64,000 bases of DNA from an uncultured Opitutia bacterium (GTDB taxonomy: Bacteria; Verrucomicrobiota; Verrucomicrobiia; Opitutales; UBA953). This document shows positions 1-64,000 of the stretch, piece by piece (position 1 is the stretch's first letter; each line of letters opens with the position of its first letter). The translations under genes and the position numbers were made by a program. The notes under the pieces are model-generated. The model ran no database searches. It was not told where the DNA came from and saw only the letters and a list, made by a program, of their open reading frames with translations. The DNA lies in contig CAIOAN010000002.1 in NCBI GenBank assembly GCA_903855995.1, positions 1 through 64,000 on the forward strand, given 5' to 3'.

Positions 1-338
1 CCACGGCCACCGACATCCCCAATCCCGGCAGCAAAGCCACGCTCTTCCCCCTGGGCGGCGACGCGGTTGCCCTCCTGCACAACCCCAACTCCAAGCGCCG
101 CGCCCCGCTGGCACTCTGGATCAGTTTCGACGGCATGAAGACCTGGCCTTACCAACGCGTGCTCATCGAAGAGGCCGGCCCCGACCCCCAGTATCCGGGC
201 AAGCTGATGAAGGGTTCGCTCAATTATCCGGATGGCTTCGTCAGCGAAGACAAGCAGTGGCTGCACTTCGCCTTCGACGACGCCCGCCACCGCGCCGTGC
301 ATTACAGCGCAAAACTGCCGCCACTTACTGCGAAATAA
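1..338 (+). CDS. Sialidase/BNR-repeat family protein, C-terminal part
   Basis: The reading frame is open from base 3, so the gene starts upstream of the window and only about 111 C-terminal residues are visible. They contain an Asp-box (S-F-D-G-M-K-T-W) and the final beta-propeller blade pattern typical of exo-sialidase-like BNR proteins, ending with a stretch about reading 'behaviour' of the last strands ([10 protein letters not shown]). The family hydrolyses terminal sialic acids or related sugars, but many verrucomicrobial members have unknown substrates and the catalytic region is not in view. It is convergent with the deacetylase on the other strand, 21 bases away, with no clear terminator between them. 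Confidence 0.75.
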
Positions 339-359
339 AAGCCGCCCGAATGCCGGTGA

Positions 360-1115
360 TTATTTCTTCGGCGAGGGGAGATAGCGAGCGAGGTCGCGCA
401 TCGCAATCACCGTGCAGCCCGACCTCTTGAGTTCCGCCACATAAGCTTCGAATTTTACCGGATCGGTATTGACCCAGGGGTGACGGATGTCCGGCACACC
501 GTGAAAAGTAATCACGGCAATCTTACCGTCGCGGGCCGACGCGATCGCCACCTTGAATTGCTCCAGCGTGCTCGCGGGCTTACTGTCAAAAGCCTGAGGG
601 AGCGTCAGCGGATCGTCCACGGCGGGATCGAAGACACGCGCACCGCCGGCCCGTGCGAAACGATACCCACGCGCACGCAGCACCTCGGTCGCCACGGGAC
701 TGGTCGCATAACCCGGATAAGAAAAAGTCGTGGGCACGGGGATGCCGTTTTCCGTGCAGCGCTTCTCGATGTGCACCAGATCGGCATCAATCTCCGCCGC
801 CTTCTGGGTGTTCACGCCCTTGTGGGCTCGGGTGTGATTACCAATCTCAAACCCATCTGCATTGAGCTGCTTGATCTGCGCCCATGTCAGATAGTGCTCC
901 TTGTCCTGCACGAACTCGAAGCCCTCGGTGATATAAAAGGTCGCTCCAAAGCCATGCTTCTTGAGCAGAGGCGCCACGAAGGTGGCATGACTCGCGACCG
1001 AATCGTCAAAGGTCAGGACGACCAGCCCGTCGGGAATCTTCGGGGCGGGCTCCGCCGCCCAAAGCGAGAGGAGCAGAAGATGGCTAAAGACAAACAGGCG
1101 AAAGCAGTGGCTCAT
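360..1115 (-). CDS. Secreted polysaccharide deacetylase (NodB domain)
   Basis: 251 residues from the ATG at 1115, which puts a hydrophobic Sec signal (about residues 5-20) at the N terminus; the frame is open 14 codons further upstream, but that extension is not signal-like. The NodB metal-binding residues are visible: T-F-D-D at 35-38 and H94/H98 in N-H-T-R-A-H, followed by S-Y-P-G-Y near 132 and a C-terminal T-F-H-G (H205). CE4 enzymes remove N- or O-acetyl groups from polysaccharides using a divalent metal. It is one of two genes on the - strand and is divergent from the lipoprotein at 1215. A second, unrelated-looking NodB protein is at 32908. Substrate cannot be inferred. Confidence 0.88.
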   Translation of the reverse strand: MSHCFRLFVFSHLLLLSLWAAEPAPKIPDGLVVLTFDDSVASHATFVAPLLKKHGFGATFYITEGFEFVQDKEHYLTWAQIKQLNADGFEIGNHTRAHKGVNTQKAAEIDADLVHIEKRCTENGIPVPTTFSYPGYATSPVATEVLRARGYRFARAGGARVFDPAVDDPLTLPQAFDSKPASTLEQFKVAIASARDGKIAVITFHGVPDIRHPWVNTDPVKFEAYVAELKRSGCTVIAMRDLARYLPSPKK

Positions 1116-1214
1116 GGAGGGGTGCCGGCATTGAGCCAACCCAGCGGGAGAGGACAATCCGAATGCATTTGCGCACGCGCCGCGAACGACAAGCCTTAGC
1201 CCTGCCCGACCCCG

Positions 1215-2420
1215 ATGACTTTCCGCTTCACCCTCTGCCTCGCCCTCCTACTCGCCGGGTGCTCCACACCCAAAGATGCCCCCAGGCCTGCCGCTTCAAC
1301 CCGCATCCTGCCCGCCGGATGGAACGCCAAGGCCGAAGGCGACAAGGTCATGGCCAGCCTCACCAAGGTCACCGGACCCGACGTCAAAGGCGCCCACGAC
1401 TCACATCTGGCCATCGTCGGCGACCGGGCCTTCGTGATTTCGGAAGTCAACGACCGCCAAGCCGGCGAGGCCGCCGGGTGGCCGTTCATCTACACCGCTC
1501 TCTCCATCGTCGACCTGCACACCTCTCAGGTGCTCGATGTGATGACGGTCGCCCGCTCGGAACAAGCCTTCGCCAACGAGACCCTCCCGGTCGGCGCCTG
1601 CTTCGTCCCGCGAGTCAAACAGGTCAGCCCGCAGACGGTGCGCTGCTGGTTCGCCAGCGAGCAACCCGGCAAACGCCAGTCGCAGACTTATTACCGCGAC
1701 CTCGACCTGCGCACGCTGACCTTCGAGAAAGAGATCCATCGCATGAAGCTGACGACAAGCGACGGCACGTTTGATCTTCAGCCGAAGCCTCTCCACGACG
1801 ACGCCGCTAAGCAGGGCTTTAAGCGCAAGCCCGTCGATGCCGGGCTGTATATGTTCGATAACTTTAAGGAGTTCGACGGCCAGACGTATATCGCTATCAA
1901 TAACTACCTCGGCGCCCAGCAGGCCCTCTGCACGATGAACGCGGCCGCCGACACGCTCACGGTCGTCGGCCACTTCAACGGACCCGGCGAACCGGCGCTG
2001 ACTGAGCCCGCCATCAACCGCCTCCCCGACGGCACCTGGCTCGCGATCTCCCGCAAGGAAAATGGCGACCGCAATTATTGGTTCTCCGAGAGCAAGGACG
2101 GCAAGACTTGGACTACCGGCGGCGAAAAGGATTTCGTGAAGAATGGCACCGCCTCCAAGCCCACCTTCGATAAGTTCAAAGGCCTCTATTACCTCGGCTG
2201 GCAGGAGCGCACGACCATCGAGAAAGTCGGGCGCAGCGTCTTCAACCTCGACGTCTCTACGGACGGGAAGCACTGGGAACGTAAATACCGCTTTGAGACC
2301 ACGAAGTCCTTCCAGTACCCGACTTTCATCGAATCCGACGGACAGATCTGGCTCTGCGCGACCCAGGGAGACACCGACCCAAGCCGCAAGGAACGCATCA
2401 TGTTCGGCAAGCTGGAATAA
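1215..2420 (+). CDS. Sialidase-like beta-propeller lipoprotein
   Basis: 401 residues. The N terminus is a lipoprotein signal with lipobox L-A-G-C (Cys16), so the protein is expected to be membrane anchored outside the cytoplasm. Two Asp-boxes are present, S293-K-D-G-K-T-W299 and S348-T-D-G-K-H-W354, placing it among BNR/sialidase-type propellers. The early part (residues 50-110) describes strand-rich repeats. I do not see a clear sialidase Arg triad, so sialidase activity is unproven; a related glycan-binding or glycosidase role is equally possible. It follows the divergent deacetylase by 99 bases, and is separated by 71 bases from the beta-helix gene, which has its own promoter-like motif. 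Confidence 0.75.
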   Translation: MTFRFTLCLALLLAGCSTPKDAPRPAASTRILPAGWNAKAEGDKVMASLTKVTGPDVKGAHDSHLAIVGDRAFVISEVNDRQAGEAAGWPFIYTALSIVDLHTSQVLDVMTVARSEQAFANETLPVGACFVPRVKQVSPQTVRCWFASEQPGKRQSQTYYRDLDLRTLTFEKEIHRMKLTTSDGTFDLQPKPLHDDAAKQGFKRKPVDAGLYMFDNFKEFDGQTYIAINNYLGAQQALCTMNAAADTLTVVGHFNGPGEPALTEPAINRLPDGTWLAISRKENGDRNYWFSESKDGKTWTTGGEKDFVKNGTASKPTFDKFKGLYYLGWQERTTIEKVGRSVFNLDVSTDGKHWERKYRFETTKSFQYPTFIESDGQIWLCATQGDTDPSRKERIMFGKLE

Positions 2421-2440
2421 GGCCCGCTCGCCAATTCTCC

Positions 2441-2469
2441 TCGCAACCAAGGGGGCTCCGTCCTGTCTA
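2441..2469 (+). promoter_or_regulatory. ECF-like promoter motif upstream of beta-helix gene
   Basis: GCAACC at 2443-2448, 16 bases, then GTCTA at 2465-2469, 23 bases before the ATG at 2492. The surrounding 24 bases (2433-2456) are nearly identical to those at 4762-4786. The AAC and GTC halves resemble ECF sigma -35 and -10 elements. The same spacing recurs at five other gene starts. Role is inferred. Confidence 0.55.
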
Positions 2470-2491
2470 GGAAGCATCGGCTACCCCGCCG

Positions 2492-4735
2492 ATGCCCATG
2501 CCTCGACTACCCTTCTTCGCTGCCACGCTTTTAACGTGTGCACTCACCTTCGCCGCCCCCACCTCCGGCGATTGGTTGAACGTCCGTGAACATGGCGTTT
2601 CCGGGTCCGACTTCGCCACGACCGCGACCACGACCGCTGGCTCAAAACAAATCACCGTGACGGACGTCGGCGACTTCCAGGTCGGTCAGGCCGTCATGGT
2701 GTCCAAGGCCAACGTACGCTATACCCCGACCTTCCTCTGGGGCACGGGTGAGCGCTATAAGAATATGAAGCCTCTCAATGGCTCGGTCGAAGTCCGCGGC
2801 TACGACGGCACCGCCGGCAGTTGGGTGACCTACCTCCTAGACATCAAGCCATCCGCCCAGCCAAGTTTCCGCTGGAGCGACGACCTCGGCCGCACCTGGC
2901 AGCCCGAGCAGCCCATCACCCACGACTGGCAGAAACTGAACGGCGGCATTGAAGTGAAACTCAACGAACGCGACTGGCAGGCTGGTTACGTCATCGCCTT
3001 CGGCGGACGCGATCAACTCATCAGCCGCATCACGAAGATCGAAGGTAACGTCCTCATGCTCGAGGATGCCGCCAATCGTACCATCACCGATGGCAAGGTG
3101 CGACATAACGACACACGAGCCCTGCAAGCCGCCATCAATAAAGCGCAAAAAGAGAAACTGAAAATCTACATTCCCTCCGGACGTTATCGCCTCTCCGCCG
3201 GCCTAGAGATCCGTAATCCTGGCTCAGTCACCATCGAAGGCGCCAACCCGATTGACACCATCATCGACATGAGCGAAGGCGAAGGCGCGTGCTTCATGAC
3301 GTCGGGCGGGACGGAATTCAATCTGCGCAATCTCAGCATGGTCGGCTTCATGGGCTTTGATGAACGCGACAAGGCCGGCGAACTGCGCACCTACGGATCG
3401 ACAGCCGTCTGGGGATTCTTTCTCAAGCCCTGCAACGCCCTTGAAATCCGCAACACCCGCAGGGTTCTCGTCGAGAACTGCCATGGCTCCAAGATGTCTC
3501 GCGAATGCTTCGTGGCTACTAGTCGCAGTCGCACCGGACAGAAGGCCGGCCCGGAAGCCGGCTTCAGCAATCAGGGCGTTAAAGCCGAGAGCGAAGGCGA
3601 CGCGCCGGACACGGGTAATTGCGAGCAGGTCACCTACCTGCGTTGCTCCGTCACGAACTCCGCCCGCAACGCCTTTAACGACGTCATGTGCGGCTCAGAG
3701 AATACCTCCGTCCTACAGTGCCGCATCGTCGACGTCGGCGGCTGCACCTGGGAAGGCGCCTCCCGCTACGTGAAATTCATCGGCAACTACGTGCGTAACG
3801 CCGGGGTCGTCGGCATGGGCAACCTCGGGCCGGCTAACCGCGACAGTTCCTTCCCCACTTTGGGCTCCGGCCAACACATCATCGCGGACAACGTCTTCGA
3901 AGATATCGCCTGCTACGGTGGCGCGGCCATTCGGACGAGTCGGGGCGCCACCCAGGTCATCATCCGCAATAATCTCTTCGTGAATTTTCGCTCCCACGCG
4001 ATCGACAGCGGCGGTGGCTTCGTGCCGAACGAGTACCAGTCCGCCAACACCCTCATCACCGGCAACATCATCGACCTCACCTCACCCGACGGCACCGCGA
4101 AAGCCCGGACAGCTATCACGGTGGACGGTGATGATACCACGGTAACGGACAATCAGATCTATGTGCGCGGAAAGACCGACCCACTAGTCACTGCTATTCA
4201 TGTCCGCGAGCCATCTCGTCACGTACTCATTCACGATAACCTTATCCGCGATTGCGGCACCGGCCTGCAGGTCAGTTCCTGCTTCGCCCCCGTCAACGTC
4301 GTGCTCAGCCCGACTTCGTTCACGCCGCGGTACGGCCGCGTACCGATGGGCGGATGGCAACTCCGCGACCAGCAATACCACGGCTGGCAGCTGAATTGGC
4401 TCAAGGCTGGCAAGCCCGTCGGCTCGGCGACGATCGAGAGCTACGATTTCACGACCTTGACGTTTACGCTGACCGCATCCGCTGACTTCAAGCCCGGCGA
4501 TCTTTTTGAAATCCACCCGCCCCAACTCAACTGGGACATCCGGGCAAACACGCTCAGCGGTTGCCTCAACCCGATCGTCATCGATGCCATCGGCAGCGAG
4601 ACCTCCCTGATTCGCGATAACCAGATTAGCCGAGGCGACGCCCCGACCACGACCACCGCGATCCGACTGACCCGCGGCCAATTCGAGGTCACGGGCAACC
4701 GCCTCAACGGTTTCGCCCCGGTACCGGCCCGCTAA
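2492..4735 (+). CDS. Secreted right-handed beta-helix protein (pectate-lyase superfamily)
   Basis: 747 residues with a Sec signal (cleavage near A22). Residues 27-40 (D-W-L-N-V-R-E-H-G) open like pectate-lyase-superfamily/GH28-related beta-helix proteins, and H-N-D-T-R-A-L-Q-A-A-I-N followed by I-P-S-G-R-Y gives the usual start of the helix proper. Many N-rich turns (I-R-N-N-L-F, I-T-G-N-I-I) follow to about residue 680. Between the two lies an inserted segment (about 85-190) carrying an Asp-box-like S129-D-D-L-G-R-T-W136, unusual for this fold. Likely a polysaccharide lyase or hydrolase, or a carbohydrate-binding protein; no catalytic set can be assigned. An alternative ATG lies two codons downstream. 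Confidence 0.78.
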   Translation: MPMPRLPFFAATLLTCALTFAAPTSGDWLNVREHGVSGSDFATTATTTAGSKQITVTDVGDFQVGQAVMVSKANVRYTPTFLWGTGERYKNMKPLNGSVEVRGYDGTAGSWVTYLLDIKPSAQPSFRWSDDLGRTWQPEQPITHDWQKLNGGIEVKLNERDWQAGYVIAFGGRDQLISRITKIEGNVLMLEDAANRTITDGKVRHNDTRALQAAINKAQKEKLKIYIPSGRYRLSAGLEIRNPGSVTIEGANPIDTIIDMSEGEGACFMTSGGTEFNLRNLSMVGFMGFDERDKAGELRTYGSTAVWGFFLKPCNALEIRNTRRVLVENCHGSKMSRECFVATSRSRTGQKAGPEAGFSNQGVKAESEGDAPDTGNCEQVTYLRCSVTNSARNAFNDVMCGSENTSVLQCRIVDVGGCTWEGASRYVKFIGNYVRNAGVVGMGNLGPANRDSSFPTLGSGQHIIADNVFEDIACYGGAAIRTSRGATQVIIRNNLFVNFRSHAIDSGGGFVPNEYQSANTLITGNIIDLTSPDGTAKARTAITVDGDDTTVTDNQIYVRGKTDPLVTAIHVREPSRHVLIHDNLIRDCGTGLQVSSCFAPVNVVLSPTSFTPRYGRVPMGGWQLRDQQYHGWQLNWLKAGKPVGSATIESYDFTTLTFTLTASADFKPGDLFEIHPPQLNWDIRANTLSGCLNPIVIDAIGSETSLIRDNQISRGDAPTTTTAIRLTRGQFEVTGNRLNGFAPVPAR

Positions 4736-4769
4736 GCCACTAAAGGGGCTGCATCCGGGCAAATTCTCC

Positions 4770-4798
4770 TCGCAACCAAAGGGGGCGAGGGTTGTCTT
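4770..4798 (+). promoter_or_regulatory. ECF-like promoter motif upstream of FG-GAP gene
   Basis: GCAACC at 4772-4777, 16 bases, then GTCTT at 4794-4798, 68 bases before the ATG at 4867. It shares an extended sequence upstream (4762-4786) with the site at 2433-2456 apart from one extra A in the spacer's A-run, compensated elsewhere so that the AACC-to-GTCT distance is unchanged. Confidence 0.55.
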
Positions 4799-4866
4799 AA
4801 AGGTATCCCCAAACCTAGGCACGAGACCCCTCGCCGCCCTTGGCTCCCTTCCCCCTCTTCATCCCC

Positions 4867-6120
4867 ATGCGCTCCCTCCTCACCCTCACCCTGGCTTCGC
4901 TCTTCGCGAGCGCCACCGCCGCCGAGGTCAGCTTCTCGAAGCAGACCCTGACCAAGGACTTCGTCGCCGAAGGCGTCGCGGTAGCCGACTTCGATCATGA
5001 CGGCCACATGGATGTCGCGGCCGGCGGCTTCATCTGGTTCGGCCCCGACTTCAAGCGCAAGGAAAGCTTCACGCCTCAGCAGGTGCACGCCACCGGCCCG
5101 AACAAGACCCCTTATAACGGCGCGATTGGCTACTCTGACTACTTCATCTCCTACGCCCACGACTTCAACGGCGATGGCTGGGCCGATATCCTCGTCTACG
5201 GCTTCCCCGGCGACCCCGCCTACCTCTTCATCAACCCGCAGGGCAAGGGCGGCGATTGGGCGAAGCATAACATCTTCGACGTCGCCGATGGCGAATCCCC
5301 CGCCCTCGCGGACATCAACGGCGACGGCAAGCCGGAGCTCCTCGTCCACACGAGCGACCTCGTGAAGGACGCTAAGAAGAACAAGGGGCGCACCGGCGGC
5401 CAGTTCGGTTACGCTGAGATCGATTGGTCCAACCCGACGGGTAAAGCGAAGTTCCACCCCATCACCGAGAAATCCCCGGCCAACGACACCAAGATCTTCA
5501 AGTACACGCACGGCTACGGCGCCGGCGACGTCAATGGCGATGGCCTCGTCGACATCCTCGAGAAAGACGGCTGGTACGAACAGCCGAAGGACCTCTCCAA
5601 GGGCGAACCCTGGAAGTTCCACCCGGTCAAGTTCGCCGGCCATGGCGGCGCCCAGATGTATGTCTACGACGTCAACGGCGACGGACGCCCCGACGTGATC
5701 ACCAGCGACCACGCCCACGGCTACGGCCTCGCGTGGTTCGAACAAAACAAGGACGGCACCTTCACCGAGCATAAGCTCATGGGCGACACCAAGGCCGACG
5801 CCCCCCTCGGCGTGAACTTCAGCCAGGTCCACGCCATCGAGCTCGTCGACGTCAATGGTGACGGCCTCAAGGACATCGTCTGCGGGAAGCGTCGCTGGGC
5901 CCACGGCACCAAGGGCGACGTCGATCCGAACGACGACCCGGTACTCTACTGGTTCGAACTCAAGCGTGACGGCAAAGGCGGTGCGACCTACATCCCTCAC
6001 CTGATCGACAACGACAGCGGCGTCGGCACCCAGTTCTGGACCGGCGACATCAACAAGGACGGCAAGACCGACGTGGTCGTGGCCAACAAGCACGGCGTCT
6101 TCGTCTTCACCCAGAAGTAA
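4867..6120 (+). CDS. Secreted FG-GAP/VCBS repeat protein
   Basis: 417 residues from ATG 4867 (MRSLL..., Sec signal cut after about residue 19); an in-frame ATG at 4840 would add nine non-signal residues. At least six calcium-binding loops of the form (D/I/V)-N-G-D-G-x-x-D are visible (for example F-N-G-D-G-W-A-D, V-N-G-D-G-R-P-D, I-N-K-D-G-K-T-D), the hallmark of integrin-alpha-like FG-GAP seven-bladed propellers. Such proteins are extracellular and usually bind ligands or carry a catalytic partner; in PVC bacteria they often sit among glycan-degrading enzymes. No extra enzymatic domain is visible. Transcription probably starts at the ECF-like motif upstream. Confidence 0.82.
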   Translation: MRSLLTLTLASLFASATAAEVSFSKQTLTKDFVAEGVAVADFDHDGHMDVAAGGFIWFGPDFKRKESFTPQQVHATGPNKTPYNGAIGYSDYFISYAHDFNGDGWADILVYGFPGDPAYLFINPQGKGGDWAKHNIFDVADGESPALADINGDGKPELLVHTSDLVKDAKKNKGRTGGQFGYAEIDWSNPTGKAKFHPITEKSPANDTKIFKYTHGYGAGDVNGDGLVDILEKDGWYEQPKDLSKGEPWKFHPVKFAGHGGAQMYVYDVNGDGRPDVITSDHAHGYGLAWFEQNKDGTFTEHKLMGDTKADAPLGVNFSQVHAIELVDVNGDGLKDIVCGKRRWAHGTKGDVDPNDDPVLYWFELKRDGKGGATYIPHLIDNDSGVGTQFWTGDINKDGKTDVVVANKHGVFVFTQK

Positions 6121-6143
6121 GCCGCCCACTGTCCCATTCCCTC

Positions 6144-6185
6144 ATCATGGGGTCAGACCCTATTAAAGGGGTCTGACCCCATGAT
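6144..6185. repeat. Palindromic GGGGTCAGACCC-type element
   Basis: Perfect inverted repeat with 17-base arms (6144-6160 and 6169-6185) and an 8-base loop (TATTAAAG). The core GGGGTCAGACCC recurs in two other gaps (13590-13701, 24652-24670). No T-run follows, so it is not a classical terminator; it resembles the REP/RAYT class of dispersed palindromes. Confidence 0.75.
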
Positions 6186-6215
6186 CTTTCACGACACCCA
6201 ACCTGCCCTCATCCC

Positions 6216-6908
6216 ATGCGCTCCTTGCTCTGCCTGCTCCTCGCCCTGACAGCCGTCGCCGCCGATAAGCCCGCCCCGGTCGAGACCGACAAGCGCGTGC
6301 AGTCCGACGGCAAGGGCTGGCGCATCGAGAAAGCGGTCATCAAGGACGCCAAGCTCCCCCGCGTGCTGCTGATCGGCGACTCGATCCTCAACGGCTACCA
6401 AGGCCAGGCGACGAAGCTGCTGAAGGGCAAGGCCAACGTCGACCTCTGGGTTAATCCCTATAACCAGTCTGAAGGCGTCAATAAGTTGCTCGCCGAAGTC
6501 CTCACCAACGGTCCTTACGACGTCGTCGTCTTTAACATGGGACTCCACGGCTGGCAGGAAGGCCGCATCAAGCCCGGCACCTTCGAACCGCTGATGAAAG
6601 GCTACGTCGAAGTCCTGAAAGCCAAACTGCCCAAGGCCAAGCTCCTCTGGGCCAGCAGCACGCCGGTCACGGTCAAGGGCAAGCCGACCGAGATCAACGC
6701 CGAGATCAACCCGATCATCATCGAACAAAACCGCATGGCCGCAAAGGTCATGGCCGAGATGAGCGTCCCGGTCGTCGATTTCTACGGCCTGCTCATCGAC
6801 AAGCGTGAGCTCGCCCGCGGCGATATGTTCCACTGGACCGGCCCGGCGTACAACCTAATCGCCCAGGCAGCCGTCGATGCCATCCTCCGCGAACTTGCCA
6901 CTAAGTAA
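6216..6908 (+). CDS. Secreted SGNH/GDSL-type hydrolase
   Basis: 230 residues with Sec signal (residues 1-16). Block I is L-I-G-D-S with nucleophile S56; a block III-like N107-M-G-L-H-G is present, and the catalytic dyad is D203-M-F-H206. These fit the SGNH esterase superfamily, often carbohydrate O-acetylesterases in such settings. It is the first gene of a tight six-gene operon reaching 13584; the next gene starts one base after its stop. The palindromic element lies directly upstream instead of a recognisable promoter. One of four SGNH proteins in the window (six catalytic domains if the tandem protein and SASA-type proteins are counted separately). Confidence 0.85.
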
Positions 6909-6909
6909 A

Positions 6910-8137
6910 ATGCGCGCCCTGCTCCTCCTCATCGCGGCCCTGCCGCTCACAGCCGCCGACCAAGGCCCCTTGGCCCAGGCGATGCAACCGTTCGTCGACC
7001 AAAAGATCATCGCGGGTGCAGTGATGCTGGTCACCGACAAGGACAAGATCCTCGATGTCGAGACAGTCGGTTTCGCGAGCCTCGACGAAAAGAAGCCGAT
7101 GGTCGCAAATAATCTCTTCTGGTTAGCCTCCATCAGCAAGACCTTCGCCGGCACGGCCATCATGATGCTCGTCGACGAAGGAAAGCTGCGCATCGACGAC
7201 CCGGTCGAAAAATACCTCCCGGAGTTCAAAGGCCAGCAGGTAGCCGACGAAAAGGATCCGACGAAACTCCACCCCCCCGGCCCATCTCCTGACAATCAAG
7301 GAACTGCTCAACCACACCAGCGGCATCGTGACCCCGCAGGATAAGCGCTTGAAGCGTACTGACGACGTTCTGAAGGACGAAGTCGCCCAATACGGCACCC
7401 TGCCGCTCATCCGCGAACCCGGCACGAGGTTCGAATACAATAACTGCGGCATCAACACCGCCGGACGTATCGTCGAGGTCGTCAGCGGCATGCCCTACGC
7501 CGACTTCATCCAGCAACGCCTGCTGACGCCGCTAAAAATGACCGATACGGGCTTCTGGCCGAACGAGGAACAAGTGTCCCGTCACGCCCGCACCTCGAAG
7601 TGGAACGACGCCCACACGGAATTCACCGACCTGCCCTTTAAGCCCGATGCCAATCAGCTCAAGAAGGCCCCGGCCGGCCCCAAGGTGCCGCTCCGACTGC
7701 TCACCGAACAAGGCAGCGCTTTCATCGGCTTCTACGCCCATCGCTACGCCATGCCTGCCGGAGGCCTGTTCTCCACGGCGGATGATATGGCCCGCTACGG
7801 CCAGATGTTCCTCAACCATGGCGACTTCGGCGGACATCACTACCTCTCCGCGGAAGCCATCGGGATGATGACCAGCGACCAGACCAAGGATATTAAAGTG
7901 AGCCCGAGCGAAGCCCGCGGCCTCGGCTGGTTCGTCAAGATGCGTGACACCGATGGCCCCGCCGCCGGCAGCTTCGGCCACCGTGGCGCCCGTGCCCCAG
8001 CCCTGTGGATTGACCCTAAGAATGGCCTCGCGATGGTACTGCTCATCGAAAGCTGGGACCTTAAGGGCAAGGACCACGAGAACGTCGCCGGTGCCTTCTT
8101 CAAGACCGCCGTGGCCAAATTCGGTAAAGCCCACTGA
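6910..8137 (+). pseudogene. Serine hydrolase, beta-lactamase class C family, frameshifted
   Basis: The first frame runs 6910-7344 and the second continues to 8137 from a different phase. The switch point is a run of seven C at 7272-7278: removing one C joins them into a normal 408-residue protein reading through H-L-L-T-I-K-E-L-L-N-H-T-S-G-I, a hallmark of this family. After repair all catalytic motifs are present: S74-I-S-K77, Y176-N-N178 and H357-R-G359, after a Sec signal. The family covers penicillin-binding-like esterases and beta-lactamases. It is either a recent inactivation, a phase-variable tract, or a sequencing error in a homopolymer; the intact motifs on both sides favour a very recent change or an error. 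Confidence 0.85.
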
Positions 8138-8143
8138 CCTATC

Positions 8144-9361
8144 ATGAAATTCTCACCGCTCATCGTCACGCTGCTCTGCCTCGCCTCTGCGCTACGCGCC
8201 GAAACCGGCGCCGACCGCAAGGTCGTGCTCGGGCTCGTCGACACCTGCGCCACCGCGCCGAAGACCTACGACGCCGAAGGCATCAAGCCCGACGGCCAGG
8301 TCCACGCGATCTTCTACGACGCGCTTCCGTGGAACGGAAAGCCCACCCGCGTCTTTGCCTGGATTGGCCTGCCGGCTAAACGCGAAGGCAAGGTGCCGGG
8401 CATGGTGCTCGTCCACGGCGGCGGCGGCACAGCCTACAAGGAATGGGTCCAGAAATGGAACGCCCAAGGATTCGCGGCCATCAGCATAGCGGTCGAAGGC
8501 CAGACCGACGTCGACGAGAAAAAAGAAGCCAAGGGCCGGCCCGTCTGGGCGCGCCACGCTTTATCCGGCCCCGCCCGCGACGGCACGTTCGCCGACACGA
8601 AACTCCCGGTGAAGGAACAATGGATGTATCACGCGCTCGCTGACACGATGCTCGCCAACTCCCTCCTCCGCTCCATGCCCGAAGTCGACGCCTCGAAGAT
8701 CGGTGTGATGGGCATCTCCTGGGGCGGCGTCATCACAAGCACGGTCATCGGGCTCGACGATCGCTTCGCCTTCGGCATCCCGACCTATGGTTGCGGCCAT
8801 CTCTTCGACGCTGAGAACGGCTGGGGTAAGGCTCTGCATGACAACGAGGGCTACCAGCAGGTCTGGGACGGCATGAACTACGCTGACCGCGTGAAGATGC
8901 CAGTGCTCTGGCTCTCCTGGCCGCAGGACGCCCACTTCCCGCTCGGTTGCCAGGCTGAAAATTACCGTAAGGCGCCCGGCCCCCGCATGGTCTCACTCGT
9001 CTCCAAGATGGGCCACAGCCACCCTGCCGGCTGGAATCCGCCCGACAGCTATGCCTTCGCGAAGAGCGTCGTCGAGACCGGCAAGCCGTGGGGCAGCTCA
9101 CCTTCGGCCAAGACCCAGGACGGCCACGCGATCGCGATCTTCTATTCCACGAAGCCGATCACGAGCGCCGTGCTCGTGTCGACGACCGACAAAGGCTTCA
9201 CCGGCACGCGCAAGTGGGTCGAGACACCTACCACCCTTACGGTGACGAACGAAATCGCCGCCACTGCCTCCGCGCCCTTGCCCACCGGCACGACGGCCTG
9301 GTATATCAACGCTTACGCCGACAAACTTACCCTCACCTCCGACTACCAAGAAATCAAATGA
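8144..9361 (+). CDS. Secreted alpha/beta hydrolase, acetylxylan-esterase/dienelactone-hydrolase type
   Basis: 405 residues with Sec signal (cleavage near A19). The alpha/beta-hydrolase pattern is clear: oxyanion region V-L-V-H-G-G-G-G at 88-95, nucleophile elbow G-I-S192-W-G-G, acid D262 in S-W-P-Q-D, and histidine at H291 or H293 in M-G-H-S-H. A C-terminal strand-rich domain (about 320-405) follows. Likely a carbohydrate esterase acting outside the cytoplasm; exact ester unknown. It starts six bases after the frameshifted hydrolase and its TGA overlaps the next ATG (ATGA), indicating one transcript. Confidence 0.82.
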   Translation: MKFSPLIVTLLCLASALRAETGADRKVVLGLVDTCATAPKTYDAEGIKPDGQVHAIFYDALPWNGKPTRVFAWIGLPAKREGKVPGMVLVHGGGGTAYKEWVQKWNAQGFAAISIAVEGQTDVDEKKEAKGRPVWARHALSGPARDGTFADTKLPVKEQWMYHALADTMLANSLLRSMPEVDASKIGVMGISWGGVITSTVIGLDDRFAFGIPTYGCGHLFDAENGWGKALHDNEGYQQVWDGMNYADRVKMPVLWLSWPQDAHFPLGCQAENYRKAPGPRMVSLVSKMGHSHPAGWNPPDSYAFAKSVVETGKPWGSSPSAKTQDGHAIAIFYSTKPITSAVLVSTTDKGFTGTRKWVETPTTLTVTNEIAATASAPLPTGTTAWYINAYADKLTLTSDYQEIK

Positions 9362-10254
9362 TCCGCACCCTCCTCTGCCTTCTCGGCGCGACCTTCGCGC
9401 TCACCGCCGCCGACCAGCCCTCCGGTCGCTCGTTCCTCATGCTCGGCGGCCTCACCCAGATCGTCGACGCCTCCGGCAAGGCCACCTGGAAATACCCCGC
9501 CGCGACCCGCGACGGAACCATCCTGCCGAGCGGCAACCTGCTGCTCACCCTCACCAAGAACAAGGCCTACCCCGGCGGCGCAGTCGTCGAAGTGACGCGC
9601 GACCAGAAAGTCGTCTGGGAATACAAGGGTACACAGTCCGAGGTGAACACCGGCGTCCTGCTCGACAACGGCAACATCCTGCTCACCGAAGCCGGCAATA
9701 ATCCGCGCCTTCTCGAGGTCGCCCGCGATGGTTCGATCAAAGTCGAGATTCCTCTGGGCTGCCAGACCACAAACCACCACATGCAGAGCCGCATGGCCCG
9801 CAAGCTTCCCAATGGCCATTACCTCGTGCCGCAGGATAAGACGGTTCGCGAATACGACGCCGCCGGCAAGGTCGTCTGGGAACGCAAGAGCCCAGAGTCG
9901 ACCTTGGATAACCGCACCTTCTGCTGCCTGCGGAACGCCGCCGGCCACACGCTCATCAGCCTGACCGTCGGCAGCCACATCATCGAAGTGGATGAAGCTG
10001 GCAAGATCGTCTGGGAACTCCGCGACGGCGACCTTCCGGGCGTGCCGGTGAATCGCACCACCGCCCTCTCTTGGCTCCCGAACGGTAATATCGTTTTCAG
10101 CAACTACGCCGCCCGTGCCCCGCAGGCCAAGGTCGTCGAGATCACCCGCGAGAAGAAGATCGTCTGGACCTACACCGATGCCACGAAGGAAGGCGTGCAC
10201 GAGTTCCAGCTGCTGGATGAGGCTGGTAAACCGCTGACCGGAGTGCTTCGCTGA
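9358..10254 (+). CDS. Secreted PQQ-like beta-propeller protein
   Basis: 298 residues from the ATG that overlaps the upstream stop (ATGA at 9358-9361); this start gives a good Sec signal ending near A18, whereas the frame upstream of it is not signal-like. The protein is a run of propeller-blade repeats with recurring V-V-W-E-Y/ I-V-W-E-L / I-V-W-T-Y and L-P-N-G-x-x-L/I-V, resembling PQQ-type and arylsulfotransferase-like propellers. There are no visible catalytic or cofactor ligands, so it may be a binding or scaffold protein for neighbouring enzymes. Member of the 6216-13584 operon. Confidence 0.72.
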   Translation: MIRTLLCLLGATFALTAADQPSGRSFLMLGGLTQIVDASGKATWKYPAATRDGTILPSGNLLLTLTKNKAYPGGAVVEVTRDQKVVWEYKGTQSEVNTGVLLDNGNILLTEAGNNPRLLEVARDGSIKVEIPLGCQTTNHHMQSRMARKLPNGHYLVPQDKTVREYDAAGKVVWERKSPESTLDNRTFCCLRNAAGHTLISLTVGSHIIEVDEAGKIVWELRDGDLPGVPVNRTTALSWLPNGNIVFSNYAARAPQAKVVEITREKKIVWTYTDATKEGVHEFQLLDEAGKPLTGVLR

Positions 10255-10261
10255 CCGCGAC

Positions 10262-12259
10262 GTGCAGTTCCCCGACCCTCAGGCCGCGCTCAACCATGCG
10301 ATGGACTTCCATCGTCAGGGGCGTCTGGCCGAGGCGGAACACATCTACCGGGAGCTTCGCGTCCAATTCCCGCACTCACCCGACCTGGTCCACCTGCATG
10401 GACTGGTGATTTTCGAACTCGGACAACACGCGGCAGGTGAAGCACTCCTGCAGGAAGCCATCCGCCTTAATCCGAACGTCGCCCACTACCACGGGAATTA
10501 CGGCACCAAACTTGTCGATCAACGCGACACCCAGCGGGCAATTGCTTATCTACGCCGCGCGGTGGAACTCGCCCCGGATGCCGCCCAGCATCACTACAAC
10601 CTCGGCAACGCCTACGTCCAAGCCAAGGCCCACGAAGAAGCCATCGCCTGCTATCGCGGTGCTCTCGCCCGCAACGCCGATTACGCCGTGGCCGAACTGC
10701 AGCTCGGCATGGCGCTACACCTCGTCGGCCGGACGGAGGAAGGTATCGCCCACTATCGCGAGGTGCTGGCCCGACGTCCGACCGACTACGCTGTCGCGAC
10801 CAACCTGGGGGCGCTACTCCAAGCCCAGTGCGATATTGACGGTGCCATCGCCTCCTTCCAGCAGTCGCTGGCCATCGAGCCGAAGAACTTCTTCGCACTG
10901 AACAACCTCGGCATCATGCTCAAGGAGCGCGGCGAGATCGCTGAGGCCGTCGAACTCCTACGCCGCTGCCTCGTCCTCAACCCGGAGTCAGCCGAAGTCC
11001 GCAGCAACATCATCCTGACGATGCATTACGACCCTGCATCGACCGACGAGATGTTCGCCGAACTGCACCGGGAATGGAATCGCCGGCATGGCTCGCCGCC
11101 GGCCGGACCGATCAAAAATCATCCGAATCTAAAGGAACCCGGCCGACGCCTCCGCCTCGGGTACGTCTCAGCCGACCTGCGCGACCACGTCGTCGGCCGC
11201 GCCCTGCTGCCCGCCTTCCGCCACCACGACCACACGGCCTTCGAGATTTTCTGTTACTCGATGAGTTCCGAGCAGGCACTCACGCGTGAATTCAAGGCCC
11301 ATGCGGATTGCTGGCGCGACATGGCCGGTAGCACTGACCACGAGTTCGTGCGCCAAGTTCAGGCCGACCAAATCGACCTGCTCATCGATCTCGGATTGCA
11401 CACCTCCGACAATCGCCTGACCGCTTTTGCCCTAAAACCTGCGCCGCTCCAGCTCTCCTGGCTTGGCTACCCCGAGAGCTCCGGCCTCGACACCATCGAC
11501 TACCGCATCAGCGATCGACACCTCGAACCCCCGGCAGGCAATGCCCTGAGTTCCGCGCACGAAAAGCCCTGCCTGCTGGCGGACAGCTGGACCTGCTACG
11601 AACCCCCCGCCAGCTTCCCTGAGGTCAATGTGCTGCCGGCCAAGCGCCACGGGTTCGTGACCTTCGGGTCTTTCAATAACTCCTGCAAGATCAGCGCCGA
11701 AGTGCTCGCGACCTGGGGTCAAATCCTGCGTGCCGTCCCTAACTCCCGCCTCATGCTCCTCGCGAAGCAAGGCGGCCATCGCCGACGTATGAGCGAAGCA
11801 ATGGAAAGCCATGGCATCACTGCCGATCGCCTGATCTTCGCTGACTATCTGCCCGCCACCGACAACCTCGACCAAGGCCGACTGCTTTCCCGCTACCATC
11901 TGGTCGACATCGCGTTGGACACCTTCCCCTATAACGGCATGACGACCACCCTCGACGCCCTCTGGATGGGCGTCCCCGTCATCAGTCTGGTCGGCCAGCG
12001 TAACCTCGGACGCGCTGGACTGAGCCTGCTCAGCACCGTGGGGCTGCCTGACTTCGCCGTCAAAAGCCTCGACGCCTACGTCGATTACGCCATCAAGACC
12101 GCGCAGGACAAACCGGCCCTGGCAACTCTCCGCGCTAGCCTGCGGTCCAAGATGCAGGCCTCTCCCTTGCTCGATGCGGCTGCCTTCACGCGCAAACTTG
12201 AGACAGGCTTCCGCGACATGTGGGTTGAATGGTGCAAGCGGCAAGGTACGGTGGGCTGA
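10262..12259 (+). CDS. TPR protein with O-GlcNAc-transferase-like (SPINDLY/GT41) catalytic domain
   Basis: 665 residues from a GTG at 10262; no signal peptide, so cytoplasmic. Residues 5-250 form about seven TPR repeats (for example H-Y-N-L-G-N-A-Y at 111-118, L-N-N-L-G-I-M-L). Residues 295-660 match the GT41 fold: Y-V-S-A-D-L-R-D-H309, W-L-G-Y-P-E-S-S-G at 400-408, F-N-N-S-C-K476 and Y-N-G-M-T-T-T-L-D-A-L-W-M-G at 557-570, corresponding to the UDP-sugar site of OGT. Members add GlcNAc or another sugar to proteins. It is the only cytoplasmic enzyme in an operon of exported proteins, seven bases after the previous gene, so glycosylation of partner proteins before export is possible but inferred. 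Confidence 0.85.
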   Translation: MQFPDPQAALNHAMDFHRQGRLAEAEHIYRELRVQFPHSPDLVHLHGLVIFELGQHAAGEALLQEAIRLNPNVAHYHGNYGTKLVDQRDTQRAIAYLRRAVELAPDAAQHHYNLGNAYVQAKAHEEAIACYRGALARNADYAVAELQLGMALHLVGRTEEGIAHYREVLARRPTDYAVATNLGALLQAQCDIDGAIASFQQSLAIEPKNFFALNNLGIMLKERGEIAEAVELLRRCLVLNPESAEVRSNIILTMHYDPASTDEMFAELHREWNRRHGSPPAGPIKNHPNLKEPGRRLRLGYVSADLRDHVVGRALLPAFRHHDHTAFEIFCYSMSSEQALTREFKAHADCWRDMAGSTDHEFVRQVQADQIDLLIDLGLHTSDNRLTAFALKPAPLQLSWLGYPESSGLDTIDYRISDRHLEPPAGNALSSAHEKPCLLADSWTCYEPPASFPEVNVLPAKRHGFVTFGSFNNSCKISAEVLATWGQILRAVPNSRLMLLAKQGGHRRRMSEAMESHGITADRLIFADYLPATDNLDQGRLLSRYHLVDIALDTFPYNGMTTTLDALWMGVPVISLVGQRNLGRAGLSLLSTVGLPDFAVKSLDAYVDYAIKTAQDKPALATLRASLRSKMQASPLLDAAAFTRKLETGFRDMWVEWCKRQGTVG

Positions 12260-12264
12260 CCCCC

Positions 12265-13584
12265 ATGCGCCCCCTGCTCTCGCTCTGCTTACTCAGCCTC
12301 TCGCTCTTCGCTGCGGACACCGCGCACTTCACGCTCCCGGCGCCCGAAGCTGAGACGACCCTACCCGGCGAAGGCGCGCTGCGCCGTTATGACGGCTACG
12401 TGAAGCGATGGAATACCATCCGTCCGCAGTGGGCGGCCGACGTCGCCAAGGATCAGGGCGCCGTGGTCTTCCTCGGCGATTCGATTACCCAAGGCTGGGG
12501 CGCAGATTTTAAGAAATCCTTCGACGACCTTAAGCTGGCCAACCGCGGCATCGGCGGCGACACCACCCGCGGTATGCTCATCCGCCTACAGGAAGACGTG
12601 CTCTCGCTCCACCCAAAGGCCGTCGTGCTCCTGATGGGCACCAACGACATCGAGGTCGAAGTGCCAGCCGAGGCCATCGGTCGTAATTTCCAGAAGATCG
12701 TCGCCGCCCTCAAAGCCCACAATCCGAAGATGCCGGTCGTCGTCTGCCGCCTCTTCCCGAGTTCGGCCACGAAGAAGCGCCCGAAAGAGACCATCCTCGC
12801 CGTCAACGAGCTCTTTGCCGCCGCGGTGAAGGGCGACCCGCAGTTCACGGTGCTCGACACCTACGCCCTCTTCGCGAACCCCGAAGGCGACGCGATTCCG
12901 TCCCTCTTTCCCGACTTACTTCATCTCAACGCCGCCGGCTACTCGAAATGGGCCTCCGCGCTGCGTCCGGTCTTCGCGACGCTCGGTTATCTCGACACCC
13001 AGGCCGATGAGTTTAAGCCGGACGCAGGATTCGTGAGCCTGTTCAACGGCAAGGACCTGACCGGCTGGGGCTACCGCGTCACCCCGCCCCGCAAGGCTCC
13101 GAAAGTCCCGAAGCCTAACGCTCCGCTCTTCGTCGAAGTAAAGCAGGCTGAGAACTTCGACGGGAAGACCGAGAGCTCGGACGGACGCTACCGGGCCATC
13201 AACGGCCGACTGGTTGTCACCACGCCCGCCGAAGGACGCCGTATTCAGGAACTCGATACCCTTCGCGACTTCCAGGAAGACTTCGTCCTCAAGCTGGAGT
13301 TCCGAGCCACGCCCAATGCCGACAGCGGCGTCTACCTGCGCAAGCCCCAGTTGCAGTGCCGCGACTTCCTCGTCGCCGGACCCTACAAGGACCTCAAGAA
13401 ATACAAGGCCCAAGACTGGAACGAATTGATCGTCACGGTGAAGGGCGGCGTCGCCCATGCTGAGTGCAATGGCGAGGTCATTGAGGACGCGCTCAAGGTG
13501 CCCGAGACCGGACCCATCGGACTCGAAGGCGACCGCGGCCAGATGGAATACCGCCATCTGCAGATTAAGACGCTCTCCAAGTAA
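12265..13584 (+). CDS. SGNH hydrolase fused to DUF1080 (3-keto-disaccharide hydrolase-like) domain
   Basis: 439 residues from ATG 12265, which gives a Sec signal (residues 1-17); an upstream in-frame GTG would add a non-signal leader. Residues 65-240 are a PAF-acetylhydrolase-type SGNH domain: F-L-G-D-S73-I-T-Q-G-W, G-I-G-G-D, M-G-T-N127-D and D217-L-L-H220. Residues about 255-439 form a DUF1080 domain starting G-F-V-S-L-F-N-G-K-D-L-T-G-W and including S-G-V-Y-L-R and W-N-E-L-I-V-T; this domain has a concanavalin-like fold and known members cleave 3-keto-glycosides. The fusion suggests coupled deacylation and binding or hydrolysis of one oxidised glycan. Last gene of its operon. Confidence 0.88.
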   Translation: MRPLLSLCLLSLSLFAADTAHFTLPAPEAETTLPGEGALRRYDGYVKRWNTIRPQWAADVAKDQGAVVFLGDSITQGWGADFKKSFDDLKLANRGIGGDTTRGMLIRLQEDVLSLHPKAVVLLMGTNDIEVEVPAEAIGRNFQKIVAALKAHNPKMPVVVCRLFPSSATKKRPKETILAVNELFAAAVKGDPQFTVLDTYALFANPEGDAIPSLFPDLLHLNAAGYSKWASALRPVFATLGYLDTQADEFKPDAGFVSLFNGKDLTGWGYRVTPPRKAPKVPKPNAPLFVEVKQAENFDGKTESSDGRYRAINGRLVVTTPAEGRRIQELDTLRDFQEDFVLKLEFRATPNADSGVYLRKPQLQCRDFLVAGPYKDLKKYKAQDWNELIVTVKGGVAHAECNGEVIEDALKVPETGPIGLEGDRGQMEYRHLQIKTLSK

Positions 13585-13589
13585 AAGCC

Positions 13590-13701
13590 CTCAGCCAAAG
13601 GGGTCAGGCCGTACCCACGCATGGGGTGAACCTAAACTCGCCACTTTAAGGCGATTTTAGGTTCAGCGACAACAAGGTGCGGCCTGACCCCTTTGGCTGA
13701 G
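13590..13701. repeat. Nested inverted-repeat element (GGGGTCAGGCC family)
   Basis: Outer perfect arms of 22 bases (13590-13611 and 13680-13701), extendable to 25 with one mismatch, enclose a second hairpin with 16-base arms (13627-13642 and 13650-13665, one mismatch) and a 7-base loop. The outer core GGGGTCAGGCC resembles the palindromes at 6144-6185 and 24652-24670. It occupies most of the 171-base gap after the operon end; no coding sequence is visible in it. Confidence 0.75.
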
Positions 13702-13755
13702 TAGTTCTACGGAACACGCTCGCCCGCTAAGTCCGATTACGACTCACTGCGGCGG

Positions 13756-14526
13756 ATGAACGACTGGATCCAGAGCCACACCCTGCTGCCGGCCGGCGGC
13801 TGGATCCTGCTGCTCGCCCTCTTCGGCGCGCTCTGCATCGGCCTCTCGAAATCCGGCCTCGCCGGGACCGCGACGCTCAACGTCGTGCTGATGGCCAAGA
13901 TCTTCGGCGCCAAGCCTTCGGTGGGGATCGTACTCCCGATGCTCATCGTCGCCGACCTCATGGGCTACCTCATCAATCGTGGAGGCGGCAGCTGGCGCCA
14001 GATCGTCCCGATGATCCCCGCGGCGATCGTGGGTGTCTTCGCTGGCTGGTTCATGCTCGACCACGTCGACAACTCCACCGCCCGCATCGTCATCGGCTGG
14101 CTCATCCTGAGCCTGCTGGCTTTTAACGTCGTGCTGCACTACCGACGTGAACAGCTGCTCGAACTGACCCGTCATCGTACTTTCACCTGGGGCATGGGCT
14201 TTGTCTCAGGGGTTTCCACGATGCTGGCCAACGCCGCTGGGCCGGTGATGACGGTCTATCTACTCGCCCAACGTCTCGAGAAAAAGGAGCACTTGGGCGT
14301 CTTCTGCCGCTTCTTCCTTTTCATCAACCTCTTCAAACTACCCTTCAGCGGTAGCCTCGGACTTGTCACCGAAAAGTCACTGATGACCAACGTGGTGCTG
14401 CTACCTGGGGTCATCGCCGGCATCCTCCTCGGCTGGCAGATTTTGAAGCGCATTCAGCAGAACGCCTTTGAGAACGTGCTGGCCTGGCTGACGGCCTTCG
14501 CGGCGGTCTGGCTCATTAAAGGCTGA
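13756..14526 (+). CDS. TauE/SafE (TSUP) family permease
   Basis: 256 residues, about eight hydrophobic segments, with no cleaved signal. The first segment (G-W-I-L-L-L-A-L-F-G-A-L-C-I-G-L-S-K-S-G) carries the G-x-S-K-S/T-G pattern near its end that is typical of TSUP permeases, and the second half repeats it as W-G-M-G-F-V-S-G-V. Family members export sulfite, sulfoacetate or related anions across the inner membrane. With two sulfatases in the window, handling of released sulfur oxyanions is an attractive but unproven role. It stands alone between the nested palindrome and the SMP-30-like gene. Confidence 0.85.
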   Translation: MNDWIQSHTLLPAGGWILLLALFGALCIGLSKSGLAGTATLNVVLMAKIFGAKPSVGIVLPMLIVADLMGYLINRGGGSWRQIVPMIPAAIVGVFAGWFMLDHVDNSTARIVIGWLILSLLAFNVVLHYRREQLLELTRHRTFTWGMGFVSGVSTMLANAAGPVMTVYLLAQRLEKKEHLGVFCRFFLFINLFKLPFSGSLGLVTEKSLMTNVVLLPGVIAGILLGWQILKRIQQNAFENVLAWLTAFAAVWLIKG

Positions 14527-14568
14527 CCGCTTGACTCCGTCCGCGGGCGAAGCGGAAATAAGGGCCTT

Positions 14569-15462
14569 ATGAAGACCCCCCTTCTCGCGCTCCTGCTCGC
14601 CCTCGCCGCCACGGTCCAGGCCGAACCTCGCAAGCTCGCCGTCGGCGCCAACCCCGAAAGCGTCACCCGCGGCTTCGACGGGGATCTCTTCATTAGCATC
14701 ATGGGACCGAGCCGCAAATATGGCGACGGCGACGGCAAGATCGTCCGCGTGCACGGCGAGACCGTCACCGATTTCACCACCGGCCTGAACGACCCGAAGG
14801 GCACCGTCTTCGCAGGTGGCTTCATCATCACGGCCGACTTCGATACGGTCTGGAAAGTCGACGCCAAGGGCCACAAGTCCGTCCTCGCAGGTCCGAAGGA
14901 TTTCCCGACCGCCCCCACCTTCCTCAACGACGTCGAGGTCGAACCTTCGGGCCAGAGCATCCTGGTGACCGACATGGGCGCCGTGACCAAGATGCGCGAC
15001 GCGAACAACAAACTCTGGCCGATCGATAGCGCCGAACATAAGGCCATCCCGGTCATCGCCCGCCTCTTCCGCGTGACGCTCGACGGCAAGGTCACCGAGG
15101 TCATCGCCCCGAACCCGCGCATGCTCAACCCCAACGGCGTCGACGTCCTCAAGGACGGTCGCATCCGCCTCGCCGAGTTCTTCACCGGCGACGTCCTCGA
15201 ATACAAGGACGGCGTTTTCACCACGATCGCCAAGGGACACCGCTCCGGCGACGGCCTGGTCCATGACTCAAAGGGTCGCTTCTACATCTCCGAGGTGATG
15301 TTCGGTCGCGTCACGCGCTATGACGCCGACGGCTCCCATCCGGCGCTCCTCTCCGAAGGCCTGGGCCTGCAGTCCGCGGCCGACATCTACGTCGACGAAG
15401 CCCATGGCCAGCTAATCATCCCGGACAGCAAGGCGGGCCAGCTGGTGTTCATCGGACTGTAA
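14569..15462 (+). CDS. Secreted SMP-30/gluconolactonase-like beta-propeller
   Basis: 297 residues with Sec signal (cleavage near A18). The repeats F-D-G-D-L-F-I-S, L-N-D-V-E-V-E-P-S-G, N-P-N-G-V-D-V-L-K-D-G and G-D-G-L-V-H-D-S-K-G-R-F-Y-I-S-E are those of six-bladed SMP-30/strictosidine-synthase-like propellers; acidic and Asn residues at these points usually bind calcium. The family includes sugar lactonases. An extracytoplasmic lactonase would fit downstream of sugar oxidation by the haem or FAD proteins encoded nearby, but the residues alone do not prove activity. Follows the permease by 42 bases. Confidence 0.75.
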   Translation: MKTPLLALLLALAATVQAEPRKLAVGANPESVTRGFDGDLFISIMGPSRKYGDGDGKIVRVHGETVTDFTTGLNDPKGTVFAGGFIITADFDTVWKVDAKGHKSVLAGPKDFPTAPTFLNDVEVEPSGQSILVTDMGAVTKMRDANNKLWPIDSAEHKAIPVIARLFRVTLDGKVTEVIAPNPRMLNPNGVDVLKDGRIRLAEFFTGDVLEYKDGVFTTIAKGHRSGDGLVHDSKGRFYISEVMFGRVTRYDADGSHPALLSEGLGLQSAADIYVDEAHGQLIIPDSKAGQLVFIGL

Positions 15463-15512
15463 GGCCGATTACGGCCGGGAAAAGGGCTGAGTCCGGGCCG
15501 GAAAACTGGCCC

Positions 15513-15539
15513 AAAACCTTTCCTTTGCCCGGATGTCTC
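15513..15539 (+). promoter_or_regulatory. ECF-like promoter motif upstream of first DUF1592 gene
   Basis: AAAACC at 15513-15518, 16 bases, then GTCTC at 15535-15539, 28 bases before the ATG at 15568. The first two -35 bases differ from the GC of the best sites, but the AACC-to-GTCT distance is identical. Weak hairpins at 15463-15476 and around 15495-15512 precede it. Confidence 0.45.
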
Positions 15540-15567
15540 ATAACCATCCCAGCCGGTCCCCGTCACC

Positions 15568-17859
15568 ATGCCTTTCCGCCGTTCGCTCACGACTTCCTTT
15601 CTCCTCGGCCTCGCCGCCGGGGCCGGGGCGGTCACGCCAGCGGACGAGGCCTATTTCAAGTCGGAGATCCGCCCGATCCTTTCGACCTTCTGCCTCGAGT
15701 GCCACAAGGAGGGGAAGCAGATCGATTTCCTGGCGGTCAAGGAGCTCAGCCAGATCCACTCGCAACGCGGCAACCTGCGCAGCACGGTCACGCAGCTCCG
15801 CAACCGGACGATGCCTCCCGCCAAGGAAGAGCAGCCGTCCGAAGACGATCGCCGCAAGGCGGCCGACTGGCTGGAACGCATCCTGCGCGAGACCGCCAAG
15901 GAGATGGGCTCCTACGCCGGCGCCATCACGGCCCGCCGCCTGAATCGCCTCGAATACGACAACACGATCCGCGACCTGCTCGGACTGAAATTCAAGTTCT
16001 CCCAGACCTTCCCCTCCGACGGCGGCGGCGGCGAGGGCTTCGACAACAACGGAGAGACCCTCTACCTGCCGGTGATCCTGATGGAACGCTACCTGGATGC
16101 CGCCGAGGCGATCCTCGACGAGGCGGTGCTCATTCCCTCGACCCAGCGCGCCTTCAAAACCGCAGACTTCGAACCGGGCTCGCAGTCCCGCCTGAAGCCG
16201 GGCGCCGAAGCGTCGGTCTTCTTCACCGTGACGATGACCGCACCACATACGGTGACGATCGCCGCCCGCTCCACGCAGGCCGGCAAAGCCAGCCTGGAAC
16301 TCAAGGTCGACGGCATCACGGCCCAACGCTTCGACATCGGTCCCGCCGACGCCAAGCCGACGGAGGTCCAGCTCCGGTTCTTCCGTGGGCCGCACCGTCT
16401 CACGCTCGCCTGCGCCCAAGGCGAGGCCGAGGTCGCCGGGCTCACCGTCCAGGACAACCCCAAGAAGGTCACGGAAGAACGTCGCGAAGCCCACCGACGC
16501 CTCTTCGGCGACGTCAGCTCCGCCACCCTCGCCGGCAAGTCCCCCGCCGAACGCCGGCAGGCCGCCGCGGGCATCCTACGCAAGTTCGCCCGCCTCGCCT
16601 ACCGGACGCCGGTGACGGACAAGGACATCGAGAAGAACCTCCTGCTCTTCGACCGCTCCGCGTCCCGTGGCGAGAACTTCGAGACCTCGATGAAGCTGGC
16701 GCTCAAGGCCGTCCTGGTCTCGCCGCGTTTCCTCTTCCGCATCGAACAGGACCACGTCGAACCCGGTATCCGCCCGGTGACCGACCATGAACTCGCCGTC
16801 CGGCTTTCCTACTTCCTCTGGAACAGCACGCCCGACGCCGAACTCGATGCGCTCGCGGACGCCGGCAAGCTCAACCAGCCGGAGACCCTCAAGGCGCAGC
16901 TGAAGCGCATGATGGCCGACCCGAAGTCCGCCTCGTTCCTGCTGACCTTCACCGAACAGTGGCTGGGCACCAAGGCGGTCGGCGATACCGTGCCGGCCTC
17001 GCCTGAAGCCAAGGACTCCAAGGGCATCTACACCAAGGAAGTCGGTGCCGACCTGCGCACCGAGGCCCTGTCGTTGATGAACTATCTCATCCGCGACAAC
17101 CGCAGCCTGCTCGAGCTGATCTCCGCCGACTACACGTTCCTCAACGGGCGGCTCGCCGACTACTACGGCATCGACGGCGTGAAGGGTGACAAATTCCGCA
17201 AGGTGGCCATCAGCGACGGACGCCGCGGCGGCGTGCTCGGCCTTGGCGCCGTCCAGATGCTCACTTCGCCCGGCACCCGCACGAGCCCGGTGCTCCGCGG
17301 CTCCTGGGTGCTCGGCACGCTCCTCGGCACGCCCGTCCCCGCCCCGCCGCCCAACATCCCTTCGCTCGATTCGGCCGGCGGCAAGAAAAGCCGCACGCTT
17401 TCCCTGCGCGAGAAGCTGGCCGTGCACCGCGCCGACGCCACCTGCGCCTCGTGCCATAACGTCATCGATCCGATCGGCTTCTCGCTCGACCACTACGATC
17501 GCCTCGGCCGCTGGCGCGACGTCGATGAGAAGGGCAAGCCGATCGACGCCTCGGGTCAGACCGCCGAAGGCAAGGCCTTCGAAGGCATCGCCGGCTTCAA
17601 GACGCAGATCCTCGACCGCAAGCACGACTTCGCCCGCCAGGTCACGTCGAAGATGCTCGGCTACGCCCTGGGTCGCAGCCTTGCCGACCGCGACGACGGC
17701 ACGATCGAAGGCATCGTGAATCGGCTCGAGGCAGACGACTTCAAGACCCAGACGCTCCTGGAAGAGGTCGTCCTGAGCGTCCCCTTCCGGAACCGCAACG
17801 AACTGGCCAACGCGGCCAAACCCAAGAAGGCCGCCAAGGTCGAAAAGGAGCCGAAATAA
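15568..17859 (+). CDS. DUF1592-family secreted c-type cytochrome (DUF1587/1592/1588/1585), copy 1
   Basis: 763 residues with Sec signal (residues 1-20). Two haem-attachment motifs are visible: C42-L-E-C45-H46 at the N terminus and C626-A-S-C629-H630 in the DUF1588 region. Domain order: cytochrome-like N terminus, DUF1587 (R-R-L-N-R-L-E-Y-D-N-T-I-R-D-L-L), a beta-rich insert (about 195-300), DUF1592 (L-A-V-R-L-S-Y-F-L-W), DUF1588 (R-T-S-P-V-L-R-G) and DUF1585 (C-terminal). Such proteins are abundant in planctomycetes and Verrucomicrobiota and are thought to be periplasmic or surface redox proteins of polysaccharide metabolism; the reaction is unknown. It is paired with the DUF1552 gene 63 bases downstream. 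Confidence 0.9.
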   Translation: MPFRRSLTTSFLLGLAAGAGAVTPADEAYFKSEIRPILSTFCLECHKEGKQIDFLAVKELSQIHSQRGNLRSTVTQLRNRTMPPAKEEQPSEDDRRKAADWLERILRETAKEMGSYAGAITARRLNRLEYDNTIRDLLGLKFKFSQTFPSDGGGGEGFDNNGETLYLPVILMERYLDAAEAILDEAVLIPSTQRAFKTADFEPGSQSRLKPGAEASVFFTVTMTAPHTVTIAARSTQAGKASLELKVDGITAQRFDIGPADAKPTEVQLRFFRGPHRLTLACAQGEAEVAGLTVQDNPKKVTEERREAHRRLFGDVSSATLAGKSPAERRQAAAGILRKFARLAYRTPVTDKDIEKNLLLFDRSASRGENFETSMKLALKAVLVSPRFLFRIEQDHVEPGIRPVTDHELAVRLSYFLWNSTPDAELDALADAGKLNQPETLKAQLKRMMADPKSASFLLTFTEQWLGTKAVGDTVPASPEAKDSKGIYTKEVGADLRTEALSLMNYLIRDNRSLLELISADYTFLNGRLADYYGIDGVKGDKFRKVAISDGRRGGVLGLGAVQMLTSPGTRTSPVLRGSWVLGTLLGTPVPAPPPNIPSLDSAGGKKSRTLSLREKLAVHRADATCASCHNVIDPIGFSLDHYDRLGRWRDVDEKGKPIDASGQTAEGKAFEGIAGFKTQILDRKHDFARQVTSKMLGYALGRSLADRDDGTIEGIVNRLEADDFKTQTLLEEVVLSVPFRNRNELANAAKPKKAAKVEKEPK

Positions 17860-17922
17860 GCCCTCCCCCTGGATTTGCCTTCTCCGCTCAGTCCCCCACA
17901 CTGTCCTTAACCCTTCAGCCCG

Positions 17923-19293
17923 ATGTTCCGACCCATCTCCAGACGCACGATGCTCCGCGGTTGCGGCGCCGCGCTCGCCCTGCCCTTGATGGAAGCGATG
18001 GTGCCGAAGGCCAAGGCCGACCAGCGCCTCGCCAAACCGCCGTTGCGCACCGCCTACTTCTTCATGCCCAACGGCGTGCACGGACAGCGCTGGCGTCCGG
18101 AAGGCAACGAGGAGAAGTTCCAACTCTCCCCTTCCTTGCAGCCGTTCAAGGGCATCCAGGACAAGATCATCCTCCTCGAGAACCTGACGAACCAGCGCAC
18201 CGCGGGACGTAACGGCCATTGGCCCAAGGTTCCCGCCTGGCTCCATGGCGGCTTCGTGAAGCGCAACGCCGGCAGCGACATCGACGTCGGCGGTGTCTCG
18301 GCCGACCAGGTCATGGCCGCCGAAATCGGCAACCAGACGCCACTGCCGAGCTTCGAGCTCGGCTTCGAACCCACCCGCTCAGGCGTCGACAACGCGGGCG
18401 GCGGCTTCGCGATGCTCTACGGCTCCCACCTTTCGTGGCGCGATCCGCACACCCCGGTCCCGAAGGAGATCGTCCCGCAGCTCGCCTTCGACCGACTCTT
18501 CCGCACCGCTTCCGCGGGCCCTGTGGTCTCGGGCTTCAATCCGAACCAGAAGGCCGTCACCGACGCGCTACAACGCGACGATCTCAGCGTGCTCGATGCC
18601 GTCATCGAGGATGCCTGGCTCATCAAGGGCAAGATCAGCTCCGCCGACCGCGTGAAACTAGAAGAGTACATGGAGTCCGTCCGCGCCGTCGAGAAGCGCC
18701 TCGAGAACACGCTCAAGCCGCAGAAGCGCTGGATCAACGCCGGTCGCTTCGACCTGCCCCGCCCCGGTCCCGGCATCCCCAAGGACCACCGCGAGCACAT
18801 GAGGCAGATGCTCGACATCCTCGCGCTCGCCTTCTGGACCGACTCCACCCGCATCAGCACCTTCATGATCGGCGACGCCCAGTCCGGCATGCGCTTCCCG
18901 TGGCTCGACGGCGTGACCAACTACTGGCACGGCATCTCGCACCACGAGAACGACGCGAACACGCTCGTCCAGTACTCGAAGATCGTCGACTGGAACGTCG
19001 CCCAGTTCGCCGGCTTCTGCCACCGCCTCGACGCCCTGAAGGAAGGAGAAGGCAGCGTCCTCGATAACAGCCAGCTCCTCTTCGGCTGCTCCATCCGCGA
19101 CGGCAACAAGCACGACATCGACGACCTGCCCTTGCTCCTCGCGGGCGGCGGCGCCGGCACGATCCGCTCCGGTCGTCGCCTCATCTCTCCGAAGAAGACC
19201 CCGATGTGCAACCTGCACCTCGCCCTCCTCCAGCGCATGGGCGTCAAGAAGGACAACTTCGGCGACAGCACCGGCGTCCTCCAGCTGGGCTGA
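17923..19293 (+). CDS. DUF1552 family protein, Tat-exported, copy 1
   Basis: 456 residues. The N terminus carries a twin-arginine signal (S-R-R-T-M-L-R-G, then a hydrophobic stretch ending A-K-A near residue 27). The body has the DUF1552 landmarks G-V-S-A-D-Q-V, F-N-P-N-Q-K, a central helix with S-V-R-A-V-E-K-R-L and the C-terminal L-L-A-G-G-G-A-G followed by P-M-C-N-L-H-L-A-L-L. Tat export implies folding, possibly with a cofactor, before transport. The family is related to DUF1501/sulfatase-like proteins and has no assigned activity. Co-directional with the DUF1592 cytochrome; the same pairing occurs twice more in the window. Confidence 0.9.
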   Translation: MFRPISRRTMLRGCGAALALPLMEAMVPKAKADQRLAKPPLRTAYFFMPNGVHGQRWRPEGNEEKFQLSPSLQPFKGIQDKIILLENLTNQRTAGRNGHWPKVPAWLHGGFVKRNAGSDIDVGGVSADQVMAAEIGNQTPLPSFELGFEPTRSGVDNAGGGFAMLYGSHLSWRDPHTPVPKEIVPQLAFDRLFRTASAGPVVSGFNPNQKAVTDALQRDDLSVLDAVIEDAWLIKGKISSADRVKLEEYMESVRAVEKRLENTLKPQKRWINAGRFDLPRPGPGIPKDHREHMRQMLDILALAFWTDSTRISTFMIGDAQSGMRFPWLDGVTNYWHGISHHENDANTLVQYSKIVDWNVAQFAGFCHRLDALKEGEGSVLDNSQLLFGCSIRDGNKHDIDDLPLLLAGGGAGTIRSGRRLISPKKTPMCNLHLALLQRMGVKKDNFGDSTGVLQLG

Positions 19294-19295
19294 AC

Positions 19296-19976
19296 GTGAA
19301 GACCCTGCTTATCATCGCCGCGATGCTCGGCGCACTTACCGCGTCCGGACTCGAACCCCTCCCGGCCTTCGGCCCGGAGAGCCGCATCTTGTTCCAAGGC
19401 GACTCGATCACGGACGGCAATCGCGGTCGCTCCCTCGACCCGAACCATATCCTTGGCCACGGCTACGCGTTCATCATCGCGGCCCGCCATGGCGCCGCCT
19501 TCCCGGAACGAAAACTCGACTTTTATAACCGCGGGGTGAGCGGCAACACGGTACTGAACCTCGATAAGCGCTGGGAGAAGGACACGCTCGCACTCAAACC
19601 TGACCTGCTCTCGGTGATGATCGGCGTGAATGATAATAGTCACGGCGTCCCGCTTGAAGCCTACGAAACCACTTACGATAAGATCCTCAGCGAGGCCAGG
19701 GCTCAGAATCCCAAACTCAAGCTCGTGCTGATGGAGCCGTTCGTCCGACACCCCGGCAAGCCGGTGCCCGAAGGTATCGTCGCCCGTCAGGCCATCGTGG
19801 CGAACTTAGCCCTCAAACATGGCGCGGCTCTCGTCCGCCTCCAGAAGCTCTTCGACGATGCTGCCGCCAAGACCGCGGATGACTACTGGGTCTGGGACAG
19901 CGTCCACCCCACCTACCGCGGCCACCAGCTGATGGCCGACGAGTGGGAACGGGTCGTCCGGGAATATTGGAAATAA
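19296..19976 (+). CDS. Secreted SGNH/GDSL hydrolase
   Basis: 226 residues from a GTG at 19296, two bases after the DUF1552 stop; this start gives a Sec signal (residues 1-17). Motifs: F-Q-G-D-S37-I-T-D-G, block II G80 in N-R-G-V-S-G-N, block III G-V-N112-D-N and the dyad D201-S-V-H204. The pattern is that of rhamnogalacturonan-acetylesterase and related carbohydrate SGNH enzymes. Its tight coupling to the first DUF1592/DUF1552 pair, like the tandem SGNH gene before the third pair, suggests the esterase and redox proteins work on the same substrate. Confidence 0.87.
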   Translation: MKTLLIIAAMLGALTASGLEPLPAFGPESRILFQGDSITDGNRGRSLDPNHILGHGYAFIIAARHGAAFPERKLDFYNRGVSGNTVLNLDKRWEKDTLALKPDLLSVMIGVNDNSHGVPLEAYETTYDKILSEARAQNPKLKLVLMEPFVRHPGKPVPEGIVARQAIVANLALKHGAALVRLQKLFDDAAAKTADDYWVWDSVHPTYRGHQLMADEWERVVREYWK

Positions 19977-20000
19977 ACGGAGAGATTTGACGCCTCCCGC

Positions 20001-20012
20001 CCCAACGTTGGG
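20001..20012. promoter_or_regulatory. 12-base perfect palindrome in gap before second DUF1592 gene
   Basis: CCCAACGTTGGG lies 43 bases before the ATG at 20055, and flanking CCGCC / GGCGG could extend the stem with a bulge. It could be an operator or part of a terminator; there is no T-run. No other use is evident. Confidence 0.3.
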
Positions 20013-20054
20013 CTGGCGGCCGCTCATCCTGGCCTCATCCTACGGAAGTCCGAC

Positions 20055-23000
20055 ATGCCCCTGCGTCGCCTCATCCTCCTCCCCTTCCTCGCCGCCCTGA
20101 CTTTCGGCGCGACCCCGGAGGCGCGCATCGACGAGAAACACCGGGCCTTCCTCAAGGAATACTGCGTGGAGTGCCACAATGCCGATAAGCAGAAGGGCAA
20201 GCTTCGGCTGGATGACATCCCCTTCACCTTGGACACCGTGCAGTGGGCCGACCGCTGGCAGAAAATCCTGAACCAGGTGAACTCCGGCGAGATGCCACCG
20301 GAGGACGCCAAGCAACCGGACAAGACCGCCAAGGCGGACTTCCTCGAGATGCTCTCGGGCACGCTGGTCACCGCGCGCAAGACCATCGGCGACTCCCGCG
20401 GCCTGATTACGATGCGACGGCTTAATCGCCGCGAATACAAGAATACCCTGCGCGACCTGCTCGGCGTCGACCTGCCCGTGAATGAACTCCCGGCCGACGG
20501 TGGCGCCGGCTCCTTCGATACCGTTGGCTCATCCCTCTTCATGTCGTCGGACCAGTTCGAACGCTACCTCGCGCTCGGGCGTCAGGCGATCGATGAACAC
20601 TTCATCCGTTTCGGCCAGCCGACGAAGGCCTTGAAGGTCCATCTGGAAGCCGAAGACTACGCCACGCCCCGGATCACGAAATCCTACGCGGAACGCGTCG
20701 ACTGCCACGATCGCTATGTCGCTTGGACGACCGCCGTCGATGCCGCCGCCGCCAAACCGGAAAACGTCGCCATCGTCGCCGCCATCCAAGCCGAGAAGAA
20801 AGGCGCCCAGACCCACCGATACTTCGAATGGAAAAGGATTCCCGGAGCACCCTCGCCTGAAAAGTTCGGCTACATCGACGAGATCCACGCGGACCAGCAG
20901 GGGCGGCGCAACTGGGTGCTCTCTGCCCCTCAGCAACGGGCCTATCTCGAGAATCCGGCCTCCAAGACCGGCTCCTTCCTCACCTACTCCGACGTCTTCG
21001 CCAACCCTTACCAGCCCTTCAACGTCCCAAGCGGCTGGCCCGCTGGAAAATACACCGTTCGCGTGCGGGTCGCCGGAACCGCCAACACCCCGAAATCCCG
21101 ACACTTCCTCGAGTTCGGCCCCTTGCAAGGCGCCGTCGCCAGCACCCACGAAGTGACGGGAACGATGGAAGCGCCTCAGCTTCTGGAATTCCCCGTCGAC
21201 ATCGTCAACGGCGGCAGCCGCGGGTTCTTCCTCCGCGAACGCGGGTCTTTCGATTCCAACGAACGTGCCCTCGAAATCTTCGGCGAAGCGCATCGACGCA
21301 ATGGGATTGGACCCGAGTTCGCCCTCTGGATCGACTGGATCGAGATCTTCAACACCGACAACTACCCCGCCGCCCACAAGGAACGCCGCGAGGTCGAACT
21401 GCACGCCAACCGCATGGTCGGCGGCACGTATGACGGCTACTACAAGGGAGGCAACGAGGCCGCTAAGGCCTTCCTCGCCACGGGGAAGCCTCAGAAAGGT
21501 ATTCCCGACGCGCAAGAGGCCAAGTTCCGGGTAAAGGTCTTCGGACAGCACGGACCAAGCTTTGAACGTTACCTCAACGACCCCCTCACCAAGACCGGCG
21601 CCTACCTGACGATTTACAACGTCCACACCGAGGAGGTCATCACCCTGCCGCCGGATCAACCTTCTAACTGGCTGAAGACCCAGCACAGCATCGAGAATAC
21701 CCCACCCGGACAATACGTGGTCCGCTTCCGCATCGGTGCGGTGAAAGGCACACCGAAGGAACGTCACTTCGTCGAACTCGGCACCCGCAAGTCGGGCGAA
21801 AAGGATTTCACTCTTTTACAGGCCTTCCAAGTCAGCGGCACCACCGACGAACCCCAGACCATCGAGGTACCCGTCACCCTTACCATCGGTAGCCCGCGGA
21901 CTTTCGTGCTGCGCGAAAAGCGCGACGTGAAACTCGACTTTGAAATCTATAATGCCGCACAGAAAGCCACCGGCGTAGGTCCGCCCTCCGCCCTTTGGAT
22001 TGATTGGGTCGAATGGGAAGGCCCGCTGAAGACACTGGCCGCCAGGGCGACAGCGACACCGGTACTTTCAGCCAACACCCAAGGCCTCACGGAACGCGAT
22101 TACGCCCGAGAAATCATCGCGAAGTTCGCGCTCCGCGCCTTCCGCGACAAGAGCCCCAGCGCGAGCTACCTCGACAAGCTCGTGGCGCTCTACGACGTGC
22201 GCCGCAAAGCAGGCGCGAGCTTCGAGAGCGCGCTGAAGGACCCGTTGAGCGTCATCCTGACTTCGCCCGGCTTCCTCTACCTCGCCGAACCGAACGAGGA
22301 GAAGACGGTGCGACCGCTCGATGCCAACGAACTCGCTGTCCGGCTTTCTTATTTCCTGTGGAGCGCCCCGCCCGACGACACCCTGCTCGCCCTCGCCCGC
22401 AACGGCGACCTAAAGAAACCCGCCGTCCTCGCCCGTGAAGTCGATCGCATGCTCGCGAGCCCCAAGGCGGATGAGTTCGTCCGTGGCTTCGTCCATCAGT
22501 GGCTCGGCCTGGCGCGTCTCGACTTCTTCCAGTTCGACACGAAGCAGTATCGTGATTTCGACGATAGCACCAAGGGCGCGGCCCGTCAGGAGGTCTACGA
22601 GACCTTCGCCCATCTCCTCCGCCAGAACGAAAGCCTGACCAAGCTGATCAAGAATGACCAGGTCTACGTCAACGGCCTCCTCGCCAACTACTACGGACTG
22701 GACGGTATCGCCGGCGACAGCTTCCGGAAGGTGAACCTGCCGAAGGATTCTCCGCGCGGCGGCCTGCTTGGCATGGCGGCGATCCTCGCCATGGGCAGCA
22801 ACGGCCGCGACACTAGCCCGGTCGAACGCGGCGCCTGGATCCTCCGCAAGATCATGCACGAGCCCCCGCCCCCGGCCCCGCCGAACGTGCCTCAACTGAA
22901 CCGTCTCGAAAACAAGATTCTCTCCACACGGGAACGGCTGGCCGCCCACCAAGAGCAGCCCCAGTGCGCCCAATGCCACCGGAAGATCGACCCCATCGGC

Positions 23001-23345
23001 TTCGGCTTCGAGAACTTCAACGCCGCCGGCAAGTGGCGCACCTCGGAGACCTACGAGAAGAAAGGCGTCGGCAGCAAGACGTGGCCCATCGACCCCGCCG
23101 GGAATTTCTACAAAGGCGCGCACTTCAAGGATTACTTCGAATTGCGCGATCAGCTCGCCTCGAAGCCCGAGAAATTCGCCCGCGGCTTCAGCGAAGCCCT
23201 CGTCGAATACGGCATGGGACGTCCGTTCGGCTTCCTCGACGAACCCCTCGCCGTGGAGATGATCACCCAGGCTCGCGGACAGGATTACCAGATGGCAGCG
23301 TTCATCCGCGCCCTCGTCCTCTCCGAAACTTTCCAAACCAAATAA
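20055..23345 (+). CDS. DUF1592-family secreted c-type cytochrome with duplicated beta-sandwich insert, copy 2
   Basis: 1096 residues, much longer than copies 1 (763) and 3 (873). Sec signal (1-19), haem motifs C37-V-E-C40-H41 and C971-A-Q-C974-H975. DUF1587 (R-R-L-N-R-R-E-Y-K-N-T-L) is followed by two related modules, about residues 271-433 and 491-658, that share F/Y-L-T-I/Y-x-V, P-S-x-W, Y-V/T-V-R-x-R, P-K-x-R-H-F-x-E-x-G and a closing A-L-W-I-D-W-x-E. They look like carbohydrate-binding beta-sandwiches. DUF1592, DUF1588 and DUF1585 follow. Probable secreted redox protein that holds a polymer through its inserts. Paired with the DUF1552 gene two bases downstream. Confidence 0.9.
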   Translation: MPLRRLILLPFLAALTFGATPEARIDEKHRAFLKEYCVECHNADKQKGKLRLDDIPFTLDTVQWADRWQKILNQVNSGEMPPEDAKQPDKTAKADFLEMLSGTLVTARKTIGDSRGLITMRRLNRREYKNTLRDLLGVDLPVNELPADGGAGSFDTVGSSLFMSSDQFERYLALGRQAIDEHFIRFGQPTKALKVHLEAEDYATPRITKSYAERVDCHDRYVAWTTAVDAAAAKPENVAIVAAIQAEKKGAQTHRYFEWKRIPGAPSPEKFGYIDEIHADQQGRRNWVLSAPQQRAYLENPASKTGSFLTYSDVFANPYQPFNVPSGWPAGKYTVRVRVAGTANTPKSRHFLEFGPLQGAVASTHEVTGTMEAPQLLEFPVDIVNGGSRGFFLRERGSFDSNERALEIFGEAHRRNGIGPEFALWIDWIEIFNTDNYPAAHKERREVELHANRMVGGTYDGYYKGGNEAAKAFLATGKPQKGIPDAQEAKFRVKVFGQHGPSFERYLNDPLTKTGAYLTIYNVHTEEVITLPPDQPSNWLKTQHSIENTPPGQYVVRFRIGAVKGTPKERHFVELGTRKSGEKDFTLLQAFQVSGTTDEPQTIEVPVTLTIGSPRTFVLREKRDVKLDFEIYNAAQKATGVGPPSALWIDWVEWEGPLKTLAARATATPVLSANTQGLTERDYAREIIAKFALRAFRDKSPSASYLDKLVALYDVRRKAGASFESALKDPLSVILTSPGFLYLAEPNEEKTVRPLDANELAVRLSYFLWSAPPDDTLLALARNGDLKKPAVLAREVDRMLASPKADEFVRGFVHQWLGLARLDFFQFDTKQYRDFDDSTKGAARQEVYETFAHLLRQNESLTKLIKNDQVYVNGLLANYYGLDGIAGDSFRKVNLPKDSPRGGLLGMAAILAMGSNGRDTSPVERGAWILRKIMHEPPPPAPPNVPQLNRLENKILSTRERLAAHQEQPQCAQCHRKIDPIGFGFENFNAAGKWRTSETYEKKGVGSKTWPIDPAGNFYKGAHFKDYFELRDQLASKPEKFARGFSEALVEYGMGRPFGFLDEPLAVEMITQARGQDYQMAAFIRALVLSETFQTK

Positions 23346-23347
23346 CC

Positions 23348-24634
23348 ATGAGCTCCTCCCACCTCAGTCGAAGGCACTTCCTCCGGGCCGCCGGCACGCT
23401 GATCGCCCTGCCCGCGCTCACCTCGATGGGCTTCAAGGCGTTCGCGGCCGAGAAAGCCGTCACTCACCCTAAGCGCATGGTCTTCCTCGGGTTCGGCTAC
23501 GGCGTCACCAACGAGACCTGGTTCCCAAAACTCACCGACACCGGCGCAAGCTACGCGTTGCCGGAAGGCCTCGCACCGCTGGCCGAGCACAAGAAGGACT
23601 TCACCCTCGTGCAGGGCCTCTCGAACAAGTTCAGCGACGAAGCACACTGGGGCAGCACGTTCTGGTTGACGGGCGCCAACCGCTATTCCGAGCCGGGTCA
23701 GAGTTTCCATAATGGTATCTCTGCGGATCAAGTCGCGGCCGCGAAACTCGGTATGGACACCCGTTACGGGTCCATCCGCCTCGACTGCGCCAACGCGGTC
23801 GACTCCGGCCACGGCCCGGGCTCGATGGCTTGGGATGCGCGCGGCAAACCGCTGACCGGGCACGAAAACCCGGTCGCGGCCTACCACCGCCTCTTCTCCG
23901 ACGAGACCATGCCGCTCGCCCAGCGCCAGGCCTTGCTCGCCCAGCAGCGCAGCGTGCTCGATGCCGTGCTCGAAGACGCCGCCCGCGTGCGCCGCGGACT
24001 CTCGCGTAGTGACGTCGATAAGCTCGATGAATATTTCCAGAGCGTGCGCGACATCGAACTCCGCCTGTCCAAGGATGAGCAGTGGCTCGATCGCCCCAAG
24101 GCCCGCGCCCCCTTCCCCGAGCCCAAGCCAGGGCTTGCCGGTAAAGATGAGATCAAGGTGATGTATGACCTCATCGTCGCCGCGCTCCAGACCGACAGCA
24201 CCCGCTTCCTAACCTACCGCCAGCCCGTCAGCGCCTTGCTGGCCAGCCTCAATATCAAAGTGGCTTCGCACGACATGAGCCACTACTCCCCGGGTGAGCG
24301 CATGGAAGCGGCACAGAAGCGCGACCTCGAGCAAAGCAAGTTACTCGCCGGCCTGCTCACCAAACTCAAAGCCACCAAGGAAGCCGACGGCAGCAGCCTC
24401 TTCGACCATACCACGGTCGCGTACGGCAGCAACATCCGCACCGTTCACTATCTGGACAACTGCCCGACGTTGATCGCCGGCGGCGGCTCCGGCATCCGCC
24501 TCGGCCAGCACCTCGCGCTCCAGGGCAAGAGCACCCCGTTGTGCAACCTGTGGCTGACGCTCCTGCAAGGTAGCGGCGCCAAGGTGGATAGCCACGGCGA
24601 TAGCAACGGCATCATCAAGGAACTGACGGCCTAA
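23348..24634 (+). CDS. DUF1552 family protein, Tat-exported, copy 2
   Basis: 428 residues from ATG 23348, two bases after the cytochrome stop; a much longer open frame upstream lies inside the cytochrome gene and is not used. The twin-arginine signal is S-R-R-H-F-L-R-A-A-G with a hydrophobic stretch to A-F-A-A near 28. Later landmarks match the family: G-I-S-A-D-Q-V-A-A-A-K, Y-F-Q-S-V-R-D-I-E-L-R-L, T-D-S-T-R-F, an active-site-like S-H-D-M-S-H, and I-A-G-G-G-S-G with P-L-C-N-L-W-L-T-L-L. Function unknown; expected to be the exported partner of the DUF1592 cytochrome. Confidence 0.9.
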   Translation: MSSSHLSRRHFLRAAGTLIALPALTSMGFKAFAAEKAVTHPKRMVFLGFGYGVTNETWFPKLTDTGASYALPEGLAPLAEHKKDFTLVQGLSNKFSDEAHWGSTFWLTGANRYSEPGQSFHNGISADQVAAAKLGMDTRYGSIRLDCANAVDSGHGPGSMAWDARGKPLTGHENPVAAYHRLFSDETMPLAQRQALLAQQRSVLDAVLEDAARVRRGLSRSDVDKLDEYFQSVRDIELRLSKDEQWLDRPKARAPFPEPKPGLAGKDEIKVMYDLIVAALQTDSTRFLTYRQPVSALLASLNIKVASHDMSHYSPGERMEAAQKRDLEQSKLLAGLLTKLKATKEADGSSLFDHTTVAYGSNIRTVHYLDNCPTLIAGGGSGIRLGQHLALQGKSTPLCNLWLTLLQGSGAKVDSHGDSNGIIKELTA

Positions 24635-24651
24635 TGGCCTGGAGGCAGAAT

Positions 24652-24670
24652 AATGGGGTCTGACCCCATT
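24652..24670. repeat. GGGGTCTGACCCC palindrome
   Basis: Arms of nine bases (24652-24660 and 24662-24670) around a single central T. It is a short version of the palindrome at 6144-6185, and lies between the second DUF1552 gene and the sulfatase. Confidence 0.65.
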
Positions 24671-24678
24671 TTCTACCT

Positions 24679-24706
24679 TTGCACCGCTCGGCCTTTGGTC
24701 TGTATC
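24679..24706 (+). promoter_or_regulatory. Possible promoter of first sulfatase gene
   Basis: TTGCAC at 24679-24684, 16 bases, then TGTATC at 24701-24706, 14 bases before the ATG at 24721. The -35 half is close to the housekeeping consensus; it lacks the AACC of the ECF-like sites. It directly follows the palindrome. Confidence 0.35.
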
Positions 24707-24720
24707 TTGGCCCTGCCCCC

Positions 24721-26331
24721 ATGCGCCCGCTCTTCGCCCTGCTTTTCGCCACGTTCACGGCCTTCGCCGCGACCCCGCCGAACGTGGTGCTCATCCTCGC
24801 CGATGACCTCGGCTATTCCGACCTCGGTTGCTACGGCAGCGAGATCGCCACGCCAAACCTGGACGGCCTCGCGAATAACGGCGTGCGCTTCACGCAGTTC
24901 TATAACACGGCCCGTTGCTGGCCTTCACGCGCCGCCCTACTCACGGGCTACTACGCCCAGGAAGTACACCGCGACGGCATGACCGGCATCGGCGGGGGCG
25001 GCCAAGGCGTCCGTCAATCCTGGGCCCGCCTGCTCCCCGATTTCCTGAAGCCAGCGGGCTACCGGACTTATCATAGCGGCAAGTGGCACATCGATGGCAA
25101 GGTGCTCGCGGCTGGTTTCGATCGCTCACTCAACCTGGAGAACCAGGGCAATTACTTCACCGCCAAGGGTAACTTGATCGACGACGTCCCGGTCAAGGTG
25201 CCGGCCGATGAGAAAGGCTACTACGCGAGTATCGCCGTGGCCGACCACGCGATTGAGTGCCTCAAGGACCACGCGGCCAACTACAAGGGAAAGCCCTTCT
25301 TCCACTACATCCCCTTCATCTCTCCACACTTCCCTCTCCACGCCCTGCCACAGGACATCGCCAAATACCACGACAAGTATCTCGCTGGCTGGGAGGCCCT
25401 GCGCGCCTCGCGCTTCGAACGCCAGAAGGCCATGGGCATCACGAACACCACACTGTCCGCCCTTGAGCGCGATGTCGGCCCGCCCTACGATTTCCCTGAT
25501 GCGATGAAGAAACTCGGCTCCGGCGAAGTGAACCGCCCGCTGCCCTGGGCGGAACTCACCGACGAACAGCGCCGCTTCCAAGCCACGAAGATGGCCATCC
25601 ACGCCGCGATGGTCGACCGCATGGACCAGGAGATTGGCCGCATCATCGCTCAGCTCAAGGCCATGGGCGCCTACGAGAACACGCTCATCCTCTTCGCCTC
25701 CGACAACGGCGCCAGCGCCGAGATTATGGTGCGCAACGGCGGCCATGACCCCCAGGCTGAGATGGGCAGCGCCGCGACCTACCTCTGCCTCGGGCCCGGC
25801 TTCTCCAGCGCGGCCAACACGCCACACCGTCGACATAAGACCTGGGTGCACGAAGGCGGTATCAGCACGCCCCTCATCGCTCATTGGCCAGCCGGCATCG
25901 CGGCCCAAGGCGAACTCCGCCACACGCCGGGACACTTCGTCGACATCGTGCCGACCATCCTTGACCTCGCCGGCGTGCAGAAACCGACCGATTGGAAGGG
26001 GCAACCCATCCCACCTGCGCCAGGCATGAGCCTCGTCGCCGCCCTGAAAAGCGATATCACGATCGAGCGCCCGAGCCTCTGGTGGCTCCATGAAGAGAAC
26101 AAGGCCATCCGCGTCGGCGACTACAAGATCGTCGCCGCCAAGGGCGACGCCTGGGAACTCTACGACCTGAAAACCGATCGCGCCGAACAGAATAACCTCG
26201 CCACCAAGATGCCCGATAAGGTCAAAGAACTCGCTGCCCTCTGGCAGAAGCAAGCCGACGAGATTGCCGCCGTCGCCAAGCTCACCCTGAACGAACAGCC
26301 TAAAGGCAAAGCCAAGAAGAACGCCCACTAA
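24721..26331 (+). CDS. Secreted sulfatase (formylglycine-dependent, type I)
   Basis: 536 residues from ATG 24721 with Sec signal (1-17). The metal-binding L-A-D28-D29 is followed by the formylglycine motif C66-W-P-S-R70, so the enzyme is expected to need a formylglycine-generating enzyme, which is not in the window. Further landmarks include S-G-K-W-H, the L-F-A-S-D-N-G motif near 325 and H-K-T-W-V-H-E-G-G-I. Type I sulfatases remove sulfate esters from glycans or aromatics. The C terminus ends in a lysine-rich tail. It is followed 32 bases later by an esterase, consistent with joint removal of substituents. Confidence 0.92.
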   Translation: MRPLFALLFATFTAFAATPPNVVLILADDLGYSDLGCYGSEIATPNLDGLANNGVRFTQFYNTARCWPSRAALLTGYYAQEVHRDGMTGIGGGGQGVRQSWARLLPDFLKPAGYRTYHSGKWHIDGKVLAAGFDRSLNLENQGNYFTAKGNLIDDVPVKVPADEKGYYASIAVADHAIECLKDHAANYKGKPFFHYIPFISPHFPLHALPQDIAKYHDKYLAGWEALRASRFERQKAMGITNTTLSALERDVGPPYDFPDAMKKLGSGEVNRPLPWAELTDEQRRFQATKMAIHAAMVDRMDQEIGRIIAQLKAMGAYENTLILFASDNGASAEIMVRNGGHDPQAEMGSAATYLCLGPGFSSAANTPHRRHKTWVHEGGISTPLIAHWPAGIAAQGELRHTPGHFVDIVPTILDLAGVQKPTDWKGQPIPPAPGMSLVAALKSDITIERPSLWWLHEENKAIRVGDYKIVAAKGDAWELYDLKTDRAEQNNLATKMPDKVKELAALWQKQADEIAAVAKLTLNEQPKGKAKKNAH

Positions 26332-26363
26332 GCCAGCTTGCCCCTACCCCTATCCCTAATCTC

Positions 26364-27488
26364 ATGCGCTCCCTCCTCGCCCTCCTGCTGCTAGCCCCGC
26401 TGGCCGTACTGAATGCCGCCGACGCCCCGAAGGCCCCTGCTCAAAAGAAGCAGGACCGACCGACGCCGCCCACGCGCGCCTTTGACGCCCCGGGTGCACC
26501 GAAGTTCATTCCGCTTAACGGCAAGCAGACCCTCGAAGACGGCGACTACCTCGTCGGACCCGACTACGTCGCGGTCCCTGAATCCAAGGCCAACCCCGCC
26601 GTACCTCAGGGTAAGGTCCAGCAGTTCCAGATCGATTCGAAGACCACGCAGCGCTTCAACCCCGGTATCGCCCGCGACACCTTCGGCACGCCCGACCCAA
26701 AGAACCCGAAGACCCTCATCGTTGATATTCATAATATCGACTACAAGCGCACGATCACGGTCTACGTACCGGCGCAATACGTCCCCGGTACCGCCGCCCC
26801 GCTCCTCGTGACGCACGATGGGCCCGGCCTCGGCAAGCCGGACATGAATACGGCGCACATCCTCGACAACCTCATCGCCGCGAAGCGCATCCCAGCCCTC
26901 ATCATGGTCCAGATCGCCAACGGTGGCGGCGACGCCCAGGGCCACGAACGCGGCAAGGAATACGACACGATGTCCGGCCTCTATGCCGAATACATCCAGC
27001 ACGAGGTGCTGCCGCTCGTAGAGAAGAACTACGGCGTAAAGTTCACGTCTGACCCCGAAGGCCGCGCCACGATGGGCACGAGCTCCGGCGGTTCCGCCGC
27101 GCTGATCATGGCCTGGTATCACCCCGAATGGTTCCGCCGCGTGCTCACCCTCTCCGGCACGTTCGTGAACCAGCAGTGGCCTTTCGACCCCAAGACCCCG
27201 GGCGGCGCCTGGGATTTCCACGACACCCTCATCCCCCAGAGCGAGCGCAAGCCCATCCGCCTCTACATGGCCGTCGGCGACCGCGACAACTACAACCCCA
27301 ACGTCATGCGCGACGGCATGCATGACTGGGTCGAAGCCAACCACCGCATGGCCAAGGTCCTCAAAGACAAGGGCTATCATTACCAGTACCTCTTCTGCCA
27401 GAACTCCGGCCACGGCGTCGGCAATGCCCGCGGTCAGATCCTCCCCGGCGCCCTCGAGTGGCTCTGGCAGGGATACCAGGCCCGCTGA
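26364..27488 (+). CDS. Secreted esterase, Fes/esterase-D-like alpha/beta hydrolase
   Basis: 374 residues with Sec signal (1-19) and a Lys/Pro-rich linker to about residue 40. The esterase pattern is D-Y-K-R-T-I-T-V-Y-V-P (127-137), L-L-V-T-H-D-G at 147-153, nucleophile S240 in G-T-S-S-G-G, acid D306 or D308 in V-G-D-R-D-N, and H350 in S-G-H-G. This matches ferric-enterobactin-esterase/feruloyl-esterase-like CE1 proteins. A carbohydrate or feruloyl ester is more likely than a siderophore here because no iron-uptake genes are near. Probably co-transcribed with the sulfatase. Confidence 0.82.
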   Translation: MRSLLALLLLAPLAVLNAADAPKAPAQKKQDRPTPPTRAFDAPGAPKFIPLNGKQTLEDGDYLVGPDYVAVPESKANPAVPQGKVQQFQIDSKTTQRFNPGIARDTFGTPDPKNPKTLIVDIHNIDYKRTITVYVPAQYVPGTAAPLLVTHDGPGLGKPDMNTAHILDNLIAAKRIPALIMVQIANGGGDAQGHERGKEYDTMSGLYAEYIQHEVLPLVEKNYGVKFTSDPEGRATMGTSSGGSAALIMAWYHPEWFRRVLTLSGTFVNQQWPFDPKTPGGAWDFHDTLIPQSERKPIRLYMAVGDRDNYNPNVMRDGMHDWVEANHRMAKVLKDKGYHYQYLFCQNSGHGVGNARGQILPGALEWLWQGYQAR

Positions 27489-27521
27489 GCTGGCTGACAC
27501 GTCAGTTATACGAAAGATAAT

Positions 27522-27545
27522 GAAGTGAGGCATCCGCCTCACTTC
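27522..27545 (+). terminator. Hairpin after esterase gene, possible terminator
   Basis: Stem GAAGTGAGG / CCTCACTTC with a six-base loop, 34 bases after the stop at 27488. Only a weak pyrimidine stretch follows (TCTCCC) so factor-independent termination is uncertain. Confidence 0.4.
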
Positions 27546-27601
27546 TCCCATGGGTTTGTTGTAGAAAGCGCTGGGCGGCTGGGCTAGTAAAACCCACCCC
27601 A

Positions 27602-29986
27602 ATGCGCCTTCTCTTGGCATACCTTTGCGTCCTTCAGTTGGGCGCCACCGAACTTTTCGTCGCGCCCGACGGCAAGGACACGAACGTAGGCTCAAAGTCC
27701 GCACCCTTCGCGACGTTGGAACGCGCCCGGGATGAAGTCCGCACACTCAAGACCACTGGTCGCTATCCGGCCGACGGCATCACGGTCCGCATTGCGGGAG
27801 GCAGCTACCTGCGCGATCACTCCTTCGACCTGAATGAAAAAGACTCGGGCACCGCGGAAGCACCCGTCATCTATGCTGCCGTATCGGGCGAGCACCCGCG
27901 TCTGATCGGCGGCAAGGTCATCCCCCGCTCCGCTTTCCATCCGGTAACCGACGAGGCTTTCCTGAATCGTATCGTTTCCCACGCCGCTCGCCGGCACCTG
28001 CTGCAGGTCGACCTGAAAGCGCTCGGCATCACGGACTACGGCACGCTTCAGCCGATGCATGCGTTAGATTTCGGCTCGCGCACACACTACCTCCCCGCCC
28101 CACTGGAGCTCTTCATCGACGGCCATCCGGCCACACTCGCCCGCTGGCCCAATCGCAATGAAGCCCATCCGGTGCTCGGTATGATCGAGAACGCCGTCCA
28201 AGAGATGGAGCGCGACGCCAAGGGCGGAGCGGTGCAGTACTCGACCCTCACACTGAAGAACGTCCCGGCCAATTCCTGGGGCAGCGGCAAGGATGGCGAC
28301 GCCCCGGCAATCTTCCCGCAACAGGCCCTCAGCCATATGGCCGAATGGGGTAAGCTCGACGATGCCTATGTCGTCGGCGGACTCATCCGCGCCTATGCCA
28401 GCACCAGCCGACGCGTCGAGACGTTTGACGCCAAGCAAGGCACGGTGCGCTTCAGCACGCCCGTGAAGGTCTGGCCCACCTACAAGGATGAGGCCAAATG
28501 GTTCTACTTCTCTAATCTGCCCGAAGAGATCGATGTGCCTGGCGAATATTACCTGGATCGCAAGACCGGCATCCTGACACTCTACCCTCCCACCGACTTC
28601 GGCCCGAAGTCCGAAATCGTGGTATCGATGCTCAATGACGTCCTCGTGGCGATGGAAGGCTGCTCCCACATCCATCTCCGCGGCCTGACACTCGAGGCCA
28701 GCCGCACCAGCGGCGTCTATATCGAACGCGGTGAAGATAATGTGCTCGATGGCTGCCTCATCCGGAACACTGGCATCGTCGGCGCGCAGATTGGCTTCGG
28801 ATGGGATACAGGAGTCGCGGGCGAATGGGAAGACGCCCATCGCGGCGAAAGTAACGTGCCGGCGGAAATTAAATCTGCAGGCGCCGGCAAGCCTCTGCCT
28901 CGCCTCCCTGGAGCCTTCCGACACCTGCTCTGCACCGGGTTGGAGCGCCTACCCGTGCGCCTGCCAGGGGCGACGGCCATGGATCGTCAAGGCGGTAAGA
29001 ATAACGGCCTGAAGAACTGCGTCATCCGCGACACTGGCCTCGGCGGCGTGATCCTCGGCGGCGGAGACCGCAAGACCCTCACCCCGGCGGGTAATTTCGT
29101 GCGCGATTGCGACATCCACCATAACGACCGGCGCCTGCACATGTACGCCGAAGCCGTGATGATCGACGGCTGTGGCAATATCGCCGAAGGCAATTACCTG
29201 CACCACAATCAGGGCGGACTCCTCTACTTCCTGGGCAACGACCACCGGATGGAATTCAACGAGATCGCCTACGGCTTGACCGGCTCAAAGGACGGGGGCG
29301 TCGTCGAAACCCGCCAGAACCCCGGCATGCTCGGTAACCGGCTCCGCCATAATTACCTCCACGACAACGAGCGCGGCAGCCTCGACCATAACGCCCAGAA
29401 CTGCACCCTCTACCTCGATAACAGCACGCACGGCGTCGAAGTCTTCGGCAACGTCTTCCGCCGTAACATCGGGCGAACCTTTAAGCCCTTCTCACGCTCA
29501 GCCATCGGCGTCACCGAAGGCCATCTGCACGCCATCTCCAATAACCTGTTCATCGATAACCCAGGAGTGAAGACCAATGACGGCGCGGACTTCACCAAGA
29601 CCGCCGCCACTTTCAAATCTAATCAAGGCATGCTGACCCACGACGTAGACATCACCAAGCCTCCCTACTCGGTGAAGTATCCCGAGTTCGCCCAGCTCTA
29701 CACTGATATCGTCACCAAGAAAGACGCCACCACCCCGCTCTTCAACCGAGTGTTCAACAATGCCCTCATCGGAGACGACGAAGGCGTCGGCCCCTCGCGC
29801 TACCCCGACAAGGACTACCGCCACCACAACGTGTCCATCGACACCAACCCTGGCTTCGTCGACGAAGCCGCGGGCGACTTCACGCTCCGCCCTGATTCTC
29901 GTATCTTCAAGGAAATCCCCGGCTTCGAGCCGATCCCCTTCGAAAAGATGCAGCGCGCCAAGGCCCTCAAGAATCTCAACCCCTAA
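27602..29986 (+). CDS. Secreted right-handed parallel beta-helix glycosidase candidate (GH141-like)
   Basis: 794 residues with short Sec signal (1-16). The opening E-L-F-V-A-P-D-G-K-D-T-N-x-G-S and P-F-A-T-L-E-R-A-R-D-E-V are typical of large PVC and Bacteroidetes beta-helix proteins annotated as GH141 or related; a beta-sandwich-like middle (Y-Y-L-D-R-K-T-G-I-L-T-L-Y-P) precedes the helix proper (I-H-L-R-G-L-T-L-E, then many N-x-x turns). Known GH141 enzymes act as alpha-L-fucosidase or xylanase. Family assignment is from overall pattern only. First gene of a five-gene run to 35277 with esterases and a deacetylase, which supports a chain-cleaving role. Confidence 0.75.
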   Translation: MRLLLAYLCVLQLGATELFVAPDGKDTNVGSKSAPFATLERARDEVRTLKTTGRYPADGITVRIAGGSYLRDHSFDLNEKDSGTAEAPVIYAAVSGEHPRLIGGKVIPRSAFHPVTDEAFLNRIVSHAARRHLLQVDLKALGITDYGTLQPMHALDFGSRTHYLPAPLELFIDGHPATLARWPNRNEAHPVLGMIENAVQEMERDAKGGAVQYSTLTLKNVPANSWGSGKDGDAPAIFPQQALSHMAEWGKLDDAYVVGGLIRAYASTSRRVETFDAKQGTVRFSTPVKVWPTYKDEAKWFYFSNLPEEIDVPGEYYLDRKTGILTLYPPTDFGPKSEIVVSMLNDVLVAMEGCSHIHLRGLTLEASRTSGVYIERGEDNVLDGCLIRNTGIVGAQIGFGWDTGVAGEWEDAHRGESNVPAEIKSAGAGKPLPRLPGAFRHLLCTGLERLPVRLPGATAMDRQGGKNNGLKNCVIRDTGLGGVILGGGDRKTLTPAGNFVRDCDIHHNDRRLHMYAEAVMIDGCGNIAEGNYLHHNQGGLLYFLGNDHRMEFNEIAYGLTGSKDGGVVETRQNPGMLGNRLRHNYLHDNERGSLDHNAQNCTLYLDNSTHGVEVFGNVFRRNIGRTFKPFSRSAIGVTEGHLHAISNNLFIDNPGVKTNDGADFTKTAATFKSNQGMLTHDVDITKPPYSVKYPEFAQLYTDIVTKKDATTPLFNRVFNNALIGDDEGVGPSRYPDKDYRHHNVSIDTNPGFVDEAAGDFTLRPDSRIFKEIPGFEPIPFEKMQRAKALKNLNP

Positions 29987-29996
29987 GCCCGACTCC

Positions 29997-31364
29997 ATGC
30001 GCGTAGTTCACTCCATCCTGTCGTCCTTACTAGTCGTCACCGCCTCCACCCTGATAGCGGCCGAGGCAGCCAAGCCCGTCAATCCGAACACCTGGATCAA
30101 GGCATCGACGGATCACCCCGACGCCCAATATAGAATCGGTGAAAAGGTCATCTTTAGCATAAGCTTGGCCGACAAAGCACCAAGCACTCCGACCGAGCTC
30201 GAGTGGAAACTGACCCTCGATGGCGCAAAGGTTTTGAAGGAAGGCACCCTCACGCTCGTCGACGGCAAAGCGACCGTGGAAGGAACGCTCGAGCAGCCTG
30301 GCATCCTGCAGTTCAAGGTCTCTCCGAACAAGGACGCAGCTACGCTCGGCGTCGGTCTGGCCGGCGCGGCGATTGATCCTTACAAGATAGAGCCCACGGC
30401 GAAGCTTCCTAAAGACTTCAAGGAATTCTGGGGTGCGCAGACCTCTGGTCTATCCAGCATCCCCCTAGACCCCAAGATTTCCCCGGTCGACCAGCCCAAC
30501 GCCAATATCGAACTCTACGAGGTCAGCTTCGCCAATATCGACGGCCGTCGCTCCCATGGCTACCTCGCAAAGCCGAAAGGGGCGACCTCCCTGCCCATCA
30601 TGATTTCTCAGCCGGGCATGGGCGTGCACCCCAACGGCATCAGGGAATCCCGCTGGGTTATCGCCAACGCCGCTCTGGGCTTCCTCGCCCTAGACATGAG
30701 CGCCCATGACATGCCGCTGGAACGCACCGCCGAAGATGAAGCCAAGTGGAAGCAGTACATGGGTTATCCTTATATCGGAAGCGATGACCGCATGACGTAT
30801 TACTACCGTCATGTCTTCACCGGCATGATCCGCGGTATCGATTACATGACCTCACGGCCTGACTGGAATCACAAGGCCATCATCAGCGTCGGCGCCAGCC
30901 AGGGGGGCGGACTCGCCCTCATCGCCGCCGCCCTTGATCCACGCATCACCGCCGTGGTAAGCATCGTGCCTGCCCTTGGTGAGCACACCGGCCCGCTCTA
31001 CGGACGTCCCGACGCCGCTCCAGGCAACCTGATCATGGGCCGCGACAAGAAGACACCGGACCCCAAGATCATCGCCGCCACCGCCTACTACGACACGGTC
31101 AATTTCGCCCGCTTCGTGAAAGTTCCCGTGCTCATGAGCGGCGGCTTGATCGACCCCGCGTGCCCGCCCACGACCGTGCTCTCGATCTACAACTCGCTCT
31201 CCTGCCCCAAGCAACTCGACCTCGCACCGCTCATCGGTCACAACCAAGGCCCGCGCCTCGCCGAGTTGCGGAACGCCTTCCTCGTGAAACATGCCGGCAT
31301 CGCCAACCCCGCAGGCAAGGCCAGCCCCTCCGCCAATCTCGGCGCACCGATAGAGAAGAAATGA
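29997..31364 (+). CDS. Secreted acetylxylan esterase-like protein (CE7 type)
   Basis: 455 residues from ATG 29997, which supplies a Sec signal (1-23); the open frame continues upstream inside the beta-helix gene but without signal character. An N-terminal Ig-like domain (about 30-120) precedes the AXE1 domain: R-S-H-G-Y-L-A-K-P, Q-P-G-M-G oxyanion region, nucleophile S301 in G-A-S-Q-G-G, acid D386 in G-G-L-I-D-P-A-C-P-P, and H415 in G-H-N-Q-G-P. This triad context is distinctive of CE7. Starts ten bases after the preceding gene and its TGA overlaps the next ATG. Confidence 0.87.
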   Translation: MRVVHSILSSLLVVTASTLIAAEAAKPVNPNTWIKASTDHPDAQYRIGEKVIFSISLADKAPSTPTELEWKLTLDGAKVLKEGTLTLVDGKATVEGTLEQPGILQFKVSPNKDAATLGVGLAGAAIDPYKIEPTAKLPKDFKEFWGAQTSGLSSIPLDPKISPVDQPNANIELYEVSFANIDGRRSHGYLAKPKGATSLPIMISQPGMGVHPNGIRESRWVIANAALGFLALDMSAHDMPLERTAEDEAKWKQYMGYPYIGSDDRMTYYYRHVFTGMIRGIDYMTSRPDWNHKAIISVGASQGGGLALIAAALDPRITAVVSIVPALGEHTGPLYGRPDAAPGNLIMGRDKKTPDPKIIAATAYYDTVNFARFVKVPVLMSGGLIDPACPPTTVLSIYNSLSCPKQLDLAPLIGHNQGPRLAELRNAFLVKHAGIANPAGKASPSANLGAPIEKK

Positions 31365-32911
31365 AAACTATCCTCCTCACAGCCCAAATGAAATCCATCC
31401 TCCTCACCGCCCTCTTGCTGGCACCGCTGGCGACACTGCAATCTTCAGAACCGAGGCTGAAGCCCGGACTTCCCGCTCCGCTTTTGAAAATAAGCGGGTG
31501 GACCGAGCCTCGGCTTAAGCCTGGCTACCTCGCTCCAAAGTTGATCGCAACGGAATGGACACAAGGCGGGCCGGTCACGGCGTTTGACAAAGATAAAGTC
31601 TACCTCGTCGAGTTCTTCGCCACTCCTTTGTGGACATGTGACGACAACATTCCTCATTTCAACGCGCTCTACCAGAAATTCAAGGACAAGGGGCTCGTAG
31701 TCATCGGAGTGAACGTCAATGCCAAGCTGGCGTTAGACGATTCCACGGACATCAAATCGCTTGTCGGGAAGAAGGCCAACACGAGGATCTATCCTGTCGC
31801 CGTGGATCGCGTAAACAAACCGCAGGGCACGATGATGGATACCTGGATGGGCGCTGCGGGTCAGACCTGCCTCCCCTGCGCCTTCCTCGTCGGCAAGGAT
31901 GGCAAGATCGCCTGGATCGGCAATCCTGCGGAATTGACTGAAGCCAAAATCGCCTATCCGGCTTGGCTTGATGAGAGGATCGAGGAGCTGCTTGCAGGCA
32001 ATTTCGAGGTGTCGAAGGCCGCTTCCGAATTCATGGCGGAACAGAAATTTGAACGAAAGCAGCATCTGAGAGATGTGGCCGAAGGCCTGCTTCAGGATGA
32101 GTCGCTTTCCGGTCAAGCGCTCGACGACGCCTATGAAATGGCCGTGAAGGCGAATGAAGGCCATCTCCGCAATGACGCACAACGGGCGAGCCATCTCGCA
32201 GTTCTCGCGCGTGCAACGTTCATGAAAGGCGAGAAAGCAAAGGCCGTCGAATTGCAAGAGAAGGTGATCGCCCTGATGGCAGATACCAAGCCGGACGATT
32301 TCGATGCGGAATTCTTAGCCGAACAGAAATCGATCCTGGCAAACTACAAGGCAGGACATCTCCCGGCCATGCCCTCCCTGGCGGCGGTGATCACACTCAA
32401 GAGGGGCGACGCTGCCCCGAAGCTGAACTGCGGAGAGTGGATTCAAGGAAAACCAGTCTCGGAGTTCGCCAAAGACAAAGCCTATCTAATCGAGTTCTGG
32501 GCGACTTGGTGTGTTCCTTGCGTGGCTGAGATTCCCCATCTCAATGCCCTCCATCTCAAGTTCAAGGAAAAGGGGTTGGTGGTCATCGGGCAGAACGTCG
32601 AAGGAAAAGACCAGAGCCCCGTAAAGGCCTTTGTCAAAAAGATGGGAGACAGGATGACTTACCCTGTCGCCTTGGATCAAATGAGTGGCTCCGGGCAAAG
32701 CTCGATGGCTAAGATGTGGCTCGAAGCTGCAGGATTGAATAGTATCCCGTCCGCCTTCCTAGTCGGCAAAGACGGTAGGCTAGTTTGGATGGGCCACCCC
32801 AACGAACTGAAAGAGACGATGATTGAAGAGGCTCTGGCGGACAAAGCTGATAGGTCGAAAACTCCCATCGCCGACCCAACCAGCGCCGGAACCACTACCG
32901 AGAAGAAATGA
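31361..32911 (+). CDS. Secreted tandem TlpA/thioredoxin-fold protein, first domain lacking active CxxC
   Basis: 516 residues from ATG 31361 (ATGA overlap with the esterase). The start is itself repeated (MKTILLTAQ, MKSILLTAL), so ATG 31388 is an alternative. Two thioredoxin-like domains: residues 55-215 and 345-500. The second has the redox motif W-C384-V-P-C387. In the first, the aligned position reads P-L-W-T-C93-D-D, and a C170-L-P-C173 sits at the cis-proline loop where the second domain has S-I-P-S. A short duplicated E-P-R-L-K-P-G lies at 30-36 and 49-55. Likely extracytoplasmic thiol-disulfide or cytochrome-maturation type role. Base composition looks lower in GC than the neighbours. 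Confidence 0.85.
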   Translation: MKTILLTAQMKSILLTALLLAPLATLQSSEPRLKPGLPAPLLKISGWTEPRLKPGYLAPKLIATEWTQGGPVTAFDKDKVYLVEFFATPLWTCDDNIPHFNALYQKFKDKGLVVIGVNVNAKLALDDSTDIKSLVGKKANTRIYPVAVDRVNKPQGTMMDTWMGAAGQTCLPCAFLVGKDGKIAWIGNPAELTEAKIAYPAWLDERIEELLAGNFEVSKAASEFMAEQKFERKQHLRDVAEGLLQDESLSGQALDDAYEMAVKANEGHLRNDAQRASHLAVLARATFMKGEKAKAVELQEKVIALMADTKPDDFDAEFLAEQKSILANYKAGHLPAMPSLAAVITLKRGDAAPKLNCGEWIQGKPVSEFAKDKAYLIEFWATWCVPCVAEIPHLNALHLKFKEKGLVVIGQNVEGKDQSPVKAFVKKMGDRMTYPVALDQMSGSGQSSMAKMWLEAAGLNSIPSAFLVGKDGRLVWMGHPNELKETMIEEALADKADRSKTPIADPTSAGTTTEKK

Positions 32912-33966
32912 AAGGCTACGCAGCACTCATCACCACCTTGCTACTTGCAACGACGGCCGCGTTGCACGCCGCCGAGGGTGGTTCCGCTCAGAGCGCCGGG
33001 GCGATAAGCATCGCGAAGTTCAAGGGTGACCGCGTGGCAGGGGTCTCGATGACGCTTGATGACGGCCTACGCAACCAAGACGAGTATGCGGTACCTCTGC
33101 TGAACAAATATGGCATCAAGGCGACGTTCTACGTTATCCCAGGGCTGACGCCAGAGACCAACGAAGAGGCGGCCAAGAAGAAGCCTGGTGACCACGGCGG
33201 CATGAGCTGGCTTCGCCTGAAGGAATTGGCAGCTCAAGGCCATGAGATCGCCAATCATACCTGGACGCACATCCCGCTCACTAAAATTAAGGACGGCCAA
33301 CGCATCGACATGGAATCGGCGAAGCTGGATGCCCAGATCGGCCAGGCCTATGAGGCTATCAAGGAACGTATCGGCGTCGCCCCCTTCACCTTCGCCACGC
33401 CGGGCAACGGCATCAGCGATGTCGTGCGGGCCGCCGGACATAAATACCACCCCGTCATCCGCGAACATTGCGAACGCTTCGGCGCCTGGCCGCCCACGAG
33501 CAAGGATTTCACGGCAAAGCAGGCCAACGCGATGGTCGACCGGTACCTCAAGAAAGGCGACGCGCTTGTCTGGATGATGCACGCCGTCACTGAAGGCTAT
33601 AACGCCTTCTCCGGACCCGACGTCCTGGAAGACCACCTGAAATACCTTCGCTCCAAGGAAGACGTACTCTGGATTGACACCTTCGCCCACGTATCGCGTT
33701 ACACGATGGAACGTGATGCTGCCAAACTCACCGGCATAGTTTCCGCTGATCACGCCGAGTTCACCCTAGCCTGCCCGCTCGATGCCGCCCTCTTCCACGA
33801 CCCGCTGACGGTCGTGATACCGGCCAATCAAGCCACCAAGGTCGAAGCCCGCTACAAGAAGAGCGGCGAAAAGCTCCCCTGCGAGGTCCGCGCTGACAAG
33901 ATTCTCGTCCAAGTCGCCCCCTCCGACCAAACGGTCGAGATCACCTGGCATCACGCTCAGAAATAA
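32908..33966 (+). CDS. Secreted polysaccharide deacetylase (NodB domain) with C-terminal beta domain
   Basis: 352 residues, ATG overlapping the previous TGA. Sec signal (1-22). NodB metal site: T-L-D51-D52-G and H117-T-W-T-H121; T-P-G-N-G near 139-143; and M-M-H-A-V late in the domain. After residue 270 a strand-rich domain without recognised motifs follows. CE4 enzymes de-acetylate polysaccharides. It lies in an operon with a CE7-like esterase upstream and another esterase downstream, all fitting removal of acyl groups from one polymer. Second NodB protein in the window (other at 360-1115, opposite strand). Confidence 0.87.
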   Translation: MKGYAALITTLLLATTAALHAAEGGSAQSAGAISIAKFKGDRVAGVSMTLDDGLRNQDEYAVPLLNKYGIKATFYVIPGLTPETNEEAAKKKPGDHGGMSWLRLKELAAQGHEIANHTWTHIPLTKIKDGQRIDMESAKLDAQIGQAYEAIKERIGVAPFTFATPGNGISDVVRAAGHKYHPVIREHCERFGAWPPTSKDFTAKQANAMVDRYLKKGDALVWMMHAVTEGYNAFSGPDVLEDHLKYLRSKEDVLWIDTFAHVSRYTMERDAAKLTGIVSADHAEFTLACPLDAALFHDPLTVVIPANQATKVEARYKKSGEKLPCEVRADKILVQVAPSDQTVEITWHHAQK

Positions 33967-33969
33967 TCC

Positions 33970-35277
33970 ATGAAAACCGCCACCTCTCTCCTCGCCCTCA
34001 TCCTGGCTCCGCTGGCCTTCGCCGCGGACGCCGGCGACCCGTTCGCCAAGGTCCTCGATGGCAAGGCACCGGCCATCACGAAGGAGTTCATCGCCCCGCC
34101 ATCGGGCATTACGGTGCGCCGCGTGCTCTTCCGGATTCGCGACAAGAACGAGGCCTACGCGGTCATCGCGATTCCGAACACCCCTGGCAAGCACCCCGGC
34201 ATCCTCGTGCTACACGGCTCCGGCGGCAATGCCGAGGAAGAGAAGGCCATGGCCTGGGCCCAGCGCGGCTACGTCGCCGTCGCCCCCGATATGCCCGGCC
34301 TCTACAGCCCGCTGACGCGCGGCGACCTCCCGATGTCCAAAGGCTATGCCGACGGGCGTTACTCCATGCAGCCCGACACCACGAAGAGCGTGATCTTTGA
34401 TGGTATGCTCGCGGCGATGAAAGCCCTCGACCTCCTGCGCTCGCTCCCTGAGACCGACACCGCCAATGTCGGGGTCGTCGGCGTCTCCTGGGGCGGCACG
34501 ATGACCACGATGGTCTGCGGGCTCGCCGGCGACAAGGTGAAGGCAGGTTTCGCGATCTGGGGTAGCGGCTACTTCGACCTCGGCAACTGGCGGGGCGGCA
34601 AGCCCTCCCCCACCGCCAAACCCGGCGCCCTCGCCGCCAACATGACGGCCGAGGAGCGGGCCCGCTGGCTGCGCGACCTCGACCCCGGCCGACGTGCCCC
34701 GAACATGAAGGCGGCCTTCTTCCTCGCCGGAGCGGCGAATGACTTCTTCGGCTGGCCCGAAGCCGTGCAGGCCACGCTCGACGCCATTCCCGGCGAGAAG
34801 AACCACTTCTACGCGCCCAACAGCAATCACAAGGCGCTCATCCCGGGCGGCACTGGCTTCGAAGGCGTCAAATATGACCCGAAGCACCCGCAACTCATCG
34901 GGGCCCGGGCCAACTGGCTCGCGATGGAAGTGCCGTATTTCGAATATCACCTCAAGGGCATCGGCAAACCTCTCCCCAAGGTGAAGCTCGCGAAGAGCGA
35001 CGACGCGCGCCTCGCCCGCTTCACGGTCGAGGCCCCGCACCCGATCCTCAAGGCCGAGCTCTACTGGGCCGCGCCGTTCGCCGCCGAGACGCTCAAGGAC
35101 CCCTCGCTGCTCGCCAAGGCCGTCGTAGACCGCAAGTGGAGCGCCGTCCCGGCGACCAAGAACGGCGACACCTACGAGGCAGCCATCCCCGCCGAAGCCG
35201 CCCAGTGGTTCATCCTCGTCTCGGATGACCGCCCCATGTCCGTCTCCAGCGACATGATCACCGTCGGGGCCAAATAG
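33970..35277 (+). CDS. Secreted alpha/beta hydrolase (acetylxylan-esterase/dienelactone-hydrolase like)
   Basis: 435 residues with Sec signal (1-19), starting three bases after the deacetylase. Motifs: oxyanion L-V-L-H-G-S-G-G (79-86), nucleophile S173 in G-V-S-W-G-G, an acid in A-A-N-D-F-F-G-W and His in N-S-N-H-K-A-L. A C-terminal beta domain (about 340-435) follows, as in the esterase at 8144, with which it shares the overall plan. Probably a carbohydrate esterase acting outside the cytoplasm. Last gene of its operon; hairpins in the next 75 bases separate it from the sigma factor gene. Confidence 0.82.
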   Translation: MKTATSLLALILAPLAFAADAGDPFAKVLDGKAPAITKEFIAPPSGITVRRVLFRIRDKNEAYAVIAIPNTPGKHPGILVLHGSGGNAEEEKAMAWAQRGYVAVAPDMPGLYSPLTRGDLPMSKGYADGRYSMQPDTTKSVIFDGMLAAMKALDLLRSLPETDTANVGVVGVSWGGTMTTMVCGLAGDKVKAGFAIWGSGYFDLGNWRGGKPSPTAKPGALAANMTAEERARWLRDLDPGRRAPNMKAAFFLAGAANDFFGWPEAVQATLDAIPGEKNHFYAPNSNHKALIPGGTGFEGVKYDPKHPQLIGARANWLAMEVPYFEYHLKGIGKPLPKVKLAKSDDARLARFTVEAPHPILKAELYWAAPFAAETLKDPSLLAKAVVDRKWSAVPATKNGDTYEAAIPAEAAQWFILVSDDRPMSVSSDMITVGAK

Positions 35278-35285
35278 CCCTTCGT

Positions 35286-35310
35286 CGGCGGTTGCCCGCC
35301 GTCAGGTTTT
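35286..35310 (+). terminator. Possible intrinsic terminator after esterase
   Basis: Stem CGGCGG / CCGCCG with loop TTGC (35286-35301) followed by TCAGGTTTT; the TTTT can also be the loop of a small hairpin TCAGG/CCTGA (35302-35315). Lies nine bases after the stop at 35277. Confidence 0.45.
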
Positions 35311-35322
35311 CCTGATGCTAAC

Positions 35323-35346
35323 GAGACCGCCACCCCTGGCGGTCTC
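35323..35346 (+). promoter_or_regulatory. Hairpin covering the ribosome-binding region of the sigma factor gene
   Basis: Nine-base perfect arms (GAGACCGCC / GGCGGTCTC) with a six-base loop end seven bases before the ATG at 35353, so the stem occupies the place of a ribosome-binding site. It may be part of a terminator or may limit translation of the sigma factor; nothing like a Shine-Dalgarno sequence lies outside it. Confidence 0.45.
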
Positions 35347-35352
35347 TTGCGT

Positions 35353-35892
35353 ATGGGAGACTCCCCCACCCCCTCCGACCACACCCTGCAGGTGCAGCGA
35401 CTCTTCGTCCAGCACCAGCAGGTGGTGCTATATTACGTCCTGACGATCGAACCGAATCTGGGCGACGCCCAGGACATCGTCCAAGAAGCGTTCCTGACCG
35501 TGAGCCGCAAGGCGGAGACTTACGCCCTTGGCACCAACTTCCCGGCGTGGGCGTGCGTGGTCGCACGCTATCAGGCCCTGCAGTTCCAACGCAGCCGCGC
35601 CCGCGCGGCCGCCCGGCTAGACGACGACGTGATGGAAATGCTCTACGGTGAAGACGGACCGACGCCTGAGATGCTCGAGCCGCGCACCCAAGCGCTCAAA
35701 GGTTGCCTCGGCAAACTCGCCCCGAAGGCGGCCGACCTCATTCGCCGCCGCTACCACCTCGGGCAGATGCCGGAAGACATCGCCCCCGCCGTCGGCTGGA
35801 CGCCCAACTCCGTGCGCGTCGCCCTCACCCGCGCCCGCCAAACCCTCCGCGCCTGCGTTGATCGCTCGCTCGGCACCTCTGAACTTTCATGA
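35353..35892 (+). CDS. ECF-type RNA polymerase sigma factor
   Basis: 179 residues from ATG 35353; a TTG two codons upstream falls close to the hairpin and is less likely. Region 2: L-Y-Y-V-L-T-I and D-A-Q-D-I-V-Q-E-A-F-L-T-V (about 39-51); region 4: D-L-I-R-R-R-Y, then T-P-N-S-V-R-V-A-L-T-R-A-R-Q-T-L-R near 150-165. This is the planctomycete/verrucomicrobial ECF family pattern. Its stop overlaps the start of a membrane protein with an anti-sigma-like N terminus, the usual arrangement for a membrane-controlled regulator. Candidate reader of the AACC-N16-GTY sites found upstream of six genes here, though its own upstream region lacks an exact copy. Confidence 0.9.
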   Translation: MGDSPTPSDHTLQVQRLFVQHQQVVLYYVLTIEPNLGDAQDIVQEAFLTVSRKAETYALGTNFPAWACVVARYQALQFQRSRARAAARLDDDVMEMLYGEDGPTPEMLEPRTQALKGCLGKLAPKAADLIRRRYHLGQMPEDIAPAVGWTPNSVRVALTRARQTLRACVDRSLGTSELS

Positions 35893-36839
35893 ACGACGAA
35901 CGTTACCAAGTCCTCTTCGACGCCTGGTCGGAGTCCCGCCTGACTCCGGCCGAAGCGACCGAGCTCAGCACGCTCCTTCGCGCCGACCCCGAAGCCCGCG
36001 TGCGCTTCCGCGAAGCCGCGACCTTCCACGGTCAACTTCACGCCGCGCTCGACGCCTTGAATCTCGATCAAGCCTCCGCCCTGGAGAAAACCATCACCTT
36101 CCCCTTGCGCGGACGGGCCATGAGCCTCGCTGCCTCGCTACTAGCCTTCGGAATGGTCGTAACCTCGCTCGGATGGCTATTCGCCGCCAAGGCCAATACT
36201 TCGGAAATCCACGCCGTCGAAATCGCGGATGGTAGCTTTGAACTGTCGCGGGGCGCCATCCCTCACGGTTTCCCGAAGAATGTCTTCTCCTGGGGCGGAG
36301 ATCGCAGCGAGGTCCTGACCCACGACGGACAACACCGCCAATCGCTCCGTTTCATCGAAGCCGAAGGCGAACCCAATATTCCGAACAGCCCGCGCCAGTC
36401 GTGCGATGTCTTCCAGATCATCGACCTCAAGTCCGTGCGGACGGAACTCCTAACCTCCAGCGAAGCCTTCGTGGAACTGCAGGCCAGCCTCCTCGACGCC
36501 CGCCCGACGAAAGCCGAGCCTGTCCGCTTCATCGCCAAGGTCTACGTCTTCGAAGGCAGCCCTGAGTCGATCGTCGGTAACTGGCCGCCGTCCGCCGACC
36601 AAGTCCTCGCCAGTGGCTCGCAGTGCCACATCAGCCCCGGAGGTAAGCCAGGCGAATGGAAAACACTTACGGCACGTTGCGTCCTGCCTCCCACCGCCGG
36701 TTTCCTCGTCGTCCACATCGGCGCCGGCAGCGCCGGCCAACCCGGTCAGGCTTCGCCCAAGCTCGGGGAGCAATTCGCGGACGACATCCGCCTGTCCCTC
36801 CACACGCGCCCAAATAAGGCCGAAGTGGCCGCACGCTGA
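35889..36839 (+). CDS. Membrane anti-sigma-like regulator (FecR-type N terminus)
   Basis: 316 residues, ATG overlapping the sigma factor stop (ATGA). Residues 1-60 are a charged cytosolic helical region (D-A-W-S-E-S-R-L-T-P-A-E, R-V-R-F-R-E-A-A-T-F-H-G-Q-L-H) like those of FecR-type anti-sigma proteins. One membrane segment spans about 78-100. Residues 100-316 are extracytoplasmic and beta-rich, resembling a jelly-roll/LamG-like sensor. It would hold the ECF sigma factor inactive until an extracellular signal, perhaps a glycan, is sensed; that mode of action is inferred from position and topology. Confidence 0.8.
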   Translation: MNDERYQVLFDAWSESRLTPAEATELSTLLRADPEARVRFREAATFHGQLHAALDALNLDQASALEKTITFPLRGRAMSLAASLLAFGMVVTSLGWLFAAKANTSEIHAVEIADGSFELSRGAIPHGFPKNVFSWGGDRSEVLTHDGQHRQSLRFIEAEGEPNIPNSPRQSCDVFQIIDLKSVRTELLTSSEAFVELQASLLDARPTKAEPVRFIAKVYVFEGSPESIVGNWPPSADQVLASGSQCHISPGGKPGEWKTLTARCVLPPTAGFLVVHIGAGSAGQPGQASPKLGEQFADDIRLSLHTRPNKAEVAAR

Positions 36840-37193
36840 ATGCACGTGCCACCTACCAAGATGACCGAGCCTCACATCGCCGGTCGCGAAATCTGGCAGA
36901 TGCGGATTCCGCCCGCCGAGAATCCCTTCAAACGCGGCCTCGTCATGGTCGTCAAGATCTACGCGCATCTTGCGACCATCCTGGTTTTCGTGTCGATGGG
37001 CCTGCAGTATTGGTCAGGCTTACCGATCACCTTGATCGGCGCTCAAGTCTTCTGCCTGGGACAGCTGGACCTAATCAATGAAATGGCCAAACCTCACGAT
37101 CAGCATCGCGGCCTGCGCCTGATACCCTCGGCGCTCCTCATGCTCCTTGGCGGAGCCCTCCAAGCCTACCAGACCTTCTGCCCCCTCCCATGA
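36840..37193 (+). CDS. Small membrane protein of unknown function
   Basis: 117 residues starting directly after the regulator stop and overlapping the next start (ATGA). Two to three hydrophobic segments (about 38-60 and 62-78, and 93-110) with a polar loop containing D-L-I-N-E-M and K-P-H-D-Q-H-R. I do not recognise a family. An internal ATG at codon 8 is an alternative start. Position inside the sigma/anti-sigma operon suggests an accessory part of the sensing unit or an anchor for the tandem SGNH protein. Confidence 0.72.
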   Translation: MHVPPTKMTEPHIAGREIWQMRIPPAENPFKRGLVMVVKIYAHLATILVFVSMGLQYWSGLPITLIGAQVFCLGQLDLINEMAKPHDQHRGLRLIPSALLMLLGGALQAYQTFCPLP

Positions 37194-39046
37194 ACCTACG
37201 CCTCACCCTGGCCGCCCTGCTGCTGTGTTCAGCCCTACCCGCCCTCGAATACGCCCACAAGCCGGCCGACCCTCAGCCGACGGGCTGGCCGCTCACGGCC
37301 GAAGAAAAAGCCTTCATCGGTAAGCCTGAATACGACCGCCGACCAGGCCGCGAAAACAGCCAACACCTGCCGCAGCTCTGGCCCGCCGTGCCTTCCGCCG
37401 GCTCCTGGGGCGGCACTTCCTGGGTCGATACGCACGCGAAGCTGGTCACCTACGTCCAGGCGAATCCAGGCCCTTGCGACGTCCTGCTCGTCGGTGACTC
37501 GATCACCCAGCAGTGGGGCAGCCCGCTCGACAAAGGCGTGCTCAATGATGCGTGGCTGAAAGCCTTCCCGAACGCCAAGACCATCAACATCGGTATCGGC
37601 GGCGACAAAGCCCAGAACGTCCTCTGGCGTCTCGACCACGGCGGCGTCGACGGAATCAAGCCGCGCGCAATCGTGCTGATGATCGGGAACAACAACATGT
37701 TCTTCACCCCTGAGACCGGCGTGGCCGCCGTCGCCCAAGGCGTGAAGGCGTGCCTCGCCAACCTGCGCGAAAAATTCCCGGAAGCTGACGTGGTCGTCGC
37801 GAAGGTCCTGCCCTGCCACGCGCCAAAGGTCCGCTTCTACGAGGACATCCTCCTGACCAACGCCGAAATCGATAAACTGAACCTCGGCGCCGACCCGAAG
37901 GTCAAGGTGCTCGACCTCACCAAGGACTTCCTCAACGCCGACGGCACGATCAAGCAGGCGCTCTTCAAGCCGGACAACATCCACCTGTCGCTCGAAGGCT
38001 ACACCGTTTACGCCGCCCGCCTGAAGCCGCTGCTGGATGCGACGCTCGGCGGCAAAGGTTTGGGTTCTACGGTAGTCTTACCGAAGAAGGAGACCGCAGC
38101 CAAGCAAAGTTCGGCAACCGATGCCAAATCGGCTACACCCGGAGCGAAACCAACGTCTCCCAGCGGCCCGACGACCAAAACCGCCGACGGTAAATCGCTC
38201 GTCTACGCCTACGCACCCTACAACGAAGGCAAACTCGACCCTCAGCTGACGGGTTGGCCGCTGACCGAAGCCGAACTGGCCTGGGCCAATAAGGGCGAAT
38301 ACACCCGGAAGCCCGGCCATGAAGCCAACAAGCACTTACCAGAAATGTGGTTCGTGACTCCGACTGCCGGACACTGGAGCGGCAAGGATGCGACCTACGG
38401 CAACGCCTGGCTCGCCCACCACGCGACCAACATCGCACACGTGAAGGCCGCCGGCGCCATCGATGTCGCGCTGATTGGCGACAGTATCACCCAAGGCTGG
38501 GGTGGAGGCTTCGACGGCACGCCCTTCAACGCCGCCTGGCAGAAGCAGTTTAGCGGACTCAAGGCCGTAAACCTGGGCATCGGTGGAGACCGCATGGAAC
38601 ACATCCTCTGGCGCCTTGACCACGGGGCGCTCGAAGGAGCCTCCCCCAAGGTGATTGTACTCAAAATCGGTGTAAATAATGCCCCCTTGATCAAAGCCAA
38701 CGGCGTCCCGGTCGAAACCGCCGCCAAGGGCATCCAGCTCTGCGTCGAGAACCTCCGCCTCCGCTGCCCGCAATCCCAGATCATCGTCGTGAAAATCCTG
38801 CCGGCCTTCGACCCGAGCAAAGAGGTCGGCGCCACGGTCCGCGAAGTGAACGTCGCCCTCGACACACTGAAGCTCGAGGCCGACCCACAGGTCCACGTCA
38901 TCGATGTCGCGGCCGACTTCACCCACGCCGACGGCTCGCTGAAGAGCGAGTTATATTCCGATAAATACCTGCATCTGAATCTCGCCGGCTACGAGGTCTT
39001 CGCCGCCAAGTTGAAGGTCGCTGTCGACGCCGCCTTGAAACGTTAA
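37190..39046 (+). CDS. Secreted tandem SGNH hydrolase (two catalytic domains)
   Basis: 618 residues with Sec signal (1-19). Two homologous halves, each beginning with P-Q-x-T-G-W-P-L-T and H-L-P-x-x-W, then a PAF-acetylhydrolase-type SGNH domain. Half 1: V-G-D-S104-I-T-Q, G-I-G-G-D, G-N168-N-N and D262-N-I-H265. Half 2: I-G-D-S432-I-T-Q-G-W, G-I-G-G-D, G-V-N-N and Y-S-D591-K-Y-L-H595, where the Asp-His pair is one residue further apart. A Thr/Ser/Ala/Pro linker (about 300-335) joins them. Likely acts on two acyl positions of one glycan. It sits in the sigma-factor operon, one base before the third DUF1592 gene. Confidence 0.9.
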   Translation: MNLRLTLAALLLCSALPALEYAHKPADPQPTGWPLTAEEKAFIGKPEYDRRPGRENSQHLPQLWPAVPSAGSWGGTSWVDTHAKLVTYVQANPGPCDVLLVGDSITQQWGSPLDKGVLNDAWLKAFPNAKTINIGIGGDKAQNVLWRLDHGGVDGIKPRAIVLMIGNNNMFFTPETGVAAVAQGVKACLANLREKFPEADVVVAKVLPCHAPKVRFYEDILLTNAEIDKLNLGADPKVKVLDLTKDFLNADGTIKQALFKPDNIHLSLEGYTVYAARLKPLLDATLGGKGLGSTVVLPKKETAAKQSSATDAKSATPGAKPTSPSGPTTKTADGKSLVYAYAPYNEGKLDPQLTGWPLTEAELAWANKGEYTRKPGHEANKHLPEMWFVTPTAGHWSGKDATYGNAWLAHHATNIAHVKAAGAIDVALIGDSITQGWGGGFDGTPFNAAWQKQFSGLKAVNLGIGGDRMEHILWRLDHGALEGASPKVIVLKIGVNNAPLIKANGVPVETAAKGIQLCVENLRLRCPQSQIIVVKILPAFDPSKEVGATVREVNVALDTLKLEADPQVHVIDVAADFTHADGSLKSELYSDKYLHLNLAGYEVFAAKLKVAVDAALKR

Positions 39047-39047
39047 G

Positions 39048-41669
39048 ATGTCCCTGCGATTCGCCATCCTGACTTTGCTCTCCGCCCTCGCCGCTGCCGC
39101 GGAGCCGCGGGCATTCCTCGAGAAGCACTGCTACGAGTGCCATGACAAGGAGACGAAGAAAGGCGGACTAGACCTGGAATCGCTCGGCTCGGAAAAGCAG
39201 CAACTCGAACGGTGGATCAAGATCCATGACGCCGTGGCCGACGGCGAGATGCCTCCGGCCAAAAAGAAGACGCGTCCACCCGAAGCCGATAAAACCGCCT
39301 TCGTCGCCGAACTCGACACCCGGCTGACCGCGGCCTCCATCGCCGCCCGTCCGGTACGCACGCAGCTCCGTCGCCTGACGCGTCAGGAGTTCGAGAACTC
39401 GCTCAAGGACCTGCTGTCCCTGCCACGCCTGGACATCACTGGCCTGCTCCCGGCCGACGGACGCGTGTCGGGCTACGATAAGATCGGCAGCGGCCTTGAC
39501 CTCTCGCCTGGCCACCTCGCCGCCTACCAAGAAGCCATCGAGAAGGCGCTCGATGTCGCGATCGCCACACAGAGCACCGCCCCGCGGGTGTATCAGAAAC
39601 GCATCTACCCGGCGGGCCTGTTCAAGTTCGGCGCCAACCTCTCCCACGGTCAATACGTGCTCCTCAAGGACAAACAGCCCGACCCCGCCCTGCCCGTCCG
39701 CGGCGGCTTCGAAGATAAGAATGGGCATGTCGGCCACGAAGGTCCCGACCTCAAGGACCGCGGCGCCTTGGTCAAGAGCCCGGCCGTAGCCCAGAGCCAG
39801 AGTGCGGTCGGCCTCCTCAACCCGAATCTCGCCGGCTACGAGGCCGCGATGAACGTCTCACCGATTTACGCCGGCACTTATCGCCTCCGCCTGTCGATCT
39901 GGGGTTTCCGCTGGGCAAATGGTAAGCCGAATCCGTGCGACGTACCCCAAGCCGCGGTCCTGCGCGCCCACGAAGAAGGCAAACAGCAGGAAGGCGGCCG
40001 ACTTCTCTCCGCCTTCACCGCTCCGTCCATGGAATCAAAGGAAGGCGAGATCGTCACCTGGCTTGACGCCCATGAGTCGATCGTCTTCGACCCGGTGTCG
40101 GTGCCGTGGAACGGATTGCGCATCGGACAGGTCGCCGGACGCGCCGCCAAACATATCGGCCCCGGCGTCGCCCTCGACTGGTTCGAAATCGAAGGCCCGC
40201 TCAACCCGGTCTGGCCGCCGGTCAGCCACACGCGCCTCTTAGGGCAGCTCCCGATCAAGCCCTTCGTCGCCGGGGGCGACATCGTACCGCCTCGGCGCGA
40301 AAAGATCCGAAGCTTCGGCGGATACCTGCCAAGCTTGTACCTCGACCTCACTCCGGCCGAACGTGAACCGAAGCTCGAAACGGTCAGCTCCGAACAGCCC
40401 ATTGAAGACGCCCGTAAACTCCTTTCCGACTTTCTACCCCGCGCCTTCCGCCGCGACGTGACCGCATCGGAGATCGAACCCTACCTGAAACTCCTGCAGA
40501 CACGGCTCGACGCCAAGGATTGCTTCGAGGACGCCATGCGCCGCGTCTACGTGGCCGTCCTGACCTCGCCGGAATTCCTCTTCCTCCCCGCTCCATCCGA
40601 CGATGCGGCCCTCGCCGCTCGCCTCGCCTATTGGCTTTGGAACGGCCCGCCGGATGAAGCGCTCCTCGCCGCGGCCCGCGACCGCACGCTCCATCGTCCA
40701 GAAATCCTCCGCGCCCAGATCGACCGCTTGCTCGCTGATCCGCGCTCCGAACGCTTCACCCAGGACTTCGCGCGCCAGTGGCTCGAGCTAGGCCGGCTCG
40801 ACGAGACCAATCCCGACCCCCTGCTCTACCCGGAATATCGTTTCCTCCTTGGCCAGGGTGTCGCCAACGAAACCCCCGCCTTCCTTCGTGAGCTGATCAC
40901 TAAGGATCTCCCGGCTCGCTCGTTGCTGCAACCCGGCTTCGCGATGCTGACTCAACGTCTCGCCGAACATTATGGCATCAAGGGAGTCCAAGGCGTCGAA
41001 CAACGTAAGGTCACCCTCCCGACCGACAGCTTGCGCGGTGGCCTGCTCGGCCAAGCCGCGATCCATAAGCTGACCGCCAATGGTACGACCACCTCGCCGG
41101 TCAAACGCGGCGTCTGGGTCTCCGACCGACTGCTCGACGCACCAGCGCCTCCGCCCCCGCCGGGCATCTCGGCGGTCGACCCTGACACACGTGGCACGAC
41201 GACGATTCGCGAACAGCTGACCAAGCACCGCTCCGACCCCAGCTGTGCCGCCTGCCACGCGAAGATTGACGCGCCGGGCTTCGCCCTCGAAGCGTTCGAT
41301 CCTATCGGGGGCCTGCGCTCGCGCTATCGTTCCAACGGCCAAGGCGACCTACCGGCCGAAAAGGGCCACACCGACTGGAAGGTGGAATATAAACTCGGCC
41401 CCTCCGTAGACGCCTCCGGCGCACTCCGCGACGGCCGCGCTTTCCGCGACACGGCCACCTTCGTCGACCTGTTGGCATCCGATGACGAGAAACTCGCCCG
41501 CGCGTTCGTGGCGCACCTCGCTCGCTACGCCACCGGCACGGAAATCAGCTACGCCGACCGGGCCAAGATCCGCCGCATCGTCGCGCAGACCAAGGCAAAC
41601 GGCTACGGCCTGCGCTCGCTGCTCCACGCGCTCGCCCAGAGCCCTCTCTTCATTCCCAGTTCCCGCTGA
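39048..41669 (+). CDS. DUF1592-family secreted c-type cytochrome, copy 3
   Basis: 873 residues with Sec signal (1-18). Haem motifs C28-Y-E-C31-H32 and C733-A-A-C736-H737. DUF1587 (R-R-L-T-R-Q-E-F-E-N-S-L-K-D-L-L), a long beta-rich insert of about 300 residues without the duplication seen in copy 2, then DUF1592 (A-A-R-L-A-Y-W-L-W), DUF1588 (T-T-S-P-V-K-R-G-V-W) and DUF1585. Expected to be a periplasmic or surface redox protein. It is the only copy inside the ECF sigma operon; its partner DUF1552 gene starts two bases after its stop. Confidence 0.9.
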   Translation: MSLRFAILTLLSALAAAAEPRAFLEKHCYECHDKETKKGGLDLESLGSEKQQLERWIKIHDAVADGEMPPAKKKTRPPEADKTAFVAELDTRLTAASIAARPVRTQLRRLTRQEFENSLKDLLSLPRLDITGLLPADGRVSGYDKIGSGLDLSPGHLAAYQEAIEKALDVAIATQSTAPRVYQKRIYPAGLFKFGANLSHGQYVLLKDKQPDPALPVRGGFEDKNGHVGHEGPDLKDRGALVKSPAVAQSQSAVGLLNPNLAGYEAAMNVSPIYAGTYRLRLSIWGFRWANGKPNPCDVPQAAVLRAHEEGKQQEGGRLLSAFTAPSMESKEGEIVTWLDAHESIVFDPVSVPWNGLRIGQVAGRAAKHIGPGVALDWFEIEGPLNPVWPPVSHTRLLGQLPIKPFVAGGDIVPPRREKIRSFGGYLPSLYLDLTPAEREPKLETVSSEQPIEDARKLLSDFLPRAFRRDVTASEIEPYLKLLQTRLDAKDCFEDAMRRVYVAVLTSPEFLFLPAPSDDAALAARLAYWLWNGPPDEALLAAARDRTLHRPEILRAQIDRLLADPRSERFTQDFARQWLELGRLDETNPDPLLYPEYRFLLGQGVANETPAFLRELITKDLPARSLLQPGFAMLTQRLAEHYGIKGVQGVEQRKVTLPTDSLRGGLLGQAAIHKLTANGTTTSPVKRGVWVSDRLLDAPAPPPPPGISAVDPDTRGTTTIREQLTKHRSDPSCAACHAKIDAPGFALEAFDPIGGLRSRYRSNGQGDLPAEKGHTDWKVEYKLGPSVDASGALRDGRAFRDTATFVDLLASDDEKLARAFVAHLARYATGTEISYADRAKIRRIVAQTKANGYGLRSLLHALAQSPLFIPSSR

Positions 41670-41671
41670 CC

Positions 41672-42907
41672 ATGAACCGACGTGACTTCCTCTTCGCTGC
41701 CGGCGCCTGTCTGGCGCTGCCGGCCCTCGCCAAGGCCGCCGAAAAGGCCCCGCCCAAGCGCCTGGTCGCCATCCACGTGCCCTTGGGGATGATGCCTGCG
41801 TTCTTCTTCCCTAAGGCCGGCGAGACCTCGAGCCCCTACCTCGACCTGCTGGCGAAACAGCGCGACCAGTTCACGACCTTCGCGGGACTCTCCCACCCCG
41901 GCGTCGACGGCAATCACCACGCCGGCCAATGCTTCCTCTCTGGTGCGCCGCATCCGGGTCAGCCGACTTTCCGCAACAGCCTCTCGCTCGACCAACTCGT
42001 CGCCGAGAAGATCGGCGAAGACACCCGTTTCGCCTCGCTCGCCGTGGCCGTCCGCCAAGGCGAACATTATGCCGACTCGGTCGCCGTCTCCCGCTCCGGC
42101 GTCATCCTGCCGTCCGAGGCCAGCGCTGAACGACTCTACCGGAAGCTCTTCGTCGCCGGCACGCCCGAAGAGAAAGCCGCCACGATGCGTCGTATCCAGG
42201 CCGGCGGCAGCGTGCTCGACCTGATCCTCGACAAGGCCAAGCGACTCGAAAAAAGCTCTGACCCGCAGGACCGAGCCCGCCTCGACCAATACTTCCAGAG
42301 CGTACGCGAACTCGAAGGGCGCCTCGAACGCAGCATCGCTTGGGAGAACCGACCCAAGCCGAACGTCGATTATCCGATGCCGAAAGATATCGCTGACGCC
42401 AACGAGGTCGTGGCCCGCTCGCGCCTGATGTTCGACCTCGTCCGCCTCGCCTTGCAGACCGACAGTACCCGCGTCGTCACGCTCTCGCTCAGCACCTTCT
42501 CCGTCGTACCGCACGTCCCCGGCGTGAAGAACGAGACCCACGGTCTCACCCACCACGGCAACGAGCCCGACAAGATCGCCGAGCTCCGCAAGATCGAGGA
42601 AGCCCAGCTGGCCGTCTTCGGAGAGATGCTCTCGGCCTTCCGAGATACCCGCGAGACCGGCGGTAACCTCCTCGACCGTACGCAGATCCTCTACGGCAGT
42701 TGCCTCGGCAACGCCAACTCGCACAGCAACCAGAATCTGCCGCTGATTCTCGCCGGTGGCGGCTTCCGCCACGGCCAGCACCTCGCCTTCGACACCGTCA
42801 ACAACACCCCGCTGGCCAATCTCTACGTGAGCATGCTCCAGAACCTCGGGGTCGAGGCCGACAAGTTCGCCACCAGCACCGGAACCCTGCGCGGACTGCG
42901 GGGCTGA
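41672..42907 (+). CDS. DUF1552 family protein, Tat-exported, copy 3
   Basis: 411 residues. Tat signal M-N-R-R-D-F-L-F-A-A-G with hydrophobic core ending near A-K-A-A. Family landmarks: S-L-D-Q-L-V-A-E-K, Y-F-Q-S-V-R-E-L-E-G-R-L, T-D-S-T-R-V, H-H-G-N-E, and L-A-G-G-G-F-R-H-G-Q-H followed by P-L-A-N-L-Y-V-S-M-L. Note the internal P-L-A-N where copies 1 and 2 have P-M/L-C-N, so the conserved Cys is Ala here. Unknown activity. Last gene of the sigma-factor operon. Confidence 0.9.
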   Translation: MNRRDFLFAAGACLALPALAKAAEKAPPKRLVAIHVPLGMMPAFFFPKAGETSSPYLDLLAKQRDQFTTFAGLSHPGVDGNHHAGQCFLSGAPHPGQPTFRNSLSLDQLVAEKIGEDTRFASLAVAVRQGEHYADSVAVSRSGVILPSEASAERLYRKLFVAGTPEEKAATMRRIQAGGSVLDLILDKAKRLEKSSDPQDRARLDQYFQSVRELEGRLERSIAWENRPKPNVDYPMPKDIADANEVVARSRLMFDLVRLALQTDSTRVVTLSLSTFSVVPHVPGVKNETHGLTHHGNEPDKIAELRKIEEAQLAVFGEMLSAFRDTRETGGNLLDRTQILYGSCLGNANSHSNQNLPLILAGGGFRHGQHLAFDTVNNTPLANLYVSMLQNLGVEADKFATSTGTLRGLRG

Positions 42908-42916
42908 CGAACGGGG

Positions 42917-42944
42917 TTGCAGGGTCGCCGAGACCTGCTGACAT
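42917..42944 (+). promoter_or_regulatory. Possible promoter of FAD oxidoreductase gene
   Basis: TTGCAG at 42917-42922, 16 bases, then TGACAT at 42939-42944, 12 bases before the ATG at 42957. Moderate match to a housekeeping promoter; no AACC motif. Confidence 0.3.
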
Positions 42945-42956
42945 CGGCGCACCCCC

Positions 42957-45023
42957 ATGCGCACCCTGCTGCTCGCCCTGCTCGGCCTCTCCGTCGCCCT
43001 CCCCGCCCAGGATATCGTCATCTACGGCGGCACCTCCGGCGGCATCACCGCGGCCATCCAGGCGGCCCGCGAAGGCCGCACGGCGGTGCTCATCGAGCCG
43101 ACCAAGTTCCTCGGTGGCCTGACCACAGGTGGCCTCGGCGCCACCGACATCGGCAACAAGAAGGCCATCGGCGGGATCTCCCGCGAATTCTACACGGCCG
43201 TCGCGAAATACTACGCCGACGACCAGAAGTGGGTCCACCAGACCCGCGAGGCCTATTTCTCCAAGCGCCCCCACGGCAACGCGGCCGACGAAGGTACGAT
43301 GTGGACCTTTGAGCCGCACGTGGCCACCGCGGTCTACGACCAGATGCTCAAGGCCGCCGGCGACAAGGTGACGGTCGTCTTCGGCGAACGCCTCGACCTC
43401 AAGAAGGGCGTGATCAAGGACGGCACGCGTATCGTAAAGATCGTCATGGAGAGCGGCCGCGAATTTTCGGGTAAGATGTTCATCGACGCCACCTACGAAG
43501 GCGACCTGATGGCCAAGGCCGGCGTCAGCTATCACGTGGGCCGCGAGGCCAACGCCACCTACGGCGAGACCATCAATGGCATCCAGGTCGGCGGTGCGAA
43601 ATCTCACCAGTTCAAGGTCGAGGTCGACCCCTACGTGAAGAAGGGCGACCCCTCGAGCGGCCTGCTCCCCGGCATCGAGAAGGAAATCCCCGGCCCCGAT
43701 GGCGCCGGCGACCGCAAGGTTCAGGCCTATAACTTCCGCATGTGCACGACCGACGTCCCGGAAAACCGCCGCGACTGGGAAAAGCCGGCCAATTACGACG
43801 AACACTGGTATGAACTCGCCCTCCGCAACGTCGAGGCCGGCGAGGACCGTAATTCCTGGGCCCCTACGCCGATGCCGAATCGCAAGACGGACACGAACAA
43901 CAACTTCGCGATCAGCACCGACTTCATCGGCCAGAACTGGGACTACGCCGAGGCCGACTACGCCACCCGCGCCAAGATTTGGCAGGCCCACGAGGACTGG
44001 CAGAAAGGCCTGATGTGGACCTACGCTTATCACCCGCGCGTGCCGGAAAAGATGCGCCTCGCCTTCCAGAAGCTCGGCCTCGCGAAGGATGAGTTCAACG
44101 ACCACGGCAACTGGCCCCGCCAACTCTACGTCCGCGAAGCCCGGCGCATGATCGCCGACTACGTGATGTCCGAGAAGAACTGCCGCCGCGTCGAAGTGGT
44201 CGAAGACTCCGTCGGCATGGGCGCCTACAACATGGACTCGCATCATATCCAGCGTTTCGTGACCAAGGAAGGCTTCGTCCGCAACGAGGGTGACGTCCAG
44301 ATCGGCACCAAGCCCTACCCGGTCAGCTACCGCAGCCTCCGTCCCAAGGCCGCAGAATGCACCAACCTCCTCGTACCTGTCTGCATGAGCGCCAGCCACA
44401 TCGCCTACGGCTCGATCCGCATGGAGCCCGTCTTCATGGTGCTCGGTCAGTCCGCCGCCACCGCTGCTGGGCTCGCCATCGAAAGCGGCACCTCCGTGCA
44501 GGCCATCGATTACGGCGCCCTGAAGGAGCGCCTCCTCGCCAATGGCCAGATGCTCGACTTCGTGACAACCGCCGCAGCGGGCGGTGGCCACGGCGTCGAT
44601 AAATCCAAGCTCGCTGGTATCGTGGTGGACGACAGCGAAGCCGCCCTCAAGGGCTTCGAGCAGACCGGGCATGTCTCGGGTAACTACGTCGGGGACGGCT
44701 ACCGCCACGACGGCAACGCCGAGAAAGGCGCGATGACCGCCCGCTTCGCCCCCGCCCTGCCCGCCGCGGGTTCGTACCGCGTCGCGGTCTCCTACAGCAT
44801 CAACGGCAACCGTGCCACGAATGTCCCGATCACCATCCATCATGCGAAAGGCGAGACCAAGGTCCTCGTGAATCAGAGGCTCAAGCCGAGCGACGGCCTC
44901 TTCCACATCGTCGGCACCTTTGAGTTCGCCGCCGGCAAGGACGGCTGGGTCGAGATCTCCAACGCCGGCACCGACGGGCATGTGATCATCGACGCCGTGC
45001 AGTGGCTGCCCGTGAAGCGTTGA
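42957..45023 (+). CDS. Secreted FAD-dependent oxidoreductase with golvesin-like C-terminal domain
   Basis: 688 residues with Sec signal (1-18). The dinucleotide-binding fold starts at once: I-V-I-Y-G24-G-T-S-G28-G followed by a glutamate E47 at the end of the second strand (L-I-E-P), then F-L-G-G-L-T-T-G-G-L-G. This is the xanthan-lyase-associated/pfam12831-type FAD oxidoreductase. Residues about 540-688 form a golvesin/xanthan-lyase-like beta-sandwich (G-A-M-T-A-R-F, A-G-S-Y-R-V-A-V-S-Y-S). The family is common in polysaccharide loci of PVC bacteria; a sugar-oxidising role is plausible. Convergent with the esterase on the other strand, four bases apart. Confidence 0.87.
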   Translation: MRTLLLALLGLSVALPAQDIVIYGGTSGGITAAIQAAREGRTAVLIEPTKFLGGLTTGGLGATDIGNKKAIGGISREFYTAVAKYYADDQKWVHQTREAYFSKRPHGNAADEGTMWTFEPHVATAVYDQMLKAAGDKVTVVFGERLDLKKGVIKDGTRIVKIVMESGREFSGKMFIDATYEGDLMAKAGVSYHVGREANATYGETINGIQVGGAKSHQFKVEVDPYVKKGDPSSGLLPGIEKEIPGPDGAGDRKVQAYNFRMCTTDVPENRRDWEKPANYDEHWYELALRNVEAGEDRNSWAPTPMPNRKTDTNNNFAISTDFIGQNWDYAEADYATRAKIWQAHEDWQKGLMWTYAYHPRVPEKMRLAFQKLGLAKDEFNDHGNWPRQLYVREARRMIADYVMSEKNCRRVEVVEDSVGMGAYNMDSHHIQRFVTKEGFVRNEGDVQIGTKPYPVSYRSLRPKAAECTNLLVPVCMSASHIAYGSIRMEPVFMVLGQSAATAAGLAIESGTSVQAIDYGALKERLLANGQMLDFVTTAAAGGGHGVDKSKLAGIVVDDSEAALKGFEQTGHVSGNYVGDGYRHDGNAEKGAMTARFAPALPAAGSYRVAVSYSINGNRATNVPITIHHAKGETKVLVNQRLKPSDGLFHIVGTFEFAAGKDGWVEISNAGTDGHVIIDAVQWLPVKR

Positions 45024-45027
45024 GCGC

Positions 45028-46143
45028 CTACTTGGCGGCCTTGGCCTGCTCGCGGGCGAGTTCGTCGAGATATGTGAAGTCAGGACGAGGCATGCCCATC
45101 TTCCGTGCGAGCCAGAGATAGGCGGACTTCAATGAATCCCACGATGGCTGGTGCCCGGTGTGATGATCGAACATCTCGATGGAGTCTTCCTTGCCGTAGA
45201 GCCGGTGCACCTTGCGTGCCTCGGCGAGATACGGCCAGCTGGCGGCCTGGCTATCGTATTGTCCGGCGATGAGGAAGAACTCCGTCGGCGCGGCGCAGGC
45301 GAGCAGCTGTTCATGCGAAAGGCCAGCAGCCTGCATCGTCTTCAGCTTACTCCCGAAATACCAATCGTCACCCCAGTTGGTGGAATCCCACGCGATACCG
45401 AAATCGCTCGCGACGACCGCCTTGAAACGGTGATCAAGGCAGCCCGCATAGAAGGCCATCTTGCCACCGAGCGAATGGCCCATCACCGCAATACGAGTCG
45501 GGTCGACACCTTCGAAGCCACGCAAGGCATCGGCCGCGAGACGCGTATCATAAGTCAGCTTACCCATGCCCGTCCACTGCGGGTGCTGTTTCGCGAGCTT
45601 CGCCGCCGCGTCACGCCAGACACCCATACCGCCCTTGCTCGCTGCCTGCTCGGCCGGAGTGAGCACGTTGAACGGATAGGCTTCGATCGCGGCGACGACG
45701 TAGCCTTGCTGCACAAGGTGCAGGCCGAAGAAGGCTGTATTCCGCTCAGGGCCAAGCTTCGCCTTGGTCTTGAGATTGTAGCCGCACATCCGGTCGGGAT
45801 CGTAGAATGGCACCACCACGCCCGCCGTCTTACCTTTGAGATGAAGCGGGACCATGAGCAGGATGCGCTGCCACGAATCCGGTCCCGTCCGCTGACGAAG
45901 GAGCACGCCCTTGAACTCGGGCGTGAAGAAAATCTCCAACGGTTCGGCCTGATAGGAACTGAGCACATTCGGGTCTGTCCGCCCAGGCGACCCCAACGCC
46001 TGCTCCCATCGTGCCACCAACCCTTCCCGCTTAGCCTCCCATTCGCCCAACCCCTCCCCGGGAGCTAACAAGGACTTCGGAGCCTCCGCGGCCAAGGCGT
46101 AGGCCAGCACGACAAGGAAGAAGATGAGCGGGCGGAGCAGCAT
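45028..46143 (-). CDS. Secreted alpha/beta hydrolase, dienelactone-hydrolase/esterase type
   Basis: 371 residues on the - strand with a Sec signal (1-19, A-L-A-A-E). Nucleophile elbow G-H-S224-L-G-G with downstream D in V-V-A-S-D-F-G-I, a second acidic site in I-A-G-Q-Y-D, and H in F-D-H-H-T-G-H. The N-terminal part (V-P-L-H-L-K-G-K-T-A-G-V-V-V-P-F-Y-D) gives the oxyanion strand. It resembles the esterases at 8144 and 33970 and also CE15-like glucuronoyl esterases, which cannot be separated by eye. Second gene on the - strand; divergent from the glycosidase at 46250. Confidence 0.8.
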   Translation of the reverse strand: MLLRPLIFFLVVLAYALAAEAPKSLLAPGEGLGEWEAKREGLVARWEQALGSPGRTDPNVLSSYQAEPLEIFFTPEFKGVLLRQRTGPDSWQRILLMVPLHLKGKTAGVVVPFYDPDRMCGYNLKTKAKLGPERNTAFFGLHLVQQGYVVAAIEAYPFNVLTPAEQAASKGGMGVWRDAAAKLAKQHPQWTGMGKLTYDTRLAADALRGFEGVDPTRIAVMGHSLGGKMAFYAGCLDHRFKAVVASDFGIAWDSTNWGDDWYFGSKLKTMQAAGLSHEQLLACAAPTEFFLIAGQYDSQAASWPYLAEARKVHRLYGKEDSIEMFDHHTGHQPSWDSLKSAYLWLARKMGMPRPDFTYLDELAREQAKAAK

Positions 46144-46249
46144 CTGTCACGAATCTGGCCCAGAGCGACGGCGGCACAACGCCAATCCCCGACTTTACCG
46201 TTGCCCGTGAGAAGGCCAAGGGCTTCTGGTTACGACTGCTACCCGCGAT

Positions 46250-48208
46250 ATGAAACTTAAGACCTCCGCCCGCCTCCTGCTCGCGCTCGCCATCGGCCTA
46301 CCGACCTTCGCCGCCGATACTCCCGTAGAAAGCAAAGGAAGCTTCCTCGTCGATCCGGTGCCGGTCGCGAAGACGCCGAAATACCTCGGGGTCTGCCTCG
46401 AGGTCGCGGAGGACGCCGACCGCAGCAACCTCTGGGACTGGCTGGCGGACTCCGGTGCCAAGATGGCCCGCGTCATCCACCCCGACAACGATTTGCGCAG
46501 CCCAGCCGGCAAGCTCGAGAGCTTCAAGCAGATCACGGACAAGGCCGGCTTCGAAGCCTACCGCGCCAACCTCTTGGCGGACCCGGAGAAGAACCTCCCG
46601 TGGAATCATTATCTTTTCGACCAGCGAATCCAGTGGCTCGGGGTGCCCGACGACGAGATCCGCAAGGTCACCGAATGTGGCGTGGAGCCCATCGTATCGA
46701 TGGCCTACTCACCCCGATACTACCCGCGGAGCCTGCTGAAGACCTTCAAGCCTTCGCTCAAACCGGCGGACGAAGCCATCAACTGGGATGCCGCAGCTTC
46801 GGCTTACGAATATTACTTCGCAAACATCCATCGTTACGCCACGCGCAGCGGCACGACGCATTTCATGATGCTTAATGAGCCCGACGATCGCGACGTGCGA
46901 ATCGTCCAGCAGACCGGCGTGCTCGCCCGCATGGCGCGACTAGCGATGGAAGACGTGCGCGCCAAGCTGACGAACCCTCAGGTCGCCAAGGGTCTCCGCC
47001 TTTCCGCCCCGGCCTGTCACTTCGCCTGGGAAAGCTATTGGCCTTACGTCGAACCCTACTGCGACACGGTCGACTTCCATTTCTACAGCCCGGATTCCGA
47101 CATGTTCAAGCGCGAGCACGCCCGTCTGGCGATCCGCGCCCGCGCGGCCGGCAAGAAGACCGCGGTCACGGAATTCAACCGCATCGGCGGCCCGCTGCAG
47201 CCCGATCAGGCGCTGTTCTCAGTGAAGCCCTCTCTCCAGTTTGCCGGACTGGTGATGTCCATCCTCTCAGCCAATAAGCCACAGGATCCCGGCTGCGAGA
47301 TGGCCCTCGCTTACGAATTCCAGTTTCCCGCCACGCATCGCAGCGGCAAGAGCCTCGCTTACGGAGACATGAACCGCGTCGACTGGACCGGCCAGGACAA
47401 GGCGTTGAACGGGCTACCGGCCGAGGCCTACCCGACCTTCGAGCAGTTCCAGCTCCGCATGGCGACGCCGGCCTACCATATGTACCGCATGCTGGCACGT
47501 TGCACGCCGGGTGCCGGCGATACCGACGCTTACGAAGTGCTTGGCCTCGGCGAAAGCACCAAGGGACTCAACGAGGTCTTCGACCAAGTCAACAAGGCCA
47601 ATAACTACCGACCCCTCAACGGCGAGAAATACTATGCCCTCGGCGGCGCCGGACCAGACTTGCGCACGCTCGCGGTCCGTACGGCCGACAAGCTTTACAT
47701 CACGATCCTCAATCCGGGACCCGCCGCGGTGAAACGCGTCGGCTTCAATATCGAACTCCTCGGCGAGAAATACGCCACCGCCGTCGTGCGCGAGACTTCG
47801 CACTGGAACCGCGACAAGGCCCTCCGCCAGTCCGCCCTCAAAGGCTCCGAATTCATGGTCGACCTGCCGGCCGAATCCCTGACCCAGATCATCTTTACGA
47901 AGGCTGACCTCTCGCAGGTCACGGAACTGAAGCTGGAAGAGAAGACCTACACGCCCGGGAAGACCAGCTCGCTGGGCTTGCTCGAGACCACTCGCCTTCG
48001 CGCCTTGGGCAAACTGGGCGACGAGTGGGTCGACCTGAGCGACCTCAACGTGGAATGGACCAGCACCGAGCCTGCCCTGGTTGAGATCTACCAAGGCGGA
48101 CTGGTGCAAAGGCTCCATGCGTCGACCAAGGAAATCACCCTGACCGCCAAGACGCTCGCAGGCGTCGCGGCATCGGGGGTAATCATTCCAGCCAGCCCGA
48201 ACAAATAG
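46250..48208 (+). CDS. Secreted clan-A glycoside hydrolase (GH39/GH5-like) with Ig-like C terminus
   Basis: 652 residues with Sec signal (1-21). A TIM-barrel pattern is readable: the acid/base in M-M-L-N-E210-P-D-D and the nucleophile in A-V-T-E308-F-N-R, plus H-F-Y-S near 277-280 between them, as in retaining clan GH-A enzymes. Residues about 420-570 resemble the beta-sandwich that follows the barrel in GH39-like proteins, and residues 575-652 look like a bacterial Ig-like (Big2) domain (V-E-W-T-S-T-E-P-A-L-V-E-I). Specific activity cannot be told. It is the clearest chain-cleaving glycosidase in the window. Confidence 0.8.
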   Translation: MKLKTSARLLLALAIGLPTFAADTPVESKGSFLVDPVPVAKTPKYLGVCLEVAEDADRSNLWDWLADSGAKMARVIHPDNDLRSPAGKLESFKQITDKAGFEAYRANLLADPEKNLPWNHYLFDQRIQWLGVPDDEIRKVTECGVEPIVSMAYSPRYYPRSLLKTFKPSLKPADEAINWDAAASAYEYYFANIHRYATRSGTTHFMMLNEPDDRDVRIVQQTGVLARMARLAMEDVRAKLTNPQVAKGLRLSAPACHFAWESYWPYVEPYCDTVDFHFYSPDSDMFKREHARLAIRARAAGKKTAVTEFNRIGGPLQPDQALFSVKPSLQFAGLVMSILSANKPQDPGCEMALAYEFQFPATHRSGKSLAYGDMNRVDWTGQDKALNGLPAEAYPTFEQFQLRMATPAYHMYRMLARCTPGAGDTDAYEVLGLGESTKGLNEVFDQVNKANNYRPLNGEKYYALGGAGPDLRTLAVRTADKLYITILNPGPAAVKRVGFNIELLGEKYATAVVRETSHWNRDKALRQSALKGSEFMVDLPAESLTQIIFTKADLSQVTELKLEEKTYTPGKTSSLGLLETTRLRALGKLGDEWVDLSDLNVEWTSTEPALVEIYQGGLVQRLHASTKEITLTAKTLAGVAASGVIIPASPNK

Positions 48209-48265
48209 GCCAAAGGCGGCAAGGCCGACATAGCCCTGAGCGACAAGGGTCTGCCTGATATTTTC

Positions 48266-48294
48266 TCGCAACCTTCAGAGAGTTTCGCTGTTTG
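48266..48294 (+). promoter_or_regulatory. ECF-like promoter motif, near-leaderless, upstream of SASA gene
   Basis: GCAACC at 48268-48273, 16 bases, then GTTTG at 48290-48294, only six bases before the ATG at 48301. If used with the usual spacing, transcription would begin at or within a few bases of the start codon, giving a leaderless message, which fits the missing ribosome-binding site. Confidence 0.55.
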
Positions 48295-48300
48295 AAAGGT

Positions 48301-49848
48301 ATGCGTTCCCCCCGCTTCCTGACCGTCCTGCTGGCCGTCCTGGCCGGCTGCTCCAGCCTGTTCGCCGCCGCCGGCTTTCGCCTAGGCTCTCCGATTTCCG
48401 ACCACATGGTCCTGCAGCGCGAGAAGCCTGTGGCCGTGTGGGGCTGGGCTGATGCGGGCGAATCCGTGACCGTCGCCTTCGCCGGCCAGTCCAAAAGCGC
48501 GGTCGCCGGTGCCGACGGCAAATGGACGCTCAAGCTCGACGCCCTTGTCGCTTCCGCCGAATCGCGCACGCTGACCGTCACCGGCAAGGACAGCCACAAG
48601 CTAGAAGTGAAGGACGTGCTCGTTGGCGAGGTCTGGCTCGGCTCCGGCCAGTCGAACATGTCGTTCACCGTCCAGTCGGCCAACCACTTTGACGCCGAGA
48701 AAGCCGCCGCCAATTACCCGCTCATCCGCGAATACCACGAGGCCTCCAACCCGACCCCGACGCCGCAGGCCGAAGGCAAGGGCAAATGGTCCGCCTGCAC
48801 GCCCGCCACCGTCGGCGGCTACTCCGCGGTGCTCTACTTCTTCGGCCGCGAGATCCATAAGGAAGTCGGCGTCCCAGTCGGCCTGATCAACACCTCCGTC
48901 GGCGGCACGCCGATCGAAGCCTGGACGGCCGCCGAGGTACAACTGGCCGACCCCGCCACCAAGGAACGCTACGAGGTCGCCCTCAAGAACTTCAACGCCT
49001 TCGACCCCGCCAAGGCTACCGCCGCCTACGAAAAGCAGCTCGTCACTTGGAAGGTCGCCGCAGACAAGGCGAAGGCCGAAGGCAAGGAGATCCCCCGCAA
49101 GCCCTATGAGCCGATCTCATTCCGCGCCTTCCATGGCGGCCCGTCCGGCCTCTACAACGCCAAGGTCGTGAACCTCGCCCCTTACACCCTGCGCGGCATG
49201 CTCTGGTATCAAGGCGAAGGCAATGCGGGCGCCCCCGAACTCTACCACACGCAGCTCACCGCCCTGGTGACCAGCTGGCGCAAGCTCTGGCAGGATGAAG
49301 TCCCGTTCGCCTGGGTGCAGCTGCCCAACTACCGCGACTCCGACTCCGAGAGCTGGCCGCGCATCCGCGAGTCGATGATGAAGACGCTCGCGCTGCCGAA
49401 TACCGGCATGGCCATCACGCTCGGCCTCGGCGACCCGAAGGACATCCATCCCAAGAACAAGCAGGACGTCGGCCTCCGCCTTTCCTACTGGGCGCTCGGC
49501 TCCGTCTACGGACGTAAAGTTCCCGCGCTGAGCGGACCGCTTCCCGCCGGCAGCAAGGTCGAGGGCGCCTCCATCCGCGTCTCCCTCAAGCACGCCGAAG
49601 GACTCAAGACCAGCGATGGCGCCGCCCCCCGCGGCCTGCTGATCGCCGGCGCCGACAAGGCCTGGAAGAAAGCCAGCGGCCGCATCGAAGGGTCCGAAGT
49701 GGTCGTCAGCAGCCCCGAAGTCACCTCCCCCGTGGCCGTCCGTTATGCTTGGGCTGAGAACCCGGACTGCAACCTGGTCAACGGCGCCGGCCTCCCGGCC
49801 ACCAGCTTCCGCACCGACGACTGGCCCCTGCCGGCAGCCAAGAAGTAA
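48301..49848 (+). CDS. Sialate O-acetylesterase-like protein (SASA family), likely lipoprotein
   Basis: 515 residues from ATG 48301; a TTG three codons upstream overlaps the promoter motif. The signal ends with L-A-G-C (Cys17), a lipobox. A beta domain (about 28-105) precedes the SASA core: G-S-G-Q-S118-N-M as nucleophile block, T-S-V-G-G-T-P-I-E-A-W, L-W-Y-Q-G-E-G-N and the C-terminal D-I-H-P dyad. These enzymes remove O-acetyl groups from sialic acids or other sugars. Given the sialidase-like genes at the window start, a sialic-acid substrate is possible, but plant and algal polymer roles are also known. Confidence 0.9.
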   Translation: MRSPRFLTVLLAVLAGCSSLFAAAGFRLGSPISDHMVLQREKPVAVWGWADAGESVTVAFAGQSKSAVAGADGKWTLKLDALVASAESRTLTVTGKDSHKLEVKDVLVGEVWLGSGQSNMSFTVQSANHFDAEKAAANYPLIREYHEASNPTPTPQAEGKGKWSACTPATVGGYSAVLYFFGREIHKEVGVPVGLINTSVGGTPIEAWTAAEVQLADPATKERYEVALKNFNAFDPAKATAAYEKQLVTWKVAADKAKAEGKEIPRKPYEPISFRAFHGGPSGLYNAKVVNLAPYTLRGMLWYQGEGNAGAPELYHTQLTALVTSWRKLWQDEVPFAWVQLPNYRDSDSESWPRIRESMMKTLALPNTGMAITLGLGDPKDIHPKNKQDVGLRLSYWALGSVYGRKVPALSGPLPAGSKVEGASIRVSLKHAEGLKTSDGAAPRGLLIAGADKAWKKASGRIEGSEVVVSSPEVTSPVAVRYAWAENPDCNLVNGAGLPATSFRTDDWPLPAAKK

Positions 49849-49876
49849 GCTGAGCAGACCTCAAAATGGGGTAAAA

Positions 49877-49904
49877 TCAGGGGGTTCGCCTTGCAACCCC
49901 CTGA
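49877..49904. repeat. Inverted repeat overlapping the -35 element of the PVC dehydrogenase gene
   Basis: Ten-base arms (TCAGGGGGTT and AACCCCCTGA) with an eight-base loop; the right arm contains the AACC of the ECF-like site at 49891. It could be an operator or a terminator of the preceding gene that shares bases with the promoter. Confidence 0.45.
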
Positions 49905-49919
49905 GGTTTGGGCTGTCTT
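49891..49919 (+). promoter_or_regulatory. ECF-like promoter motif upstream of PVC dehydrogenase gene
   Basis: GCAACC at 49893-49898, 16 bases, then GTCTT at 49915-49919, ten bases before the ATG at 49930. The expected transcript would have a leader of only a few bases. Confidence 0.55.
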
Positions 49920-49929
49920 GAAAACCAGC

Positions 49930-52491
49930 ATGAAGACCCCGCTTCTCGCCCTGGCCCTTGCCCTCGGCGTCACCCCCAGTTTCGCCCTAAACAAAGGCAA
50001 CGCCGGCCCCGCCGAAGTGCAACTGAAGTTCAACCTCCCACCGCCCGCGCCGCTTTCCCCAGAAGAGGAACTGAAGACCTTCCGACTCGAGCCGGGCTTC
50101 CGAATCGAACTCGTGGCCAGCGAGCCGATGATCGAATCCCCGGTGGCCATCAGCTTCGACGACCAGGGCCGGATGTTCGTCGTCGAGATGCGCAGCTACA
50201 TGCGCGACCTCGAAGGCACCACGGAAAAGGACCCGACCAGCCGCATCTCACTGCTGACCGACACCGACGGTGACGGGCGGATGGATAAGGCCACTCCCTT
50301 TGCCGACGGCTTGGTGATGCCCCGCGGCGTCATGGCCGTCAAAGGTGGCGCCTTCGTGGCTGAACCGCCGAACCTATTCTTCCTCCGCGACACGAAGGGC
50401 ACAGGAGTGGCCGACGAGAAGATCCTGATCTCGGCGGACTTCGGCACCTTCGGTGGGCAGCCCGAGCACATGGCCAACACGCCCACGTGGACGATGGATA
50501 ACCGTATCTACGCCGCCAACTACGGAGCGAGCTTCCGACTCAACAACGGCGCCTGGCAAAAAGGCCCCGGACTCGGGCGCGGCCAGTGGGGCCTCAGCCA
50601 GGACGACACGGGGCGCTTGTTCTACAACTATAACTCTGACCTACTCCGCGCCGACTTACTGCCCGCTGCCGCCTACGCGCGCAATCCGTTGCTCCGCGAC
50701 GCCAAGGCCATCAATAGCCAGGTGATGAAAAGCCAGGCGGTCTACCCGTCGCACCCGACCCCGGGCGTGAACCGCGGTTATGACGCCAAGTCCCTGCGCG
50801 AAGACGGTACGCTCGCCGCCGCCACCTCCACCTGCGGCGCCGCCATCTACCGTGGCGATGCTTTCCCCATTGAATACCGCGGCAACGCCTTCATCCCCGA
50901 GCCCTCCTCGAACTTGGTGAAGCGCGTGACAATCAGCGAAAAAGACGGCGTGCTGACCGGTGCCGACGCCTGCGTCGGTAAGGAATTCCTGACCTCGACC
51001 GACGAGCGCTTCCGCCCGGTGATGATGGCCAATGGCCCCGACGGTGCGCTCTACGTCGTCGACCTGTATCGCGGCATGCTCCAACACCCGGCCTTCCTCA
51101 CGCACTACCTGATCGCCAACATCAAAGCGCGTCACCTCGAGCTCCCCGTCACCGGCGGACGCATCTGGCGCATCGTGCGCGACGACAAGACCTCCCCCCG
51201 TGCCACAAAGATCCCGACCGAGACCGTCGCCCGTATCAAACTCCTCACCCACGCCAACGGCTGGGTACGCGATACGGCCCAGCGCGTCTTGGTCGAATCA
51301 GCTGATGCCGCCGCCGCTGCCCCGCTGCGCGCTCTGCTGGCCGACAATAACGCCCCCGCCGTCGCCCGCCTGCACGCACTCTGGACGCTCGATGGCCTCG
51401 CCGCGGCTCTTCCGGCCGACGTACGCGTCGCCCTGAAAGATACCGATCTGCAAGTCCGCGCCGCTGCCGTGCGTATCGCCCCCGCCGAAATGCTGCCAGA
51501 ACTCTGCGCCCTGAAGGACGAGAAAGAAACCGTCGTGCTCGCCCACCTCGCGATCCGCCTCTCCGCCGCGAATCTCCCGACCACCGACAAGGCGCTGGCT
51601 GAGCTCCTTATCACGCACGGCGAGAATGCGCTCATCCGCGAAGGTGCACTGACCGGTGCCCGTGGCCGAGAGGTCTTGCTCGCCCAGGCGGTCGCCGCCC
51701 TCGGTAACAACGACAATCGCATCCAGTCCGGCCCAGCGCTCGAAGCCTTCGCCACGCTCGTCTCCCAAGCCGGCAAGGCCGGACCGTTCGAAGAAATGCT
51801 CACGCTGGCCGCCAGCCTGAGCGACCGCCCCGCCCTCCGCGCCGCCATCATCCACGGACTCGACCAGACCGCCCGCGATCCCAAGTCGAAGAAACCCACC
51901 CCGCTTAAGACCGTCTGGCTCAACAGCGAACCCGTCGCTCTGACCAAATTGAAAAAGGCCGTCACCGACGCCGGCGGCGTCAAGAGCATGGAAAACATCG
52001 CCTCCCGCCTCGCCTGGGTCGGCAAACCTGGCGCCCCCTCGCCGCCGAAGATCGTCGCGCTCACCAAAACTCAGCAGGCGCTCTTCGACAAAGGCAAGGC
52101 GACCTTCACCACCCTCTGCGCCGCCTGCCACCAGCCGCACGGCTACGGCCTCGACGGACTCGCCCCTCCGCTCGTCGACAGCGATTGGGTGCTCGGCAAG
52201 CCCGACGTGACCGCACGCATCGTCCTCAACGGCCTCGGCGGCCCGGTCAAAGTCGGTGCCCGCACCTGGGATCTCACGATGCCGCCCATGGGTGTCCTCA
52301 GCGACGAAGACGTCGCTGGCGTACTCACCTACATCCGCCGCGAGTGGGAACACAACGGATCGCCAGTCGACGCGAAGTTCGTCCAAGGTATCCGCAAGCA
52401 GTTCGCGGATCACCCGAACTCCTGGACTGCGGAAGAACTCCGCCCGCCGGCCAAGAAGACCGGCAAGGGCGCGAAGGAAGATTCTAAATAA
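49930..52491 (+). CDS. PVC-type CxxCH membrane-bound dehydrogenase with HEAT repeats
   Basis: 853 residues from ATG 49930 with Sec signal (1-19). The N-terminal half matches the Pirellula/Verrucomicrobium dehydrogenase propeller: F-R-L-E-P-G-F-R-I-E-L-V-A-S-E-P, F-D-D-Q-G-R-M-F-V-V-E-M-R, D-G-D-G-R, P-D-G-A-L-Y-V-V-D-L-Y-R-G. Residues about 435-650 are short helical HEAT-like repeats, and a C-terminal cytochrome c domain carries C730-A-A-C733-H734 with a downstream M-P-P-M axial ligand candidate. Thought to oxidise sugars or alcohols outside the cytoplasm and pass electrons to haem. Starts a run with the second sulfatase, SASA protein and P450. Confidence 0.9.
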   Translation: MKTPLLALALALGVTPSFALNKGNAGPAEVQLKFNLPPPAPLSPEEELKTFRLEPGFRIELVASEPMIESPVAISFDDQGRMFVVEMRSYMRDLEGTTEKDPTSRISLLTDTDGDGRMDKATPFADGLVMPRGVMAVKGGAFVAEPPNLFFLRDTKGTGVADEKILISADFGTFGGQPEHMANTPTWTMDNRIYAANYGASFRLNNGAWQKGPGLGRGQWGLSQDDTGRLFYNYNSDLLRADLLPAAAYARNPLLRDAKAINSQVMKSQAVYPSHPTPGVNRGYDAKSLREDGTLAAATSTCGAAIYRGDAFPIEYRGNAFIPEPSSNLVKRVTISEKDGVLTGADACVGKEFLTSTDERFRPVMMANGPDGALYVVDLYRGMLQHPAFLTHYLIANIKARHLELPVTGGRIWRIVRDDKTSPRATKIPTETVARIKLLTHANGWVRDTAQRVLVESADAAAAAPLRALLADNNAPAVARLHALWTLDGLAAALPADVRVALKDTDLQVRAAAVRIAPAEMLPELCALKDEKETVVLAHLAIRLSAANLPTTDKALAELLITHGENALIREGALTGARGREVLLAQAVAALGNNDNRIQSGPALEAFATLVSQAGKAGPFEEMLTLAASLSDRPALRAAIIHGLDQTARDPKSKKPTPLKTVWLNSEPVALTKLKKAVTDAGGVKSMENIASRLAWVGKPGAPSPPKIVALTKTQQALFDKGKATFTTLCAACHQPHGYGLDGLAPPLVDSDWVLGKPDVTARIVLNGLGGPVKVGARTWDLTMPPMGVLSDEDVAGVLTYIRREWEHNGSPVDAKFVQGIRKQFADHPNSWTAEELRPPAKKTGKGAKEDSK

Positions 52492-52503
52492 CCTCCCATA
52501 AAG

Positions 52504-54075
52504 ATGCTCCGCCTATTCCTCGCCATCCTTGCGATCTGTGCCGGAGCGTCCGCCGCCACCAAACCCAACATCCTCGTCATCCTGGTCGATGACATGGGTT
52601 TCTCAGATGTCGGGTGCTACGGCAGCGAAATCCCCACGCCGAACCTCGACGCCCTGGCGAAGAACGGCCTGCGCTTCACGCAGTTCTATAACACCGGTCG
52701 CTGCTGCCCCACCCGCGCCGCGCTCCTCACGGGCGTCTACTCCCACCAGGCCGGCGTCGGCCACATGGTCAATAACCAGAAGGCCCCGGGCTATGTCGGC
52801 CACCTCAACGACTCCTGCGTGACCATGGCCGAAGTGCTGCGACCCGCGGGTTATTTCACCGCGATGAGCGGCAAGTGGCACGTCGGCTTCGAACAGGGGG
52901 TAACGCCGAAGACCCGCGGTTTCGATCGCAGCCTATGCGCCGCGGCCGGCGGCTTTTACTACGCCGAATCGGCCCGCGCCCAGCTCTTCCTGGATGGCGA
53001 GAAGATCGCGAGCGACGACGCCCGCCTGCCTAAAAACTGGTATACTACGGATCTCTGGACCACCTTCGGTCTCAAATTCATCGACGAGGCCGTCGCCGCA
53101 AAGAAGCCCTTCTACCTCCACCTCTGCCACAACGCACCGCACTTCCCGCTCCAAGCGCCGAAGGAGGATATCGAGAAATTCCTCGGCAAATATAAACTGG
53201 GATGGGAAGAAGTCCGCGCCCGCCGCTACGCCCGCCAGCTGGAGTCCGGCCTGATCGACAAACAGTGGGCCAGTTCCCCGCTCCCGGCCTCCATCAAGGC
53301 ATGGCAAGACGTGCCCACCGAAGAGCAGGCCCGCTTTGATCACCTGATGGCCGTCTACGCCGCGGTGGTGAATCATATGGACAAGGCGATCGGAGACCTC
53401 GTGGCTGGCCTCAAGCAACGCGGCGTCCTGGACAACACGCTCATCCTGTTCATGAGCGACAACGGGGGCAACGCCGAGAGCGGCGCCCACGGACGCACCG
53501 AAGGCGACCCCACGAAAGGTCCTTCGCAATGGTATTGTGGCGAAAGCTGGGCCTACGCTGAGAACACGCCCTTCCGCCTCTACAAGCATTTCAACCACGA
53601 AGGCGGCATCGCCACCCCTCTCATCGCCCATTGGCCCGCAGGCATCGCCGCCAAGAATGAATTCCGCCGCCAACCCGGACATCTGATTGATGTGATGGCG
53701 ACGGTAGTCGATGTCGCCGGCGCGAACTACCCCAAAGAATTCAACGGCAAGGCCATCCTTCCGATGGAAGGCCGCAGCCTCGTACCCGCCTTCACGGACA
53801 AGCCTATCGAACGCGAAGCGATCTTCTGGGAACATGAAGGCAACGCCGCCGTGCGCGTCGGCGACCTGAAACTCGTCCGACAATCCCGCAACGGCGCCTG
53901 GGAGCTCTACGACATGAAGGCCGACCGGACCGAATTACACAACCTGGCCACCGCGCAACCCGCCAAGGCCAAGGAACTGGCGGCCCTCTGGGACGCCTGG
54001 GCGGAGCGTGCCCACGTGAAGCCTTACCCCGCCGCCGAAGGCAAGGGGAAGAAGAATAAAAACAAAGGCGAGTAA
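52504..54075 (+). CDS. Secreted sulfatase (formylglycine-dependent, type I), second copy
   Basis: 523 residues with Sec signal (1-18). L-V-D29-D30 metal site and formylglycine motif C67-C-P-T-R71, followed by S-G-K-W-H-V and M-S-D-N-G-G-N. The sequence resembles arylsulfatase A-type enzymes and is only moderately similar to the sulfatase at 24721, so different sulfate positions are likely. A lysine-rich C terminus (K-G-K-K-N-K-N-K) matches the tail style of the other sulfatase. Starts 12 bases after the PVC dehydrogenase stop and is followed 15 bases later by a SASA protein. Confidence 0.92.
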   Translation: MLRLFLAILAICAGASAATKPNILVILVDDMGFSDVGCYGSEIPTPNLDALAKNGLRFTQFYNTGRCCPTRAALLTGVYSHQAGVGHMVNNQKAPGYVGHLNDSCVTMAEVLRPAGYFTAMSGKWHVGFEQGVTPKTRGFDRSLCAAAGGFYYAESARAQLFLDGEKIASDDARLPKNWYTTDLWTTFGLKFIDEAVAAKKPFYLHLCHNAPHFPLQAPKEDIEKFLGKYKLGWEEVRARRYARQLESGLIDKQWASSPLPASIKAWQDVPTEEQARFDHLMAVYAAVVNHMDKAIGDLVAGLKQRGVLDNTLILFMSDNGGNAESGAHGRTEGDPTKGPSQWYCGESWAYAENTPFRLYKHFNHEGGIATPLIAHWPAGIAAKNEFRRQPGHLIDVMATVVDVAGANYPKEFNGKAILPMEGRSLVPAFTDKPIEREAIFWEHEGNAAVRVGDLKLVRQSRNGAWELYDMKADRTELHNLATAQPAKAKELAALWDAWAERAHVKPYPAAEGKGKKNKNKGE

Positions 54076-54090
54076 AGCCAGCCGACCCGC

Positions 54091-55203
54091 ATGCGCCGAA
54101 CCATCTGCGGACTCTCCGCCGCGCTCTCACTCCAGGGAGCCGAGCTAAAAATCAGCGAGCCCGGCGACTATCAGATCTTCCAGCGCTCGGACCGCGCGCA
54201 CGGCACCATTCACATCGATGCGACTTGCCGCGACGCCACGGGGACCGAATTCGCCTATCGTGTCATCGACACCCAGGGGAAAGGCGACTGGTCCAAGCCC
54301 GTTACCGCGACGGAATCAATCCGCAGCAGCATTCTCGCCCCTGCCGGCGGATGGTATCGAGTCGAAGCGCGGCTGACCAAAGGCGACCAAACCGTCGCCG
54401 AGAAGTCGGTCGAACATGTCGGCGTGGGCGAAATCTTCCTCGTCGCCGGGCAATCCAACTCTGCAAATTACGGTGAGGAAAAACAGTCGGTGAAATCTGG
54501 CAAAGTCGCCTCTTTTGACGGCGCGACCTGGCGCCTCGCCCACGACCCGCAGCGCGGCGCCGGCGGCAACGGTGGCAGTTTTATGCCCCCGCTCGGCGAT
54601 ACCTTAGCCGCGAAGTTCGGCGTTCCCATCGGCTTCATTCCGATTGGCATCGGGGCCACGAGCGTCCGCGAATGGCTCCCCGCCGGAGTGCCCTTCCCGC
54701 AGCCGCCGACGATCATCGGGCGGGTGACGAAACGCCCTGATGGCACTTGGGAATCTAAAGGGGCGGCATACGCCACCCTCCTCGCTCGCGAAAAGCAGTT
54801 CGGCCCGCACGGCTTCCGCGCCGTGCTGTGGCATCAAGGCGAGAGTGATGCCAATCAGAAGGACCCGACCCGCACGCTACCCGGCAATCTTTATCAGGAA
54901 TATCTCACCAAGATTATCCACGATTCGAACCAGACGGCCGGGTGGCCGATTCCCTGGTTCGTCGCGCAGGTCAGCTATCACGTGCCCGGCGATGAAGCCT
55001 CGGCCGATATCCGCGACGCCCAGGCCACGCTGTGGAAGAACGGCCTCGCCCTGCCCGGCCCGGACAGCGACGCCCTGAAATCGGAATGGCGCCAGAACGG
55101 AGGCAAAGGCGTCCATTTCAGCGGACCCGGCCTGCGCGAACACGCCGCCCGCTGGGCCGAACGGATTACGCCTTGGCTCGAGCAGCAACTCAGCCAGAAG
55201 TAA
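54091..55203 (+). CDS. Sialate O-acetylesterase-like (SASA) protein with N-terminal Ig-like domain
   Basis: 370 residues. The N terminus is a short signal-like stretch (1-17). Residues 18-112 form a beta-sandwich; the SASA core begins V-A-G-Q-S122-N-S and continues with G-I-G-A-T-S-V-R-E-W and L-W-H-Q-G-E-S-D-A-N; the late H in G-V-H-F-S may supply the catalytic His. Shorter than the SASA protein at 48301 and organised differently. Presumed carbohydrate O-acetylesterase. Gap of 15 bases to the sulfatase before it and four to the P450 after it, so co-transcription is likely. Confidence 0.83.
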   Translation: MRRTICGLSAALSLQGAELKISEPGDYQIFQRSDRAHGTIHIDATCRDATGTEFAYRVIDTQGKGDWSKPVTATESIRSSILAPAGGWYRVEARLTKGDQTVAEKSVEHVGVGEIFLVAGQSNSANYGEEKQSVKSGKVASFDGATWRLAHDPQRGAGGNGGSFMPPLGDTLAAKFGVPIGFIPIGIGATSVREWLPAGVPFPQPPTIIGRVTKRPDGTWESKGAAYATLLAREKQFGPHGFRAVLWHQGESDANQKDPTRTLPGNLYQEYLTKIIHDSNQTAGWPIPWFVAQVSYHVPGDEASADIRDAQATLWKNGLALPGPDSDALKSEWRQNGGKGVHFSGPGLREHAARWAERITPWLEQQLSQK

Positions 55204-55207
55204 TCCC

Positions 55208-56374
55208 ATGTTCGGCGGCAAATGTCCCTTCGGCCACAAGCCCACTGACCCCTTCAAGGCCAAACGCGAAGCCGCGCCTGTCGCCCGTTACGAATTCCAA
55301 GGCGAACAGATTCCGATGATCCTGCGTCACGCCGACGTGCGCCAAGCGGCGAAGGATTGGCAGACCTATAGCTCCGACGCCCCTTGCCGCGTGCCGATTC
55401 CCTCCGAGGAATCCGTCCGCTCTGTCCGCCAGCTACCACTCGAAATCGATCCGCCTGCTCACGCCGACTACCGGGCCATCGCGGAGCCGTTCTTTCTGCG
55501 TCCGAAGTCCGCCGCAATGATCGCCCAGGTCGAAGCCCTCACGGAGGAGCTCCTGCGCGACGCTTTTAACCGCGCGGGAATCGAAATCGTCCATGACTTC
55601 GCCCTGCCTCTGCAATCTCGAGCGCTCACTTACCTGCTCAACGTACCCGAGCAAGAAGCCGACCTCTGGATCGGCTGGGGCACCCACGTTTTCCGTAAGG
55701 CCGACGGCCTGAGCAAGAGTTCCGGACTCGATGAATATATTGAAGCAAAGTTCACCGCCACCGCCGCCCAGCCAGGAGATGATTTCTTCTCCGCCCTGCA
55801 CCAGGCCACCTTCCAGGGTCGCCCGCTGACGCATCAGGAAAAACTCGGGTACGCGAACATCGCCTTCGCCGGCGGACGCGACACAATCATCCACACCGTT
55901 GCCTGTACGCTCGGCCACCTCGCGGCGAACCTGGAGCTACTCGCCTATTTGCGCGAAGACCCAAAGCGCATCACCCATGCGAGCGAAGAATTCTTCCGCT
56001 ACTTCATGCCCTTGACGCATATCGGACGTGTCTGCCCCGTGGCGACCAATGTGCACGGCGAACAAGTCCCCGCCGGCGGACGCGTCGCCCTCGGTTGGGC
56101 TTCCGCGAACCGCGATGAATCCGTCTTCGCCCAGGCCGACACATTCAAGATCGACCGTAAACCCAATCCCCATCTTTCGTTCGGCTTCGGTGAACACCTG
56201 TGTCTCGGCGCAGCTCATGCCCGCCTGATTCTTCGCACCCTGCTGCAGAAGTGCGTCGAGCACGTGGGCTCATTGCAAGTCGTGTCCGCCGTCGAGAGGG
56301 TGGAGAAAGAGCACTCCTACGAGCGCAAACTAGGCTACGAATCGCTGGTCCTGCAGGTCCGCCCGCGGGGTTGA
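55208..56374 (+). CDS. Cytochrome P450
   Basis: 388 residues, no signal peptide, cytoplasmic. Haem-thiolate loop F-G-F-G-E-H-L-C332-L-G, E261-F-F-R264 (ExxR), and the I-helix oxygen-binding A-G-G-R-D-T near 221-226. The N terminus starts M-F-G-G-K-C-P-F-G-H, a pattern seen in a bacterial class I subgroup. It needs a ferredoxin and reductase, neither of which lies in the window. Four bases after a SASA gene and part of the sulfatase/esterase run, so it may act on the released sugar; P450s that demethylate O-methyl sugars are known from algal-polysaccharide degraders, but nothing here proves that substrate. Confidence 0.9.
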   Translation: MFGGKCPFGHKPTDPFKAKREAAPVARYEFQGEQIPMILRHADVRQAAKDWQTYSSDAPCRVPIPSEESVRSVRQLPLEIDPPAHADYRAIAEPFFLRPKSAAMIAQVEALTEELLRDAFNRAGIEIVHDFALPLQSRALTYLLNVPEQEADLWIGWGTHVFRKADGLSKSSGLDEYIEAKFTATAAQPGDDFFSALHQATFQGRPLTHQEKLGYANIAFAGGRDTIIHTVACTLGHLAANLELLAYLREDPKRITHASEEFFRYFMPLTHIGRVCPVATNVHGEQVPAGGRVALGWASANRDESVFAQADTFKIDRKPNPHLSFGFGEHLCLGAAHARLILRTLLQKCVEHVGSLQVVSAVERVEKEHSYERKLGYESLVLQVRPRG

Positions 56375-56418
56375 TGAGGATTGCCAGCGGCGGGAGGCGG
56401 ACCTAGGCCTTCTTTGCC

Positions 56419-56446
56419 CCAACCTTCGCATTTTCGCGGGGTTCCT
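56419..56446 (+). promoter_or_regulatory. ECF-like promoter motif (weaker) upstream of membrane spermidine-synthase-like gene
   Basis: CCAACC at 56419-56424, 16 bases, then GTTCC at 56441-56445, 15 bases before the ATG at 56461. The -10 half is the least conserved of the six, but the spacing is exact. Confidence 0.4.
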
Positions 56447-56460
56447 ATCACATACCCCTC

Positions 56461-58569
56461 ATGTTCGCCTTCAGCCTGACCATCTTCTGGGGAGCCTGCC
56501 TGCTCTTCCTCGTCCAACCGCTGATCGCGCGCTTCATCCTGCCCTGGTTCGGCGGCGGTCCCGCCATCTGGACGACCTGCATGCTATTCTTCCAGGTGCT
56601 CTTGCTCGGCGGCTACGCCTACGCCCACTTCAGCATCAGCCGACTCAAGCCCCGCCAGCAGGTGATCCTGCACCTGAGTCTCCTGGCTCTCGCCGTAATC
56701 CTCCTGCCCATCACGCCCGGTGACCACTGGAAACCTACCGACGGCGCGCAGCCGGCTGGTCATATTTTATTACTCCTACTCGGATGCCTCGGCCTACCCT
56801 ACCTGGTGCTCTCCGCGACCGGCCCGCTGCTGCAAGCGTGGTTCAGCGAATCCCATCCCGGCGTCTCCCCTTACCGCCTTTACGCCCTTTCCAACGTCGG
56901 TTCGCTCCTCGCGCTGGTCGCGTACCCTTTCGTCGTCGAACCGAATCTCTCCCGCCAACTTCAGGCCAACTGCTGGTCGATTGGCCTGGCCCTCTACGCC
57001 GCCCTCGCCAGCTGGTGCGGCGTGATCGTCTGGAAGCGCACCCAGCTCACCGAAGTCACCCCAGCAGCGGCGACGACGACGGAGCCCGCGCCGGCGACCG
57101 CGGGGTCGCAGGCTTTCCTCTGGTTCGCACTACCCGCGTGCGGCGTGATGCTGCTGCTCTCGGTGACGAACAAACTTTGCCAAGACATCGCCGTCGTGCC
57201 CTTCCTGTGGGTCCTCCCGCTCGGGCTTTACCTGCTGTCCTTCATCATCAGCTTCGACAGCCCGCGCTGGTATCGTCGCTGGTTTTGGATGCCGTTGCTC
57301 GCGGCCCTGCTCGGCGGAGTACTCTGGAAACTATATCATGCGGAGTCGCATCCCGAGATTACCGGGGAGGCCACACTCTACCTGAGCATGCTCTTCGTCG
57401 CCTGCATGGTCTGCCACGGCGAGGTCTATCGCCTACGCCCAGGAGCCAAACGACTCACCGGCTACTACCTTTCCATCTCCGCCGGCGGTGCCTTCGGTGG
57501 CTTGTTCGTGGCCATCGGGGCTCCGTTCATCTTTCCCGATTATTTCGAACTGCACCTCGCGCTCTATCTCACCGCGGCCTTAATTCTATTGGTGCTGCGC
57601 CTCGACCAAGATTCCCCGCTCCAGCGCGGCCATGGTCGCTGGGGCTGGGCGGTCTTGCTGATCGGCCTGCTGAGCCTGGGCGCGACCCTCTGGCAGATCG
57701 CCCGGAGCTCGCTCAAGGGCTCCTCGCTCGTCACGCGCGGCTTCTACGGCGTGCTCCGCGTCAATGCCGTGAACGAAGGTGATCCCGCCTTCAAGCACCT
57801 CACCCTACAGCACGGGGCCACGATCCATGGTTTGCAGTTCACCGGGGAATTAAAGCGCAAGATGGCCACGACTTATTATAGCGAAACGAGCGGCGTCGGC
57901 CGACTGCTGCGCGCCTACCACCCGAATCACCCGCGCCGCATCGGGGCGGTCGGCCTCGGCGCGGGCACCCTCGCAGCCTGGAGTCAGCAAGGTGACACAT
58001 TCCGCTTCTATGAAATCAACGACGACGTGGCGAAACTTTCCGACCATACTTTCAGCTACCTCAACGACGCCCGCGAGGGAGGCGCCACTGTCGAACTCGT
58101 CATGGGCGACGCACGCCTATCGATGGAACGCGAAAAGGACCAGCAGTACGACGTGATCATCCTCGACGCTTTCAGCAGCGACGCGATTCCAGTCCATCTG
58201 CTCACCCTGGAAGCGTTCAAGACCTATCAGCGCCAGCTGCGTCCCGACGGCGTGATCGCCGTACATGTCTCGAATCGCTACCTCGACCTGCGTCCCATCG
58301 TCTACCGCGCCGCCGAGCGCATGAAATTCCGCGCCGCCAACATCGATGACAACGAAGCTAATTCGGATGACGACGGCGTCTACCCTTCCGACTGGATCTT
58401 GGTGACACGTAACGAGGTCCTCCTCAGCCAGAAGCTCATCGCCAGCGCGACTACCGAACACGACAGCCCGCCGGATAACATCCAAGCCTGGACCGACGAG
58501 CGCAGCGACCTAATGCACATCCTGATTGCCGAGGAAGGCACTTTCCTGAACTGGCTGCAGGGAAGATAA
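56461..58569 (+). CDS. Multipass membrane protein fused to spermidine-synthase-like domain
   Basis: 702 residues. About ten hydrophobic segments fill residues 1-420 (first: F-A-F-S-L-T-I-F-W-G-A-C-L-L-F-L-V-Q-P), followed by a soluble Rossmann domain. Its nucleotide loop is V-G-L-G-A-G-T at about 497-503, then Y-E-I-N-D-D, M-G-D-A-R and I-L-D-A-F-S-S-D-A-I-P near 565-575, as in spermidine/spermine synthases. Such fused proteins are widespread but their product is generally unproven; some lack the polyamine-binding residues. It has its own promoter-like motif and is followed by a separately promoted cytochrome gene. Confidence 0.87.
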   Translation: MFAFSLTIFWGACLLFLVQPLIARFILPWFGGGPAIWTTCMLFFQVLLLGGYAYAHFSISRLKPRQQVILHLSLLALAVILLPITPGDHWKPTDGAQPAGHILLLLLGCLGLPYLVLSATGPLLQAWFSESHPGVSPYRLYALSNVGSLLALVAYPFVVEPNLSRQLQANCWSIGLALYAALASWCGVIVWKRTQLTEVTPAAATTTEPAPATAGSQAFLWFALPACGVMLLLSVTNKLCQDIAVVPFLWVLPLGLYLLSFIISFDSPRWYRRWFWMPLLAALLGGVLWKLYHAESHPEITGEATLYLSMLFVACMVCHGEVYRLRPGAKRLTGYYLSISAGGAFGGLFVAIGAPFIFPDYFELHLALYLTAALILLVLRLDQDSPLQRGHGRWGWAVLLIGLLSLGATLWQIARSSLKGSSLVTRGFYGVLRVNAVNEGDPAFKHLTLQHGATIHGLQFTGELKRKMATTYYSETSGVGRLLRAYHPNHPRRIGAVGLGAGTLAAWSQQGDTFRFYEINDDVAKLSDHTFSYLNDAREGGATVELVMGDARLSMEREKDQQYDVIILDAFSSDAIPVHLLTLEAFKTYQRQLRPDGVIAVHVSNRYLDLRPIVYRAAERMKFRAANIDDNEANSDDDGVYPSDWILVTRNEVLLSQKLIASATTEHDSPPDNIQAWTDERSDLMHILIAEEGTFLNWLQGR

Positions 58570-58600
58570 GGTAAAAAGCCCGCGCCCTCCTGCCAGTGGG

Positions 58601-58628
58601 TTGCCTTTTGCCGGGGTAAGCCTACTAA
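58601..58628 (+). promoter_or_regulatory. Possible promoter of DUF6797-like cytochrome gene
   Basis: TTGCCT at 58601-58606, 16 bases, then TACTAA at 58623-58628, a good housekeeping match. However AAGGAG at 58629-58634, eight bases before the ATG, is the only good Shine-Dalgarno sequence in the window, and a start from this promoter would truncate it. One of the two is probably coincidental. Confidence 0.35.
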
Positions 58629-58642
58629 AAGGAGACAGCCCC

Positions 58643-61306
58643 ATGAAAGTACGTCTGCTGATTTTATCTATTCTGGCCGCGGCGGTCGTCTCACTCGCCG
58701 CTGACAAGCCCAAGACCACCCGCAAAGCCAATGCCCAGCCGTGGGGCCCCTGGGTCGAGGCTGATTACCCCTTCTTCTCCTCTGTGCTGGATGCGCGCCG
58801 CGAAGGACTGGGTAAAAACAACCTCACCCCGCGCGGGATCGTCCTTAAACTCCCCCACGATTGCTGGGCCTGCTTCGACACCGACATGCTCCGCGTCTCC
58901 GCCGTCTGGCAAGGCAAGGGCGTGACCGACAAGGCGCTCGCCCCGGGCTCCTATCAAGACCCGAGCCGCAAGACCCCGGGCGGTCAGTTTCCCACCCCGC
59001 AGCCGGATGGGAAATTCTGGCTCGGCAACGCATTGATCCCCGGCTGGCAGGCCGGCGAAAAAATCAGCGAAACGGATCCGCGCTCCCCCGCTCCCAGCCC
59101 CGAGGAAGTCGGCCGCGGCCCGCTCCCCGAATCGATGGGTCGGTTCAGCGCCCTCCGTCTGAGCGGCGAAGAAGTCGTGCTCGAATATCAAGTCGCCGCC
59201 GCCACGGTCCGTGAATGGTGGACCGCCTCGGCGCATGGCGAACATACCGTCGTCGAACGCCACGTGACCGTCAGCCCCGCCCAACAAGATCTCTGGCTCG
59301 TGGTGGGCAATCGCATGAACGGCCCGGCCCAGGAGATCGAGACCGGCGTCAGCGTAACCTCGCCGGCCGGCAAGGATTACGCCCAGCTCACGCCCAACGA
59401 GGACCTCTGGCTCGTCAAAGTGCCCGCCCACGCGGACGAAATCACCTTCTGCGTCGCCCTCTGCGACGAACATACCGCCCCGGCCATCACCCCCAAACCT
59501 CTCCCCGTCGGCGCCACCAAGCAGCGTTGGAAGCAATTCGTAGACACCAAGGTGCGCCCCTCCGAAAGCAAAGAAGCCTACGTCGTCGACCATGTCGACC
59601 TGCCGGTCCCCAATCCTTGGAAACGCGCGGTGCGCTGCGGCGACATCCAATTCAAGAAAGACGGCACCGCGGTAGTCGTCACGCTCGATGGCGACGTCTG
59701 GACCGCGACAGGCTTCCAACAGACGAAGGGCCCGGTGCGGTGGCATCGCTTCGCCTCCGGCCTGCATGAGCCGATGACGTGCGCCCTCCGTGACGACGAG
59801 ATTTACGTCTTCGACCGCAATGGCATCTGGCATCTGCGCGATACCAATGGCGACGGCGAGGCTGACGTCCATGAACTGTTCGCGAACTGCTTCGCCCAGA
59901 CGGCCGACATGCGCGAATTCCCCAGCACGCTGCGACTCGCCCCCAAGGGCGAATTCGTCATCGCCAAGGGCGGACAGGAAGCCACCACCCTCGGCAAGCA
60001 CAACGGTAGCATCCTCCGCATCTCCGCCGATGGCCGCAGCTCGACCGTGCTCGGTTACGGTTTCCGCCAACCCAATCTGGCGGTCAACATTCGCACGGGC
60101 CTCGTCACCGCGAGCGACCAAGAAGGCCAGTACATCCCCAGCACGCCGCTGCACATCGTCCGCGATCATCAGTTCTACGGCTTCCTCGGCGATAAATACC
60201 CACGAGAGAAATACCCAGCCCCGATCGCAGACCCGCTCACCTGGATGCCGCACTCGATCAACGCCTCGGCCCTCTCCCAGGTCTGGCTCTTCGACGCCAA
60301 GATGGGGCCGCTGAACGATTCGCTCCTGCAGATCTGCTTCAACAAGCCCGACCTGCTGCGCGTCGTGTTTAATGACCGCGGCTCCCGCCCGCAGGCTAGC
60401 ATGATCAGCGTCACGACCGAGTTCGATTTCCCTCCGCTCAACGGCGCGATGAATCCCGCGGATGGCCAGCTGTATATCGCCGGCTTCCAAGTCATCGGCT
60501 GGGGTAACATCCTGGACACCCTCAGCGGCATTGGTCGCGTGCGCTACACCGGCCGCCCTTCCCTGACGCCAAAGAACATTGTTCCGATGACCAATGGCGT
60601 CCTGCTCAGTTTCGACGTCGCGCTCGACCCCGCCAAGGCGAAGGACCCCGCAAACTTCTCACTGGCGACCTGGCATTACCTCCGCCGCTACACTTACGGC
60701 TCCGCCCAATACAAGGCCGACGGCACACCGGGCAACGACTGGCTTACGCCGAGCAGCGTCTACCTCAGCAAAGACGGGCACAGCGTCTTCATCGGCGTCC
60801 CGGGCATGAAACACGTCGAGCAACTCCGTATCGGCTGGTCCATCGCCAGCAGCGACGGGGCTGAGATGCATCAGAACGCCTACACCACGCCTTACGACCT
60901 GACGACCTTCAACCCGAAGGCCGAAGGCTTCGAGAAACTCACCGTCGATCTCACACCGCGCCTCGCGGCCGCCGGTAAGGCCGAGACAGTTTCCGCCGAA
61001 GAAGGTCGACGTCTCGCCACGATGTTCGGCTGCGTCGCCTGCCACTCCGTCCTGGATATCGACCAACCGCACGTCGGGCCGAAATGGAAAGGCCTGTATG
61101 GAGCAAAGCGTGATTATGTAACCGATAAGGGAAAAAAAGGCACCTGCGTTGCCGATGATGCCTATATCCGTGAGTCTATCCTCGATCCCAACGCCAAGAA
61201 GGCCCCCGCCTACGCCAAGGGCGAATATGCCATGCCCAGCTTCGCCGGCATCCTGAGCGATGCCCAGATCACATCCCTGACTCTTTACATTAAATCCCTG
61301 AAATAA
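58643..61306 (+). CDS. Secreted c-type cytochrome with DUF6797-like N-terminal region
   Basis: 887 residues from ATG 58643 with Sec signal (1-19). The first 220 residues (W-G-P-W-V-E, P-F-F-S-S-V-L-D-A-R) resemble the DUF6797 region of large verrucomicrobial cytochromes. A beta-propeller-like middle follows (V-F-D-R-N-G-I-W-H-L, D-G-E-A-D-V-H-E-L-F, H-Q-F-Y-G-F), and the C terminus is a cytochrome c domain with C797-V-A-C800-H801 and a P-K-W-K-G-L-Y haem-edge motif. Probably a periplasmic sugar or alcohol dehydrogenase partner. An upstream in-frame TTG is unlikely. The DUF6797 call is from memory of the family, not from a search. Confidence 0.8.
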   Translation: MKVRLLILSILAAAVVSLAADKPKTTRKANAQPWGPWVEADYPFFSSVLDARREGLGKNNLTPRGIVLKLPHDCWACFDTDMLRVSAVWQGKGVTDKALAPGSYQDPSRKTPGGQFPTPQPDGKFWLGNALIPGWQAGEKISETDPRSPAPSPEEVGRGPLPESMGRFSALRLSGEEVVLEYQVAAATVREWWTASAHGEHTVVERHVTVSPAQQDLWLVVGNRMNGPAQEIETGVSVTSPAGKDYAQLTPNEDLWLVKVPAHADEITFCVALCDEHTAPAITPKPLPVGATKQRWKQFVDTKVRPSESKEAYVVDHVDLPVPNPWKRAVRCGDIQFKKDGTAVVVTLDGDVWTATGFQQTKGPVRWHRFASGLHEPMTCALRDDEIYVFDRNGIWHLRDTNGDGEADVHELFANCFAQTADMREFPSTLRLAPKGEFVIAKGGQEATTLGKHNGSILRISADGRSSTVLGYGFRQPNLAVNIRTGLVTASDQEGQYIPSTPLHIVRDHQFYGFLGDKYPREKYPAPIADPLTWMPHSINASALSQVWLFDAKMGPLNDSLLQICFNKPDLLRVVFNDRGSRPQASMISVTTEFDFPPLNGAMNPADGQLYIAGFQVIGWGNILDTLSGIGRVRYTGRPSLTPKNIVPMTNGVLLSFDVALDPAKAKDPANFSLATWHYLRRYTYGSAQYKADGTPGNDWLTPSSVYLSKDGHSVFIGVPGMKHVEQLRIGWSIASSDGAEMHQNAYTTPYDLTTFNPKAEGFEKLTVDLTPRLAAAGKAETVSAEEGRRLATMFGCVACHSVLDIDQPHVGPKWKGLYGAKRDYVTDKGKKGTCVADDAYIRESILDPNAKKAPAYAKGEYAMPSFAGILSDAQITSLTLYIKSLK

Positions 61307-61307
61307 G

Positions 61308-62345
61308 ATGTCCACCGCCCTCGACCTGACCCGCGCGCCCGCCACCGATCCGCTCGGCATCTACCGTTTCCGCGACGGGCTCTACGCGGTCGACCTGATC
61401 GCCGCCGCAATCACGGAGTTCGATCTCTTCACGAAGCTCTCCGCGAAACCTTCCGACCTCGCCACGGTCTGCGCCGACCTCGGCACCCATCGCCGCCCTA
61501 CCGACGTGATGCTGACGCTCTTCGCCGCCAACGGCTTCCTGTCGCTCAAGGACGGCGTCTATTCCGTGACGCCGCTCGGCCAAGAACACCTCGTCAGCAC
61601 TTCCCCTATCTTCCTGGGCGCCTACTACGCCTCGCTCAAGGACCGACCAGTGGTGAAGGACTTCATCATCATCTTGAAGACCGACAAGCCTGCCAACTGG
61701 GGCAGCTACAAGGACGAGAAACCCTGGAGCGAAGCCATGCTCACCGACGCGTTCGCCACGAGCTTCACCGCGGCCATGGATTCGCGCGGCTTCACACTCG
61801 GCCCGGCGATGGCCAAATCCTCGCCGATCGGCACGCGCACCCGCCTCCTCGACATCGCCGGTGGCTCGGGCATCTACGCCTGTGCCCTCGTCGCCAACCA
61901 CGCCCAACTGACCGCTACGGTCTTCGAACGCGCCCCGGTCGACGGTATCACGCGCAAGATGATCGCCAAGCGCGGATTCCAAGACCGCGTCGACGTCAAG
62001 GCCGGTGATATGTTCACCGAGGCTCTACCGACGGGCTACGACGTCCACCTGTTCTCCAACGTCCTCCATGACTGGGACACCGATAAGGTCCGCTTCCTGC
62101 TCGCCGCTTCCGCCAAGGCCTTGCCCAAGGGCGGCCTACTCATCGTCCACGACGCCCACCTCAACGACGCCAAGACCGGGCCCGCCCCCGTCGCCGCCTA
62201 CTCTGCCCTGCTGATGAGTGTCACCGAAGGCCGTTGCTATGGCACTGGCGAGATGCGCGAGCTCCTGACCGAAGCCGGCTTCAACGACATCCGCCATCAG
62301 GACACTGCCTGCGATCGTAGTATTGTCACAGCCGTCCGGAATTAA
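61308..62345 (+). CDS. SAM-dependent O-methyltransferase (acetylserotonin-OMT-like)
   Basis: 345 residues, no signal peptide, starting one base after the cytochrome stop. N-terminal winged-helix dimerisation domain (about 20-100, with V-T-P-L-G-Q-E-H), then the SAM fold with L-L-D-I-A-G-G-S-G at about 180-188, and N-V-L-H-D-W near 250 supplying the catalytic His of small-molecule O-methyltransferases. Members methylate hydroxyls of quinones, phenols and polyketides. Its place between a cytochrome and an exported helical protein is unexplained; a hopanoid, quinone or pigment substrate is as likely as a sugar. Confidence 0.85.
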   Translation: MSTALDLTRAPATDPLGIYRFRDGLYAVDLIAAAITEFDLFTKLSAKPSDLATVCADLGTHRRPTDVMLTLFAANGFLSLKDGVYSVTPLGQEHLVSTSPIFLGAYYASLKDRPVVKDFIIILKTDKPANWGSYKDEKPWSEAMLTDAFATSFTAAMDSRGFTLGPAMAKSSPIGTRTRLLDIAGGSGIYACALVANHAQLTATVFERAPVDGITRKMIAKRGFQDRVDVKAGDMFTEALPTGYDVHLFSNVLHDWDTDKVRFLLAASAKALPKGGLLIVHDAHLNDAKTGPAPVAAYSALLMSVTEGRCYGTGEMRELLTEAGFNDIRHQDTACDRSIVTAVRN

Positions 62346-62348
62346 CGG

Positions 62349-64000
62349 ATGAAAGTCCCGTCCTTGATCCTGTGGCTATCTGCAGGGATCTTCGCCCACG
62401 CCGAGACTCAGCCGTATGAGTTCTGGAAGTCGCGCGAGGTGGCCTTTAATGAGCTCATCTTTTCACGCACACCCGGGACCCACCTCCCCTTGGCCGCGAG
62501 CCTCGAGCCCAACGCTTTCAAGCTCCCATCCTATGCGGGGGGCGCACCCAGCGGAGAAGGCATCTGCGTCCTGGGCTTCCTCCTGTCGGCAGACCTCAGC
62601 GGCGATGCGCGCGTCAAACCCTTGCTTGCCTCCGCCTTACGGTGGAGCTCACCCGAAGGCATCCCCAGCAATAACATCGGCGGCAAAGCGACCACCAGTT
62701 ATTGGTATGAACTCCTTCCCGCCGTCCTACTCACCCAGCTCGCCATGCGGCATCCAGAGTCGACCGAGATGGACGCCAACCTCACCCGCATGGCCGACCG
62801 CTATGCGGTAATCATCCGCGAACTCGGAGGCCCTCGGGCAGAATTCAATCAAACGAGCTACATCACTCACGGGCCGAAAAAGGGCCCGGTGATCAACGGA
62901 CGATGGACCGAGCCCGATGCCGCCGCCGCTATGGCCTACGTGTGCTACGCTGCCTGGCTTCGGCATCAGCAGCCTGCGCACCTAGAGGCGGCCCGCTGGG
63001 CCATGGATGCGCTTGAGCGGCGCACCCTTACCGACGGAAATCCGCTCTACGAGTTTAGCCTATACTGCGCCCCCGCCCTCGCCGCCCGCATGAACCGTGA
63101 ACAAGGCACGCACTATGATGTTCGTAAATTACTGGACTGGTGCCTGAGCAAGAACGACGGATCGAATAGCACCCGACGCTGGTGGGGCCGCATCGACCAT
63201 GACTTCAATGGGCTCGCGGCCACAGGACTCTGCGGCTCGACGCGAGACGGCGACGCCTACGCTTTCGCGATGAACACTTTTATCGCAGCCTCGATGATCG
63301 CGCCGCTGGCCGCCGAAGACCCAAGCTTCGCACCGGAAATCGGCCGCTGGCTCAGCCAAGTCACCCGCAGCGCCCGTAACTTCTTCCCCGATGAAGTATC
63401 TGCCACCCAACAATCGGGCCCAGAGCATCGCGGCACACGCTTGGCGGCCATTCCCTACGAAGGCCTGCGTGAAAAAAAGCGCCTGAACACCGCTGTCAGC
63501 GAAATCTCCGCCGGCCACTGGCGCGCCGAACTGCCCTCCGGGGCCGGCGACTTCCAATGGCGGGCGGAAATCAAACCTGCGGAGGGCCAAAGCCTTCGCG
63601 TGCGTGTATTGAACAGCGGTGACCAGCAAATCTATCTGGGGAACTATCGCCTCAAAGCCGGACAGACCACCCTGGGCGGGCTGCTTCGTGCCACCCAGAC
63701 TCCGCTCCGACTTGAATTCACGATGGAAGCTAAACCTGTCAGCCTGACTAAGCTCCGCGTTGAAAATCACCCCGGCACCGGCCCTTGGCTCACGGGTGAT
63801 CCAGTTTTCTATAGCTGGGGTCCGACGACAGATTTGGCAATTTACGGCGGTGCCTACATTGGAAGCTTCACCTCCCTGCTGGCCCCCTCCAAGAACCCGA
63901 ACCTCCAAGTCTTCGACGTAGGCATTACCGACCATCTCGGACATGACTCTCGCCCGAAGCTGCTATTCGTGAATAACAGTGAAAGTGAAATCACCCACGA
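62349..64000 (+). CDS. Secreted (alpha/alpha)-barrel-like protein of unknown function, 3' end beyond the window
   Basis: At least 550 codons remain open to the window end, so the gene is cut. ATG 62349 is three bases after the methyltransferase stop and gives a Sec signal (L-I-L-W-L-S-A-G-I-F-A-H-A). Repeated helical pairs with Trp/Tyr and Arg/His (Y-W-Y-E-L-L-P-A-V, A-A-M-A-Y-V-C-Y-A-A-W, R-R-W-W-G-R-I-D-H-D-F-N-G) over residues 40-330 suggest an alpha/alpha toroid as in lyases or heparinases; a beta-rich part begins near 370. No catalytic motif can be assigned. Related large exported proteins occur across verrucomicrobial genomes. Confidence 0.75.
   Translation, partial: MKVPSLILWLSAGIFAHAETQPYEFWKSREVAFNELIFSRTPGTHLPLAASLEPNAFKLPSYAGGAPSGEGICVLGFLLSADLSGDARVKPLLASALRWSSPEGIPSNNIGGKATTSYWYELLPAVLLTQLAMRHPESTEMDANLTRMADRYAVIIRELGGPRAEFNQTSYITHGPKKGPVINGRWTEPDAAAAMAYVCYAAWLRHQQPAHLEAARWAMDALERRTLTDGNPLYEFSLYCAPALAARMNREQGTHYDVRKLLDWCLSKNDGSNSTRRWWGRIDHDFNGLAATGLCGSTRDGDAYAFAMNTFIAASMIAPLAAEDPSFAPEIGRWLSQVTRSARNFFPDEVSATQQSGPEHRGTRLAAIPYEGLREKKRLNTAVSEISAGHWRAELPSGAGDFQWRAEIKPAEGQSLRVRVLNSGDQQIYLGNYRLKAGQTTLGGLLRATQTPLRLEFTMEAKPVSLTKLRVENHPGTGPWLTGDPVFYSWGPTTDLAIYGGAYIGSFTSLLAPSKNPNLQVFDVGITDHLGHDSRPKLLFVNNSESEITH

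Follow-up and report, generated by a model that had tools for sequence, protein, structure and literature searches.

Sigma-I factors are a sigma family of their own, and their anti-sigmas sense carbohydrates. In cellulolytic clostridia, sigma-I is an alternative sigma factor controlling extracellular polysaccharide-degrading enzymes, as stated in the parts of two papers used here (PMC6056542, PMC4711584), a role like the one proposed below. The hallmarks of ECF promoters are AAC in the −35 and CGT in the −10 element, and about 55% of ECF factors are autoregulated (PMC8103513, in the part used here). In the Streptomyces coelicolor sigma-E regulon the promoters carry AAC in the −35, TC in the −10 and a spacer of 16 or 17 bp, cell-envelope functions account for about half of the targets, and genus-wide conservation was used as evidence (PMC6767563, likewise in part).

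The locus analysed here is a 64-kb stretch of DNA, referred to as the window. Its sites combine AAC in the −35 half with GTC or GTT in the −10 half at one fixed spacing, like ECF (group IV) promoters generally, and the candidate sigma genes of the genome are followed by putative anti-sigma genes, as in ECF (group IV) systems (PMC8103513, in part). They differ from the ECF promoters covered in that part of the source in the extended GCAACC and TGTCTTRA elements and in the lineage-restricted exported glycan-enzyme targets, and from many ECF systems in that no type A site stands before the ECF genes. The likeness to the sigma-E regulon lies in promoters and targets, although the latter are envelope stress genes in S. 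coelicolor and exported catabolic enzymes here (PMC6767563, in part). A literature search by title and start of abstract returned no description of this motif or of ECF promoters of Opitutae; the putative regulon is undescribed and would be of a known, ECF-type kind.

An ECF-type promoter regulon, irrespective of which sigma factor serves it, is the preferred reading, with a probability of about 0.82. The sites would be −35 (T/CGCAACC) and −10 (TGTCTTRA) elements with AAC and GTC 17 bases apart, and these putative promoters would be read by an ECF-type sigma factor. The regulon would belong to one genus of uncultured Opitutae, being sparser in sister genera, and would comprise exported proteins, mainly from families for oxidative and hydrolytic glycan breakdown that are characteristic of Planctomycetes and Verrucomicrobia: DUF7133 with cytochrome c, PSD/PSCyt, DUF1501, SASA, sulfatase, Tat-exported Gfo/Idh with GH109, and DUF6807.

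The six AACC-N16-GTY sites of the original prediction were all present with the exact 16-base spacing (AACC at 2445, 4774, 15515, 48270, 49895 and 56421), and the (T/C)GCAACC and TGTC/TGTT parts described for four of them were confirmed (Table 1). An additional AACC-N16-GTC was found at 15542; single weak sites such as this one may be due to chance. Being a near-palindrome, the 56421 site gives a match on both strands. The score matrix was trained on the same sequences that it scored, and its scores therefore serve as description only. A search of the whole window with Rfam at the gathering threshold and for tRNAs gave no match.

Table 1. Candidate promoter sites, target genes and ECF sigma locus in the 64-kb window.
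Feature	Position	Strand	Remarks
Type A site GCAACC-N16-GTC (with TGTC)	2443..2467	+	5' of beta-helix gene 2492/2498-4735; matrix score 25.3
Type A site	4772..4796	+	5' of gene 4867
Type A-like site (AAAACC...ATGTC)	15515..15537	+	5' of gene 15568
Type A site with GTT	48268..48292	+	AACC 31 nt before ATG at 48301; matrix score 26.3
Type A site	49893..49917	+	AACC 35 nt before ATG at 49930
Type B site AACCTT...GGGGTT, near-palindromic	56421..56443	+	AACC 40 nt before ATG at 56461
Exported right-handed beta-helix protein (target)	2492..4735	+	
Exported FG-GAP repeat protein (target)	4867..6120	+	
Exported DUF1592-type (PSD/PSCyt) protein (target)	15568..17859	+	
Exported SASA carbohydrate esterase (target)	48301..49848	+	
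DUF7133/cytochrome c gene 49930-52491, then sulfatase 52504, SASA 54091, 55208	49930..56374	+	Gene calls, families
Membrane protein resembling fused MFS/spermidine synthase	56461..58569	+	NF037959, 58 bits, cut-off 40
Accessory ECF sigma gene, TIGR02989 subfamily	35353..35892	+	
Putative anti-sigma partner, overlaps sigma gene	35889..36839	+	One hydrophobic stretch
TGCTAAC and GGTCTC flanking hairpin, conserved among ECF gene orthologues	35316..35352	+	

In the 24 upstream regions of the window (each at least 20 nt, 2,225 bases, own gene calls), seven AACC-N16-GTY matches were counted against 0.21 expected, a strong excess found in 0/2000 shuffles and in agreement with the high upstream frequency first noted. 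A short degenerate motif chosen by eye might nevertheless arise by chance, and the bare pattern showed only a weak excess over both strands of the whole window (18 matches against 10.9 expected, 4/100 shuffles as high), while GCAACC-N16-GTY over the whole genome was not enriched (50 matches against 60 for the reversed control). The signal is visible only given a location upstream of a gene and a T preceding GTY, the latter present in 21/50 genome matches. Outside the window, the excess of bare AACC-N16-GTY was more modest (13 matches against 6.5 expected, 1/200 shuffles as high) and that of the longer CAACC-N15-TGTY was evident (six against 0.41, 0/200). The spacing peaked at N16 only, with 20 matches against a shuffle mean of 6.8, the other spacings from 8 to 26 yielding 2–11. 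With genes called by a home-made script, GCAACC-N15-TGTY occurred upstream of nine genes (62 kb), as compared with two matches inside called genes (1.5 Mb, both strands). Upstream enrichment and spacing specificity, together with the conservation before orthologues and the exported targets described below, leave a chance origin with a negligible probability.

In an unbiased 4-mer dyad count over 447 genes with an upstream region (genome sample of 864 kb), AACC-N15-TGTC was the most over-represented upstream dyad (12 against 1.13). Being the strongest dyad upstream of genes in the sample, it could be taken for the ordinary housekeeping promoter of the lineage. GCAACC-N15-TGTY, however, precedes 9/447 genes only, eight of them scored exported (non-exported genes serving as the housekeeping control), and TTGAC clusters separately, 31–40 nt before starts, which fits a different main promoter. 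An ordinary lineage promoter, which the original prediction had set against its own reading, is thus highly improbable.

The export bias of the nine genes was significant (8/9 against 187/447 in the background, Fisher p 0.005) under a crude export rule that was positive in 272/630 genes of the sample (43% background); the ninth gene, 64571, was scored non-exported and looks exported by eye. Among 73 distinct sites examined, 65 stand before a gene start, and 61 of these 65 genes were scored exported. The genes in 49930..56374 are likely to form one operon, as judged from gaps of 4–15 bases, and the beta-helix gene has two in-frame ATGs, at 2492 and 2498. The original proposal of an ECF-like promoter class common to exported, largely glycan- and redox-related genes was supported, and the distribution of sites points to one co-regulated set of exported, mostly glycan-degrading proteins. 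A single uniform motif for all six genes was not supported: gene 56461 carries a distinct conserved variant. This variant, type B (AACCTT...GGGGTT), is kept in 22/27 of the 56461 orthologues having upstream sequence and resembles the sequence upstream of another ECF gene.

The first in-frame ATG (at least 30 nt away) lies 31–37 nt past AACC in 50/83 distinct sites, a location that suits transcription initiation of the downstream gene, as for an ECF-type promoter. Transcription would start at the start codon or a few bases before it; from this distance we infer that the target mRNAs would have no leader, or hardly any. The motif could alternatively be the operator of an ordinary promoter, bound by a repressor or activator protein, with no sigma −35/−10 pair: the 56421 and 49895 sites lie within palindromic sequence, and conservation on an 18-base scale could mean two half-sites. 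In most sites, however, the halves are unlike and not inverted copies, no palindrome is seen at 2443, 4772 and 48268, the spacing does not vary, and distances to the start cluster at 31–37 nt, so that there is no space for another promoter downstream. An operator is on balance unlikely, and the ECF-type promoter reading is retained.

Among relatives, most of them incomplete MAGs, GCAACC-N15-TGTCTT was found in 39/55 genomes of the genus, with 125 matches within the family against two for the control. In 238 genomes of other families there were 53 matches against about 52 for the hand-counted control, and therefore the exact form of the motif is not seen there. The matches in L057 and L058, included in one tally of 32, look like chance matches inside coding sequence. 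The 49893 site is kept, with a variable spacer, before 20/33 DUF7133 orthologues and before 19/19 at 73% identity or more. AACC-N16-GTC is present upstream of 4/7 orthologues of gene 15568, own copy included, and two relatives (L285, L297) have a type A site likewise 95 nt 5' of a gene similar to 4867.

The ECF sigma gene at 35353 named in the original prediction is genuine, scoring 140.4 bits with TIGR02989, the Rhodopirellula/Verrucomicrobium ECF subfamily, above the curated cut-off of 124.55. The product of 35889..36839 matched no Pfam or NCBIfam family, and is a putative anti-sigma. The sigma gene sits in the same island as the sites, and the motif is present in 8/8 genomes having an orthologue, as expected if this factor were its reader. 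Orthologues (at least 77% identity), however, occur in only 8/55 genus members, two as interrupted copies, and are missing from 31/39 motif-bearing genus genomes, many of these assemblies being incomplete; among the 16 that are at least 90% complete, 13 lack the gene and one of the three copies is interrupted. No AACC-N16-GTY was found upstream of 35353, where the conserved sequence is TGCTAAC...GGTCTC, possibly the gene's own promoter, or a terminator. A role of 35353 as general reader of the motif is thus largely refuted, and the gene is very unlikely to supply the cognate sigma factor.

The motif is probably read by one of three core ECF factors (C1:23436, C13:20313, C7:66071) rather than by the accessory 35353 gene. 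Each core gene has a putative membrane anti-sigma gene after it, which would suggest anti-sigma control. In searches with different E-value cut-offs, C1, C7 and C13 were found in 16, 15 and 14, respectively, of the 16 motif-bearing genus genomes at least 90% complete. G044 (94% complete, five motif matches) is without C7 and C13, and G035 and G065 (83% and 86% complete, motif present) are without C1; in g4 the motif and C13 are absent, and C1 homologues are only distant (35–43% identity, in 8/8 genomes). Co-occurrence singles out no sigma factor among the three. We give C1:23436, the first candidate, about even odds of being the cognate factor; C13:20313 is a less probable choice, and C7:66071 or some other sigma factor would each be rather unlikely.

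Autoregulation did not point to the cognate factor: the loci of the genome's four ECF genes, 3.2 kb each, contained no AACC-N15..17-GTY, and thus no type A site. Conserved sequence upstream of the C13 ECF gene proved to be the coding start of a divergent gene on the opposite strand. Upstream of the C7 ECF gene, a TCGCAAC block was rejected as a type A −35 element, as by eye it continues into TTTGAC; a sigma-70 promoter is likelier there because a TANNNT-like sequence follows TTTGAC at 16–17 bases in several relatives. At C1 loci a related AACTT...GGAGTT sequence was present in 23/30 aligned. It is conceivable, if doubtful, that one core ECF factor of the genus is devoted to switching on exported glycan-oxidising enzymes and additionally recognises another promoter form, AACCTT...GGGTT, including that of its own gene. 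If so, PSD/PSCyt, DUF1501, DUF7133, Gfo/Idh and sulfatase genes would be driven together from leaderless mRNAs, and one envelope signal would switch on a secreted catabolic set spread across many loci.

DUF1592 and its PSD/PSCyt partners, DUF1501, DUF7133 and DUF6807 are families of unknown function according to Pfam. A shared promoter would join such families with sulfatases, esterases and Tat-exported sugar oxidoreductases in one regulon, and would therefore be evidence on their function. GCAACC-N15-TGTCTT, mostly 31–37 bases before the start codon, may serve as a marker for further members in uncultured genomes, and the system would offer a case for studying leaderless mRNAs and an ECF regulon together.

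The exact spacing of AACC-N16-GTY was confirmed at all six sites claimed for it in the window, and the signal was stronger in its context than the original prediction had stated. Over the whole window the bare pattern was mildly enriched (18 matches versus 10.9 expected, 4 of 100 shuffles as high), and genome-wide (2.66 Mb in 13 contigs) GCAACC-N16-GTY showed no enrichment, with 50 matches versus 60 for the reversed control. In the upstream regions of the window (2,225 bases) seven AACC-N16-GTY matches were found versus 0.21 expected (0 of 2000 shuffles). The motif signal resides in position relative to genes. Outside the window the counts were 13 versus 6.5 for AACC-N16-GTY (1 of 200 shuffles as high), 6 versus 0.41 for CAACC-N15-TGTY and 5 versus 0.09 for GCAACC-N15-TGTY (0 of 200 each). 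In an 864 kb sample of the genome (the window and loci L009-L048; 447 upstream regions), AACC-N15-TGTC ranked first in an unbiased dyad count (12 versus 1.13), and the AACC-Nk-GTY profile peaked at N16 (20 sense, 9 antisense, shuffle mean 6.8), with 2-11 sense matches at the remaining spacings from 8 to 26. In this sample GCAACC-N15-TGTY was located upstream of nine genes, and inside called genes it occurred twice in 1.5 Mb, both strands counted. Expectation-maximisation gave a consensus of about TYGCAACC-N15-TGTCTTAAAG for these type A sites.

Coordinates of the features discussed (window positions unless a contig is named)
Feature	Position	Remark
Genes downstream of motif sites	2492, 4867, 15568, 48301	
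DUF7133/cytochrome c gene	49930	downstream of motif site
Inverted repeat GGGGGTT...AACCCCC	49886-49902	contains the site before 49930
Type B site AACCTT...GGGGTT	56421	before gene 56461
Hairpin GAGACCGCC/GGCGGTCTC	35316-35352	directly 5' of gene 35353
Window ECF sigma gene	35353	
Core ECF sigma genes	C1:23436, C7:66071, C13:20313	
Site TTGCAACC joined to GGGGTT	C13:172853	upstream of a sulfatase gene

The predicted ECF regulon holds in outline, in its shared motif and in its exported targets. Among 73 distinct GCAACC-N15-TGTCTT sites from 97 match-holding loci, a subset of the 125 matches in the family, 65 were followed by a gene start at a distance of 30-110 nt and eight were not. Sixty-one of these 65 genes scored as exported; the other four were two sulfatases, L302 and L248, and the sulfatases and L302 may be exported despite their score, with a mis-set start. 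In the own-genome sample, 15 of 18 genes downstream of AACC-N16-GTY scored as exported versus 187 of 447 in the background (p 0.0003), the shares at spacings 13, 14, 15, 17 and 18 being 3/5, 2/8, 1/4, 1/3 and 0/2. The own targets analysed comprised DUF7133 (four genes), PSD/PSCyt types, DUF1501, DUF6807, SASA (two), a sulfatase, a Gfo/Idh protein with a GH109 C-terminus, a BD-FAE esterase, and BNR with FG-GAP, FG-GAP and beta-helix repeat proteins; one more matched 3-keto-disaccharide hydrolase below the cut-off, and two gave no family in the search. The window itself is an island of glycan-degradation genes and encodes two sulfatases, two SASA proteins, GDSL and AXE1 esterases, three DUF1592-type and two DUF1552 proteins, and one GDSL/3-keto-disaccharide hydrolase.

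The relatives recovered with the 49930 protein were mostly MAGs labelled Opitutae or Verrucomicrobia, and their isolate names read as those of freshwater bacteria. Of their 38 loci, 33 contained the start region, and in 20 of these AACY-N16-GTY was found 34-40 nt upstream of the aligned start, both motif elements being kept while the spacer sequence varied. The motif was present in 19/19 loci at 73% identity or more and in 1/14 below, where some starts were extrapolated. The inverted repeat around this site recurs, with changed arms, in several orthologues; the window's remaining type A sites have none like it. The type B site was kept before 22 of the 27 orthologues of 56461 having upstream sequence (30 loci, three without it), the motif before 15568 in four of seven, own copy included, and two relatives had the same site-gene arrangement as 4867. 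Across the 79 genomes of the family, the strict form YKGCAACC-N16-GTCTTRA gave 32 matches versus one control, two of the 32 resembling coding-sequence chance, in 27 genomes, every one of the own genus (27/55). GCAACC-N15-TGTCTT gave 125 matches versus two control in 47 genomes, namely 39/55 of the own genus, 5/9 of g2 and 3/6 of g5, and none in g3 (0/1) or g4 (0/8); in 238 genomes from other families of the order it was at background (53 versus about 52). Several g2 and g5 matches lie upstream of exported proteins (L249, L251, L253-L255, L280-L282) and others do not. One g2 genome, G003, had five matches and no control match, and the three readable downstream genes (L249, L280, L281) all encode exported proteins; from these matches, the regulon may also exist, more thinly, outside the own genus.

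The genome holds seven sigma-70 region 2 genes, four of them ECF-sized and each of these followed by a putative membrane anti-sigma gene, as judged by eye. The window ECF gene 35353, originally named as the reader of the motif, is not supported in this role: it is an accessory gene, found in 8 of 55 genus genomes (two copies interrupted) and in 3 of the 16 motif-bearing genus genomes at least 90% complete, which carried C1:23436 in 16, C7:66071 in 15 and C13:20313 in 14 cases. In the family these core genes were found in 73, 63 and 62 of 79 genomes, respectively, at differing E-value cut-offs (1e-25, 1e-20 and 1e-40). Of the two interrupted 35353 orthologues (L096 in G050 and L097 in G029), one has an internal stop and the other is split into two overlapping fragments that lie in different reading frames, which looks like a gene on its way to being lost. 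The hairpin before 35353 is kept in most orthologues, flanked by a conserved TGCTAAC and then the gene start.

Upstream of C1, 23 of the 30 loci aligned show AAC(T/C)...GGAGTT/GGGGTT at 31-35 nt from the gene start; in six of the remaining seven the script had mis-set that start. As in type A, AACY and GTT stand 16 bases apart (17 in two cases), and the 56461 site resembles this form. In the own upstream regions AACYT-N13-GRGTT gave four sense and no antisense matches versus 0-2 at the other spacings tested, which are small numbers. These sequences, with the site at C13:172853 that joins TTGCAACC to GGGGTT, make C1 the first candidate for the cognate sigma; C13 is the second, since g4 is without both C13 and the motif. 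Neither line amounts to proof. In the genus-wide alignment of the 30 regions upstream of C7 (L150-L179), 29 carry TCGCAACTGCTTTGAC without a single change and the thirtieth had its start mis-set; this block looks like an operator adjoining a sigma-70 -35 element.

Among 94 distinct GCAACC-N15-TGTY sites, 83 had a downstream ATG opening a frame, and in 50 of these the first in-frame ATG at least 30 nt after AACC was at 31-37 nt, which places the last GTC base 8-14 nt upstream of the ATG; seven had a nearer in-frame ATG at 25-27 nt, excluded by the 30-nt rule, and none at 28-29 nt. Since the distance from an ECF -10 element to the transcription start is usually 6-9 nt, the mRNA would be predicted to start at or just upstream of the ATG. 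No Shine-Dalgarno peak was visible in 349 upstream regions of the 864 kb sample, despite the gene caller rewarding one, and TTGAC clustered 31-40 nt upstream of the starts, suggesting that short leaders may be general in this genome and leaderless mRNAs widely used by the lineage. Judged from sequence, the putative ECF-type regulon is new in this uncultured lineage and belongs to a general kind already known.
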